Shown here piece by piece: positions 1-64,000 of a stretch of DNA of 64,000 nt. The notes below the pieces were generated by a model. It was not told the origin of the DNA. It saw only the letters and a list, made by a program, of their open reading frames with translations, and did not search any database. This stretch comes from Crossaster papposus. Lineage: Eukaryota > Echinodermata > Asteroidea > Velatida > Solasteridae. Location: NCBI GenBank assembly GCA_037893245.1, contig JBAIAA010000029.1, forward strand, positions 893,045-957,044, read 5' to 3'. Within the stretch, counting starts at the first letter, position 1. Each line of letters opens with the position of its first letter. Both the position numbers and the translations under genes were made by a program.

Positions 1-856
1 TCAGGTCAAAAAGTCGAGTTGAGTCATTAAATGAGTCATTAAGAAATTGAGTTGAGTCGAGTCAAATATTTAGCTTGAGTAAATTCGAGTCACAAATAAC
101 ACTATATAAACACGCGAGAAACTATTTTGAACCACAAGATGGAAGTTTAGAACAGTGTATATTTGTGCAATGGAGAAAAAAATGCAAAAAATAAAACCAG
201 TGATTTTTCTTAATTTCCGATTGATTTATATTTTGAAATCCTTAAATAAAAGAGTTTTAGAGTAAAAACATTGAACCCCTTTCATTTTCACAACAAAATC
301 TTAAAATTTGAAGGCACTTTTTCAGTATTTTGGTTTTTATAGTATTTTTTATAAAAATAAATACAAACTTTAAAGACATCCATTTTTATTGCGACATCAG
401 TCCCAAAGAAGTCTGTCTGCTTTGCGTTTCATGGACATTTTCCCTTTTCCTGGTAAGTCTTGTATGAAACTAATAATGTTTATTATTTCCTGCAATGGAA
501 GGTCTATTTTCCTTCAGTGGAAGAATAACTTTAATTCAACAAGGGTACGTGCGTATGCTCTATAAACATTCCTGCACACTGACAATAATCCATACAGTAC
601 CCTTTGTCAACCTACGATGTAGGTCAGTGCACATGATAACAAAAAACTATTTTTAATCCATTATTTCCCTAAAAAAAAATGCCCCTACATGTACATGTAC
701 CTCTTGCAAAATACCAGACAACCATCTTTCTCTATGCGGCTACCACACCAGGCTGTAATGTTAAACCGTACCTAGCTTGTGGTTGATGATGTGATAAACC
801 CAGTCATTTATTTTATCCATGTACATGTACTTGAAGAGAACATTGAGGATACTGCC
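1..856. other. AT-rich intergenic DNA, no gene seen
   Basis: AT-rich sequence with short homopolymers. I see no convincing coding region, RNA gene or complete element in either strand. It ends at the TTAA that precedes the next element. Confidence 0.6.
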
Positions 857-860
857 TTAA

Positions 861-1372
861 AAGGTAGGATACACCACTGGAAATTGCTTAAATTATCAGT
901 AATGGGTGGATGTAAATGTAGGATACACCATTGGTAATTGCTAGAATTATCATGAATTGGTGGATGTAAATGTAGGATACACCATTGGTAATTGCTAGAA
1001 TTATCATGAATTGGTGGATGTAAATGTAGGATACACCATTGGTAATTGCTAGAATTATCATGAATGGGTGGATGTAAATGTACGATACACCATTGGTAAT
1101 TGCTAGAATTATCATGAATGGGTGGATGTAAAGGTAATTGCTTGAATTGTCAGGCAGTGGTTCTAATGTTGTTCTTGGTTATTTCACAATCGCCATCTGG
1201 CAATCGATAATGATTTTGTTTATACAATTCAATTTTTTGAAACAATTACAGGATATCTAGAGCAATCATTTTTCTGGATGCCTACAATCATTAGTTATAC
1301 TTTCAAATAAGCAAGATATTTTCTAATACTTCTGTAGTACAATTTTTTCGATCTGCAAATAGTGTATGATAT
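861..1372 (+). mobile_element. TTAA-flanked MITE, family 1 (AGGTAGGATACACC), tandemly expanded
   Basis: The element begins directly after TTAA (857-860) with AGGTAGGATACACCA. Its later part (ATTACAGGATATCTAG, then TGGATGCCTACAATCATT, then CTGCAAATAGTGTATGAT) recurs at 6688-6960, 11671-12388 and 18897-19164. TTAA target choice is typical of the piggyBac superfamily, so this is likely a non-autonomous piggyBac-type element. The right end is degenerate. The 5' part has expanded into a 54-bp tandem repeat, annotated separately. Confidence 0.65.
867..1137 (+). repeat. 54-bp tandem repeat, about five copies
   Basis: GGATACACCA recurs at 867, 921, 975, 1029 and (with one change) 1083, an exact 54-bp period. 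Because 54 is a multiple of three, the array reads as a repetitive open frame on the minus strand, which I do not regard as a gene. The unit is the terminal part of the surrounding TTAA element. Confidence 0.9.
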
Positions 1373-1450
1373 AAACTGTATACAAAGATTTTAGAAAATT
1401 CAAACTGCATTTCAGTAAGTTTTTGTTTCTTATCTTCCTTTCTTATCTTG

Positions 1451-2159
1451 TTCCGACACCCCCCTGTGTTCCGACACCCCCCTGTGTTCCGACACCCCCC
1501 TGTGTTCCGACACCCCCCTGTGTTCCGACACCCCCCTGTGTTCCGACACCCCCCTGTGTTCCGACACCCCCCTGTGTTCCGACACCCCCCTGTGTTCCGA
1601 CACCCCCCTGTGTTCCGACACCCCCCTGTGTTCCGACACTCCTGTGTTCCGACACTCCTGTGTTTCGACACTCCTGTGTTTCGACACTCCTGTGTTCCGA
1701 CACTCCTGTGTTCCGACACTCCTGTGTTCCGACACTCCTGTGTTCCGACACCCCCCTGTGTTCCGACACCCTCCTGTGTTCCGACACCCCCTGTGTTCCG
1801 ACACCCCCCTGTGTTCCGACACCCCCCTGTGTTCCGACACCCCTGTGTTCCGACACCCCCTGTGTTCCGACACCCCCCTGTGTTCCGACACCCCCCTGTG
1901 TTCCGACACCCCTGTGTTCCGACACCCCCTGTGTTCCGACACCCCCCTGTGTTCCGACACCCCCCTGTGTTCCGACACCCCTGTGTTCCGACACCCCCTG
2001 TGTTCCGACACCCCCCTGTGTTCCAACACTTTTTTCGACACCCCCCTGTGTTCCGACACCCCCCTGTGTTCCGACACCCCCCTGTGTTCCGACACCCCCC
2101 TGTGTTCCGACACCCCCCTGTGTTCCGACACCCCCCTGTGTTCCGACACCCCCCTGTGT
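1451..2159 (+). repeat. 18-bp minisatellite TTCCGACACCCCCCTGTG, about 40 copies
   Basis: An uninterrupted array of TTCCGACAC(C)nTGTG units. Most are 18 bp. A central block of about eight units uses a 16-bp variant with ACTCCTGTG, and 16-17 bp forms with fewer C residues are interspersed. One unit near 2022-2036 is broken (CCAACACTTTTTTCG). The array is open in several frames on both strands simply because the unit lacks stop codons, so I reject a coding interpretation. It abuts the foldback element at 2161. Confidence 0.95.
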
Positions 2160-2160
2160 A

Positions 2161-2846
2161 GACCAAAACACAATTTGGACAATGGGAGTCAAAAGGTCTC
2201 CACAGGGTAATTTCTATAGATGAATAGGTCTCCATTAGGAATTTCACAAATTATATATTTAGATTGTACTTAAATTACAAAAAAAACTAGGGTTAGAATG
2301 TGAGTTAGGGTTAGTGTTTGGGTATGGGTATAATATAGGGTATATTGGGTTGAAATTTCAACCCAGGAAAATAATTGTGGTTAAAATGGGAGCATTTTGA
2401 AAAACGTGCTCGACTTTCTAACCATTTTGTACACGAGAACAAAGCCATGTCTCCACAGTGATACAAAAACGCGAATGTGTGTACTCTGCGCAGCTGTGCA
2501 TATGGAATGATACGGTACCACTAAACCAACCTGTGCACGTACATACACTTATTCTCAAATTTGTATCATTGTGGAGACATTTCTTTGTTCTCGTGTGCAA
2601 AATGATTAGAAAGTCAAGCACGTTTTTCAAAATGCTAATATTTTAACCACAATTATTTTCCTGGGTTGAAATTTTGACCTAATAATACCCTATATTATAT
2701 CCTAACCCTAACCCATACCCGAACCCTACGTTTCGAGTATTTTGAGTAAAATTCCAAAATCTATTTCGTGAAATTTCTTGTGGAGACCTATTCATCTATT
2801 GAAATTACCCTGTGGAGACCTTTTGACTCACATTGTGTTCAGGTCT
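2161..2846. mobile_element. Foldback (long inverted-repeat) element
   Basis: The left arm (from 2161: CACAATTTGGACAATGG, GTCAAAAGGTCTCCACAG, GAATAGGTCTCCA) is matched in reverse complement by the right arm (GTGGAGACCTATTCATC, CCTTTTGACTCACATTGTG) ending near 2846. The symmetry runs inward through AGGGTTAG-type stretches and CATGTCTCCACAGTGATAC / GTATCATTGTGGAGACAT to a centre near 2510. No coding capacity is visible. It looks like a non-autonomous foldback transposon next to, or carrying, the minisatellite. Confidence 0.8.
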
Positions 2847-3183
2847 CCACAGGGTACGGTACCAAATGTAGAGAAACGGATCTGATCTCATCAATTAGCA
2901 TAAAATTAGCATAGACTGGTACGTCACCTTATAAATATTTCTGAACTTTCGGTCAAAACTTGGAGTGTGCAATTTGAGCAATGACAAAAAAAACACTTTT
3001 TGTTCAATGAAAACCTGCCAATGCAAACAAGCTAATTCATTTGTTATTCACTGTATTCCTTTCAAATTCGTTTGGGAAAAGAAAATATAATTTTTTTGAA
3101 AATGCAAGAACACCTATTTAAAACTTAAACTAATTACGTGCATGTTTTTATTTTTTTATTTTAATAGCCAAAGAAAGATCATA

Positions 3184-5187
3184 ATGGCATCAAGACAGCC
3201 TGGCGTGACAGCTCAATCTGTGTTGGGTAAGATCAGTCGAGATCATCTAGAGTGCCCCATTTGCACCGACCGTTTCACTGAACCCAAGGTCCTCGACTGT
3301 CTGCACAGTTTCTGTCAGAAATGCCTCAAAGACGTCAGACGTCAACATCCACAAGATCCAACACTGAAGTGTCCCCTCTGCAGACACAAAACCGTACTGA
3401 AGGGAGACGTCTCCAATCTGCCAAGTGACTTCAAACTGAGTGCCTTGGTGGATGAAGTCGACTTCTATGAAAAGCTACTTGAGGGTCAAAGGCCAGAGAT
3501 CAAATGTCAAGCCTGTGATGAAGAGAATCAGGCTGTGTCACGATGCATGGACTGCAATCATTTCCTCTGCAGAGACTGCCAAGCGGCACACGGACGGATG
3601 ACTTTAATGAAATCGCATCGAATCTACACACTGGCCCAGCTTCAATCGGGAGAGGTGCCGTACAAGAGTAAGATCAGGGAGTACACCCCAAAATGTGGCA
3701 AGCATTCCGATCAAAATCTCAACATTTACTGTGACACATGCGAGAAGTTGGTGTGCACAACTTGTGCTATTCTACAGCATGAGAAACACTCTCGCGTTGA
3801 TCTACTCGAAGCTGTCGACAAGTGCAAGCGAGATGTTGCTAGAATGTCCCTGAAAGCTGAACAGATCAAAGCACAACTGAAAGCAAACATAAGTGAAGCA
3901 GATGACAAGCACAGCAAGCTGAATGCCATGTATGCAGACACCACCACGAAAATCTCCAGTAAGGCTGACAAGGAGGTTGCTAGAATCACAAAGAAAATCA
4001 GAGAGGAGGAAAAGAAACTGACACAACAGGCGGATGCAATCTTCAAGGACAGAACCAAGACATTGGTAACTGTTCGTGCCACAAACATCAGTCGCTTGAT
4101 CGAGACTGAGAAAAAGCTAAATGAGGTCAGCCAATTTGTGACTCAATCAAGTTGCTACGAGATTCTGGATTTCAAGTCTAAACTCCTGTACAACCTGAAA
4201 GAACTGACCGATAAACCACCTACATGTAAAGAAGGGCCAGACAGTTTGTCCTCCATTATGGATTTTAAGGAAGATTTCGGGACGTTACTTGGGAGGCTGG
4301 TGCTAAAAAACACACCAATACTCAGCTCACTCAGCTCAATTGCTACAGCTGAGGGTTCACAGAGACCTGCAAGATGGGAGCAAAAAAGACAGATAAAGAC
4401 ATTTGCTCCAAAAAAACAACAATTTGGCCTTGTTGATGAAGTTGCAGCATTCTCTAACAATGAAATTGTCGTATTGGACAGGCAAGGTAAAAAGTTGATC
4501 ACTTTCCTAACCAATGACAACATTCCGTCTGATGTCATTTCACAAGAACTTCAACTTGCAGGGTTGAACAGACCAACCCATGTTTCAGTTAACAGGGATG
4601 GTGAAATCGTAATTCTTGACGGTCCGAGAGTCAAATTCTTCCATAAGGGTTACCAATCCTGCCTCCATCAGTTCCTCCTACCAGGTGGGGAGACCAGCAA
4701 CACCCCAACCTGCCTTGCAGTTGATGGTGGGGATATGATAGCAGTGGGTTATAAGGAGCAAGAAGTGATCTCACTGCACAGGAGAGATGGAGTCCTCATC
4801 AGGATTATACCTGCTCCAAAGATTGGGCGCAACTTGGTAATCCATAATAAGCAGAGGCTTATCTACAACAGTGACGCTGGTAGCAATGACAAATTACTAT
4901 CAGTCAGTTACGAAGGTAACATGGTATTTTCGGTTACAATCCCCAGTAACATTCAAGGGAATTGGCGCTCTACTGGTCTGTGCTGTGACAAAGATGGCGA
5001 TATTTACATCGCTGTGCATACATATGGACCGCCTGAACAAGGTGAAATTCAGCAATTCAGCCGTAATGGACAGTACATTGGCTGTGCCATCACTGAATGT
5101 GGCTATCCAAGTGATGTCACATGTACACCAGCTGGAGAGCTGGTATTGGCGTCAGAGAACCAAGTTATACTCTATCATAGGGTGTAA
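3184..5187 (+). CDS. TRIM-type RING/B-box/coiled-coil/NHL-like E3 ubiquitin ligase
   Basis: A 667-aa protein read from one uninterrupted exon. The ATG at 3184 is chosen over an upstream in-frame ATG at 3142 because TTTTTTTATTTTAATAG (ending 3167) looks like a splice acceptor, so the upstream codons are probably intronic. A C3HC4 RING is seen (C24, C27, C39, H41, C44, C47, C63, C66), then a first B-box about 108-145 and a second about 171-202 (CGKH...CDTC...C..C...H..H). A Lys/Glu-rich coiled coil covers about 205-340. The C-terminal 260 residues have repeated 'DG.I...D' and 'V.V..DG' patterns, as in the NHL/beta-propeller class of TRIM2/3/32/56-like proteins. Known role of the family: RING-dependent ubiquitin transfer, with substrates recognised by the C-terminal propeller. 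Such one-exon TRIM genes are often expanded in invertebrate deuterostomes. The substrate and exact orthologue cannot be told. Confidence 0.9.
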   Translation: MASRQPGVTAQSVLGKISRDHLECPICTDRFTEPKVLDCLHSFCQKCLKDVRRQHPQDPTLKCPLCRHKTVLKGDVSNLPSDFKLSALVDEVDFYEKLLEGQRPEIKCQACDEENQAVSRCMDCNHFLCRDCQAAHGRMTLMKSHRIYTLAQLQSGEVPYKSKIREYTPKCGKHSDQNLNIYCDTCEKLVCTTCAILQHEKHSRVDLLEAVDKCKRDVARMSLKAEQIKAQLKANISEADDKHSKLNAMYADTTTKISSKADKEVARITKKIREEEKKLTQQADAIFKDRTKTLVTVRATNISRLIETEKKLNEVSQFVTQSSCYEILDFKSKLLYNLKELTDKPPTCKEGPDSLSSIMDFKEDFGTLLGRLVLKNTPILSSLSSIATAEGSQRPARWEQKRQIKTFAPKKQQFGLVDEVAAFSNNEIVVLDRQGKKLITFLTNDNIPSDVISQELQLAGLNRPTHVSVNRDGEIVILDGPRVKFFHKGYQSCLHQFLLPGGETSNTPTCLAVDGGDMIAVGYKEQEVISLHRRDGVLIRIIPAPKIGRNLVIHNKQRLIYNSDAGSNDKLLSVSYEGNMVFSVTIPSNIQGNWRSTGLCCDKDGDIYIAVHTYGPPEQGEIQQFSRNGQYIGCAITECGYPSDVTCTPAGELVLASENQVILYHRV

Positions 5188-5300
5188 AAAGAAAAACACC
5201 AATAACATATCCAGCAGATTTTTTAAGTGCACACTTTTCCAGACATGGGCTAAAAGACAAGATTTAATTAATTCAAAATTATATTATCCATAAGCCTTCG

Positions 5301-5306
5301 AATAAA
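5301..5306 (+). terminator. Polyadenylation signal AATAAA
   Basis: A canonical AATAAA lies 114 nt past the TRIM stop codon. It is the first canonical signal downstream and a plausible 3' end for that transcript. Confidence 0.55.
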
Positions 5307-5734
5307 CGTTAATTTTGAGGTTGCGGTAGAAAATGTAATGCAGTCATAAGCCGTGTCCACATTGGACTTTTCCTTCGGTAAAACCTACGGAGACTGTTGT
5401 CAATTTAACAAAATTAAATCCAGTGCGGACAGCCGGTAAGCTTGTCAAATTGTCAAGTGTCGATTGTGGGTTTTACCCTCCGAAGTTCTACATAACAAAG
5501 CATGTAGCGGAAGAGTTTACGTCGTATGTTTTACGTTGCTGAAAAGCCCAGTGCAGACAAAGTCCATGTACATGCAGTGTAAAACCTACACTTTGATCAT
5601 GTGCTTTCCGTCTAGAGGTCAATGCATGACCTCTACAATTTCGCGCGCTAGCATAGCATAGCATACGTAATGTGCGCTATACTACAGCAGCTGCAGTTCG
5701 GACTGGATGCACGCACGATGACATTAAACTTTCA
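5307..5734. other. Intergenic DNA, no gene seen
   Basis: Non-coding sequence downstream of the TRIM gene. It contains phrases such as 'gccgtgtccacattggact' that look like a dispersed repeat, but no second copy in the window is clear enough to define one. Confidence 0.5.
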
Positions 5735-5738
5735 TTAA

Positions 5739-5972
5739 CCAGTTCGCGCCGGGATTATTTTTACATTGGCGAGCCCACGGGCGGGATTATTTTTAACGAA
5801 ACTCGATCCGAAGCGGGTTCAGGCTGATAGTGCCGGGAAGCACACCCACGCATTTCCGGCCTTGCTCGCTGCTGACATACATTTCCGAACTTGAACTTGT
5901 CGTGTTTATGCGTCATCCGTTTTGAATTTGGGGAAATTTTTGCGTTTATATACGTCATCCGGCGCGAACTGG
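5739..5972. mobile_element. TTAA-flanked MITE, family 2 (CCAGTTCGCGCC), copy 1
   Basis: A 234-bp element flanked on both sides by TTAA (5735-5738 and 5973-5976), with terminal inverted repeats CCAGTTCGCGCCGG / CCGGCGCGAACTGG. Internal landmarks AAGCACACCCACGCATTT and TGCGTCATCCGTTTTGAAT recur in the copies at 19169, 22437 and 24859. The TTAA target duplication suggests mobilisation by a piggyBac-type transposase. Confidence 0.9.
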
Positions 5973-5976
5973 TTAA

Positions 5977-6683
5977 CCAATGCTGAGCCGCATTTCTGTC
6001 CTTTTCTACAAAACCAAATCTGTTGCACACGATGTCGGAGGTCAGGCGTAAGGCGCCCTCATTAGTTTCTTAGAGGACATGTCACTCTGGACTAGGACTT
6101 TCTGAGAACCGTGTAATCCAAGTGCAGACTTCGGAAGAATAACCACAATGGAATGTTGACAATCACGTACGGTGACTGTTGACATTAGTTAGTGCAACGC
6201 CAACGCGACTAAAGATCCAGGAATAAAAAAAAAACGCATCTGACCACACTCCGAGGGGCAAAGTTTGTGTATTTCGGACTAGCTGAATTACCCGGCATTG
6301 TCTTGGAAAAATGAAAGTGAATAAGAAAGTGATGAATTGTGGCTCTCAATATGTATCACAATTGTGTCGTCGTCAGTATTTGTTATCAGTGCCTCGGGTT
6401 ACCAGGATGCCGAGCCTAATTCATTGCACTGCCGGTCCGAGAGGCAGCAACACATATACATGTACACCTGTTCGTTATAGAGCGGCCTCGTGAGTCCAGA
6501 CTCGTCCAGTATCGCAGTTTTGACTCGTCCAGAGAAAAAAAGCATACATGGGTTTGCAATGGCTTAATGTTAAATGTGTGCGTTTCACTAAACGAAACGA
6601 TAAAGTAATTTCAGTCAGGAAAATGTTCAGTATGTTGAATACTTTGTTTAATTTGTTTGCGTGATTTTAAATAAAAAAGACTT
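5977..6683. other. Intergenic DNA, no gene seen
   Basis: I see no coding or RNA gene. A short open frame near 6311-6493 has no recognisable motif and I do not support it. Confidence 0.5.
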
Positions 6684-6687
6684 TTAA

Positions 6688-6960
6688 AGGTAGAATAAAC
6701 CATTGGTACTTGCTTGAATTATCAGGAATGGGTGGATTTAAAGGAATTGTTTGAATTATCAAAAATAGGTGGATTTAAAGGTAGGATACACCATTGGTAA
6801 TTGCTTGAATTATCAGGAATGGGTGGATTTATAGGTAGGGTACTTGTTTTTTTTGCGATTACAGGATATCTAGCACAATTATTTTGCTGGATGCCTACAA
6901 TCATTATTGACTTTTAAATAAGTAATATATATCTAAATAATTCGGTAGTAAAATGTAGTA
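6688..6960 (+). mobile_element. TTAA MITE family 1, partial copy
   Basis: Starts after TTAA (6684-6687) with AGGTAGAATAAACCATTGG. It repeats part of its own 5' end at about 6780-6840 and then continues into the family core ATTACAGGATATCTAGCAC and TGGATGCCTACAATCATTA. The right terminus is not recognisable. Confidence 0.7.
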
Positions 6961-7008
6961 GTAGATACATGTACATGTATCTGAAAATGGCTATGTATAA
7001 TTTTGTCT

Positions 7009-7396
7009 AATAAGCCATTTGTGCTTGACCCCGAGTTAAATTTGAATAACATCTGGTACACTGACTTGCTCACACAGCTTGGCACCGTTGAACTTTACAT
7101 TCTCGAGACTAAAGACACTGTTGCTATATCACGTGATTCGGGGCAAGCTCTTGCATAGTTACGTAACAGACGTTCAGCACCAATACATTGTTCACAATGG
7201 GTGAGAATGGCACAAAGACACTAGACCATTCCGGAGCTGGGGGTTGCTAGCGTAAGGCTTGCCCCGAATCACGTGATATAGCAACAGTGTCTTTGGTCTG
7301 GAGAATTCAAAGACAAAATCTGCCAAGCTGTGTGAGCAAGTCAGTGTACCAGATGTTATTTAAATTTAACTTGGGGTCACGCGCAAATGGCTTATT
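7009..7396. mobile_element. Foldback MITE (AATAAGCCATTT), copy 1
   Basis: A 388-bp near-perfect inverted repeat. AATAAGCCATTTGTGCTTGA at the left is matched by GTCACGCGCAAATGGCTTAT at the right, and the symmetry includes ATATCACGTGATTCGGGGC and its complement on either side of a centre near 7200. A second copy is at 60977-61360. There is no coding content. Confidence 0.9.
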
Positions 7397-7764
7397 GTAG
7401 TAACTTGTCAAGATTTTTGCATTAACATACAATGAGGCCACATTACTTTAGCACGTAGAGCTTAAATCGGCTGAAATCAGTAAATTTGTTTATTATTTAA
7501 GAACATAACAATAATTATTAATAATTGGGGAGGCTAATCATCCTTACTCGCAGCTGGGATGCCGAATTGCAAAGGACGCGGCTACAACGTGGTCGAGCCG
7601 TCGGCATGTAAAGGCGCCTATTGCAGCCGGTCACATCGACTCCTAATATGACTATGGAGCACAGTCTGAGATCAAAACGTTTAATTTTTCCAGAGGAAGA
7701 AAAACCGGAGGACCCGGAAAAAGGAGAGAACCGTAGTACAGGAGAGAACCAATGCACAACTCTA

Positions 7765-8071
7765 CTCACATATGTGACACGATCAAGCCGAATCAGTCGG
7801 ATGTAGGGGAATTCAAAAAATGCACTGTGTTCTTCGTTGGTATTTAAACAAATTTACATATGTAGATCGACAACAAAACATCGTATCAACATGGGGTTTT
7901 TAAAACGTACGGATGCCCTCTTTGAAACTACATGAAAACTCATTTTTCGACTGGAGCCGACATCTGACTGATTTTGCTTGATCGTGTCACATATGGTCCT
8001 GGCCGGGAATCGAACCCAGGCTACATTGATGAGAGGCGAGCGATTTACGCACAAGCCACCAATGCCACCTA
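7765..8071 (-). repeat. tRNA-derived SINE copy with an inverted fragment
   Basis: On the minus strand a tRNA-like head starts near 8071 (GGTGGCATTGGTGGCTTGTG) and includes a good B box, GGTTCGATTCC. The body CATATGTGACACGATCAAGC and AATCAGTC.GATGT follows. The same body phrase occurs in the opposite orientation at about 7768-7805, so two SINE fragments face each other. It is not a functional tRNA gene, because no acceptor stem closes after the B box. Confidence 0.65.
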
Positions 8072-9170
8072 GATTAGATACTAATTAGATAGTATGCTTG
8101 CAATTAGCTTGTTCAGGTTGAGGAGTTTAATAATAATTTGCAGTAGCATCTTATGCAGTGTATCAATAGTATTTAGTTTGATATTTTATGTGATTTCCCA
8201 TTTTATTCATTTTGGTTTCTTGTATTTTCCACTTCCTTTTTTTGGTTTTATTACATTATGCTAATTTATTTAAAAACAAAAATACACTCAACTACATGTA
8301 GTTTCTCATCTGTACAAGTACATAAATTTCAATGACTTCTGAGATACGACATTTTTGCAAGACCGTATGTCATTTTGTGTATAAAAGCGCTGAGATATGA
8401 CGTTTTTGCTTAAAATTGTGGTTGTTTTTGCTTGAAATTGAACACATTTGCTCGTAATCGAAATACGACCTTATGATTTTAATCAATTACATCATAATGA
8501 CGTAATACTTTTCAATGAAAATCTTGTGTAACAATGTATGAGTAAATCTTTAAAAAAATTACACCCCAAAACTTAATTTTGACAAATTTGGCAGTTGCAA
8601 AGTTTTTTCACCCACACGACGGTATGCAAGTATTATTGTTATATTATACGGGACCAGGCCTCAAAATAGTACTAGCCCGGCGTACAAATTCTAGCAAAAA
8701 CTGCTCCGGGCTACCCAGACCCACTTCCTTGGTTGCCCGGTGGGCTAGTGAAAAATTCAGTAACCTACCTGTAAAGGTTTAGATCAAAATAAGGTACATG
8801 TTCAAATTGTTATTTTCTTTTTGTGTATTAAATAAATATCGGATCAAAATAAACCAAGTATAAACTTTTGTTTGTGTTTTTCGGCATGAATATTGATAGC
8901 CTGGGAGCGCTCGATCCACGCGTGCATGCAGTGCACTGCGATCTCACGAACAGAGTAGACTGGTGGGCTTCAGTGAGATTAGTATAGTATAAACTACGGC
9001 GCACCACGGCCAGGGTACCGCACATACGTGGACTATTCACTTTCACATCGTTCAGCCTTTCTTAGCATAACGGCCCACTGCGTAGCTGTATAGTATGAGC
9101 GTTCTGCCTTGTCACTAGTAGTAGCGTCTGATACAGTCTGTTTACAACAGCGCCCTCTGTGTACATCACT
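8072..9170. other. Intergenic DNA, no gene seen
   Basis: Nothing coding is recognised. A motif around 'gcccggtgggcta' occurs at 8733-8750 and again at 9336-9350, which suggests a degenerate dispersed repeat spanning this stretch. Confidence 0.45.
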
Positions 9171-9174
9171 ACGG

Positions 9175-9250
9175 ATGTACGTACATGTATATGTACAAAT
9201 GTATATGTACATGTACGTACATGTACATGTACGTACATGTACATGTACTT
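9175..9250. repeat. Self-complementary GTACATGTAC repeat
   Basis: A run of overlapping TACATG/GTACAT units that is palindromic over most of its length. A shorter run of the same type is at about 60250-60292. Confidence 0.85.
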
Positions 9251-9682
9251 GCGCGCGCCGAACGAATAGTTTTGTGCATTGTGCATACGGGCTAGCAAAA
9301 ATGTAAACGGGCTAGAAAATTCTGCAGTTTGCTAGCCCGGTGGGCTACCCAGGACAAAAAAGTTAGCGCAAGGCCTGTATGTTATACCATTTTTCAGTTG
9401 TGCGTTTGTATCGTTTGGAGCAGCAAAAGTTCTCAACTTGACAACCGACATGATTTTTTGGTTCACTTTAAAATAACTTTTGAAATTGTACATACACAGA
9501 ACAAGAAACTTTAGTTTAAATAATCTATTTCTCTTTTGAGAGTCGAGACTCCCTTACCACAATATCCAGTGCCAAATACATGAGTTTACCTACTTCATTT
9601 TCACCTTTCAAGTTTTGCCAAGTGCAAAATGGCGCCAATTCCCAGACCTGACAATTGTTTTATGCCCAGACGTCTAAATTAC

Positions 9683-9770
9683 CACACAGCCAGATGGGTC
9701 CACGCCAGTTACTATTGCCACCAAACAGGTAGGTATTAGACTCCCCAGGTACATAGTCCACTTTATACTC
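9683..9770 (-). pseudogene. Partial tandem duplicate of GH63 exon 14 (donor side)
   Basis: This stretch repeats the last ~88 nt of exon 14 (9808-9937), including the codons for [11 protein letters not shown] and the sequence up to the donor, here GTGTG|GTAATT in place of GTGTG|GTAAGC. The 5' part of the exon and its acceptor are missing. The nearest AG (9771-9772) would give a wrong phase and a stop if spliced onto exon 13. It is probably exon debris, about 125 bp from the real exon. Confidence 0.75.
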
Positions 9771-9807
9771 CTATCAAGATTCTAGCTAGAAGCAAATCCT
9801 TGCTTAC

Positions 9808-9937
9808 CACACAGCCAGATGGGTCCACGCCAGTTACTATTGCCACCAAACAGGTATGTGTTAGACTCCCCAGGTACATAGTCCACTTTGTACTCCTCCC
9901 CTTGCACGTTGACAATGAACGGGTGGTCTTTGTGCAC
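9808..9937 (-). CDS. GH63 gene, exon 14 (last one detected)
   Basis: Acceptor ATTGCAG|GTG and donor GTGTG|GTAAGC, ending in phase 1. Encodes [26 protein letters not shown] and [11 protein letters not shown]. The family continues with VNYLL and a C-terminal catalytic block, which I could not find downstream. The good donor argues that at least one more exon existed. Confidence 0.88.
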
Positions 9938-12900
9938 CTGCAATTGAAAACAAGAATGGTTCTCAAACCATGTGTCTTTCGCGATTACCCTATTTTACAA
10001 CTTGACCTCAAATGACCTTTGACCTCAGTATATGACCTTTAATATCATCACTCCATGTAAGTTTCCATATTGCATAATTGCAATCGTACTTTGAGTTTTT
10101 CAAATGAAACCAATTTTACAATTTCAAACTCTTTTACAATTTCAAACTCTTTTACAATTCCAACCCCTTTTACAAATTGACCTCAAATGATCTTTGACCT
10201 CAAATGACCTTTGACCTCAAAACTTGAACCTTGGCACAAGCATGATATAAAGGTAACACTATTGCATCCACGACCTAAGTTTTATTGCAATTGGACTTTA
10301 TTTTCATATAATGACCAATTTTTTCAAAACTTCAACCAAAATGACACATACATACTGACGATAACTTCCCTACTCGGAATAGTTATCACTTTTGTTATTA
10401 CTTGTGGAATACCGTTTTTCCTTTGTTTGAGTGGTAGGGTACTCAACATTTTCATTGTTCCCTTGTTTGTTACATTGTATGCCTACCCCTTTATTTTAAG
10501 TGCGCACAGATGACCCAACGGATGGCCTGACGGGTGGACCGACAAAAGGCCAGACGGGAGAACCTACGAATGGCCCGACGGACAGACCGAGGGATGGCCT
10601 GACGAACTACATACAGAAATAGTGATTGCATAGTCTCTCTCTGAACTCTATCAGGCGAGACAAAAATGGCACAGACAGCTAGGCAGCCCGACAGACCAAC
10701 CTTGGACAGCGACCGGATCCCGTACGGCGACAGGAACTCCTCCTCATCCAGCATGTACTTGAGGACTTTCTTGAGCTGCTTGCGCTGTGGAATGCCAAGG
10801 AGATGACGGCCATGGATCCCATCTGCCATGGTCTTGTAGGCAATCTGGTCAAAAAAGTCAACAAGCTCAACATGAGGCCAATTTCATGGAGCTGCTAAGC
10901 ACAAAAATGTGCTTAGCACAAAAATTTTGCCCAGTAAAAGTAGGCTACAGCCAAAACTTGCGTGCTTTTCAAGCTGAGCAAAAACCAGCTATAAATACCA
11001 GTCACAAACAATATACATCACCTGAAACAAACTTCTGATTCGAGGCGTGCGATTGCACCCCCACACCATCGCACGCCTAAAAGCTTCATGAGAAGTGCAA
11101 ATGTGACCGGCTCTACAAAAAGGTGTATTATGTCGCAAAATAGTAGAATTGAGTTAAATACATGGTGTCAATGCCCACAATGCAAGCTTTCATTTAGTAT
11201 ATAATAGAGCTCCATAGCCCCTCTCATTTTGGAGATATGACGTGTTTACATATTGATTACTTCCTTGGAGTTCAAATTACACAACTGAGAAAACAGGCTT
11301 TGAAATAGCCGGCTCTGTTGTACTACAACAGAACGACGCACACAAAATGGTAGTTTTTTGCACTTTATTTATCAAAATTAACATTTCTTTGAAAGAAACC
11401 AGAAAGTGTAGGTATTAAAAATGTCATTCATGACAAAAATTAAAATCACATTTTGATTAAATGTTTACCCTCTCAACGTTGAGCTGGCCATTACATGATA
11501 GTGCATAGCGCGACTTAAGACAGCTTTTTGTAGAGCCAGTCACAAATAATCACACGCCTGAATCCAATCGTACTGCAACAGCTCAGCATACAATTACGGC
11601 ATAAGTATACTTCATAATTTGTTTTTAAAAAGTACACGACCGGTAAAGAGAAAATGGCTTTATGTATTAAAGGTAGGATACACCATTGGTAATTGCTTGA
11701 ATTATCAGGAATGGGTGGATTTGGGGGGTTGTATTTATAGTAAATATCGTTAAACTTCCCTGTTCGAAGTTTTACAATTATGGAAAGCAAGAAAAACGGT
11801 AATCATTTTCCACCAGCGTCGGGCAGTGGTTCTTATGTTGTTCTTGTTTTTTTATGATTGCTGTCTGGTGATCATGATCAAATAAAATTCAATTTTTCGG
11901 AACATTTATAGAATATCTAGCATGATAATTTTTCTGGCTGCCTACAATCATTATTTACTTTCAGTAGTAACAAAAATTGATATCTGCAAATGATGTATCC
12001 TACATTTAAAGGTAGGATACACCATTTGCGTATCAATTTGTTTACTACAGAAATAGTAAGAAATATCTTACTTATTTGAAAGTAAATAATGACTCTAGGC
12101 ATCCTGCAAAAGGATCGCGCTAGATATTCTATAATTATTTAGAAAAATTGAATTTTTGTGTTTTCTAATTGCGATCGCCGGTTGGCGATCGCAAAAAAAA
12201 CCAAGAACAACATAAGAATCACTGCTTGACGCCAGTTGAAAACGAACGCCGTTTTGTTTTGCTTTCCTCGGCTTCCATGATTGTAAAAATTCGAACAAGT
12301 CAGTTAAACGATATTTACTATAAAATATAACCTCCTAAATCCACCCATTCATGATAATTTAAGCAATTACCAATGGTGTATTCTACCATTAAACTGAAAT
12401 GAATACATGTATTATAAAAAAAAAACAGCTGCAACAACATATTTAAAACTCTCATTCCGAGGTCACAACTTACGTGATCGGAGAGCTCCGGGCGGTTCTT
12501 CATGAACCAGTCCAGCCGCTTCTTGAACCCAGGCAGCTTCTGGATGACCTCTTCCTCCAGGGTCAAGGAGGCAAAGAGCGGCACCAGGCCCACCATGGAG
12601 CGGATGCGCAGCGGGATGGTGCAGGTGTCCGTCTTGAGAACGTCGTAGTAGAAACCGTCCTCCTCGTCCCACAGCCCTGTAAAGTCGCAAAGTGAGGAAG
12701 TAGTCAAGATCTCAAAATTCCTTTAGTCTGAAGTCGTAAGTTAAATTAAATAAAAACTGTGGCAAAAGCACAGGGGTCTATTTGTCTTGAGAATGTCAAA
12801 GAACTTCGAGATCTTTGTACTGCGACAAAGGCATTTAAGACCGAGACTGAGACCAAGGCATTTAAGACTGAGATCAAGGCATTTGAGAATGAGATCAAGG

Positions 12901-15900
12901 CATTCAAGACTAAGACCAAGGCATTCAAGACTGAGACGAAGGCATTCAAGACTGAGACGAAGGCATTTAAGACTGAGATCAAGGCATTCGAGACTGAGAT
13001 CAAGGCATTCGAGACTGAGATCAAGGCATTCGAGACTGAGATCAAGGTATTCGAGACTGAAATCAAGGCATTCAAGACTGAGACCAAGGCATTCAAGACT
13101 GAGACCAAGGCATTCAAGACTGAGACCAAGGCATTCAAGACTAAGACGAAGGCATTTAAGACTGAGATCAAGGCATTCAAGACTAAGACCAAGGCATTCA
13201 AGACTGAGACCAAGGCATTCAAGACTAAGACGAAGGCATTTAAGACTGAGATCAAGGCATTCGAGACTGAGATCAAGGCATTCGAGACTGAAATCAAGGC
13301 ATTTAAGACTGAGACCAAGGCATTCAAGACTGAGACCAAGGCATTCAAGACTGAGACCAAGGCATTCAAGACTAAGACGAAGGCATTTAAGACTCAGATC
13401 AAGGCATTCAAGACTAAGACCAAGGCATTCAAGACTGAGACCAAGGCATTCAAGACCGACTCCAAGAATGATGAAACCAAGGCATTCAAGAGTAATTAGT
13501 AAAGTGAATTCTTAAGAAAAAAATAGCAAATGTTACAAAGAACACGCAGTCTTTGACGTTATGAATTTATGTTTTCTTGTTAAGCACAATCCGACGGGGA
13601 AATATGCCATTTTATGGTAAAAAACAAGAGCTATTTCAAAGATAGTGAAACCGACCGATTTTTTATTAATTTAAAAAAAGAAAAATATTGAGGCATTTGA
13701 TAGAATCCCTTTTTTTTGTTAACAGTCCGTCTTTGAAAATTATCAACTTTATACAAAATGCAAGAGGTTGAAGACTATTTGCTAACAAATTGTCTAGAAA
13801 AAGGCCATACACACAAAGACAAAGTTTCCTCTCAATTTTAACTTGCTCACCTCCCCCGACTGAGTTCATGGCGTCAATGATGGCCACAAAGTGCTCAAAG
13901 AACTTGCTGGCCATGTCTTCGTAGCTCTCGTCGCTCCTTGCCAGCTCCAGGGCAATGTCCAGCATGACGATACAGAAGAACGCCATCCAGGCCGTACCAT
14001 CAGCCTGGAATGTTCAAAGGGAATAAGACCTCAAATTAACAATGAGTGCAAAGTAAAAAAGTAAAGGTAAAGTCTGTCCAGAGCCAACGTGGCTCAACGG
14101 GCCGGTATTTGTGACCTGTCACCACAATATGAGAGTAAAGTCGCACGATGTGATTCGGAGATATGGCCATCCAAAGTCAAAATATGAAGAAGTGGTCAAT
14201 TTTAAGATTTTGCATAATTTGGAAAGCCTAAGTCCTCTACATATTCCTATTTTTGGGGTGCGATCAGGTGATCGAAAACCTCTTAAATTATGCAATTTTG
14301 CGTAGTGTTTGCGTAGTTAGTGTTTGGATTAAAGTCCATTAGTAGTATATTTAATACGGTAATTAAATATGCAAATTAGGTCCTCGTAACTATCTCACGT
14401 TTTCAAAATGTTTTATTTTGTTGTTTATACAATAGTTCGTATGTGTGGAAAGTTTCAAGAAGAAATAATAATTAGAACATAGCCGTTGCTGTGCTTAACC
14501 GAACCTTACTTGTCCTGTTTTTCAATTTTGTGCATTTTTTATTTAAGATGTTCATTAAAGTGAGGTTTTTCACAAACCCGTTTTGTGAAACCCATGACTT
14601 TCTGGAGCGCTGTAAAATGTACTTATCACAAAACCCGCAGGTGTTATGTACCATTAGAAAGCTCTCTTTCTCAAGAATTTGAAAATACCAATATCTCAAT
14701 TTTCAATTTTTCAATTGGGCTTGCTCCCCAGCGAAAGCCGGTACCCATTTATACTCCTGGTCGAGTGAGGCAAGTGGGGTGAAGTGGCTTGCCCAAGGAC
14801 ACAACATATGGCCAGCAGCTGGAGTTGGACCCCCGACCATCTGCTCATGAGTCACGAACCCGAACCACTAGACCACACTCCCTGTGATTAGCCTAAAAAA
14901 TCACACCCGTTCAGTTTTTGGCAGTTTTCTCCACTGTGGCCTGTGCCCAGTTCTATCTTATTTTGCCAGAACGTCTCACAGTTGATTAGTGAATTCGTGT
15001 GACTGGACTTGTGACGGTCATCCAGGCACTAGTGTCAAGATCTCCAGGCATCTTGGAAAGCAAATAATATTGCAGGACAAAGGCAAATTCCAATTTTGCG
15101 TTTTGCCCTTCAGCTGTCCCGAGGGATTCAAAGAAAAATTACTCGAGTGGGACTTAAACCCACGCCTTCCTCGATTTCTAGTGCAGACGTCAATACCACT
15201 CAACCAGCGTTGGCTGGCTGGTTTTAATCTGATATAGCAGCGGGTACCACAACCAACAACAGAATCCTTGTGCGTCATTATATTCATGACCAAAATGCCA
15301 AAATGCTACGTTCTAGCCATACCAACAAATATGTGTTACTTGCTTACCTGTTCTAGGTGACCTCCCGTGGGTAAAGGTCGTGACCTGTCAAACACCCCAA
15401 TGTTGTCCAGACCCAGGAAACCGCCGGAGAAAAGGTTCTTGCCGTCGGGATCCTTGCGGTTCACCCACCTGAAGATCAATAACATTCCAGATACTAAAAG
15501 GAAGGACTCCTAGTTTTGGAAGAAGATTACCTTTTTTGGTGGCCCTTTTGTGGCTACAACTTGGCTTTGCCATTGGCAAGCTACTGTGATTAGCCTTAGC
15601 TATAGCCAATAAAATGAATGTTTTGAACACGGCCTCTAAACTGCCTACCATGTGAAGTTGAGCAGCAGTGTCTAGAAGGCTCTAGCCAGCAAGCCCCTGT
15701 TCCTGATTTGGACCTATTTGTGGCTAAAGCTTGGTTTTGCCATTGGCAAGCTACTGTGATAAGCCTTAGCTATAGCAACAAATTAATGTTTTGGACACCG
15801 CCTCTTGACTGCCTACCATGTGAAGTTGAGCAGCAGTTTCTTGGAGACTCGTCAGGAAGCCCCTGTCCCTAATTGGGACCCATTTGTGGCTAAAGCTTGG

Positions 15901-18900
15901 CTTTGCCATTGGCAAGCTACTGTGATAAGCCTTAGCTATAGCCAATAAATAAACATTTTGGGCACCGCCTCTTGACTGCCTACCATGTGAAGTTCAGCAG
16001 CAGTTTTTGGAAAGCTCTAGCCAGGAAGTTCCTGTCCCTAGACCCTCTGGGAGCCACAGACTTGAAGACTCTGAACACAGCCCAGGCGTGCACGGGTGGG
16101 TTGACGTCACCAAAGGCAAACTCGTAGGCCGGGATCTGTAACAAATAATAAATGGGTCATTCCACCAAGTTGGAACACGGCATCGCTATTATGTCCAGAA
16201 CCTGTTGTTTTTATACATTTATATTGGTCAAATGTTACCGACAGTGATGGAGGTCTCGAAACCTGGTCTCGGTCTCGGGACTGTCTCGAGACGTTTTTTT
16301 TTTACTCAAAACTGTTCTATCTCCATCGATGTTTGTTTTTATGAAGTCGGCCTGTTACAGTGTATGTCAGCCATAGACTGGTCCCGGTATTTAAATTTGG
16401 TAATGAATTTTGGTAATTCATTTTTGGTCTCGGTCTCGGAAGTTGTGTTCTCAGTCTCGGAATGCAAAAAGTCTCAAAAGTGTTGTTCTCAGTCTCGAAA
16501 GTCTTGGTCTCGGTTCTCAAAAGCCTTGGTCTCGATCTCAAAATAGGCATTTCAGGTGATTTTGAAATATATTACACAGAGCTTCAAAACATAGATGAGG
16601 CGAAAGAGCATGTCTTCAGCATTCTAAAAATGTAGTTTTTTGCAAAATTGGCAAAGATACGTCAATTTAATTTAAGCAAATTAGGAGAAAAATTGGATGT
16701 TGACCTTTGACCTATTTCTATGGTTTCTTTATACAGGCAATGGCACCAAGAAAATACAAACATCAGAGCATTTTTCTGTTATAAATCATTAATTATTCAT
16801 TTGTTATCATTTAAATTGTGTACATACATTATGTATGCCCTTATTTATCATTTACTACAATTTCAAATAAAAAACTGAATGTTTAATTACTAATTTGCAT
16901 AATTAATTATCAAAATAATGGAAAATGTAAGGATTTTGCACATTTTGCAACTTTTACGAGAGTATATTATTACCTCGTTCAACGTTTTGCACAATTGAAC
17001 TTATCAATGTGTCTGCTTTACAATTTATGGTTGTTTAGTTTTGGCACAATGATGTTGCATAGAAACAGATGACATGAATGAATGAATAAATTGTAATAAT
17101 TAAAAATTAATTAATTAACACTAAGACAGCAATTTCTTAAGTGGGATGGAAATAAAATTGTGTAAAGCTACACTTATTACACTAAAGGCCGAAGTAAGAA
17201 GAAGTTGAGTCACAGACAATAACAAAACAAATCCATAGCGCAATACATATAGGTTCACGAGAAAAATGGGACGTTTTTGTCAAAAAACAACAACAACATA
17301 ACATTACATTATTCGTTTTCTGACATGTAAATACACAATAAGTATAAAATGACTCTCTTCCTTTAATATGTAAATATCTTGTTGATGTATCAATAAGATT
17401 TAAGGGACAAATTGTACGTGTTCGGTACCCAACCTTCCACAGTATCATGTGTATGAAATTGTCTTGTGGTAACCAGTCTACTGATGAAAAAAACCGCTGT
17501 ACAAAAGTACATTTTGGGAGGCCGTTTCAAAACCAAAACTACTAAAAACTTAAATTCTTATAAAAGAATATATTTCCCACCTTCTGAAGAAGTTCTGTGT
17601 GAAAAAAAATAGCGAATTTGTCTTTCGCACCGTTTAAAAACCGCTGGTCCGATCTTTACAGAACAAATGCGGTGGGTAAAAGCACTCGTCTTCTTTCTGA
17701 AATTACCGATCACGCGCCGATGTCAGGAACCTAACGCTCCCTATTGGGCAATAAAAAACTAATGGTAAATCGAGTACGAGCGAGCGAAAGCCGAAAGGCC
17801 GTTCCACGCACGATCGGGCTCACTTTAGGCGCTGTGCAGGCAGTTTTGTTCCCACACCATGTTTTATTTTAACTCATAACTAACGAACTACTGGGTCGTT
17901 TGCGCCGATTTTTCAGCAATAATCCCGTAAGATATGCATTATTACGATTACAAATTTTTATGATCATATTTTTTATAAAACCTGAGATACAATCTAATAT
18001 ATTTCGACATAATTTGTTTTTTCTGCAACGTTGTGTGCGTGGGGCTGTGTGTACAGTTACCGCGACTGGTTTTGTGATGTTACTGAGATGCCTACTCAAT
18101 GCCTGAGAAAGCCTTGGTCTCAGTCTCGTAAGCCTTGGTCTCAGTCTCGGCCCTAAAAGCCTTAAGGTTTCGGTCTTGGTCTCGGTCTCGACTACAACAC
18201 TGGTCACCGAGCCTAGTGCATGTCTCGCACTGAGCATGCGCGCAGTAAGTGAGCCCGTAATTTAACTAATGTGACTACTGGAGCAGTACGCTATGGTCAT
18301 ACGTGGGCGAAGGCACTCACTTGTCCATTGGGGGCCATGTACCACTCTCGTAGGAACAGCAACAGTTGGCCCTTGGCAAAGGTTGGATCCAGCTTGGCAA
18401 ACGGTATCATGTGGAAGGCCAAATCCCACGACGCATACTGTAACACAACCACAACAATCAATTTCATTAACAAAAGATGACAAGTGATCTTCGGATCTTG
18501 AGTGTCGCCTTTTCCCGCAGCCGATTAAAAATATGTTTGGTGTTCTTAAAAGAGTGCGTTCGTTTAGCTCACCGAGTCGACACGGGTTGTATGTTTAGCT
18601 ACGACGACAAGTTTTATTTGCAGCGAGTTGGCATTCTCGGCCGTTTGAAAATTCACAAGGTTTTATTGAGAGTTATTTACTTTCGATATCTGCAAATGGT
18701 GTATAATACCTTTAAACCGGTAAATGATTTCTTTAGAAGCTGGCGATTGTTGAAATGAGGATTAAAATCTGTCGGCTCCCGGTTGAAGAACCAATTGTAA
18801 ATTTAATTGGGCCCTTATTGATGCACGTGTGTGGTACATTCTGGTTTCGCGCACAGCACCGATTCATGTTCCATTTTTACTGCGCGTCAAGTTTGCTTGA

Positions 18901-21900
18901 AGATATTAGAGACCATTAGATTTTGATTGCAGAAGATATCCTGTAAATTGTTCTGAAAAATTGAATTAAAAAAAAATCCCTGGACAGCGATCGCGAAAAA
19001 AACAAGAACAACAACATAAGAACATACTAACGTCGGTTGAAAACGAACGCTGTTTTTCTTGCTTTTCTCAGCATTCAGCAGGTCAGAATACAACTATAGA
19101 ATACAACTACCCAAATCCACCCATTCATGATAATTCAAGCATTTACCAATGGTGAATTCTACCTTTAACCAGTTCGCACAGGAGGACGCAAAGTTTGCCC
19201 CGGAGGACTCAAAGTTTGCCCCAGATTCAAAACGGATGACGCATAAACACGTCACGAGCAAGGCCAGAAATTTCTGTCGGAAGCGAGCAAGGCCAAAAAT
19301 GCGTGGGTGTGCTTCCCAGTACAATCAGCCTGAACCCGCCTCAGATCAAGTTTCATTAAGAATATTCCCGCGCCTCGGATCGGTAATGTTAAAATAATCG
19401 TAGCGCGAACTGGTTAATAGGCGACTTTTACCAAACACGGAAAATGTAGTGCGTCTGTGTCCCATATACCACAAGGCCAAAACACTTGATGCTCTACATT
19501 ATTCCGTGTGTCACTTGCGCTTGCGGAATAACAAGACACACACACAACGTACCCAGGGGTACTCCCACTTGTCCGGCATAGAGATGATATCCATGTTGTA
19601 CAGGTGCTTCCAGTCCACATTCCGTCCATTCTCCCTGCTCTCAGGTGGCCTAGGGGTCTCGCGATCCCCCTGCAACCAGCTCTTGACGATGTAATGATAG
19701 AACTGCTTGCTCCACAGCAGGCTGGCGTAGGCCTGTCGGGCAACATTGTACTCCTCTGAGCCGCTGGCGGCGGGGATTATCTGACGGGATTAAATGGATT
19801 AACAGGATTAACGGGGGCCTTTAGGATTAAAAAGCTCTTGATAATGTATTTGATAGAACTGCTTGCTCCACAGCAGGCTAGCGTAGGCCTGTCGGGCAAC
19901 ATTGTACTCCTCTGAGCCACTGACAGCGGGGATTATCTGACGGGATTAAAGGGATTAACAGGATTAACGGGGCCTTTAGGATTAAAAAGCTCTTGATAAT
20001 GTAATGATAGAACTGCTTGCTCCACAGCAGGCTAGTGTAGGCCTGTCGGGCAACATTGTACTCCTCCGAGCCGCTGGCGGCTGGGATTATCTGAGGGGAT
20101 TAAAGGGATTAACGGGGGCCATTAGGACTAAAAAGCTCTTGATAATGTAATGATAGAATTGCTTGCTCCACTCCAGGCTGGCGTAGGCCTGTCGGGCAAC
20201 ACTGTACCCCTCAGGGATTATCTGACAGGATTAAAAGGAATTTACAGTGGGCCTAACCCTCTTATGGTTTTACCTTTCAAAACCTTTCAAAATCTGCTTA
20301 ATAGGCAAAATGGCTAACAATATAGTATGAACCTTTCAAAACGCTCCAGAATTTGTTGCTACTGCACTACTACACCTTTCAAAACCTTTTGAAAGGTATA
20401 TATTTTTGTTTACACCAGTTTGTTCAGAGAGTTGTTTTACCTTTCGAAATCTTTCATAGGTTCCTTTTGTCAGACAGTTTTCTCACCTTTCAAAACCCTT
20501 CAGTCCAGAAACTTGAAAGGTATTGTTTTTCTCACACCAGTTTTTTCAGAGAGTTGTTTTACCTTTCAAAATCTTTCATAGGTTCCTTTTGTCAAGACTT
20601 TCACATTTCAAAACCTTTTAGTCCAGGAAACTTGAAAGGTTTTGAAAGGTCTGACAGCTCTATGGTAACTGCACTATATATAGGAGGGTTAGGATTAAAA
20701 AGCTCTTGACGATGTAATGATAGAACTGCTTGCTCCATAGCAGGCTAGCGTAGGCCTGTCGGGCAACATTGTACTCCTCTGAGCCGCTGGCGGCTGGGAT
20801 TATCTGAGGGGATTAAAGGGATTAACGGGGGCCATTAGGACTAAAAAACTCTTGATAATGTAATGATAGAATTGCTTGCTCCACTCCAGGCTGGCGTAGG
20901 CCTGTCGGGCAACATTGTACTGCTCTGAACTGCTGGCGCAGGGATTATCTGATTAGATTAAAGAGATTAATGGGGGCCTTCAGGATTAAAAAGCTCTTGA
21001 TCATGTAATGAAAGAATTGATAGCTCCACAGCAGGCTGGCGTACCCCTGTCGGGCAACATTGTACTCCTCTGAGCCACTGGCGGTGGGGATTATCTGACG
21101 GGATTAAAGGGATTTACAGTGGGCCTTTAGGATTAAAAAGCTCTTGGCAATCCGAGAAGTCGCCACGCCGGTCGGCACTGATCGGGTCTGACTGGCACTC
21201 GCATTGGCCGGCCGAGAGCCCGGAACGGAAGGTACATGTAAACTAACACCTTTCCAACCGGCACCATAAAACTCAGTTTGGATAAAGATTTGTCAAGAAA
21301 GGAAAAAAATTAACTTTTACGTAAAATGATCATCTCTGCTTTGTTTAAATAGTTACCCATATTTGGTTTTCTACTCCGAAAACGGGCTTATTGAGGGGGG
21401 CCCTTGATTATCACGAGATTTGATTTACAGAAAAAAATCTTGTATAATCAGTGGGCCCGTTTTCGGAGTATTGATGATTGATGAACTGCATAGACGCCGT
21501 GAGAACACCGTGCTTCGCTCGCTACGCTCGATTTTTTCGGTAAAGTAGCCGGCACTCAAAATGTTCTAGCAACAACCCTGTTGGCAATGCAATTATAGAA
21601 TTACTTGCTCCACAGCAGGCTGGCAGATAGGAATTTTCAGCCGCCGGTCCATCAGTAGCTCATTTTGTGAGATGGTTTTCAACCTTACATATAAAGCACC
21701 GGCCGTTTGACGTTCGTGAATTAAAAATGGCCTTAATTAATAGCATTTGATAAACCAAGTGGATTTTTCAAAAACTGTTTCAACAACATTGATTCGTTTG
21801 TTTGGACATAAAATCGGGAGCTAAGGACGGTAGATTCCGTTATTTCGTTGACTTTTTTTCATTTTCAATGTTCGATATTATTGTACACGAAAATCGGGAG

Positions 21901-24900
21901 CCAAGGATGGTGTTCGGTATAGAGGTATTCGGTATTGCTGCGTTCCACTGTACTCGAGTCCCTGTAAGTCTATCACAAGTCCTTCAGTCTCAAGTCAAGT
22001 GTCTAGCTGTTCAAATGAACCGTTTACAAATACATTCCTTTGTCATTGCTCCATCAGTTACCAGCGAATGGCTTTATGAAAGGACTTGTGACTGTACTTG
22101 TGAAAGGACTTGCAGGAACTAGAATAAAACTCTGGGTTGTTTTTTTGGCAACTACTCACAGAGGCATAAAACTCATCTGTCTCTAACTTGCGGGCTGCGA
22201 AGACGTCGTCGAATGCCTCCTTCCCAAAATACGTTCCCGGGTCCTCCTTTTTGAAGAAGAACCGTACGCGGATGACAGCCTCCTCCCCAGGGGCCACTTC
22301 GAGGGTGTAGTGAGAGGCGCATTTTGTACCCCGGCAACGTCCGTCAATTGCATCCTTTTCCTCTGGAAAATGAATGAGGATACATGTATTTTCTTCTTAA
22401 ACCTCTAACATAATTTACCCTCTTAGCCAGTTCGTGCCGGGATTATTGTAACATTCACCGAGCCGACGCGCGGAATTATTGTTAACGAAACTCGATACGA
22501 AGCAGGTTTAGGCCACCAGTACCGGGAAGCACACCCACGCATTTTCAGCCTTGCTTGCTGCTGACAGACATTTCTCCCCATCCCAAAAAAACATGGTACT
22601 CAACTGAGAAGAACTTTTAAACCTGTTGAGAATGCGGGCGTGGGAGTTAAGGATGAGCCCTGAATAAGGTTGTACACATGTACTACCTTTAATAATACAT
22701 TACTTCAAGTCTTCTACACAAGGGTAGCATTTCTTTACCGTCAATGATGTAGCGGTGGAAAGCGTCCCTGACGTATTTTGTGTAGTTATCTGTGCCGAAG
22801 AGTTTTTGCATGTTCGTCTCATTCTCCGTGAAGAGTAACGGGGCTTTGGTCCCATCAGGTGCCGTGTCGTACAGTATGGTCATCTCATCTGGATGGATGT
22901 AAAAGACAGAGTGACTATTGATGCTACAACAAGTTTTGCTTCGAAATACAATAAAGGAACACGTACCTATTTAAGCCTGCAACGGTTACACGGTTACACG
23001 GTTAACCGACCGTTTAATACACGGATTTTTTTTTTTAGATTTTTTTTATTGATTTTTTTTTTTATTTTTTTTTTATTTATTTTTTTTTAAATAAAAGAAA
23101 CCCCACCAATTGTCAACTTTGCGTGGGTTTCATTGGAGCAGGTCACAAATAGTACAATTGAATAAATTGTGTATAGACATTTCTAATAGCTTATCTAACA
23201 TATAGCCAATCGGCCTATAAAATTTGATGCAGACAATTAGCAATCGCAGATCTGCGATTATCAACACGTACTACGCGCACACACTAAACTTCTTGATGAA
23301 GCCCATGCATTTTTTTTTTTTTTTTAATGTTGGTTACGGTTAACTGTTAACCGTAACCGCAAAACAACGGTTACACGGTTAATTTATAACCGGAAACTGG
23401 CAGCCTTATACCTATCCAACTGGCAGGTAACCGGCAGGCAACGGTCAAGTTCATTTCCTTATTTATAATGAGCTCACAGGTCACTGAACAATCGGCCCTA
23501 CATCAGAGGGTTATGCATGACTCTGCCTTGAAGTAGGGGTTCTTGCAGGGCAAACAAAAAGACCAATTACATGTGGTTTGCTTCCCAATAATCCGGGCTT
23601 ATCTCTCTAGTAGACACAATGGATGTATTCAGGTACAGTTTATATCAAAGGTGTGGTTACCTGCTGGTTGGATAAGTAGGTCTTTCCTAATCTTGTGATA
23701 ACTCAAGTTCGGATATAACATGAAACGTCTTTTATTCAAATTCATCAATTCCTTTTAGACAGTTTACCCATACCTATTTGTCGAGAGCCCATCGCGTGGC
23801 TGGTTTAAAAACGGATGATAAAGACATAGCTAGCTTGTTTTATAAACACACTTTTCGAGTGTCACATGAAATTTTGACACCTATGAAATCCAGTGCCTTT
23901 TACCTTTTTTTTTCAGTTGAACTTTCAAATTCATCACGTAGGCATGCGCAGTACTACCAGCGAGTCAGTATTTCATGGTCCTAAATTCACAATGCATTCG
24001 CCAAAGCTGCATCTGCGCAACATCGTGCAGTACGCGCGACGCACGCGCCAATATCCATAGGAGTTTAGCCTCTTTTTTAGAGGAATATCAATTCCTTTGT
24101 TCAGCTTCCCTTATTGCCTGTTTGCCCTTTGCCTAGAGTGGCTTAGAATATAATTTCCACTGTGCTTACATATATTTGGCTATACGTCACTGCTACATAC
24201 ATTTGTACCTAGGGTGTCGTGGGTGAGCGTTATCTTCCCGTCTTTGCCTAGAGAGGCTTAGAATAAAATTCTCACTGTGCTCACATATATTTGGCTATAC
24301 GTCACTGCTACATACCTAAGGTGTCGTGGGTGAGCGTTATCTTCCCGTCTTTGCCTAGAGTGGCTTAGAATACAATTCTCACTGTGCTCACATATATTTG
24401 GCTATACGTCACTGCTACATACCTAGGGTGTCGTGGGTGAGCGTTATCTTCCCGTCTTTGCCTAGAGTGGCTTAGAATACAATTTCCACTGTGTTCGCAT
24501 ATATTTGGCTATACGTCACTCCTACATACCTAGGGTGTCGTGGGTGAGCGTTATCTTTCCGTCTTTGCCTAGGGACATCCTGGGTTTCATCCCACAACCC
24601 TCGTGGTCGCAGCCCCATATCCACGTATTGCGGAACCAAAACTGCGGCAGTACGTGAATGGTTGCTGGGTCCGGGCCGCGGTTGGCCACGGTGATGCGGC
24701 ACAGGACATCGTTGGGCGTGTTCTTGGCGTACTCGGCAAAGACGTCCCAGTATCGCCTCTCGGCAAACACACCTGGTGAACATTCAGATGAAGGTGAGAA
24801 TGTGAGATTAGTGTTCAGCAACTACAACAATAACAGGTTACTTATATAGCGATTTTAACCAGTTTGTGCAGAGATTTTTTTTTTTTTACAGTGACTGGAT

Positions 24901-27900
24901 CCAGACGCGAGACTCTTTTTCACAAACATTAATCCCAGGTAGGTTCAGGCCAGCATCTGATGAGTAGCACCACAACAGGTGCCGGCTGCAAGCCATTTGC
25001 TGACAGATATGTCCGGCTTCGCTCCGAGTTGCTCTTAACGTTTGTATACGTCATCCGTTTTGAATTCCGGTAAAGATTTGCGCAAACTGGTTAACTAAGA
25101 TCAGAGTGCTTCACATTATTAATACCTTTGATCATTATTATTACTCTGCTCATTGGGCCAATGAAACCTTCCAAAGATAATCTCAGCTCCCTGTGGAGTC
25201 TACAGCTCGATGTTGCCATTTTGGCACAAAGCAACTACATAAACATGTAGAATCAACCACAATAACAATCTCTACACTCACACCTGTGCCCTGGGTGGGG
25301 AGGAGCAATGAGTGACAAAGTTCCTTGCCAAATACTTGAGTCCTCCCGCTCAAACTCTACCCTCACAGGTACCCATAAGTTACTCCTGGGTGGGCAGGAG
25401 CAATGAGTGACAAAGTTTATTGCACAAATCCTATTCTCTAGCTATATATACCATATTATATATATATATACCATATTATATACCATGCAAATAACAAAGA
25501 AAATTCGCAAGTACTATTCACGTACCCCCCACGCACCAGCCCTGCACTAGCCACGCACTAGCCACGAGGTAGCCGCGACAAATCATCGCAGACCAAAAAT
25601 TGTGCATGTCCAATTTTTCTCCACATAGAAAAATGAAGGCTACGCGGGGGTCAGGTAGCTTAAAATTACTTGCGTAGTGCACGCAGGCCGCCCGCGGAGG
25701 GCCACGTAAAAACCCAAAATCTCTACGTGGACCCCTCGCTAGGCCTACTTCTGATGAGACCATGGCTTTACTCCTGGGTGGGAACTTGGAAGAAGCAATG
25801 AGTGACAAACTTCTTTGCCAAATACCAGAGTCTTCAAGCTCAAACTCTAATTTCGCAGGCACCCACCCAGTTACGCCTGGGTGGGGAGGAGCGATATTAA
25901 TGAGTGACAAAGTTCCTTGCCAAATACCTGAGTCTTCAAGCTCAAACTCTACTTTCGCAGCACCCAGTTTCGCCTGGGTGGTAAGGAGCAATATTAACCC
26001 TAACCCTGCCAGATACAGCACAGTGCATCTGTGGTGACTGCTTGACCTTGCTGGACTCTGCACACAAGTCAATGTGACACAGTTTGCAATCTGTTGCGTC
26101 TGGCAGGGTTTCTAGCCAAAATACCCTGGAGGGTTAGGGTTAAATTAAATTAATGAGTGATAAAGTTCCTTGCTATAAAATACCTGAGTCTTCCAGCTCA
26201 AACTCTGGCTCATTGACACTGCGCTCCTTCCCTTCTCTTTCCAAGGTGGCGTAGGGATACTCGGCCTGGGGATACTTGTACAATGCCTTCATGTAGGAAT
26301 GAGTTGGGGAGGAATCAAGGTAGTAGTAATTCTCCTTACAGTCTTCACCATGGTTACCCTGTGGGCCTGAAAATACACACACAAAAGAGTGGATAAAAAG
26401 GGGCCAATTTCATAGAGCTGCTAAGCACAAACATTTGCTTAGCATGAAAATTTGTCCTTGGCAAAAACAAGGTTACAGACCAAATTTTCAAGGGATCCTT
26501 ATTGTTTTTGATTGATAATCAGCTGGTTTTTGGCTTAGCATGAAAAACCCGTAGAATTTTGGCTGGTACCGGTAACCGGTTTTTAATGAGCAAGACTTTT
26601 TTGTGCTAAGCAAATATTTGTGCTTAGCAGCTCTATGAAATTGGCCCCAGGAGTTGACTAACATCTTGTGTAGGGTTGTACAGTGTATCCAAAGCCCTAT
26701 TTCTTGGCTTAGCTAACCACAGAATTCTGCGCTCACAATCACCATTTTGTGCTAACCGCGCGAGCAGAAACAATTATGTGCTAACCCTGTAAGCACAGAA
26801 TCCTTCGTTACAGGATGTACCGGTACGCATGCGCAGAAGCCAAAATTCCTCGCTAACTCGTGAAATACGCTTACTGTAAGCACGGAATTTTCTGCTACAG
26901 TAAGCTGGGATTTTTCGCTAACGGTAAGCAGAGCCAAGGAATTGGGCCCAGGTATCCGAGTATCTGACCGTTGATTCCATACACGGACATTAGTAATTTG
27001 TCTTCCCTACTTAAGTTTAACCCATCAGCCATCAGAATATGCCAAAATTAGCTCAGAAAAAATTGAAGGAATTTCTGAGAAAACACTTGGGTTTGTACAC
27101 AGTGTGTCATCAAGTGATGTCCAGGTATGCGCCCTTTCCAATTTCTATGGCCATGGACACACACTAATTTCCCGGGCTGGTCTCGAACCCGCAACGTACA
27201 GAATTACTCTTCTTGGGCCATGAGTTCAAGGATCCAGACCACGAGGCCACTGCAGAATCTAAAGCATATGTACCTGTCAACCCATACAGTCGTTCCTTCA
27301 AGATGGGATCTTTGCCGTTCCAGAGAGCCAGCCCAAAGCAGAGGCGACACTGCCGATCTGAGAAACCCATAAGTCCATCCTCTCCCCAGCGGTAGGCACG
27401 GGAACGGGCGTGGTCATGGGGAAAATATTCCCAACTGCAAGATAATAATAATAATAGTGAATAATAGTGAGCAAGTTTTATAGCGCAAGTATCTACCAAG
27501 AGTGGTCATCAAGGGTCATCATTATTATTCCTGCTCATTGGTCTCACAAAACATTCTAAATACCATCTCGGCTCTCTGGCGAGTATAGAGCTCAATGCTG
27601 GCATTCCAGTTAGGGTTAGTACCCAGGTACCAATGCTTTTTTCCGGTTGCCAAACTACTCGAAATTGCACACCCCTAAATCCAGACATCAATCGAGTTCC
27701 TACGTACAAAACATAGGGCGAGTCAGGTTGGAGTACCGCTTCTTTCCTCGCCTTTCACCACTATGACCCGGGTTCGAATCTGGCCTGGGCCAATAAGTGG
27801 ATTGGGTTTTCAGTCCCTGCCTGACTCCGTGGGTTTTCCCCATGATATTCTTCTGGGGTTTTCCTCCCACCTCTAAAACTGTACCTTCTTCCCATTGTAT

Positions 27901-28542
27901 TCTCTCTACAGCTTGCGAGCTACAGTGCCTTGGGGAATTTTGAGGGATTCTTGGCTTTATTACCAGAAATAAATAATATTGATAATAATATAAATAATAT
28001 TGATAATATTATAAATAACGTGGGCCACGACCGAAACAATATTATTATATTGTCAAGAGAAACTCCTAAAGTACTGTAGTGTTCACCGACTTTGGAAATT
28101 GTAAGCTTCTGTGGTAAAGGCAAAGCTGGGATCTCCATTTACTATAGTATGATGTCCAGTGATATAAACATTCTTTCCGGTCAGTCAATCAATTACAAAA
28201 AAATATATTGAGAAAACAAAATCTGGGACTGGAATAACGTTTCAAATTTTGTTAGAAAATACTAAAAATTCATTAGTTAAAATGCACTCGACTCTCAATA
28301 CACTTTGTACAAAACCACTGAAGTGGCGTCTCGAGTTACTACAGTACATTCTTTCCAAAACGTAATTTAGAGAATGCCGACATCGACCGATCGAAGACGA
28401 GTACCAACCAGCTTCCGTCGGCCGAGTAATCCTCCCGGACTGTCCCCCACTGTCGCTCCGAGAGGTACGGTCCCCATCGCTTCCAATGCCTCACACGATC
28501 GTCCGACTCTTTCAACTTAGTTTTCTCCGGTATCAACGCCAT
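9808..28542 (-). CDS. GH63-family glycoside hydrolase (YMR196W-like), 14 exons, 3' end not found
   Basis: Fourteen exons join in consistent phase from the ATG at 28542 to exon 14. Exons, 5' to 3': 28542-28409, 27434-27274, 26366-26184, 24772-24530, 22888-22739, 22362-22160, 19780-19553, 18437-18321, 16135-15984, 15468-15348, 14004-13851, 12676-12474, 10844-10701, 9937-9808. All use AG acceptors and GT donors. The product (about 774 aa so far) has the family blocks [45 protein letters not shown]-like [43 protein letters not shown] and [11 protein letters not shown]. These match the roughly 900-aa GH63 proteins typified by yeast YMR196W and many bacterial 'glucosidases'. GH63 enzymes invert alpha-glucosidic or related bonds; the substrate of this subfamily is uncertain. 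The Asp in SWDLAFH is the likely general acid by analogy with GH63. About 110 C-terminal residues with the conserved general base were not found between 5300 and 9680, so the gene is truncated or its last exon lies outside the window. No signal peptide is evident, suggesting a cytosolic enzyme. Confidence 0.88.
10003..10222. repeat. Cluster of TGACCT half-sites and TTTACAATT repeats
   Basis: Two clusters (about 10010-10050 and 10177-10222) contain TGACCTTTGACCT and TGACCTCAAATGACCT. The reverse complement gives AGGTCA repeats spaced by 1 and 4 bp. Between them lie three to four copies of a TTTACAATTTCAAACTC unit. This lies in GH63 intron 13. The motif could bind nuclear receptors or may be only a simple repeat. 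Confidence 0.6.
10505..10612. repeat. Degenerate short repeat of GACGGATGGCCTGAC type
   Basis: A GC-rich, irregular tandem repeat with a period of about 12-16 bp (GATGGCCTGACGG, GGCCAGACGGGAG, GGCCCGACGGACAG). It lies in GH63 intron 13 near the exon 13 donor. Open frames through it are not supported as genes. Confidence 0.6.
10701..10844 (-). CDS. GH63 gene, exon 13
   Basis: Acceptor TGACCAG|ATT and donor TCCAAG|GTTGGT, 48 codons in phase 0. Encodes [20 protein letters not shown] and [17 protein letters not shown]. Confidence 0.9.
10875..11037 (+). mobile_element. Half of a GGCCAATTTCAT.GAGCTGCTAAGCAC MITE
   Basis: AGGCCAATTTCATGGAGCTG followed by CTAAGCAC repeats matches the left half of the complete element at 26400-26648. 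The right inverted terminus is missing. Confidence 0.65.
11671..12388. mobile_element. Inverted composite of TTAA MITE family 1
   Basis: A 718-bp structure flanked by TTAA on both sides (11667-11670, 12389-12392). It begins AGGTAGGATACACCATTGG and ends CCAATGGTGTATTCTACC, so it is a foldback made of two head-to-head copies. The arms meet at GATGTATCCTACATTTAAAG / GTAGGATACACCATTTGC near 12000. It lies in GH63 intron 12. Confidence 0.85.
12474..12676 (-). CDS. GH63 gene, exon 12
   Basis: Acceptor TTTACAG|GG and donor GATCAC|GTAAGT, ending in phase 0. Encodes [30 protein letters not shown] and [16 protein letters not shown] content is markedly higher than in the flanking introns. Confidence 0.92.
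12828..13497 (+). repeat. 21-bp minisatellite (AAGGCATTCAAGACTGAGACC), about 32 copies
   Basis: A tandem array with a 21-bp period located in GH63 intron 11. On the plus strand it reads as a heptad [21 protein letters not shown]. On the minus strand it reads NALVSVL. Both are open because the unit has no stop and is a multiple of three. I annotate it as a minisatellite, not a gene. Related but scattered 'gagaccaaggctt' units occur at 16230-16550 and 18105-18195. Confidence 0.9.
13851..14004 (-). CDS. GH63 gene, exon 11
   Basis: Acceptor TTCCAG|GCT and donor GGGGGAG|GTGAGC. Encodes [18 protein letters not shown] and [15 protein letters not shown]. The 21-bp minisatellite lies downstream in intron 11. 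Confidence 0.9.
14745..14880 (-). repeat. tRNA-derived SINE
   Basis: The minus strand starts near 14880 with AGTGTGGTCTAGTGGTTCGG (A-box-like TGGTCTAGTGG), then a B-box-like GGGGTCCAACTCC. The tail TCCTTGGGCAAGCCACTT is a familiar SINE continuation in marine invertebrates. It lies in GH63 intron 10. Confidence 0.7.
15040..15213 (-). repeat. tRNA-derived SINE head
   Basis: The minus strand contains ACGCTGGTTGAGTGGTATTG (A box TGGTTGAGTGG) and GGGTTTAAGTCCC (B box) with the right spacing. The acceptor stem does not close into a clean tRNA, so a SINE or tRNA pseudogene is preferred. The 3' limit is uncertain. Confidence 0.6.
15348..15468 (-). CDS. GH63 gene, exon 10
   Basis: Acceptor CTTCAG|G and donor GAACAG|GTAAGC, ending in phase 0. 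Encodes [33 protein letters not shown] and TGGHLEQ, a strongly conserved family block. Confidence 0.92.
15530..15980 (-). repeat. Tandem copies of the exon 9 donor junction
   Basis: A repeat with a period of about 167 bp. The donor region 'taccatgtgaagtt' of exon 9 (15981) recurs at 15814 and 15646, with a further partial unit near 15535. Each unit copies about 50 nt of exon 9's 3' end, the GT donor and the start of intron 9 (GGCTTTGCCATTGGCAAGC). A candidate AG in the 15814 copy would give a 52-nt insert that shifts frame, so these are probably decoys or debris. Confidence 0.85.
15984..16135 (-). CDS. GH63 gene, exon 9
   Basis: Acceptor GTTACAG|ATC and donor ACATG|GTAGGC, ending in phase 2. 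Encodes [18 protein letters not shown] and the block ending QKLLLNFTW, the Trp being completed by exon 10. Its last ~50 nt plus donor are duplicated in intron 9. Confidence 0.9.
16230..16550 (-). repeat. Degenerate GAGACCAAGGCTT-type repeat
   Basis: Scattered units such as ggtctcggtctcggg, gtctcagtctcg and gccttggtctcg. In reverse complement they resemble the 21-bp minisatellite at 12828 (GACTGAGACCAAGGCATT). They appear to be a decayed relative in GH63 intron 8. A short block of the same is at 18105-18195. Confidence 0.6.
16600..17890. other. Intron 8 DNA without recognisable features
   Basis: AT-rich intronic sequence of the GH63 gene. I see no gene, RNA or clear repeat. Confidence 0.5.
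18321..18437 (-). CDS. GH63 gene, exon 8 (probable catalytic acid)
   Basis: Acceptor GTTACAG|TAT and donor GGACAA|GTGAGT, 39 codons in phase 0. Encodes [18 protein letters not shown] and [11 protein letters not shown]. The Asp of SWDLAFH is the likely general acid by family analogy. Confidence 0.92.
18897..19164 (-). mobile_element. TTAA MITE family 1, reverse copy
   Basis: The reverse complement starts at 19164 with AGGTAGAATTCACCATTGG and includes TTATCATGAATGGGTGGATT and ACAGGATATC. TTAA at 19165-19168 flanks the terminus and is shared with the next element. The inner end is ragged. Confidence 0.75.
19169..19413. mobile_element. TTAA MITE family 2, copy 2
   Basis: A 245-bp element bounded by TTAA 19165-19168 and 19414-19417, with ends CCAGTTCGCAC / GCGCGAACTGG. 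It contains the landmarks of copy 1 in the opposite orientation (AAATGCGTGGGTGTGCTT). Confidence 0.88.
19553..19780 (-). CDS. GH63 gene, exon 7
   Basis: Acceptor CCGTCAG|ATA and donor CCTGG|GTACGT, 76 codons in phase 0. Encodes [32 protein letters not shown] and PDKWEYPW. Its 5' half with the acceptor is copied seven or more times in intron 6. Confidence 0.92.
20257..20688. mobile_element. Foldback element in the exon 7 array
   Basis: It interrupts a unit of the array between GGGCC and TTAGGATT. The termini are CCCTCTTATGG and an inverted match near CTATATATAGGAGGG. Inside are inverted and tandem ACCTTTCAAAACC / GGTTTTGAAAGGT motifs and a roughly 125-bp internal duplication (CAGAGAGTTGTTTTACCTTT twice). 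Confidence 0.75.
21152..21580. mobile_element. Insertion with 8-bp target duplication TTGGCAAT (hAT-like)
   Basis: TTGGCAAT at 21144-21151 and 21581-21588 flanks a 429-bp insert that splits the last exon 7 duplicate. The right end CAACCCTG resembles a hAT terminus; the left end is not an obvious match. Inside, at about 21371-21462, is a smaller palindrome with arms TACTCCGAAAACGGGC / GCCCGTTTTCGGAGTA. Confidence 0.75.
22160..22362 (-). CDS. GH63 gene, exon 6
   Basis: Acceptor TTTCCAG|AG and donor CCTCT|GTGAGT, ending in phase 0. Encodes [29 protein letters not shown] and [18 protein letters not shown]. Confidence 0.9.
22437..22574 (+). mobile_element. TTAA MITE family 2, truncated copy 3
   Basis: CCAGTTCGTGCCGGGATTAT through AAGCACACCCACGCATTTT matches the left half of copy 1. 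The right terminus is missing. It lies in GH63 intron 5. Confidence 0.8.
22739..22888 (-). CDS. GH63 gene, exon 5
   Basis: Acceptor CATCCAG|AT and donor GACG|GTAAAG. Encodes [25 protein letters not shown] and [12 protein letters not shown]. Spliced to exon 6 it continues into the conserved [12 protein letters not shown] block. Confidence 0.88.
22973..23405. mobile_element. Palindromic hAT-like element rich in GGTTACACGG
   Basis: Ends AAGCCTGCAACGGTTACACG and ACTGGCAGCCTT with inner inverted GGTTACACGGTTAA / TTAACCGTAACC. The flanks GTACCTAT and ATACCTAT are an imperfect 8-bp target duplication, as in hAT elements. It contains a long T-rich tract at 23024-23090. Confidence 0.65.
24150..24527 (-). 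repeat. 107-bp tandem copies of the exon 4 donor junction
   Basis: Donor copies at 24207, 24314 and 24421 precede the true donor at 24528 with a period of 107 bp. Each unit contains the last 39 nt of exon 4 ([13 protein letters not shown]) bounded by CTCTAG on its 5' side and a GT on its 3' side. Thus each could act as a 39-nt phase-neutral microexon. The upstream pyrimidine tract is poor. Confidence 0.9.
24530..24772 (-). CDS. GH63 gene, exon 4
   Basis: Acceptor CACCAG|GT and donor CCTAG|GTATGT. Encodes [29 protein letters not shown] and FRNTWIWG, ending [10 protein letters not shown]. Its last 39 nt plus donor are repeated three times in intron 4. Confidence 0.9.
24859..25090. mobile_element. 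TTAA MITE family 2, copy 4
   Basis: Bounded by TTAA at 24855-24858 and 25091-25094, with ends CCAGTTTGTGCAG / TTGCGCAAACTGG. Internal TACGTCATCCGTTTTGAAT is shared with copy 1. Confidence 0.85.
25290..25970 (-). repeat. Tandem copies of the exon 3 donor junction
   Basis: The exon 3 end (EFELEDSG and donor GTATTT) recurs with donors near 25926, 25824 and 25334, with a basic period of about 102 bp. The units also share CACCCAG.T.CGCCTGGGTGG and AATGAGTGACAAAGTTCC. An unrelated insert (about 25440-25750, starting with a TATA-rich run) separates the two outermost copies. In each unit an AG 21 nt before the GT would preserve phase. Confidence 0.85.
25996..26142. mobile_element. Small inverted-repeat element (TAACCCTAACCCTGCCAGA)
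   Basis: TAACCCTAACCCTGCCAGA at the left is matched by TCTGGCAGGGT and GGGTTAGGGTTA at the right. It lies in intron 3 beside the exon 3 end. Confidence 0.6.
26184..26366 (-). CDS. GH63 gene, exon 3
   Basis: Acceptor TTTTCAG|GC and donor CTCAG|GTATTT. Encodes [31 protein letters not shown] and ends EFELEDSG. Its last ~21 nt plus donor are copied several times in intron 3. Confidence 0.9.
26400..26648. mobile_element. Complete GGGGCCAATTTCATAGAGC MITE
   Basis: A 249-bp palindromic element with ends GGGGCCAATTTCATAGAGCT and AGCTCTATGAAATTGGCCCC, and inverted inner CTAAGCACAAA / TTTGTGCTTAG. It lies in GH63 intron 2. Confidence 0.88.
26691..26950. mobile_element. GGGCCCAATTTCTTGGCTCTG MITE, copy 1
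   Basis: Contains AACCACAGAATTCTGCGCT, CCTGTAAGCACAGAATCCTT and GGGATTTTTCGCTAACGGTA and ends CCAAGGAATTGGGCCCA. It matches the intact copy at 46435-46657. The left terminus has decayed to ATTTCTTGGCTTAGCTAACC. Confidence 0.8.
27120..27258 (-). repeat. tRNA-derived SINE in intron 2
   Basis: The minus strand reads GGCCTCGTGGTCTGGATCC, then GCGGGTTCGAGACCAGCCC (B box GGTTCGAGACC). It lies immediately downstream of the exon 2 donor. Confidence 0.6.
27274..27434 (-). CDS. GH63 gene, exon 2
   Basis: Acceptor CTTGCAG|T and donor ACAG|GTACAT. Encodes [20 protein letters not shown] and the block ending [10 protein letters not shown] tRNA-derived SINE sits about 15 nt downstream of the donor in intron 2. 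Confidence 0.9.
27728..27980 (+). repeat. tRNA-derived SINE in intron 1
   Basis: A B box GGGTTCGAATCTGG near the 5' end is followed by a body and the tail GCGAGCTACAGTGCCTTGGG...GATTCTTGGCTTTATTACC. The SINE at 29716 shares the same tail, so they are one family or share a 3' module. It ends in an AATAAT-type simple repeat. Confidence 0.7.
28409..28542 (-). CDS. GH63 gene, exon 1 (start codon)
   Basis: Begins ATG GCG TTG at 28542 and encodes 44 codons ending YSADGS, plus two bases of the next codon. It carries the N-terminal family signature [16 protein letters not shown]. The donor is CTG|GTTGGT. The ATG context is weak, so an upstream non-coding exon cannot be excluded. Confidence 0.85.
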
Positions 28543-29008
28543 TCAGCAGCTCGAAAACCTATCTATTCAGGGCGAGAAGGTAGCTGAACTTTTAAAGAAT
28601 ACACTTCATGATCACAGTCATCACACAGGATTCTAGGTCATGTAGAGGTTCAAGCTGTGTTGAATTTACTTCCGTGTGAGTTTCCTGTACCGTACTCCGT
28701 ATGCTACTTATACAGCCGGCTATGTGGTACAAGGTCTAGTCTCCCGCCGGGCCGCGGGTGTGAAGTTTTGCGGGCCTAGCCTGCAAATCAGCCGTCCATC
28801 TTTGCAACAGGTTTACGGTGTCCTTTAGATGACACTGGATTTCTTTGAGTAAGTGGAGTCGTACCTCAGAGCGTAATTATACAGCTCTACGAGTCGTACA
28901 GAAAAAACTCAACGATCGTGTTTGTTACGAGTTTATCATCAGACTTGCTTGAATTAGCACAAATGGGCGTATCTACACCACACTGAGTGGAAGACACTTA
29001 GGTTCTCA
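28543..29008. other. Presumed upstream region of the GH63 gene
   Basis: Non-coding. I cannot identify a TATA box or other promoter element with confidence. Confidence 0.4.
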
Positions 29009-29009
29009 G

Positions 29010-29165
29010 ATCGTGACTTTCCCTTAAATTATAAACTCACTCCATAAACTTAGAGACCAAAAATAGTCAATGAAAAATAAGCAGAGACCGAATTTGAACC
29101 CCAGTCGAACTACATGTATCTATAACCAAAGTACCAAACCCATTATCCACTAAGCTACGGGTCAA
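29010..29165 (-). repeat. tRNA-derived SINE
   Basis: The minus strand has CCCGTAGCTTAGTGGATAAT (A box TAGCTTAGTGG) and GGGGTTCAAATTCGGTCTC (B box). The spacing fits a tRNA head. Confidence 0.6.
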
Positions 29166-29715
29166 GATAGGAGCGTCCGTATACACCCACATATCTACAC
29201 GCGGCCATGGATAAAGCCTAATCGGCTGAACTAATCCTATCACCACCACACAAGAAGTAATCACAAGCAATTTTTTAAATGCCTCGACATGGACGACGAC
29301 CACATTTTATAGGACCTGCGTTGCTGGTTTTATCTTTTAATGTTGAAGGCTCAACTGCTAAGCAAAGCTTACCAGAGCTGGGTAACAATCTCCAGTGTGA
29401 TGTCCTCTGTTTGCAAGAGACACATCGAGGAAGGAACAACATATCTGTCCAACCAACCATACCTGGTATATGACACTGGCCATTGAGCGTCCCCATCGGC
29501 AGTGGGGCAGTGCTGTATTTGTCAAGACTGGTTTAGTTGTAGAAGCAACGCCCTGCTCCGCAGACGACGACATCAAAATCTTAACAGCATGATCTGGGTA
29601 GTGTTAAAGTAATTTATGTCTACAAACCACCACCCGTAGCCTTCAAATTCACCAACCTGTCCCCCATGTGCACAAAAAGCCGCAAATTATCATTGGAGAC
29701 TTGAATAGTCATAGC

Positions 29716-30062
29716 GTGTGTTTTCTGTTCCACAGAGCGTGAGTTCGAATCCCGGCCGTCGACACGTGTGTCCTTAAGCAAGGCAATTAAACCACTATTG
29801 CTTCGTCCTTCGGATGGGACGTAAAGCCGTTGGTCCCGTGTGTGTGTATTGTGTATAGCCTATATTGAACCTGGACACGCACGTAAAAGAACCCAGTCAC
29901 GCTTATCGCTAAGAGCAGGGGTTCGCCTCGGTGTTTCTGGCATTTCGTTCATCCTCCTGCAGGTTTTCTCAGGCTTACGAGCTTACAGTGCCTTGGGCGC
30001 TTTTTGAGGAATCCTCGGTTTCATTGCCGAAAGAAATAATAGAATAATAGAATAATAATAGA
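29716..30062 (+). repeat. SINE nested in the LINE
   Basis: It starts after the target ATAGC (29711-29715) and ends in AATAATAGAATA before a second ATAGC (30063-30067), a 5-bp target duplication. It contains GTTCGAATCCCGGCC (B box), the body TTGCTTCGTCCTTCGGATGG and the 3' module GCTTACAGTGCCTTGGGCGC. Confidence 0.85.
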
Positions 30063-30510
30063 ATAGCACCCAATGGGGTTATAGAGAAACCAACAAGGAT
30101 GGCGAAGCCGTGAAAGAGTGGATGGACACAAACCAACTCAGTCTCATTCATGATCCCAAGCTCCCTCATTCGTTTCACAGTGCCCGCTGGGAACGTGGTT
30201 ATACCCAGATCTCGCCAGTGACCAGCAACATTGCAGGCATGTGGCATAAGTTTGTGATGGATTCCATACCACAAAGTCAACACCGTCCAATTGGTATGAA
30301 AGTGGATGTAGCTGTTAAACCAACTACAGTGCCTTTCAAACGGCGCTTCAACTACAAGAAAGTCATGTGGCAAGACTTTACTGATGAGCTAGATCAGAAA
30401 GTAAAACATATCAGCCATCAGTAGAAAACTATGACTAATTCACTCGGCTAGTTAGGAAGACTGCTAGAAGACACCGATCCCCGAAGTTGCAGAGTAGAGT
30501 ACATCCCTGC

Positions 30511-30646
30511 GGCCGATTTCACCAATGTTAGGATTAATCCTAGGAAGAGTAACTCCTCCTAACTTGCAATAGATCCAATGCAAGTTAGGATGAGTTACTC
30601 ATCCTAACTCGAGATAGGATTAATCCTAGCGTTTCGTGAAATCTCA
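30511..30646. mobile_element. Short palindromic MITE in the LINE
   Basis: An inverted repeat with GTTAGGATTAATCCTAGG / GATAGGATTAATCCTAGC and AGTAACTCCTCCTAACTTGC / TAGGATGAGTTACTC arms, flanked by GATTTCAC and GTGAAATC. It lies inside the LINE remnant. Confidence 0.7.
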
Positions 30647-31214
30647 GGACTCTCAAAGCAGAGTTCTGAGCTTTACGAAGAATATGTCGCCATGTTTGAG
30701 ACAGATCTTTTCTCCGACGAAACACGTGGCTCCACTTGAAACATCTGCTAATAGTAAAATAGCAATGTGGACAGAGAGGCCCGCCAGTCACCCATCCACT
30801 GACTACTCTCCTGTTGGTGAAGAACTACCACCTGGTGCAGACTAAAGCTGGCTTAAATAGAAATGCCTCAACAGGTTAAGGTCTGGTGTAGGAAGATGTA
30901 AAGTCAATCTCTGTAAATGGGGATATATTTACAATGCAGACGTAACCTGTGATTGTGGTACAGCGCCACAAACAATGGAATACTTACTGTGCTGCCCTAA
31001 ACTGGAGCTAGAATGCACGGCTACCGCCCTAGCAGATTATAATGAGAATGCTAAAAAATGTGTTCAGCACTGGCTGAAACACATTTTGATACTGTGCTGT
31101 GGACACGCCAAGAAGAAGACTATAAGCTAATTGTGAGAAGTCGATAGAAGCCGTTTTCAAAGTGCTTTAATTGTACCTCTGGGTTACGTGTAACTAGTTG
31201 AATGAGCAATAGAC

Positions 31215-31270
31215 TTGTGCAAGGCCATCGTCGTTATTTTGTCCGAAATCCACGCCGCGCGCGCTGCAGC
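31215..31270 (+). repeat. Left member of an inverted pair flanking the gene cluster
   Basis: TTGTGCAAGGCCATCGTC and GTCCGAAATCCACGCCGCGC are found in reverse complement at 60500-60560. The two copies bracket the 29-kb cluster. Confidence 0.65.
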
Positions 31271-32050
31271 CAGGGGCGTAGCGACCGGGGGGGGGGTTGT
31301 GGGGGGTGTCACACCCCCCAATAATTTTTCTCAGTCGGCAATTCGAGCCTCAGTCGGCAACTTGACCACAAAAACTCAGTCCACAAAATGGGCCCATGTG
31401 CCGACCGAGGCTCCAAATGCCGACTGAGGGAAATAAAACAGAAAGCCCTCTTAGTAATTCTCTAGCATACTTTATTCGTCGTCTATCGTCAGGTGTACAT
31501 TGACCCCCATTTGACCCTAAGTTATTGTGAGACTTGAGACCAAGTGACCATTAGTCAGGTCACTGGAAGTTCAAAGTTACCACAGAACAGTACATCTTAA
31601 TGTCCTTATCTCAGTTCAAGTTTCCACAGAACTATAAATCTAAAATGTTAACCTTGATTGGTGAAATAGGCCCACACAATTTGTACACTACACTGAATTG
31701 ATAAAAGTAGGCGATTTTGCAGTGAACTGTTTAAGGCAATGATGTCTTGGTGTTGATCACCTTTTGATCATGATGCCAATCATCCCCACTCCCTTTATGA
31801 GTTCCGCTCAGAAGAAAAATTATGCAATAAAAAATGCCAAGAAAAAATTAGCAAATTTGATTCAAAGAGTCAGAGGAAAGTATAGCAAGGAAATGCCTCA
31901 GATTGCACCACAGAGCATCTAGAATCCATTTTTTTCCCGGGGCCCTTAAGAGGGCCCCGAACCCTACGCCGTAAATGGCTTCGCGCTCGCTAGGCTCGGA
32001 GTCGGCAATTCACTTCCACACCCCCCGAATGAAAATGTCCTCGCTACACC
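31271..32050. mobile_element. TIR element (GGGGCGTAGCGACC / TCGCTACACC)
   Basis: The left end AGGGGCGTAGCGACCGGGG and right end CCTCGCTACACC form an approximate 12-bp inverted repeat. Just inside are CACACCCCCCAATAA and CACACCCCCCGAATGAAAA. Phrases 'cagtcggcaa' repeat in the interior. No coding sequence is seen. Confidence 0.55.
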
Positions 32051-32726
32051 AAAATACGTCGCGAACAGCTGCCACTATACGCTGCCACTATACAACTTAA
32101 CTTGATCCCATTGCCTTGTTCCATTCGGAGAATAAATCTTATGTTTTCCGTATTTTGCGCTAGATTTATAGCGCACGACCTCGTATGCAAAACAAAAGAT
32201 AAGTATAGGCGGGGCTTATTATGTGGAGTGTCCAATCACACCTTGGTTTACGTTTCGACCCGAGCAGCGGAAGAACTAGGTTGTTCTAATGTCTGGGGCT
32301 GGTCTTGCTCGATCCTCATTACATGCGCTCGGTAAAATCATGGTAAAATGCAATTGCAAAAGTAACTGCGTAATAAAATGTAACAAAAACAAATCCTGTA
32401 TAGTGTAACACAATGTACATGTACATGTAGTAGTTTTGTCAATTGACAAAATAAACATCTGTTTTACGGAATGTTTAGAAACCAGACGTTTTTGTTAATT
32501 ATATGCTGGAATCTAACACAAGCGTTAGGGGATATAATACAAGACTCGTGTTAATTCTCAATGCACCTTTATCTGAGAATTCCGCGAGAGTCCGAGTAAA
32601 TACAATTCATTACAGATACGAGGTTGTTATGTCTGAAATCTTAATCGGGTTTTGTATTTGTAGAGAAAATTTGTGTTGTCCTTTATGGACAAAAAGAGAT
32701 AATTACCGGCCACGGGCAGCCGTTAC

Positions 32727-32846
32727 ATGCAAATAAGCCTCGCTCTGCTTTTCAAATGAATTCTAAAGATTCAGCTTTTCGAAGTAATTCCGTTACGTAA
32801 GTACAATGAAAAAGGGCGGAACATACGTTCAGCAAAGCGTATTTAA
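32727..32846 (+). promoter_or_regulatory. Promoter of profilin-like copy 1
   Basis: A conserved module: octamer ATGCAAAT (32727-32734), palindrome TTACGTAA (32793-32800, a bZIP-type site), GGGCGG (32814-32819) and TATTTAA (32840-32846). The same elements at the same spacing precede all four copies. The start site should be about 30 bp after TATTTAA. A 5' untranslated exon then ends AACA|GTAAGA at 32936, with an intron 32937-33155 and acceptor TTTCTAG. Confidence 0.7.
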
Positions 32847-33163
32847 CCCTCGCCAAGTTTTGAGTTGGTTCATTTAGAAGCATCGACTTGAGCTGTAAAC
32901 ATCGTGCCAAACTAACTACCCGTGCCTAAAAAAACAGTAAGATATTGGTTTTGAAATTGTGCCTATATAGTATACAATGATTTGTTTACAGGTGCACGTG
33001 GAAATTGGTTGTACAGTACGTTCGGTGATTTTTAAGTCGTTTTCGGAGGTCCAAATTCGTTGGAATAATGTACGTCCAAATGTACCCAGCTGCCTCTTTA
33101 ATTTGCGGTTAACTGTCGCACTTTTTGTGATGTTTCTCTTTTGGTTGGTTTCTAGACCTCATC

Positions 33164-34245
33164 ATGGTAGGATTGAAGTTGGTGTTCCTTTTGTCGCTGG
33201 TGGCCGGCGCGATCGTGGTCTGCAATGCCGAGACCGACACACTGGACAGCCTACTGCGGCGGATGCTCGACGAAATTCGCGCCCAAAATGTGGCGGTAAG
33301 TATTGCCTATATAAAACATTCATTTTGTTTCCCCTTTTCTGCAATGACTGACTTTTAGCGAGAAAAAAATGCAACCTCGTATGCTTCCATTAGCTCTTGT
33401 AGCTCTTGGAGCTACACTGTCTTGTTTTGATATATAGAAGAACTCGTGCTATAGATACATGTACCAAGAACTCCCGATTCGGTTTATTATTTATAATTCA
33501 TCCAGCGCCATTTTTGTCCAACAAAATAAGTCTGAGGCTCAAATTATGATGAACAATTACATCCAAGACTAATAGTAATAGCCCCGCTTTGGGTTCACGA
33601 AACAAAATGGCGCTGCAATCAAAACTCCTGAACCGATCAATCTGGAGTTCTTGGTTTTGGTTTTCCTTCTAACAAGATTTCCTATCCATTATAAAGGGTT
33701 TGGGTTCCTGAATATTGGAAGTATGAGGTTGCGGTTGTTGTTTTTACTATTCTGTATAATCGAGGGAAATGGGCGAAATATTCTTCATACAAAGTACCTG
33801 TGCGTATCTTTTTTTTTCAATTTCGTATGCTCTCTACTTGAAACCACACACACAGGTAGCTCAAGACTACGTACAGCGCCTGACCGAGGCACTACCTGGA
33901 GGCGGGTCGTCTATGGTCAGCATCTCCGTCTTGGGCATGACCAAAGGCAACCTCATGGCGCACGGCGGCAAAGGCGCGGTGCCTCTCACAGACATGCAGA
34001 TGAATCAGCTCGCCGCAGCCGTCAAGAACGGGCGCTTCGAGGCTTTCGACCAGAGTGGACTCAAGGTCGGGGGAAACATCTACCGTCTGCTAATGAGCAC
34101 CGCGGGCAAGCCAGTGGTTCGATTCGGCAGCCGGGCCGGGACTATTCTTGCCAAGAAGACCACTGCTGGAGCCGTGGTGATCTGGGTGCCAGCTGGGGTA
34201 GAGCTGGAACAGTTTGATACCGGCTTGAAAAATACCGAGAAGTAG
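33164..34245 (+). CDS. Secreted profilin-like protein, copy 1
   Basis: Two coding exons, 33164-33295 and 33856-34245 (donor GCG|GTAAGT, acceptor CACACAG|GTA, phase 0), give 173 aa. Residues 1-22 are a signal peptide (LVFLLSLVAGAIVV, then CNAE). A short acidic/basic helix follows (TDTLDSLLRRMLDEI). The second exon holds a complete profilin-like fold: YVQRL at the N-terminal helix, SISVLGMTKGNLMAHGG like the profilin '..AAIIGQDGSVWA', SGLKVGGNIYRLL like 'GLKVGGNKYM', and AGTILAKKTTAGAVVIWV like 'KKG.GG..IKKT..AL..GV'. The usual profilin aromatic poly-proline-binding residues appear largely missing, and the mature protein has no cysteine. Profilins are normally cytosolic actin-binding proteins, so secretion implies another role, which I cannot name. 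The ATG context (ATC ATG G) is strong. AATAAA (34274) and ATTAAA (34342) follow the stop. Confidence 0.85.
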
Positions 34246-34273
34246 GCTCGTTAACGAACATAAAATACCAAAT

Positions 34274-34347
34274 AATAAACAAATCTGCAAGTGACCTCGT
34301 AGGTTCTGTGCATATAAAATTAAAACAAATATATATTTTCGATTAAA
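34274..34347 (+). terminator. Polyadenylation signals of copy 1
   Basis: AATAAA at 34274-34279 and ATTAAA at 34342-34347 lie 29 and 97 nt after the stop. The second is preserved in copies 3 and 4. Confidence 0.45.
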
Positions 34348-35220
34348 GTAATTTATTTAACAATACAATTTACTAACAGACTTACATTAAAAAACTTCCA
34401 GTCGTAACTCAACGCAGTTATTATTTATTCGACATTTGAAACAATCGTGAAATATACTACAAAATACACACAAAAAAGACAGAGGCATATGCCTGGAATT
34501 AAAAAACTTTTACAAAGAAACTGACCGGGCCTTCAATTACAATGCCGTATAATTGTTTACAAAGAGAAAACTGGAAAAACGTTTTGATATTTGTAATTTT
34601 ATAGCCGTTTATATTAATATAGAATATTTATTCATTAAAGACTTCATTTTTAGTTGGCTAGGCCATATAACTTTACGATGAATAAACTTGTTTTTGTCTT
34701 TATACAACTTCCGTCTCGCTAAACTACTCGTGTACACGTCACTTGAGCTTAACCTAGTATTAATAAAACAACAAAGTAAACTATATAAACAAAATCTCTT
34801 TTACACTTAAAAAGTTTGTTAAATAAAGTAGTGTCGAACCTGACGTTAACATAAGAACAACAGATTTACCATTTTTTGTCCTGTTGTTGTAGTTTTTTTG
34901 GTTTTTCTTTACTGGCTTATGGGCCTGAACGCGCGGATAAAGCCCACTGTCAAACACTAAAATCGATAAAGGACCTTATTTGTTCATGGGTTAATATTGG
35001 AGAAAATGTCCTGCCCTAATCGATTTGCCTTCCGCAAAAATTGAAAGAAACCTATTGTTCGGTTTGTCCTTGCACATTAAAATATTTGTGTTCCCGCGGC
35101 GGGTTTCAGGAAATGTATTCGTGTTTTATATACATGTAGGTGTCTGTGGTTACACGCCATTAAATCGATTCTAATAACCCTTTCAGTACCAAGAAAAAAA
35201 CTTGCTCAGGTGAATGCTCA

Positions 35221-38200
35221 TCACAGACTATGAAACTTCTCAAAGCATGGTAGTACACACATTGGTTTGTCACACTGTTTACAAATCGTGCGAGTTTGTT
35301 TCCGCTTGGCTCTGGTACTGCAAACAACACAGTTGCGCTTTTTGCCGGCAAAATTTTTCCAGCCATAGTGATGAGTCGGAAAGCGGCTGAAACCACGTGA
35401 CACTTGACTGGCATGCTGAGCTGGGTTGTGCTTCCAACTGGAAATAAGCTCTTCTATCACCTTGACCCTGAAATCCAAAGTGGTCAAGTGCTGATTTGTA
35501 GGGATGCTGTTGTATACAATGGTAGCATTCACCAAGCAGATGTCAAGAATGGCCACGAAAACTCCTTTTCACCATTTCATCGATTTGTGAGGGTAGTACT
35601 GACATTTGTGCTGCGAGATCACTTCCTCCCATGTATTTATTATAATCATTAACGACAGAAGGTTTTTTGATCGTACGAAGTTCACTCAAACTTTTTTTGC
35701 TCCGAATGTTATTCGTGTCGATATTGCAGTTTCCAACATTTGTGAGAAGAGTTACACGCTTGGCATCATGCCAGACGACGCACAGTTGGCCGGCTTTGGT
35801 GTTAAACTGGGGGTATCACCACCTCTTATCATGTGTAACTTGTTTTGGTTTGCACAATCTGGAATCCCCAGTGTGGTGTATGTAGCGTGCAGTTCCACAA
35901 GCTCCAAACTTTAACTGTGACAACTTGCAGACAAGAGCTAGGCTAGTGTACCAACTGTCCATAAAAATGAAATGTCCCTATTATGTTCGAGTCCTGTAAT
36001 TATAGTCCAGGCAAAATACATAATTTTGTTTTGTTGACCTCAAACAAATTGCAACAAATTGTTTTTGGTCCCTAGAATTACATACTAAAAGTCTACAAAA
36101 ATCCAAGTGGTGGAAATATGTCTAATTTGCATTAATCGTTAATCCCTGCCGTGTAATATGTTTATTCCCATATTTGGGTATATAGGCCTATTTTATTTTT
36201 ATTTTTTGGCGATTATACTTAAACATGCTTACTTCAATAACATTTTCTAAAGAATGTAAGTGACTAAATAATTATGAAAATATAGTAATGGTCCAAAATG
36301 ACTACAATTATACCCTATCATTTGCACGCATTTACCGTGTCTCCAGATATCATCAAATAGTAAGTATTGAAGTGCTTCAAATTCACCAAGTTGCTTACTG
36401 GCACAGTTATCCCATTAAAACCTTATGGAAAATCATATGAACAATGATAACATTGTGATATTTAGTCCAGCAAACAAAAACTTGGAAAAAATGATGTGTC
36501 CCTAAATTGGGCTAACAAGTATAGGTGAAGGGTTGCCTAAGGTGAGATACTTGAACAAGTTCAAGGAAACCCCCCCAAATTTAAGATTGTTGTTGCTTAC
36601 AATAATCATATCTACGTTAAAATGTATTTTGGAGATTTCCTTGAACTTGTTCAAGTCTTCCATGTTAGGCAACCCTTTAACTACTTTTTAGCCTAATTTA
36701 TAGACACACCATTTTTCCCAAGTTTTTGTTTTCTGGGCTAATTATCACAATGTTATTATTGTTCATATGATTTTTCATAAGGTTTTAATATGATAACTGT
36801 GCCAGTAAGCAACTTGGTGAATTTGAAGCTCACCAATACTGACTACTTGATGATATCTGGAGACAGTGTAATGTGCGCACATTTATAGGGTCACGAAGTT
36901 GTCATTTTGGATAATTACTGTGTTCTCATAATTATTCAGTCACTTATATGCTTTAGCAAATGTTATTGAAGTAAGGATATTTAAGTAGAATCACCAAAAT
37001 AAACTTTTCAAAAAATAAAAATAAAATATATACCCAAATATGGGAATAAACATATTACACAGCAGGGATTAAGGATTTATGCAAATTAGACATATTTCCA
37101 CCACTTGGATTTTTGTAGATTTTTAGTATGTAATTCTAGAAACCTTATAGAAGTGCACTGTGGTGAAAAATAATTTGTTGCAATTTGTTTGAGGTCAAAA
37201 CTTATTTTTCCTGGACTATTAGGTCAGGACTACATGCCCAGCAGATGTAATATTAGGTTGGTGTTGTGTTGATACCCATGCACAGAAGCAAGGCCACGAA
37301 TGCCATAATTTCAGGAACAGTAGTTGGAGTCCAGGCAGGCTGATGATTGGCTACATCTGCACACATTTTTGGGCGGCATAGCGATTGGTCTCATCCACCA
37401 TCAACTCCCACACTGCTTGACAGAAGAAGAGCTGAAAGATTTCCATGGGCGACAGGTGACTGAAATCTCCCGTACAGCCAGTCTCTTCACTGATTTTCAT
37501 CGGTGGGCGCTTGCTGTAAAAAGGTGCTTGCTTTATTCCATCCATACCTGAAATAGGAACATTCCGAAAGGTTAATGGGCCCCACTTCATTTCACGGCAC
37601 ATTTTCTTTTAAGGGTAGTATACAACATTAGCTTTTTGGGGAGGGGGGGGGGGGGGGTCAAACGGATTTATCTGGGGTTTAATATTTTTTGGGACGACGG
37701 TTGGCCAACCATCTTTGGAAATTGCTAAACAATATCAGTTTTGTTAAAACAGAACAGCACACCAGGTGCCCTGATTTCACAGGATGCTCGAGACCATTCG
37801 TGACTGTCAAATATGGCCATTCATTAAATGAAGTAGTTTTGGGGGGTTTGGGGTTTTTTTGTGGTTTTTTTTTGGGGAGGGGGGGGGGGGGGGGGTGGGT
37901 GAAGTGTTTGTGAATCATTAACGGATTAAACCAGACACGAATTGAATCTGTATTTCCAGTCCTTTATTCTGCTCAGTTTTCTACACTAGTCTCATAGTAT
38001 CTGCCACCATGATTGCAAGCCTCGTGTGTCCCTAGCCTAAATCCCATGATAGTTACAGTGTATGAGGTCAACGGACTAGGGTCAACATTATTTTGCACAT
38101 TACATGTACTCATGAATATATATCACACACTACAGGGGGGGAGTCGCAAATGTTGTATTACCTTTAATGACAAACTGTCCTTACAATGCTGTTTTTGGAT

Positions 38201-38894
38201 GCTCGTATCTAGTGTTCCCACTGAAATATGTCTTCTTTTTTAATAAAATAATATCTCCTGAAATAAAATCTTCTTTTTAAAGATTATTATTATTGCCGCC
38301 TGTCTTTTCAGTAGTTGAAGAAGGCCCGATTCAGTGGAATTATATTTTTTTTTGTCACCTTCACATTTGCAGTCCTATCTGAAATTAGACTTGGATGCAA
38401 AATTATCACACTTTACTTTGCATAATTCAGGTACAACATTTCATAAATTTTCATGTTTTTTTCATTTCATTTCATTTATTATTTCGCAGGGCACAATAAG
38501 ATTGATTTACAATCAATAGAAAATTAATAAAAAAATCTATAAACAAATAAAAAATCTATATTTTCATCAATTTCTAATTGGATTCCATCGGATTAAGCAA
38601 TGCAAACTGAAACGTTCAGTGCTTTTGATGATTTTCCCTGCAAAAGGACATCAAAAATCCAAGGTTACATTAAAGTAGCCGATGAATGTCGGATGCGAAA
38701 CATTTCGAGAATACCCTTTTTTAATTTTAGTAACCTCCCTACCTGAAGTTTGGCTTTCCCGACAAAGTTGAAAAGGTTTGTGTTGCCTCTTCATAACTTT
38801 CGTCAGACGTTGCTACAGAAGATTCAACATCGGACATATCTGAACCGCTATCTGCGAAGATTTCCTCCAAAATCTTGGAAGCGTTTTCGGTCAT
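35221..38894 (-). pseudogene. piggyBac transposase remnant with introns, copy 1
   Basis: Exon 1 (38894-38743) begins ATG ACC GAA and encodes an acidic N-terminus (ASKILEEIFADSGSDMSD), ending at a good donor CTTCAG|GTAGGG. A second block about 37548-37230 carries SPMEIFQLFFCQAVWELMVD, ETNRYAAQKC and AFVALLLCMGINTTPT-like sequence. The third block (about 35980-35221) encodes FMDSWYTS, VVWHDAKRVTLLTNVG, DYNKYMGGSDLAAQ, LDICLVNATIVYN and the cysteine-rich tail CDKPMCVLPCFEKFH. These are piggyBac (DDE_Tnp_1_7) signatures. An in-frame TGA and a frameshift near 35557, plus a 1.2-kb foldback insertion at 36003-37218, make it non-functional. CCCTTTCAGTACC near 35177 may be its terminus. Confidence 0.82.
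36003..37218. mobile_element. 1.2-kb foldback element inside the piggyBac remnant, copy 1
   Basis: Arms of about 600 bp: TAGTCCAGG at 36003 pairs with CCTGGACTA ending 37218, and CCCATATTTGGGTATAT pairs with ATATACCCAAATATGGG. The centre is near 36612, beside TTGAACAAGTTCAAGGAAA / TTTCCTTGAACTTGTTCAAG. The target duplication is TTA or ATTA. Other, shorter copies occur at 39558, 44460, 46990, 47766 and 55651. Confidence 0.9.
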
Positions 38895-38909
38895 GATGGC
38901 GGCCAAGTC

Positions 38910-39556
38910 AGTGGCTGGCGTGGGGATGCAAGTAAAGGGCCTTTCGGGGGCGCGCGCGCGTCCTTTTGAGCGGTTTGAAACCGCTGGTCACATAACGACT
39001 ATTATAATGGGGGACATACGAGTTCCTTGGCTGCGAACGTCCATGCAACTTTGAGCAAAGGTGGCGCGCTCGGTACTGATGATAGGGATACAGCCCATAG
39101 ATAATGCCTAACCCAACGATAAATACGCCATCTTTCAAATTTATAAGAAGAACTACTTGCAACTCCCAAAGATGTTTGAGACACGCATAAAATGAAAACT
39201 TATTTCATCATCTTTTGTAGGGACTGATAACCGATGATTTTTAGCTGAAACTTTCAAAGTAGTCCTGTCGCTCATCGCATGCTTGCACGTCCATATCCAC
39301 TGTACACGTGCATTTACACGTTTAATACATGACCCATAATGTGCGTTTCATTTCATTTCACCGTAGGCTAAATTGGCATTTTCTACGCAACGATCGACCA
39401 ATAACAAACCGACTTTATAAGCCAACTTAGGCTATTAGCATAATAAGCACCACCCCAAAACCTCACAGGATCAGAATGAATGAAACAAGCTGCCTATGCC
39501 ATCAATGTGATCCAGTTGAGTTGTTTATAGTGTATAATAATTTGTATTTGTTTGAC
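38910..39556. other. Spacer shared by all units, no gene seen
   Basis: Contains CGCTGGTCACATAACGACTA and following sequence repeated at about 43885 and 55076, and in degenerate form near 60070. Short open frames here are not supported. Confidence 0.5.
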
Positions 39557-39557
39557 A

Positions 39558-40435
39558 AGTTTATTTTGGTGATTGTACTTATACATCCTTACTTCAATAA
39601 CATTTTCTGAAGCATGTAAGAGACTGAATAATTATGAAAATATAGTAATGGTCTAAAATAACTACAATGTTCGCCTATAATTTGCACGCATTTACCTTGT
39701 CTCCAGATATCATCAAGTAGTCAGTATTGACGAGTCAGCTTCAAATTCAACCAAGTTGCTTACTGGCACAGTTATCCTATTCAACCTTATGGAAAATCAT
39801 ATGAACAATGATAACATTGTGATATTTAGCCAAGCAAACAAAAACTGGGGGAAATGGTGTGTCCATAAATTGGGCTAAACATTAGGTGAAGGGTTGCCTA
39901 AGGTGAGAGACTTGAACAAGTTCAAGAAACCCCCCTCCCCCCAAAAAAAAATAAAAAAATAAAATAAAATAAACAAATACGGATTTGTGTAGCTTACAGT
40001 AATCATATCTACGTTAAAATGTATTATGGGGATTTCCTTGAACTTGTTCAAGTCGTCCATGTTAGGCAACCCTTTAACTACTTTTAGCCCAATTTATGGA
40101 CACACCATTTTCCCCAGTTTTTGTTTGCTGTGCTAAATATCACAATGTTATCATTGTTTATATGATTTCCCATAAGGTTTGTTTCAATTATGATAATTGT
40201 GCCAGCAAGCAACTTGGTGATTTTTAAGCTCACCAATACTGACTACTTGATGATATCTGGTGACAGTGTAATGTGCGTCATTTTGGACAATTACTATGTT
40301 CTCATAATTATTCAGTCACTTATATGCTTTAGATTAATGTTAGGAGGTAGGGATATGCAAGTAAAATCACCAAAAATAAACTTTAAAAAAAAATATATAT
40401 ATAAACACACCTCTTGCTAGTTTTTCCTGGATTAT
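39558..40435. mobile_element. Foldback element, internally shorter relative
   Basis: Symmetric about 39960 (ACTTGAACAAGTTCAAG / CTTGAACTTGTTCAAGT), with outer ATTATTCAGTCACTTATATGC matched by GCATGTAAGAGACTGAATAAT. It is related to the 36003 element but lacks its outer left arm. Confidence 0.8.
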
Positions 40436-40831
40436 CTAGCGCACGATCTCGTATGCAAAAACAGATCATAGTATAGGCGGGGCTTATATTTGGGGTGTCC
40501 AATCACACCTTGGTTAATCCCAACGTCACGCAGCTATATAGGCATACTTTGCATACATTACATTCGAAAAAAATGGCAAAGACCTTTCTTCGTGGTCAAG
40601 TTTGCAACTAGTATGTTGTTCTAATGTATGGGGCTGGTCTTGCTTGATCCTCATTACATGCGCTCGGTAAAATGCAATTGCAAAAGTAACTGCGTAATAA
40701 AACTAAACAAAAACTTATCTGTTTAGTGTAACACAATGTACATGTAGTAGTTTTGTCAATTGACAAAATAAACATCTGTTTTACGGAATGTTTAGAAACC
40801 AGACGTTTGTGTTAATTATAGATGCTGAAAC

Positions 40832-41400
40832 CTACGGAGGCCCTAAAGGGACATATGACGAAAAGAAATCACCGTGACGAAATAATTCGATTTTTTTATT
40901 TCGTGCGCTCGAAATCATTTCGTGCCCACGAAATGATTTCGTGAGCTCGAAATCATTTCGTGAGCTCGAAATCATTTCGTGCGCTCGAAATACTTTATTT
41001 CGTTCGCTCGAAATCATTTCGTGCGCTCGAACAAATGAACAACTCGGTCTTGGAGCAAGACTAGCCTGCTTAATGCTGACACAACGTCATATAATTTACT
41101 TAAGCGATTTCTAGCAAACCACGAAATGATTTCGAGCGCACGAAATGAATTCAATATAGAACGAAATGATTTCGAGTGCACGAAATGATTTCGAGCGAAC
41201 GAAATAATTTCGAGCGCACGAAATGATTTCGAGTGCACGAAATACAGTATTTCGAGCGCACGAAATGATTTTGAGCTCACGAAAATATTTTTTTCGAGTG
41301 CACGAAATGATTTCGTGGGCAATAAAAAATAAAAAACTCAAATTATTTCGTCACGGTGATTTGTATTCGTCATAATTATGTCCCTTTAGGGGCTCCGTAG
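40832..41400. mobile_element. CTACGGAG foldback with internal ATTTCGTGCGCTCGAA arrays
   Basis: Termini CTACGGAGGCCCTAAAGGGA and TCCCTTTAGGGGCTCCGTAG, with inner inverted TCACCGTGACGAAATAAT. Between them two opposed arrays of an AAATCATTTCGTGCGCTCG-type unit point at each other. The element is 569 bp. Open frames on the minus strand (repeated SFRALEIIS) come from the repeat. Confidence 0.9.
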
Positions 41401-41595
41401 AAATCTAACTCAAGCGTTAGGGGATACAATACAATTCCCAATGCACCTTTACCTCATAATAAAATTCATTATAATTACAGATCCGAGGTCGTTATGTCCG
41501 GAATTTTAATCGGGTTAATAAGGTATTTGTAGCGAGAATTTGTGTTGTCCTATATGGGAAAAAAAAAGAGAATTACCGGCCACAGCAGCGGTTAC

Positions 41596-41715
41596 ATGCA
41601 AATAAGCCTCGCTTTGCTTTTAAAATGAATTCTAAAGAGTCAGCTTTTCGAAGTAATTCCGTTACGTAAGTACAATGAAAAAGGGCGGAACATACGTTCA
41701 GCAAAGCGTATTTAA
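41596..41715 (+). promoter_or_regulatory. Promoter of profilin-like copy 2
   Basis: ATGCAAAT 41596-41603, TTACGTAA 41662-41669, GGGCGG 41683-41688 and TATTTAA 41709-41715. The 5' untranslated intron is 41801-42014. Confidence 0.7.
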
Positions 41716-42022
41716 CCCTCGCCAAGTTTCGAGTTCGTTCATTGCGAAGCATTGGCTTGAGCTGTAAACATCTTGCCAAACTACCCGTGCCTAAAAAACA
41801 GTAAGATATTGGTTTTGAAACTGGGCCTATATGGTATACAATGATTTGTTTACAGGTGCACGTGGAAATTGGTTGTACGTTCGGTGATTTTTAAGTCGTT
41901 TTCGGAGGTCCAAATTCGTTGGAATAATGTACGTCCAAATGTACCGAGCTGCCTCTTTAATTTGCGGTTAACTGTCGCACTTTTTGTGATGTTTCTCTTT
42001 TGGTTGGTTTCTAGACCTCATC

Positions 42023-43075
42023 ATGGTAGGATTGAAGTTGGTGTTCCTTTTGTCGCTGGTGGCCGGCGCGTTCGTGGTCTGCAATGCCGAGACCGACACT
42101 CTGGACAGCCTACTGCGGCGGATGCTCGACGAAATTCGTGCCCAAAATGTGGCGGTAAGTATTGCCTAACCATTCATTTGTTTTCCCTTTTTACTGCAAT
42201 GACCGACTTTTAGCGAGAAAAAAAATTGCAACATCGTATGCATCCACTAGATCTTGGAGCTACACTGCCTTGTATGGATATAAGAACTCGTGCTATATAC
42301 ATGTACTAAAAACTCCCGATTCGGTTTATTATTTATAATTCCAGCGCCATTTTTGTCGAACAAAATAAGTCCGAGGCTCAAATTATGATGAACAATTACA
42401 TCCAAGACTAATAGTAATAGCCCCGCTTTGGGTTCACGAAACAAAATGGCACTGCAATCAAAACTCCTGAACCGATCAATCTGGAGTTGTTGGTTTTGGT
42501 TTTCCTTCTAACAAGATTTCCTATCCATTATAAAGGGTTTGGGTTCCTGAAAGTATGAGGTTGCGGTTGTTGTTTTTACTATTCTGTATAATCGAGGGAA
42601 ATGGGCGAAATATTCTTTATACAAAGTACCTTTGTGTATCTGTATTTTTACAATGTTGTATGCACTCTATTTGAAACACACGCAGGTAGCTCAAGACTAC
42701 GTACAGCGCCTGACCGCGGCACTACCTGGAGGCGGGTCGTCTATGGTCAGCATCTCCGTCCTTGACATGACCAAAGGCAACCTCGTGGCGCACGGCGGCA
42801 AAGGCGCGGTGCCTCTCACAGACATGCAGATGAATCAGCTCGCCGCAGCCGTCAAGAACGGGCGCTTCGAGGCTTTCGACCAGAGTGGACTCAAGGTCGG
42901 GGGAAACATCTACCGTCTGCTAATGAGCACCGCGGACAAGCCAGTGGTTCGATTCGGCAGCCGGGCCGGGACTATTCTTGCCAAGAAGACCACTGCTGGA
43001 GCCGTGGTGATCTGGGTGCCAGCTGGGGTAGAGCTGGAACAGTTTTATACCGGCTTGAAAAATACTGCGAAGTAG
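42023..43075 (+). CDS. Secreted profilin-like protein, copy 2
   Basis: Exons 42023-42154 and 42686-43075 (GCG|GTAAGT, CACGCAG|GTA), 173 aa, with intact frame and splice sites. Compared with copy 1 it has AFVV in the signal peptide, LTAALP in place of LTEALP, LDMTKGNLVAH in place of LGMTKGNLMAH, STADKP in place of STAGKP, and a C-terminus EQFYTGLKNTAK. It is the most diverged of the intact copies. Same family and the same uncertainty about function as copy 1. Confidence 0.85.
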
Positions 43076-43719
43076 GCTCGTTAACGAACATAAAATACCA
43101 ATTAAACAAATCTGCAAGTGACCTCGTAGGTTCTGTGCATATAAAATTAAAACAAATGTATATTTTCGAGTAAAGTAATTTATTTAACAATACAATTTAC
43201 TAACAGACTGACATTAAAAAAATCTTCCAGTCGTAACTCAACGCAGTTATTATTTATTCGACATTTGAAACAATCGTGAAATATACTACAAAATACAACA
43301 TAAAGACGTTTACTTAGAAACTGACCCGGCCTTCAATTACAATGCCGTATAACTTTTTACAAAGAGAGAACCGGAAAAACGTTTATATAATTGTAATTTT
43401 CTAGCCGTTTATATTAATATAGGATATTCATTAAAGATTTTTAGTTGGCTATATCTTTACGATGAACAAACTTGTTTTTGTCTTTATACAACTTCCGTCT
43501 CGCTAAACTACTCGTGTACACATCGCTTAAGCTTAACCTAGTCTTAATAAAACAACAAAGTAAACTATATAAAAAACCTCTTTTACACTTAAAAAGTTTG
43601 TTGAATAAAGTAGTGTCGAACCTGACGTTAACATAAGAACAGATTTACCATTTTTTGTCCTGTTGTATTTTTTTTGGTTTTTTTGTGGTTTTTTTTTTTT
43701 CTTTACTGGCTTATGGGCC

Positions 43720-43865
43720 TTTGAAAATACTTAGATATTTTATTCAAAATGAAGGAAATCCGGACTGTGAAGGTAATTGCACAAACTTACAAAATGGGTA
43801 TACACTATGGATGCCGTTAAAAGGTCCAAATGAAGGCCCCCCCCCCCCCCCCCCCCCTCCCCACC
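43720..43865. repeat. Sequence ending in a long poly-C tract, shared with unit 3
   Basis: TTCAAAATGAAGGAAATCCG...ATGCCGTTAAAAGG followed by about 20 C and CACCCAACTCAA. The same stretch is at 51066-51223 in unit 3. In both places it sits at a junction where the units differ. Confidence 0.7.
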
Positions 43866-44459
43866 CAACTCAAAAAAAGAACGCTGGTCACATAACGACT
43901 ATTATAATGGGGGACATACAAGCTCCTTGGCTGCGAACGTCCATGCAACTTTGAGCCAAGTGGCGCGCTCGGTACTGATAGGGATACAGCCCATAGATAA
44001 TGCATAGCCCAATGATAAATACGCCATCTTTCAAAATTATAAGAAGAAATACTTGCAACTCCCCAAGATGTTTGAGACACGCATAACATGAAAACTTATT
44101 TCATCATCTTTTGTAGGGACTGATAACCGATGATTTTTAGGAGAAACTTTCAAAGTAGTCCTGTCGCTCATCGCATGCTTGCACGCCCATATCCACTGTA
44201 CACGTGCATGTACACGTTTAATACATGACCCATAATGTGCGTGCCGTTGTGACATTTCACCGTAGGCTAAATTTGCATTTTCTACGCAACGATCGACCAA
44301 TAACAAACCGACTTTATAAGCCAACTGAGGCTATTAGCATAATAAGCACCACCCAAAAACCTCACAGGATCAGAATGAATGAAACAAGCTGCCTATGCCA
44401 TCAATGTTATCCAGTTGAGTTGTTTATAGTGTATAATAATTTTTATTTTTTGAAACGTT

Positions 44460-44820
44460 TATTTTGGTGATTGTACATCCTTACTTCAATAACATTTTCT
44501 GAAGCATGTAAGTGACTGAATAATTATGAAAATATAGTAATGGTCTAAAATGACTACAATTATCGCCTATAATTTGCACGCATTTACCTTGTCTGCAGAT
44601 ATCATCAAGTAGTCAGTATTGACGAGCTTCAAATTCACAAAGTTGCTTACTGGCACAGTTATCCTATTAAACCTTATGGAAAATCATATGAACAATGATA
44701 ACATTGTGATATTTAGCCAAGCAAACAAAAACTATGGAAAAATGGTGTGTCCATAAATTGGGCTAAACATTAGGTGAAGGGTTGCCTAAGGTGAGAGACT
44801 TGAACAAGTTCAAGGAACCC
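44460..44820. mobile_element. One arm of the foldback element (unit 2)
   Basis: Matches 39560-39925 up to TTGAACAAGTTCAAGGAA and is then interrupted by unit-2-specific DNA. Outer-arm pieces of such elements reappear at about 46990-47029 and 47766-47936. Confidence 0.75.
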
Positions 44821-44822
44821 CG

Positions 44823-45750
44823 GGGAATAGATAAAAAAACAACTCATATTCGTCCGTGGTGAGATTTTGGAGAAACAGACGTCACTGATAAACGTGCAGT
44901 TGCTTTTCGATTGCCTGTTGATGTGTGTGGGCCTTTTTGCGTAAAATATTGCGTTATTTTTGCATTATCCTTGCTGGAGTTCGGGCCGAAGCCTTCCCGA
45001 AATCGTATCCCGTTGCTCGGTTGACGAATTGTTGGCTTTTCGCGATTGGGCGGCAGCTATTGCGTTACGCAAAGCCTTCGCAAATTAATTGTATCCGCCT
45101 TGCTCGCGCGGTGGCCGAGTTGTTGCCGAGTTTGTTGTTCGCGATTGGGCGGCGCGTCCCGTGTTATTTGAGCTGGTGCCGCGCTTTATACTCCCTTGGT
45201 TATTGCGGTGGAAACATAGTACCAGTTGAGCGCCAGCTTTGTTTTCGGCTTCGAATTCGTGCGCGTCGACCACTTCTCAGTCACAGGTTCTGAACGTTAA
45301 AAAAATGATTTATTCATTTCGTGTTAATTGCCTTTTAGGCAAATTTCTTTGCTTCACATTGTCGATACTTAAATATTACAACATTATCTCTCTAAAAACA
45401 CTCCGAAACCTATCGCTACTGCGCAAAATGTAACGTTCATCGTGCAAAAATGTCGCGAAATTGTCTGTCGATCGTGGATATGAATATGCAATTTAGAAAC
45501 TTGACTGCATTACGTCAGTTGAGGGCGCACTGTCAGATGGCCGGCCTGTTGGTTTGTTTAATCATGATTTTCACGATGATGTATAAAATCAGAAATCCCG
45601 AAGTGGTTCGTATTGTTTCCCGTACGATTCCTGTTAAAAATTACGAGACGCAGGCAGCATGCAAGCGAAGATGGACTGCCTATTGAGTATTATTAGTTCG
45701 GAAGTCGGGAAGTATTTTTTACAAAGATTGTTTTTATTCAGAGTCGATGG
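44823..45750. other. Unit-2-specific insert of unknown origin
   Basis: It begins abruptly after the foldback arm. Two open frames, 44925-45293 (122 aa, Arg/Leu-rich) and 45450-45686 (78 aa, ATG start, with a hydrophobic MAGLLVCLIMIFTMMY segment), show no family I recognise. I do not call them genes. Confidence 0.4.
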
Positions 45751-45754
45751 TATT

Positions 45755-45945
45755 CTACGGAGCACCTAAAGGGAAATATGACGAATACAAATCACCGTTA
45801 CGAAATAATTTGAGTTTTTTTCGTGCACTCAAAATAACTTATTTCGTGAGCTCGAAAAGTTTTCGTAGCCACGAAATGACTTCGTGCGCTCCAAAAAAAA
45901 TTGTTCGTGAGCTCGAAATAATTTCGTGCGCTCGAAATACTTTCT
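45755..45945 (+). mobile_element. Partial CTACGGAG element
   Basis: CTACGGAGCACCTAAAGGGA and TCACCGTTACGAAATAATTT followed by TTTCGTGAGCTCGAAA units. Only the left half of the element at 40832 is present. Confidence 0.8.
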
Positions 45946-46106
45946 AGCTGGTAACTCTACTCGCTAAGTTTCGCGATTTGTTTGTCATACAATCCATTAT
46001 GTTTTTAAGACGTCAACAAGGTGTATCTATAAGTTACGATTTCACCCAGCTAGCAGGTGCCGCGCGAAGCGCGGCATCCTGCTAGTGTAGACAATTTAAG
46101 AAGGAG

Positions 46107-46690
46107 ACTGGGTTGCAATCACTGACCTTTACACATGGACAGATCATCATTGTTTCACACTTGAAGTCGGCGCGAAATGGAAGTTCAACATGGCGGACCC
46201 ATGACGTCACTCCGTGAGCCAATGAAATGTTCAGGTGGAGTGTTTAGTGGGTACGGTACCTATGACGTAATGTTTATTAATTTAAAAATGTACAGAGTTA
46301 ATCCACTGACCTCTACACCTGGACATTTCATTGGCTCACAGAAGTGACGTCTTGGGTCCGCCATGTTGCACTTCCAGTTCACGCCGACTTCAAGGGTTAG
46401 CACACTGAGCAGAATATGAACAATGGTCCGTCCAGGGCCCAATTTCTTGGCTCTGTTTACCGTTAGCGAAAAATCCCTGCTTACTATAGCAGAAAATTCG
46501 GTGCTTACGGTAAACGTATTTCACACGTTAGCGAGGAATTTCGGTCTCTGAGCATGCGTACATCCCGTAACTAAGGATTCTGTGCTTACAGGGTTAGCGC
46601 AAAATGGTGACCGTAAGCGCGGAATTCTGTGGTTAGCAGAGCCAAGAAATTGGGCCCAGGTGTTGAGGTCAGTGGTTGCAATAGACTTAC
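46107..46690. mobile_element. Foldback element interrupted by a GGGCCC MITE
   Basis: The left arm GGTTGCAATCACTGACC, GAAGTCGGCGCG and AACATGGCGGACCCATGACG pairs with GGGTCCGCCATGTTGCAC, CACGCCGACTTC and finally GAGGTCAGTGGTTGCAAT. The right arm is split by the 223-bp MITE at 46435-46657. Confidence 0.8.
46435..46657. mobile_element. GGGCCCAATTTCTTGGCTCTG MITE, copy 2 (intact)
   Basis: Ends GGGCCCAATTTCTTGGCTCT and AGAGCCAAGAAATTGGGCCC are a perfect inverted pair. The interior matches 26691-26950. Confidence 0.9.
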
Positions 46691-46834
46691 AATTGTTGAC
46701 TGGTTACAGCGCCCTCAAGAGGTTTGCCAGGCTCATCTTAATATCAAAAATGGCTGCGTCTTGATCGGATCACAATTATTTCATATAAAGGACCGATGTG
46801 TGTTATAAAATAAATAATGAACTGGAATGATTCG

Positions 46835-46976
46835 GTCACTAGAGCACATCTATCCCCCCTCAGGCCTGTGATTGACCAAAAGGGGGACCTGTTTCACTCG
46901 GCCTTCGGCCTCGGGAAATAAGTCCCCCTTCTGGTCACTCACAGTCCCTCGGGGGGAATAGACGTGCTCTAGTGAC
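46835..46976. mobile_element. Small palindrome (CACTAGAGCAC ... GTGCTCTAGTG)
   Basis: A roughly 140-bp inverted repeat with inner CCAAAAGGGGGACC / AAGTCCCCCTTCTGG and centre TCGGCCTTCGGCCTCGGG. No coding content. Confidence 0.7.
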
Positions 46977-47029
46977 CTCATTGCCAGTCCAAATTTGCAT
47001 AATAATTAATATACCCAAATATGGGAATA

Positions 47030-47765
47030 CAGGCCCGTAAGACACTTTTTTCAAAGGGGGGGCGTTTTCAACAACAACAAAAAAGTCAAAAAAAAAAATT
47101 TCCTTCGGAAACACGCTCATTCTCTTATTTTAATGTTCCATTATGGTGTCATAGTTTACCTTTCTTGAACAATCATAAATAAACTTACCTCTTTTTCTTC
47201 AAAATAGCAAAAATTATTCTGACAGCCAATTCAGCCGCACGTGCTTTTGATCAATCATAATGTATATTGAGGGCGCTCTTGCTCCAAACAAATTTGAATC
47301 AGGTGGTGACGGATTCGACGGAATCGATCTAGATTTGTAAATTACAAATCAAATCATTTATTTATTTATTTACATCTTCGAACTGAAAGACTGAAAGGGC
47401 ATTTTTTGGGGGAGGGGGATTTTCTCTGTTTTTGGTCAAATTTTCCGGGGGTTTCCAAGTCAGTCACCTCGTGAATTTCACGTAAGTGGGGGAGGGGGGG
47501 GGGGGGGGCGGGGTTGCGGGTGGGAGGGGGGTTGAAGTCAAATAAATTCGCACGTCAAAATTTTTCGCACGGACACAAAATTTCGCAGTCCAAAAAGCAC
47601 TATAGTCAATGTTTTATGAGTAGTTTTACTATCATTGATATTTGAAACTAAGAAAAACGCAATTTTTACCTTAAAAAAAAAAAAAAAAAAAAAAAAAGAT
47701 TTTCAAAGGGGGGGCGTTCGCAACCGTCGCCCCCCCCCCCCCCCCCCCCCCATCTGACGGGCCTG
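47030..47765. mobile_element. CAGGCCCGT element with GAATA target duplication
   Basis: Ends CAGGCCCGTAAG and CTGACGGGCCTG. GAATA flanks it at 47025-47029 and 47766-47770, inside the phrase ATATGGGAATAAATATATTA of a foldback arm. The interior holds long G, A and C homopolymers and inverted TTTCAAAGGGGGGGCGTT copies. It has no coding capacity. Confidence 0.8.
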
Positions 47766-48325
47766 GAATAAATATATTACGCGGCAGGAATTAACGATTT
47801 ATGCAAATTAGTCATATTTCCACCACTTGAATTTTTAAAGACTTTTAATATGTCATTGTGGGGACCGTTTAGAAATGCAGTGGTGAATAATTTGTTTGCT
47901 ATTTGTTTGAGGTCAAAACTTATTTTTTCGGGACTGTCTAGCGCACGATCTGGTCTCGCTCGATCCTCATTACATGCGCTCAATAAAATGCAATTGCAAA
48001 AGTAACTGCGTAATCAATTTAACAAAAACTAATCCCGCATAGTGTAACACAATGTACATGTAGTAGTTTTGTCAGTTGACAAAATAAACATCTGTTTTAC
48101 GGAATGTTTAGAAACCAGACGATTTTTGTTAATTACTGATGCTGAACACTAACACAAGCGTCAGAGGATACAATACAAGACTAATTTATTCTCAATGCAC
48201 CTTTATACCTCATCATTCCGCGAGAGTCCGAGTAAATACAATTCATTACATATCCGAGGTTATTATGTCCGAAATTGTAATCGGGTTAATAAGGTATTTG
48301 TAGCGAGAATTATAGCAGCCGTTAC

Positions 48326-48445
48326 ATGCAAATAAGCCTCGCTCTGCTTTTCAAATGAATTCTAAAGATTCAGCTTTTCGAAGTAATTCCGTTACGTAAG
48401 TACAATGAAAAAGGGCGGAACATACGTTCAGCAAAGCGTATTTAA
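48326..48445 (+). promoter_or_regulatory. Promoter of profilin-like copy 3
   Basis: ATGCAAAT 48326-48333, TTACGTAA 48392-48399, GGGCGG 48413-48418 and TATTTAA 48439-48445, all unchanged. The 5' untranslated intron is 48535-48753. Confidence 0.65.
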
Positions 48446-48761
48446 CCCTCGCCAAGTTTTGAGTTGGTTCATTTAGAAGCATCGACTTGAGCTGTAAACA
48501 TCGTGCCAACCTAACTACCCGTGCCTAAAAAACAGTAAGATATTGGTTTTGAAATTGTGCCTATATAGTATACAATGATTTGTTTACAGGTGCACGTGGA
48601 AATTGGTTGTACAGTACGTTCGGTGATTTTTAAGTCGTTTTCGGAGGTCCAAATTCGTTGGAATAATGTACGTCCAAATGTACCCAGCTGCCTCTTTAAT
48701 TTGCGGTTAACTGTCGCACTTTTTGTGATGTTTCTCTTTTGGTTGGTTTCTAGACCTCATC

Positions 48762-49811
48762 ATGGTAGGATTGAAGTTGGTGTTCCTTTTGTCGCTGGTG
48801 GCCGGCGCGATCGTGGTCTGCAATGCCGAGACCGACACACTGGACAGCCTACTGCGGCGGATGCTCGACGAAATTCGCGCCCAAAATGTGGCGGTAAGTA
48901 TTGCCTATATAAAACATTCATTTTGTTTCCCCTTTTCTGCAATGACCGACTTTTAGCGAGAAAAAAAAAGCAACCTCGTATGCTTCCATTAGCTCTTGTA
49001 GCTCTTGGAGCTACACTGTCTTGTTTTGATAGAAGAACTCGTGCTATAGATGCATGTACCAAGAACTCCCGATTCGGTTTATTATTTATAATTCATCCAG
49101 CGCCATTTTTGTCCAACAAAATAAGTCTGAGGCTCAAATTATGATGAACAATTACATCCAAGACTAATAGTAATAGCCCCGCTTTGGGTTCACGAAACAA
49201 AATGGCGCTGCAATCAAAACTCCTGAACCGATCAATCTGGAGTTTTTGGTTTTCCTTCTAACAAGATTTCCTATCCATTATAAAGGGTTTGGGTTCCTGA
49301 AAGTATGAGGTTGCGGTTGTTTTTTTTTATTCTGTATAATCGAGGGAAATGGGCGAAATATTCTTCATACAAAGTACCTGTGCGTATCTTTTTTTTCTTC
49401 AATTTCGTATGCTCTCTACTTGAAACCACACACACGGGTAGCTCAAGACTACGTACAGCGCCTGACCGCGGCACTACCTGGAGGCGGGTCGTCTATGGTC
49501 AGCATCTCCGTCTTGGACTCATGGCGCACGGCGGCAAAGGCGCGGTGCCTCTCGCAGACATGCAGATGAATCAGCTCGCCGCAGCCGTCAAGAACGGGCG
49601 CTTCGAGGCTTTCGACCAGAGTGGACTCAAGGTCGGGGGAAACATCTACCGTCTGCTAATGAGCACCGCGGGCAAGCCAGTGGTTCGATTCGGCAGCCGG
49701 GCCGGGACTATTCTTGCCAAGAAGACCACTGCTGGAGCCGTGGTGATCTGGGTGCCAGCTGAGGTAGAGCTGGAACAGTTTGATACCGGCTTGAAAAATA
49801 CCGAGAAGTAG
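48762..49811 (+). pseudogene. Secreted profilin-like protein, copy 3 (broken)
   Basis: Exon 1 (48762-48893) is intact and identical in protein to copy 1. Before exon 2 the acceptor CACACAG is changed to CACACGG, so the AG is lost. In exon 2 (49438-49811) the 17 nt present in copy 1 between 'cgtcttgg' and 'ctcatggcg' are replaced by a single A near 49516, a net loss of 16 nt that shifts the frame. The downstream frame (MAHGGKGAVPLADMQMNQ onward) is otherwise preserved with PAEVE in place of PAGVE. It probably cannot make the full protein. Use of a nearby AG would not repair the frame. Confidence 0.85.
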
Positions 49812-50754
49812 GCTCGTTAACGAACGTATAATACCAAATAATAAACAAATCTGCAAGTGACCTCATAGGTTCTGTGCATATAAAATTAAAACAAATATAT
49901 ATTTTCGATTAAAGTAATTTATTTAACAATACAATTTACTAACAGACTTACATTAAAAAACTTCCAGTCGTAACTCAACGCAGTTATTATTTATTCGACA
50001 TTTGAAACAATCGTGAAATATACTACAAAAAAGACAGAGGCATATGCCTGGAATTAAAAAACTTTTACAAAGAAACTGACCGGGCCTTCAATTACAATGC
50101 CGTATAATTGTTTACAAAGAGAAAACTGGAAAAACGTTTTGATATTTGTAATTTTATAGCCGTTTATATTAATATAGAATATTTATTCATTAAAGACTTC
50201 ATTTTTAGTTGGCTAGGCCATATAACTTTACGATGAATAAACTTGTTTTTGTCTTTATACAACTTCCGTCTCGCTAAACTACTCGTGTACACGTCACTTG
50301 AGCTTAACCTAGTATTAATAAAACAACAAAGTAAACTATATAAAAAAAATCTCTTTTACACTTAAAAAGTTTGTTAAATAAAGTAGTGTCGAACCTGACG
50401 TTAACATAAGAACAACAGATTTACCATTTTTTGTCCTGTTGTTGTAGTTTTTTTTGGTTTTTCTTTACTGGCTTATGGGCCTGAACGCGCGGATAAAGCC
50501 CACTGTCCAACACTAAAATCGATAAAGGACCTTATTTGTTCATGGGTTAATATTGGAGAAAATGTCCTGCCCTAATCGATTTGCCTTCCGCAAAAATTGA
50601 AAGAAACCTATTGTTCGGTGTGTCCTTGCACATTAAAATATTTGTGTTCCCGCGGCGGGTTTCAGGAAATGTATTCGTGTTTTATATACATGTAGGTGTC
50701 TGTGGTTACACGCCATTAAATCGATTCTAATAACCCTTTCAGTACCAAGAGTAA

Positions 50755-51295
50755 TGTACATGATATGACCAGTTAGTGACCAAGCACTTTTTGGCCAAGT
50801 GTTAGTGTATAGCGCCCTCGCAAGGCAAAGTAATGAAAGGCCACTCTTCTTTGAAGTGGTGTTGAAACAATGGATTGACAGTACCCCCAAAGCAATGACT
50901 ATTAGATTAATTAAAACAACAATATTGGCCTGTGATAAAAAAAAATGGAAGGGGTGGAAAGAATTCCATACTTGTTTGCCCTTAATATGACTTGACAACT
51001 ACCAAGAAGTGTAAATCTGATGAAGAAACACAAATTTAGGAGTGAGAAAATTTCTTTGAAAATACTTGGATACTTAGATTTTATTCAAAATGAAGGAAAT
51101 CCGGACTGTGAAGATAATTGCACAAACTTACAAAATGGATACACTATGGATGCCGTTAAAAGTTCAAATGAAGGCCCCCCCCCCCACCCCCCCCCCCCCC
51201 CCCCCCCCCCCCCCACCCAACTCAATGTTGGGTTGGCAGTGTGTGCACCATCACTCCAACATTGAAATGGGGGGGGGGGGGGGTTGGCGGGGCGC
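50755..51295. other. Unit-3-specific stretch, no gene seen
   Basis: Present between TACCAAGA and AAAAAACTTGCTCAGG but absent at the same point (about 35195) in unit 1. It contains the 43720-type sequence and long C and G tracts. It may be the original 3' part of the piggyBac element that was deleted from unit 1. Confidence 0.5.
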
Positions 51296-51322
51296 AAAAA
51301 AACTTGCTCAGGTGAATGCTCA

Positions 51323-54300
51323 TCACAGACTATGAAACTTCTCAAAGCATGGTAGTACACACATTGGTTTGTCACACTGTTTACAAATCGTGCGAGTTTG
51401 TTTCCGCTTGGCTCTGGTACTGCAAACAACACAGTTGCGCTTTTTGCCGGCAAAATTTTTCCAGCCATAGTGATGAGTCGGAAAGCGGCTGAAACCACGT
51501 GACACTTGACTGGCATGCTGAGCTGGGTTGTGCTTCCAACTGGAAATAAGCTCTTCTATCACCTTGACCCTGAAATCCAAAGTGGTCAAGTGCTGATTTG
51601 TAGGGATGCTGTTGTATACAATGGTAGCATTCACCAAGCAGATGTCAAGAATGGCCACGAAAACTCCTTTTCACCATTTCATCGATTTGTGAGGGTAGTA
51701 CTGACATTTGTGCTGCGAGATCACTTCCTCCCATGTATTTATTATAATCATTAACGACAGAAGGTTTTTTGATCGTACGAAGTTCACTCAAACTTTTTTT
51801 GCTCCGAATGTTATTCGTGTCGATATTGCAGTTTCCAACATTTGTGAGAAGAGTTACACGCTTGGCATCATGCCAGACGACGCACAGTTGGCCGGCTTTG
51901 GTGTTAAACTGGGGGTATCACCACCTCTTATCATGTGTAACTTGTTTTGGTTTGCACAATCTGGAATCCCCAGTGTGGTGTATGTAGCGTGCAGTTCCAC
52001 AAGCTCCAAACTTTAACTGTGACAACTTGCAGACAAGAGCTATAGGCTAGTGTACCAACTGTCCATAAAAATGAAATGTCCCTTATGTTCGAGTCCTGTA
52101 ATTATAGTCTAGGCAAAATACATAATTTTGTTTTGTTGACCTCAAACAAATTGCAACAAATTGTTTTTGGTCCCTAGAATTACATACTAAAAGTCTACAA
52201 AAATCCAAGTGGTGGAAATATGTCTAATTTGCATAAATCGTTAATCCCTGCCGTGTAATATGTTTATTCCCATATTTGGGTATATATTTTATTTTTATTT
52301 TTTGGCGATTATACTTAAACATGCTTACTTCAATAACATTTTCTAAAGAATGTAAGTGACTAAATAATTATGAAAATATAGTAATGGTCCAAAATGACTA
52401 CAATTATACCCTATCATTTGCACGCATTTACCGTGTCTCCAGATATCATCAAATAGTAAGTATTGAAGTGCTTCAAATTCACCAAGTTGCTTACTGGCAC
52501 AGTTATCCCATTAAAACCTTATGGAAAATCATATGAACAATGATAACATTGTGATATTTAGTCCAGCAAACAAAAACTTGGAAAAAATGATGTGTCCCTA
52601 AATTGGGCTAACAAGTATAGGTGAAGGGTTGCCTAAGGTGAGATACTTGAACAAGTTCAAGGAAACCCCCCCAAATTTAAGATTTTTGTTGCTTACAATA
52701 ATCATATCTACGTTAAAATGTATTTTGGGGATTTCCTTGAACTTGTTCAAGTCTTCCATGTTAGGCAACCCTTTAACTACTTTTTAGCCTAATTTATAGA
52801 CACACCATTTTTCCCAAGTTTTTGTTTTCTGGGCTAATTATCACAATGTTATTATTGTTCATATGATTTTTCATAAGGTTTTAATATGATAACTGTGCCA
52901 GTAAGCAACTTGGTGAATTTGAAGCTCACCAATACTGACTACTTGATGATATCTGGAGACAGTGTAATGTTCGCACATTTATAGGGTCACGAAGTTGTCA
53001 TTTTGGATAATTACTGTGTTCTCATAATTATTCAGTCACTTATATGCTTTAGCAAATGTTATTGAAGTAAGGATATTTAAGTAGAATCACCAAAATAAAC
53101 TTTTCAAAAAATAAAAATAAAATATATACCCAAATATGGGAATAAACATATTACACAGCAGGGATTAAGGATTTATGCAAATTAGACATATTTCCACCAC
53201 TTGGATTTTTGTAGATTTTTAGTATGTAATTCTAGAAACCTTATAGAAGTGCACTGTGGTGAAAAATAATTTGTTGCAATTTGTTTGAGGTCAAAACTTA
53301 TTTTTCCTGGACTATTAGGTCAGGACTACATGCCCAGCAGATGTAATATTAGGTTGGTGTTGTGTTGATACCCATGCACAGAAGCAAGGCCACGAATGCC
53401 ATAATTTCAGGAACAGTAGTTGGAGTCCAGGCAGGCTGATGATTGGCTACATCTGCACACATTTTTGGGCGGCATAGCGATTGGTCTCATCCACCATCAA
53501 CTCCCACACTGCTTGACAGAAGAAGAGCTGAAAGATTTCCATGGGCGACAGGTGACTGAAATCTCCCGTACAGCCAGTCTCTTCACTGATTTTCATCGGT
53601 GGGCGCTTGCTGTAAAAAGGTGCTTGCTTTATTCCATCCATACCTGAAATAGGAACATTCCGAAAGGTTAATGGGCCCCACTTCATTTCACGGCACATTT
53701 TCTTTTAAGGGTAGTATACAACATTAGCTTTTTGGGGAGGGGGGGGGGGGGGTCAAACGGATTTATCTGGGGTTTAATATTTTTTGGGACGACGGTTGGC
53801 CAACCATCTTTGGAAATTGCTAAACAATATCAGTTTTGTTAAAACAGAACAGCACACCAGGTGCCCTGATTTCACAGGATGCTCGAGACCATTCGTGACT
53901 GTCAAATATGGCCATTCATTAAATGAAGTAGTTTTGGGGGGTTTGGGGGTTTTTTTGTGGTTTTTTTTTTTTTTTGGGGGGGGGGGGGTGGGTGAAGTGT
54001 TTGTGAATCATTAACGGATTAAACCAGACACAAATTGAATCTGTATTTCCAGTCCTTTATTCTGCTCAGTTTTCTACACTAGTCTCATAGTATCTGCCAC
54101 CATGATTGCAAGCCTCGTGTGTCCCTAGCCTAAATCCCATGATAGTTACAGTGTATGAGGTCAACGGACTAGGGTCAACATTAGTTTGCACATCACATGT
54201 ACTCATGAATATATATCACACACTACAGGGGGGGAGTCGCAAATGTTGTATTACCTTTAATGACAAACTGTCCTTACAATGCTGTTTTTGGATGCTCGTA

Positions 54301-54987
54301 TCTAGTGTTCCCACTGAAATATGTCTTCTTTTTTAATAAAATAATATCTCCTGAAATAAAATCTTCTTTTTAAAGATTATTATTATTGCCGCCTGTCTTT
54401 TCAGTAGTTGAAGAAGGCCCGATTCAGTGGAATTATATTTTTTTTTGTCACCTTCACATTTGCAGTCCTATCTGAAATTAGACTTGGATGCAAAATTATC
54501 ACACTTTACTTTGCATAATTCAGGTACAACATTTCATAAATTTTCATGTTTTTTTCATTTCATTTCATTTATTATTTCGCAGGGCACAATAAGATTGATT
54601 TACAATCAATAGAAAATTAATAAAAAAATCTATAAACAAATAAAAAATCTATATTTTCATCAATTTCTAATTGGATTCCATCGGATTAAGCAATGCAAAC
54701 TGAAACGTTCAGTGCTTTTGATGATTTTCCCTGCAAAAGGACATCAAAAATCCAAGGTTACATTAAAGTAGCCGATGAATGTCGGATGCGAAACATTTCG
54801 AGAATACCCTTTTTTAATTTTAGTAACCTCCCTACCTGAAGTTTGGCTTTCCCGACAAAGTTGAAAAGGTTTGTGTTGCCTCTTCATAACTTTCGTCAGA
54901 CGTTGCTACAGAAGATTCAACATCGGACATATCTGAACCGCTATCTGCGAAGATTTCCTCCAAAATCTTGGAAGCGTTTTCGGTCAT
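51323..54987 (-). pseudogene. piggyBac transposase remnant, copy 2
   Basis: A duplicate of the 35221-38894 pseudogene with the same exon 1 (54987-54836), the same core and C-terminal blocks, and the same TGA and frameshift. The lesions therefore predate the segmental duplication. Confidence 0.82.
52105..53314. mobile_element. 1.2-kb foldback inside the piggyBac remnant, copy 2
   Basis: Same element and same insertion point as 36003-37218, differing by a few substitutions and small indels (for example TAGTCTAGG in place of TAGTCCAGG). Confidence 0.9.
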
Positions 54988-55650
54988 GATGGCGGCCAAG
55001 TCAGTGGCTGGCGTGGGGATGCAAGTAAAGGGCCTTTCGGGAGCGCGCGCGCGTCCTTTTGAGCGGTTTAAAACCGCTGGTCACATAACGACTATTATAA
55101 TGGGGGACATACGAGTTCCTTGGCTGCGAACGTCCATGCAACTTTGAGCAAAGGTGGCGCGCTCGGTACTGATGATAGGGATACAGCCCATAGATAATGC
55201 CTAACCCAACGATAAATACGCCATCTTTCAAATTTATAAGAAGAACTACTTGCAACTCCCAAAGATGTTTGAGACACGCATAAAATGAAAACTTATTTCA
55301 TCATCTTTTGTAGGGACTGATAACCGATGATTTTTAGCTGAAACTTTCAAAGTAGTCCTGTCGCTCATCGCATGCTTGCACGTCCATATCCACTGTACAC
55401 GTGCATTTACACGTTTAATACATGACCCATAATGTGCGTTTCATTTCATTTCACCGTAGGCTAAATTGGCATTTTCTACGCAACGATCGACCAATAACAA
55501 ACCGACTTTATAAGCCAACTTAGGCTATTAGCATAATAAGCACCACCCCAAAACCTCACATGATCAGAATGAATGAAACAAGCTGCCTATGCCATCAATG
55601 TGATCCAGTTGAGTTGTTTATAGTGTATAATAATTTGTATTTGTTTGACA

Positions 55651-56528
55651 AGTTTATTTTGGTGATTGTACTTATACATCCTTACTTCAATAACATTTTC
55701 TGAAGCATGTAAGAGACTGAATAATTATGAAAATATAGTAATGGTCTAAAATAACTACAATGTTCGCCTATAATTTGCACGCATTTACCTTGTCTCCAGA
55801 TATCATCAAGTACTCAGTATTGACGAGTCAGCTTCAAATTCAACCAAGTTGCTTACTGGCACAGTTATCCTATTCAACCTTATGGAAAATCATATGAACA
55901 ATGATAACATTGTGATATTTAGCCAAGCAAACAAAAACTGGGGGAAATGGTGTGTCCATAAATTGGGCTAAACATTAGGTGAAGGGTTGCCTAAGGTGAG
56001 AGACTTGAACAAGTTCAAGAAACCCCCCTCCCCAAAAAAAATAAATAAATAAATAAATAAAATAAACAAATACGGATTTGTGTAGCTTACAGTAATCATA
56101 TCTACGTTAAAATGTATTATGGGGATTTCCTTGAACTTGTTCAAGTCTTCCATGTTAGGCAACCCTTTAACTACTTTTAGCCCAATTTATGGACACACCA
56201 TTTTCCCCAGTTTTTGTTTGCTGTGCTAAATATCACAATGTTATCATTGTTTATATGATTTCCCATAAGGTTTGTTTCAATTATGATAATTGTGCCAGCA
56301 AGCAACTTGGTGATTTTTAAGCTCACCAATACTGACTACTTGATGATATCTGGTGACAGTGTAATGTGCGTCATTTTGGACAATTACTATGTTCTCATAA
56401 TTATTCAGTCACTTATATGCTTTAGATTAATGTTAGGAGGTAGGGATATGCAAGTAAAATCACAAAAAATTAACTTTAAAAAAAAATATATATATAAACA
56501 CACCTCTTGCTAGTTTTTCCTGGATTAT
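55651..56528. mobile_element. Foldback element, duplicate of 39558-40435
   Basis: Nearly identical to the unit 1 copy. The A-rich loop differs (AAATAAATAAATAAATAA type). Confidence 0.8.
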
Positions 56529-56924
56529 CTAGCGCACGATCTCGTATGCAAAAACAGATCATAGTATAGGCGGGGCTTATATTTGGGGTGTCCAATCACA
56601 CCTTGGTTAATCCCAACGTCACGCAGCTATATAGGCATACTTTGCATACATTACATTCGAAAAAAATGGCAAAGACCTTTCTTCGTGGTCAAGTTTGCAA
56701 CTAGTATGTTGTTCTAATGTATGGGGCTGGTCTTGCTTGATCCTCATTACATGCGCTCGGTAAAATGCAATTGCAAAAGTAAGTGCGTAATAAAACTAAA
56801 CAAAAACTTATCTGTTTAGTGTAACACAATGTACATGTAGTAGTTTTGTCAATTGACAAAATAAACATCTGTTTTACGGAATGTTTAGAAACCAGACGTC
56901 TGTGTTAATTATAGATGCTGAAAC

Positions 56925-57509
56925 CTACGGAGGCCCTAAAGGGACATATGACGAAAAGAAATCACCGTGACGAAATAATTCGATTTTTTTATTTCGTGCG
57001 CTCGAAATCATTTCGTGCCCACGAAATGATTTCGTGAGCTCGAAATCATTTCGTGAGCTCGAAATCATTTCGTGCGCTCGAAATACTTTATTTCGTTCGC
57101 TCGAAATCATTTCGTGCGCTCGAACAAATGAACAACTCGGTCTTGGAGCAAGACTAGCCTGCTTAATGCTGACACAACGTCATATAATTTACTTAAGCGA
57201 TTTCTAGCAAACCACGAAATGATTTCGAGCGCACGAAATGAATTCAATATAGAACGAAATGATTTCGAGTGCACGAAATGATTTCGAGCGCACGAAATAA
57301 TTTCGAGCGCACGAAATGATTTCGAGTGCACGAAATAAAGTATTTCGAGCGCACGAAATGATTTTGAGCTCACGAAAATATTTTTTTCGAGTGCACGAAA
57401 TGATTTCGTGGGCACGAAATGATTTCGAGAGCACGAAATTAAAAACTCAAATTATTTCGTCACGGTGATTTTTATTCGTCATAATTATGTCCCTTTAGGG
57501 GCTCCGTAG
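56925..57509. mobile_element. CTACGGAG foldback, duplicate copy
   Basis: A 585-bp copy of 40832-41400 with one extra internal unit (CACGAAATGATTTCGAGAG) near the right end. Confidence 0.9.
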
Positions 57510-57706
57510 AAATCTAACTCAAGCGTTAGGGGATACAATACAATTCCCAATGCACCTTTACCTCATAATAAAATTCATTATAATTACAGATCCGAGGTCG
57601 TTATGTCCGGAATTTTAATCGGGTTAATAAGGTATTTGTAGCGAGAATTTGTGTTGTCCTATATGGAAGAAAAAAAAAGAGAATTACCGGCCACAGCAGC
57701 GGTTAC

Positions 57707-57826
57707 ATGCAAATAAGCCTCGCTTTGCTTTTAAAATGAATTCTAAAGATTCAGCTTTTCGAAGTAATTCCGTTACGTAAGTACAATGAAAAAGGGCGGA
57801 ACATACGTTCAGCAAAGCGTATTTAA
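57707..57826 (+). promoter_or_regulatory. Promoter of profilin-like copy 4
   Basis: ATGCAAAT 57707-57714, TTACGTAA 57773-57780, GGGCGG 57794-57799 and TATTTAA 57820-57826. The 5' untranslated intron is 57912-58125. Confidence 0.7.
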
Positions 57827-58133
57827 CCCTCGCCAAGTTTCGAGTTCGTTCATTGCGAAGCATTGGCTTGAACTGTAAACATCTTGCCAAACTACCCGTG
57901 CCTAAAAAACAGTAAGATATTGGTTTTGAAACTGGGCCTATATGGTATACAATGATTTGTTTACAGGTGCACGTGGAAATTGGTTGTACGTTCGGTGATT
58001 TTTAAGTCGTTTTCGGAGGTCCAAATTCGTTGGAATAATGTACGTCCAAATGTACTGAGCTGCCTCTTTAATTTGCGGTTAACTGTCGCACTTTTTGTGA
58101 TGTTTCTCTTTTGGTTGGTTTCTAGACCTCATC

Positions 58134-59185
58134 ATGGTAGGATTGAAGTTGGTGTTCCTTTTGTCGCTGGTGGCCGGCGCGTTCGTGGTCTGCAATGCCG
58201 AGACCGACACTCTGGACAGCCTACTGCGGCGGATGCTCGACGAAATTCGTGCCCAAAATGTGGCGGTAAGTATTGCCTAACCATTCATTTGTTTTCCCTT
58301 TTTACTGCAATGACCGACTTTTAGCGAGAAAAAAATTGCAACCTCGTATGCATCCACTAGATCTTGGAGCTACACTGCCTTGTATGGATATAAGAACTCG
58401 TGCTATATACATGTACTAAAAACTCCCGATTCGGTTTATTATTTATAATTCCAGCGCCATTTTTGTCGAACAAAATAAGTCCGAGGCTCAAATTATGATG
58501 AACAATTACATCCAAGACTAATAGTAATAGCCCCGCTTTGGGTTCACTAAACAAAATGGCGCTGCAATCAAAACTCCTGAACCGATCAATCTGGAGTTCT
58601 TGGTTTTGGTTTTCCTTCTAACAAGATTTCCTATCCATTATAAAGGGTTTGGGTTCCTGAAAGTATGAGGTTGCGGTTGTTGTTTTTACTATTCTGTATA
58701 ATCGAGGGAAATGGGCGAAATATTCTTTATACAAAGTACCTTTGTGTATCTGTATTTTTACAATGTTGTATGCACTCTATTTGAAACACACGCAGGTAGC
58801 TCAAGACTACGTACAGCGCCTGACCGCGGCACTACCTGGAGGCGGGTCGTCTATGGTCAGCATCTCCGTCTTGGGCATGACCAAAGGCAACCTCATGGCG
58901 CACGGCGGCAAAGGCGCGGTGCCTCTCACAGACATGCAGATGAATCAGCTCGCCGCAGCCGTCAAGAACGGGCGCTTCGAGGCTTTCGACCAGAGTGGAC
59001 TCGAGGTCGGGGGAAACATCTACCGTCTGCTAATGAGCACCGCGGGCAAGCCAGTGGTTCGATTTGGCAGCCGGGCCGGGACTATTCTTGCCAAGAAGAC
59101 CACTGCTGGAGCCGTGGTGATCTGGGTGCCAGCTGGGGTAGAGCTGGAACAGTTTGATACCGGCTTAAAAAATACCGAGAAGTAG
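58134..59185 (+). CDS. Secreted profilin-like protein, copy 4
   Basis: Exons 58134-58265 and 58796-59185 (GCG|GTAAGT, CACGCAG|GTA), 173 aa, intact. Exon 1, the intron and LTAALP match copy 2, but LGMTKGNLMAH, STAGKP, EQFDTGLKNTEK and the 3' untranslated region (CGAACGTATAATACC) match copies 1 and 3. A single private change gives SGLEVGG in place of SGLKVGG. The mosaic suggests gene conversion or unequal crossing-over. Confidence 0.85.
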
Positions 59186-60499
59186 GCTCGTTAACGAACG
59201 TATAATACCAAATAATAAACAAATCTGCAAGTGACCTCATAGGTTATGTGCATATAAAATTAAAACAAATATATATTTTCGATTAAAGTAATTTATTTAA
59301 CAATACAATTTACTAACAGGCTGACAATGACATTAAAAAAAATCCCAGTCGTAACTCGGCGCAGTTATTATTTACTCGGCATTTGAAACAATACATGAAA
59401 TATACTACACAAAACTGTGACCCGAATTCCTTCAATTACAATGCCGTTTAACTGTTTACAAAGAGAGAATCGGAAAAACGTTTTGATATTTTAAATGTCT
59501 TGCCGTTTATTTATATTAATATAGGATATTTAACATTAAGGACTTTATTTTTAGTTGGCTATAGCTTCACGATGTACAAACTTTTGTTTTGTCTTGACAC
59601 AACTTCCGTCTCGCTAAACCACTCGTGTACACGTCACTTAAGCTTAACGCAGTAATAAAACAACAAAGTAATATAAAAACCCAAACAAGTCTAGACTTTA
59701 AATGTTTGTTAAAGTAGTGTCGAACCTGACGTTAACATTACATGGCTGCCGAAGAACAAAAGATTGGCCAGTTTGTGTACAATTATTTTGTTTATGGGCC
59801 TGATGAACGCGCGGATAAAGCCCACTGCCAAAGACTAACATCGATAACTGAACTTATTTTTGTTTATGGGGAATATTGAAGAAAATGTCCTGGCCAAATC
59901 GATTTGCCTCGCGCAATAATTGAAAGAAACCTAATGTTCTGTTTTACCTCGCAGGTTGAAATATTTGTGTTCCCGCGGCGGTTTTCAGGAGATGTGTCAT
60001 GTTGTATATACATTGAAGATGTCTGTGGTTTCACACCACTCCCATGTCGACTACTTGCATATATCCCAACGATAAATACGCCAACTTCCGAAATTAAGGA
60101 GAAATACTTGCAACTCCTTTAGATGTTTGAGACGCGCATAACATTAAAACTTATTTCATCACCTTTCACCATTTTTTGTAGGGACTAATAACCGATGACT
60201 TTTGGGAGAAACTTTCAAAGTAGTCTCATCGCATGCTTGCACATATCCACTGTACATGTACATATACATGTACATGTATAGTACATGTACTCGTTCCATT
60301 TTCTACGCAACGATCGACCAATAACAAAACAACTTTATAAGTCAACTTGGGCTATTGGCAAAATGAGCACCACCCCAAAACCTCACAGGATCAGAATGAA
60401 TGAAACAAGGCCACTAATGGGATCCAGTCGAGTTGTATAGTGGCCGCGTGAGGTCGCTGTTCGCGATGTGTTTTTGCACTATGCATTCAAAATCTAAGC

Positions 60500-60560
60500 A
60501 TGCAGCGCGGCGCGGCGTGGATTTCGGAAAAGTAAAGGACGATGGCCTTGCGCAAAGCTA
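60500..60560 (-). repeat. Right member of the inverted pair flanking the cluster
   Basis: The reverse complement (TTGCGCAAGGCCATCGTCC, then TCCGAAATCCACGCCGCG) matches 31215-31270 with few changes. Confidence 0.65.
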
Positions 60561-60976
60561 AATGAGCCACAATATTAGCGTCATTGTTAAAAATACTGAA
60601 TACACTTCACTTTACACTTTACTTTACTTTATTTTCTACATACAAAATAAAGACAACCACAGGGTATGTATACATAATTATGTGGATGGGGAGCCCTAAA
60701 AAGCAAAGCTTGTTGAGTAGAGATCCCCAGTTACAATCATATACAAGAAAGACATACCCACAAAACAAACATAACACCAGACATAAATGGGAATGACATA
60801 ATTAAAAAATCAGTAGCCTATCCTGCAGCTGTTAACCCCTTGAAATAAGAAACACTTAATTACTTTGCAAATAATTATTCAATATCATTTGTTTCGTATT
60901 TACGCTTAAATAGCGAGAGACTGGAGATCTTTTTTCAAGGGAAAAGTCGACCGGGCTTGGGACCCGCACATGCTTC
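60561..60976. other. Intergenic DNA, no gene seen
   Basis: AT-rich with CACTTTACTTTA-type simple sequence. No supported gene. Confidence 0.5.
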
Positions 60977-61360
60977 AATAAGCCATTTGCGCGTGACCCC
61001 GAGTTAAATTTGAATAACATCTGGTACACTGACTTGCTCACACAGCTTGGCACAGTTTAACTTTGAATTCTCCAGACCAAAGACGCTGTTGCTATATCAC
61101 GTGATTCGGGGCAAGCCTTACGCGTCAAACGCTAGCAACCCCCAGCTCTGGAATGGTCTGGTGTCTTTTTGCCATTCTCACCCATTGTAAACAATGTATT
61201 GGTGCTGAGCGTCTCTTACGTAACTATGCAAAAGCTTGCCCCGAATCACGTGATATAGCAACAGTGTCTTTGGTCTGGAGAATTTAAAGTTAAACTGTGC
61301 CAAGCTGTGTGAACAAGTGTACCAGATATTATTTAAATTTAACTCGGGGTCACGCGCAAA
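60977..61360. mobile_element. Foldback MITE (AATAAGCCATTT), copy 2
   Basis: Matches 7009-7396, including ATATCACGTGATTCGGGGC and CCCCGAATCACGTGATATAG. The last ~12 bp of the right terminus (ATGGCTTATT) are missing. Confidence 0.88.
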
Positions 61361-61515
61361 TATTCACAGTTGCTTTAGAGATTGTAGTGCAAGCGTAATC
61401 ATGAATAATCATGACGCGAGGGGTCTAGAGCCGCCCATTTATGATAATTGCCAAAACGTGTGTATACGTATATGGAGCAGAATCAGTGTCAAAAAGATCG
61501 GACGTGTTTTTACAA

Positions 61516-61905
61516 CTCGGATGCTTTCCTAATTCGGATGTATTCCTAATTCGGATGCTTTTTGCAAACTCGGATGCTTTTTTAATTCGGATGAATTCGT
61601 AATTCGGATGATTTTTGTAAACTCGGATGCTTTTTTAATTCGGATGAATTCGCAATTCGGATGAATTCGTAATTCGGATGCTTTTTGTAAACTCGGATGC
61701 TTTTTTAATTCGGATGTTTTTTTAATTCGGATGCTTTTCTAGTTCGGATGCTTTTTTAATTCGAATGCTTTTCTAGCTCGGATGCTTTTTATAAACTCGG
61801 ATGCTTTTTTAATTCGGATGCTTTTCTAGTTTGAATGCTTTTTGTAAACTCGGATGCTTTTTGCAAACCGAACATATTCGCAAATCGGATGCTTTCCCAA
61901 TCCGG
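61516..61905 (+). repeat. Degenerate TTCGGATGCTTTT repeat
   Basis: About 20 units of (A/C)TCGGATGCTTTTT(A/G)A with variable spacers (CTTTTTAATT, GTAAA, GAATTCGTAA). The period alternates around 17-21 bp. Confidence 0.85.
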
Positions 61906-62284
61906 CACTAGGGTGGCCCTGAAAGGACATCACACATCGCAGATTCTGCGCGAATTTGAACGATGACAAACATGTTATCGTATATATCTAAGCATATATC
62001 TGAGATGTGGAAGATTTTATTGTAGATTTCTGCACAGATTTATGTGATAATGAATATTTTCTGGGCAGATTTTTGAAAAGTCGCATATTTTTATTTTAGA
62101 TTTCAAGTTCTGCGCAGATTTCTTAGTACGCAAATTTGTGCGATGTCGCACGGATGGGCGTCATGTACATTTTCATTGCACATTTAATTATGCGCAGCTA
62201 TATATGTCGCACTCACGTACAGCAGATTAATATGCAGATTTATGTGCACATTTCTGCCGCGATGTCAGCACATACGACGTTTTG

Positions 62285-64000
62285 AAAGTTGAACCACGAC
62301 GTTTTGAATGTTATGATGTTCTAAAACGGACAGGCAACGTCGTGGTTCAACTTTCAAAACGTCGTACTTCCACGCGCGCTTTTACCTACCAAGGTAGCCG
62401 CGTATTCGGCCGGTTCTCTCCGCGCGGATTCAGTCCGCATTCACCAAAAGGCGACAAATATTTAATACATGCTGCAAAAAGGTGATGCATTTTCTAAAAG
62501 GTTTTTTGTCAATTTATTTAAAGAATTTTTCGAAATAAACCGTAAATATAACAATACTTTTTCAAACCCTTGTAGATCATACAGCATATTAGTCTTGTTT
62601 AACCTTTCCTGTAATTTTGATGAAAAATTACAGTTAAACTAGCTGCCTAATGAACTAAGTAATCCTACTTCGAGTTATTTTTATAGATTTGGAAATGAGA
62701 ATGAAACATTTAAAACAAAATATACCTCACATGTTATCAAAAACTCATACTTTTATTTCATAATCTACAAGATAATGTTACTGGGCATATGGGTATAGGC
62801 TTCAGCCGAACACTAATTAGTGCCTAATTAGCCCGTTTAATAAATCCCCTTTTCAATGCAGCATTGTAATGCGTTTTTCGGCTGCGAGTATATCTGCCTC
62901 TTTAAAACAAAGTGTACATCACATGTTATTCAAACCTCATATTTGTATTACATGATCTACGAGATCATGTTTCTGGGCACACTTAATTTTGGTATAGGCT
63001 TCAGCCGAACAGTAATTAGTGCACTCGCACTCGGGCTTATTTGCAATGTTCTCGGTGAATCAGTTTCGTCAATCAACAATTTCAACAATTAATTTCACCA
63101 CGCCAGATTTTATGAGAATGATAACTGTTACTTTATTTAATAACACAACAGCCCTTCAACTATAAAGTTCTGCATCATTAGATGGATCCTAGTAGTTTGT
63201 CAGCTTAGAACGTTAGGTAAAATACGGTTTCAGACCGTGTCCATAATTTCTTTTTTATTTCCACCTAATATCGCCCCATAATTCTTTGCGATATATAGCA
63301 CACTTGGGTCAAATGTAAGTTTCTAAGGTCGAGTGCAAATAAGCAGATATTATCAAAACTACATAAAATGTAAACAAAGAACAACGGTTATATGTCAAAA
63401 TTAGCATATAAAAGAATCTTGGAAACTCCATACTGCCACTCGTGCTTGAAAGAACTCACTTGCCAGATAGAAAGAGTGGGGCACGGAAAGATAGTCCTTG
63501 CAGGTGTGCTTTACAGAAATGTACAATTGCAATTCATGTGGCAAAAGAAAAAAAGTACAGCAATGATAAAAGCAGGTCTTGAATTTGTAAAACCACACTG
63601 TTGCCGTATTGTTTGAAATTTCTATAAAAGGTTTGACAAATAACTCGAAGTAGAATTACTTCCATTAAGCAGCTAATTTAACTGTAATTTTTCATCAAAA
63701 TTACAGGAAAGGTTTTACAATTACAGGAACAAGTGTGGCTAATATGCTGTATGATCTACAAGGGTTTGAAAAAGTATTGTTATATTTACGGTTTATTTCG
63801 AAAAATTCTTTAAATAAATTGACAAAAAACCTTTTAGAAAATGCATCACCTTTTGCAGCATGTATTAAATATTTGTCGCCTTTTGGTGAATGCGGACTGA
63901 ATCCGCGCGGAGAGAACCGGCCGAATACGCGGCTACCTTGGTAGGTAAAAGCGCGCGTTGAAGTACGACGTTTTGAAAGTTGAACCACGACGTTGCCTGT
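62285..64000. mobile_element. Long inverted-repeat element, right end outside the window
   Basis: The arm 62327-62690 (CAACGTCGTGGTTCAACTTT, CGCGCGCTTTTACCTACC, GGCCGGTTCTCTCCGCGCGG) is matched in reverse complement by about 63640-64000. The ~940-bp centre contains two direct copies of a ~190-bp block (ATAGGCTTCAGCCGAACA.TAATTAGTGC at about 62795 and 62994). A 74-codon open frame at 63392-63616 (with CHSCLKEL) is not recognisable. The repeat reaches the window edge, so its true end is unseen. Confidence 0.8.

Follow-up and report, generated by a model that had tools for sequence, protein, structure and literature searches.

Tandem copies of a putative secreted profilin paralog in the genome of Crossaster papposus

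Introduction

Few cytoskeletal proteins are as conserved as profilin, which normally resides in the cytosol. A locus in the genome of Crossaster papposus raises the question of whether an animal lineage may also possess profilins made for export. An earlier note on this DNA had proposed that four gene copies encode a signal peptide in one exon and a whole profilin-like fold in the next, and had suggested a new extracellular role for the product. Here we analyzed the whole stretch of 64 kb containing these genes (hereafter the window), which is the final part of contig C29 in an assembly (G000) of 1.02 Gb and 1841 contigs. Among the matches listed in a search of the open-access literature, no paper on an animal profilin that carries a signal peptide of its own was found. 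Our overall reading is that the genes are secreted paralogs of profilin, to which we assign a probability of roughly 70%.

Results

Organization of the gene copies in the window

A gene with two coding exons is present four times on the plus strand of the window (Table 1). Exon 1 has a length of 132 nt and reads MVGLKLVFLLSLVAGA(I/F)VVCNA-ETDTLDSLLRRMLDEIRAQNVA, the mature part beginning with ETD, while exon 2 comprises 390 nt encoding 129 residues and the stop codon. In three of the four copies the exons are separated by a phase 0 GT..AG intron, which in the intact copies is 530–560 nt long and has the form GTAAGT...CAG. Copies 1, 2, and 4 are intact and encode 173 aa each. Copy 3 is a pseudogene because of its altered acceptor, 16-bp deletion, and frameshift, which leaves three window copies able to make the protein. 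An AATAAA or ATTAAA motif is located within 150 nt past the stop codon in all four copies. The sequence TTTCTAG, found 8 nt 5' of the ATG, is identical in all of them and is also present in a relative on contig C457 (see below); therefore, an additional 5' exon upstream of exon 1 is possible.

Table 1. Location of the gene copies and of other features in the 64 kb window.
Feature	Position	Strand	Remarks
Copy 1, exon 1	33164–33295	+	Signal peptide (residues 1–22) and N-terminal helix (23–44)
Copy 1, exon 2	33856–34245	+	Profilin-like domain, residues 45–173 and stop
Copy 2, exon 1	42023–42154	+	
Copy 2, exon 2	42686–43075	+	Query for the better structure model
Copy 3, exon 1	48762–48893	+	Intact in itself
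Copy 3, exon 2 (broken)	49438–49811	+	Acceptor AG changed to GG at 49436–49437; 16-bp deletion near 49517; frameshift
Copy 4, exon 1	58134–58265	+	
Copy 4, exon 2	58796–59185	+	
Duplicated block	35194–43634	+	97.8% identical over 8.5 kb to ~51296–59738, 16.1 kb apart
Transposon remnant	35221–35568	-	Matches DDE_Tnp_1-like zinc finger
Second frame with identical listed translation	51323–51670	-	
Open reading frame of a TRIM-type protein	3100–5187	+	695 residues; RING, two B-box stretches, and NHL repeat
Two exon-like frames	10491–12722	-	Weak similarity to GH63 C-terminal and MGH1-like glycoside hydrolases, below Pfam cut-offs
Minisatellite array	1449–2159		18-nt unit, ~41 copies; spurious open frames on both strands
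Minisatellite array	12844–13456		21-nt unit, ~29 copies; spurious open frames on both strands

A part of the array lies within a long duplication (Table 1), and the duplicated blocks are preceded by a further 2.5 kb that are 97.3% alike. The second block may represent the second haplotype, placed in tandem with the first, and not additional genes, because the blocks are so similar and the window stops at the contig end. Near-identical contig pairs found elsewhere (L001/L002, 99.7% over 2.0 kb; L003/L004, 98.8% over 2.7 kb) suggest that the assembly partly contains both haplotypes, which may also be the origin of the second half of the array. At the same time, L005 and L008 share one contig, yet are 99.3% alike, so identity by itself does not distinguish haplotypes from tandem duplication. 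All four copies named in the earlier note were located, but its count is overstated, given that copy 3 is broken and that a haplotype may have been counted twice.

Other features of the window are included in Table 1; Rfam search of the window revealed nothing at gathering scores. It should be added that contig C8 of the same assembly, which is more than 5.2 Mb long, contains at position 5208663 (L020) a COX1 relative without stops that we take to be quinol-oxidase-like. This contig is probably bacterial (a symbiont or a contaminant). Another contig, 16,330 bp long, has the appearance of a mitochondrial genome. Its COX1 frame is continuous only if 13 TGA codons are translated, AGA is consistent with Ser, and conserved sites imply Asn for AAA and Ile for ATA, as in the echinoderm code; the order and strands of its tRNA genes appear to agree with the inverted arrangement characteristic of starfish.

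Relatives in the genome and selection

Search of the whole genome with exon 2 gave at least 11 rows. Among the matches listed, those in the window correspond to the three intact copies and to two pieces of copy 3, and those outside it are located on contigs C352 (twice, 93 and 95% identity) and C457 (once, 81%). The next matches listed are three ordinary profilins with an identity level of 24–26% (E 0.16–0.43), two of which, on C195 and C955, form a near-identical pair. Exon 1 was revealed in eight places, namely the seven loci of the family and C1112, where it persists alone as a relic with a 2-nt loss; no exon 2 was found in the ~6 kb examined downstream of this relic.

The copies on C352 and C457 have the same exon lengths and intron phase as those in the window, possess GT donors and CAG acceptors, and encode 173 aa. 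The ATG context and the donor GCG/GTAAG of copy 1 are conserved in its relatives. In total, six intact copies retain the two exons in the same order, with the same phase and conserved splice sites, in agreement with the earlier claim that the signal peptide occupies an exon of its own. Single-protein queries, which are sensitive to close relatives alone, detected no relative at E up to 1e-3 either in IMG/VR or in GTDB genome contigs; a weak phage match (E 0.7) was judged to be due to chance.

The gene might be an unused relic whose duplicated copies are not expressed. One of the four window copies is indeed broken, an exon 1 remnant persists on C1112, and exon 2 dN/dS between close copies (0.33 to 1.33) exceeds 1 in three of ten pairs, although the latter values say little because 4 to 15 changes separate each pair. 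We nevertheless consider this explanation quite unlikely in view of the six reading frames that are intact and equal in length, the retained splice sites, and the AATAAA-like signals past the window copies. Furthermore, divergence between copy 1 and the C457 copy amounts to 0.11 for exon 1 and 0.13 for exon 2, against 0.28 for the intron and 0.22 for the 3' flank, i.e., exon divergence is about half of intron divergence, and exon 2 dN/dS is 0.35–0.41 in all five comparisons with C457. For exon 1, five comparisons with C457 gave 0.35–0.59.

Signal peptide and mature chain

A signal peptide sequence was recognized by eye and by hydropathy in all six intact copies, which sets them apart from ordinary profilins, cytosolic proteins without a signal peptide. 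The mean Kyte-Doolittle hydropathy of residues 6–19 is 2.86–2.98 in the three intact window copies, and the highest 19-residue value past residue 30 is 1.28–1.49, as is expected of a secreted protein as far as the sequence can tell. Sequence-based check revealed neither a transmembrane helix after the signal peptide nor a signal for retention in the ER; the protein ends with NT(E/A)K. The mature chain, which would start after cleavage at residue 22, has a mass of ~16 kDa and a pI of 9.0–9.6, and it contains neither N-glycosylation motifs nor, as had been noted from the window copies, any cysteine; all this holds for all six intact copies of the genome.

Exon 2 could instead be expressed on its own from a different promoter, giving rise to an intracellular profilin-like protein. 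In copies 1, 2, and 4 its open frame extends into the intron by 32–45 codons, and each of these copies offers an in-frame ATG. However, the position of this ATG in copy 1 differs from that in copies 2 and 4, the residues encoded upstream differ as well, and exon 1 is conserved together with exon 2 in six of six intact copies, all of which makes such a use very unlikely.

Predicted fold and similarity to profilins

The structure model of copy 2 is of moderate confidence (five runs, mean pLDDT 32.5 to 68.2). A model obtained from a single sequence was too poor to be relied upon (mean pLDDT 41.6), but its fold matches agreed with those of the better model. Profilins stand first in all four fold-search lists produced with the two models, and the domain is thus predicted to have the profilin-like fold for which the earlier note had suggested these searches.

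The profile search suggested there gave a divided answer. The Pfam profilin model PF00235 yielded no row at E up to 10 with copies 1 and 2, whereas an HMM of host profilins, built from four of the five distinct proteins encoded by eight loci, scored the six copies at 16.7–19.3 bits. Among 20,000 shuffles of copy 1, none reached this level (the best scored 11.0); its reversed sequence scored -0.9. When nine profilins from yeast, amoeba, plants, and fly were used for the HMM, the family scored 11.2–12.5 bits; one of 5,000 shuffles tied in one run and none of 20,000 in another. In the reverse test with an HMM of the family, the four host profilins scored 9.5–19.8 bits, and none of the 1,500 shuffles made of each protein came that high. 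The scores of plant and fly profilins were reached by 1 to 18 of 1,500 shuffles, and profilins of yeast, fission yeast, and Acanthamoeba gave no match (105 to 1,224 of 1,500 shuffles reached the score). In hhalign comparisons, the probability was 0.7% for three window copies against nine distant profilins and 71.5–72.6% once host profilins were included and the copies on C352 and C457 were added to make six. With copy 1 as a query, phmmer found no profilin among PDB sequences, and NCBIfam search gave nothing relevant.

When the genome was searched with the C457 domain, two of the three rows below the family were ordinary profilins, a near-identical pair (E 1.06); taken together with the search with exon 2, five of the six matches listed just below the family are profilins. 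The family and the four host profilins have in common an F-x-x-F-x-x-x-G stretch; the yeast, plant, amoeba, and fly sequences compared here are shorter by two residues at this point. At the level of sequence, these comparisons point to homology with profilins beyond chance. The domain could still belong to another family of the same arrangement, e.g., Roadblock/LC7 (LAMTOR2, MglB), but this appears improbable: the fold-search lists, the sequence tests with host profilins, and the nearest non-family genome matches listed, which are mostly profilins, all speak against it, and no Roadblock family row was obtained in Pfam at E up to 10 (which is equally true of profilin).

Ordinary profilins of the host were found on contigs C518, C1092, C42, C300, C118, C195, and C955 (15 PF00235 rows, some of them fragments). 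Several of these places are on the same contigs, and some contig pairs resemble haplotypes. Comparison of the family with these PF00235 proteins revealed that: (i) they are alike in predicted fold and in the order of its elements and match colinearly over most of the domain; (ii) the family differs by the signal peptide and helical extension in front and by its low identity to the three profilins mentioned above; and (iii) it is without the Pfam match, the poly-proline tryptophans, and cysteine, and its C-terminal helix is shortened. Several host profilins also have an acceptor-like site near the domain start. This likeness is only suggestive of a shared intron position, because the ATG of the host profilin L003/L004 sits within the same open frame.

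Residues of the binding sites

Window copy 1, one copy from C352 (C352a), and the C457 copy, and then all six copies, were aligned with profilins of the host, yeast, plants, amoeba, and fly. Of the four aromatic residues that we take to form the poly-proline pocket (W3, Y6, W31, and the C-terminal Y), Y6 alone is retained in all six intact copies. W3 is replaced by A and W31 by M, V, or L. Because the C-terminal helix stops about seven residues early, the C-terminal aromatic is gone; the earlier statement that these residues are mostly missing is thereby borne out. The arginine of the host FLREE motif, presumably equivalent to human Arg74, is replaced by M, and the NK pair preceding the C-terminal helix is represented by DT, YT, or DA. 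Phenylalanines near the Phe59 region are retained. The correspondence of the aligned positions to human numbering and to binding roles is our assumption, aided by published data on a viral profilin-like protein (PMC9527652).

The main functional rival of a secreted paralog with a new role is a secreted protein that still binds actin and scavenges actin spilled from damaged cells. Such an activity would accord with a predicted fold that is the same as in actin-binding profilins and with the basic character of the mature chain, but it is unlikely considering the loss of the FLREE arginine, the altered NK pair, and the short C-terminal helix. In addition, the accessible text on the viral profilin-like protein links its weak actin binding to other lost contacts, those of His119, Lys90, and the Phe59 helix (PMC9527652). 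The cytoskeletal service of the family has most likely been lost, because its poly-proline pocket appears dismantled and several positions aligned to actin contacts are changed.

Discussion

The structure of the genes described here can be explained if an ordinary profilin gene was duplicated and one copy ended up behind an exon encoding a signal peptide and a 22-residue helix, the order of events being hypothetical. After splicing of the two exons, the product would enter the secretory pathway, shed residues 1–22, and leave the cell. The exported form would be a basic, cysteine-free protein of ~16 kDa in which the profilin fold is preceded by an N-terminal helical extension.

In the sea urchin, the profilin gene SpCoel1 is reportedly expressed in coelomocytes in response to injury, which links an echinoderm profilin to immune cells of the body cavity; we presume that it encodes an ordinary cytosolic profilin. 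In a brittle star, the accessible text describes profilin expression as maintained during arm regeneration (PMC11959729). These two cases may serve as a lead on echinoderm repair, neither protein being known as a secreted form.

Further parallels are provided by other profilins and profilin-like proteins, each described here from the accessible part of its source. Poxvirus A42R, in contrast to the family, is viral and has retained the N-terminal tryptophan (Trp4); it shows 6% identity in a structural alignment (PMC9527652). Asgard archaeal profilins, which modulate actin and bind poly-proline, are also extended at the N-terminus, but the extension is not described there as a signal peptide (PMC8410842). 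Extracellular profilin-1 in vascular disease is likewise present and active outside cells; it is, however, ordinary profilin-1, and the words "signal peptide" and "secreted" do not occur in the main text (PMC2963617).

A new extracellular role of the family is plausible. Most likely, the profilin scaffold would have been reused outside the cell, in coelomic fluid, mucus, or matrix, as a small binding protein. We consider it fairly probable that the C. papposus genome examined here reveals an echinoderm family of truly secreted profilins that captured a signal-peptide exon, were stripped of the poly-proline pocket, and perform extracellular work, e.g., in humoral binding or immunity. If so, this constrained and duplicated family with a dedicated signal peptide would represent a cytoskeletal fold relocated outside the cell, and it would offer a clean natural test of the binding range of the profilin scaffold once the binding of actin and poly-proline is not needed.
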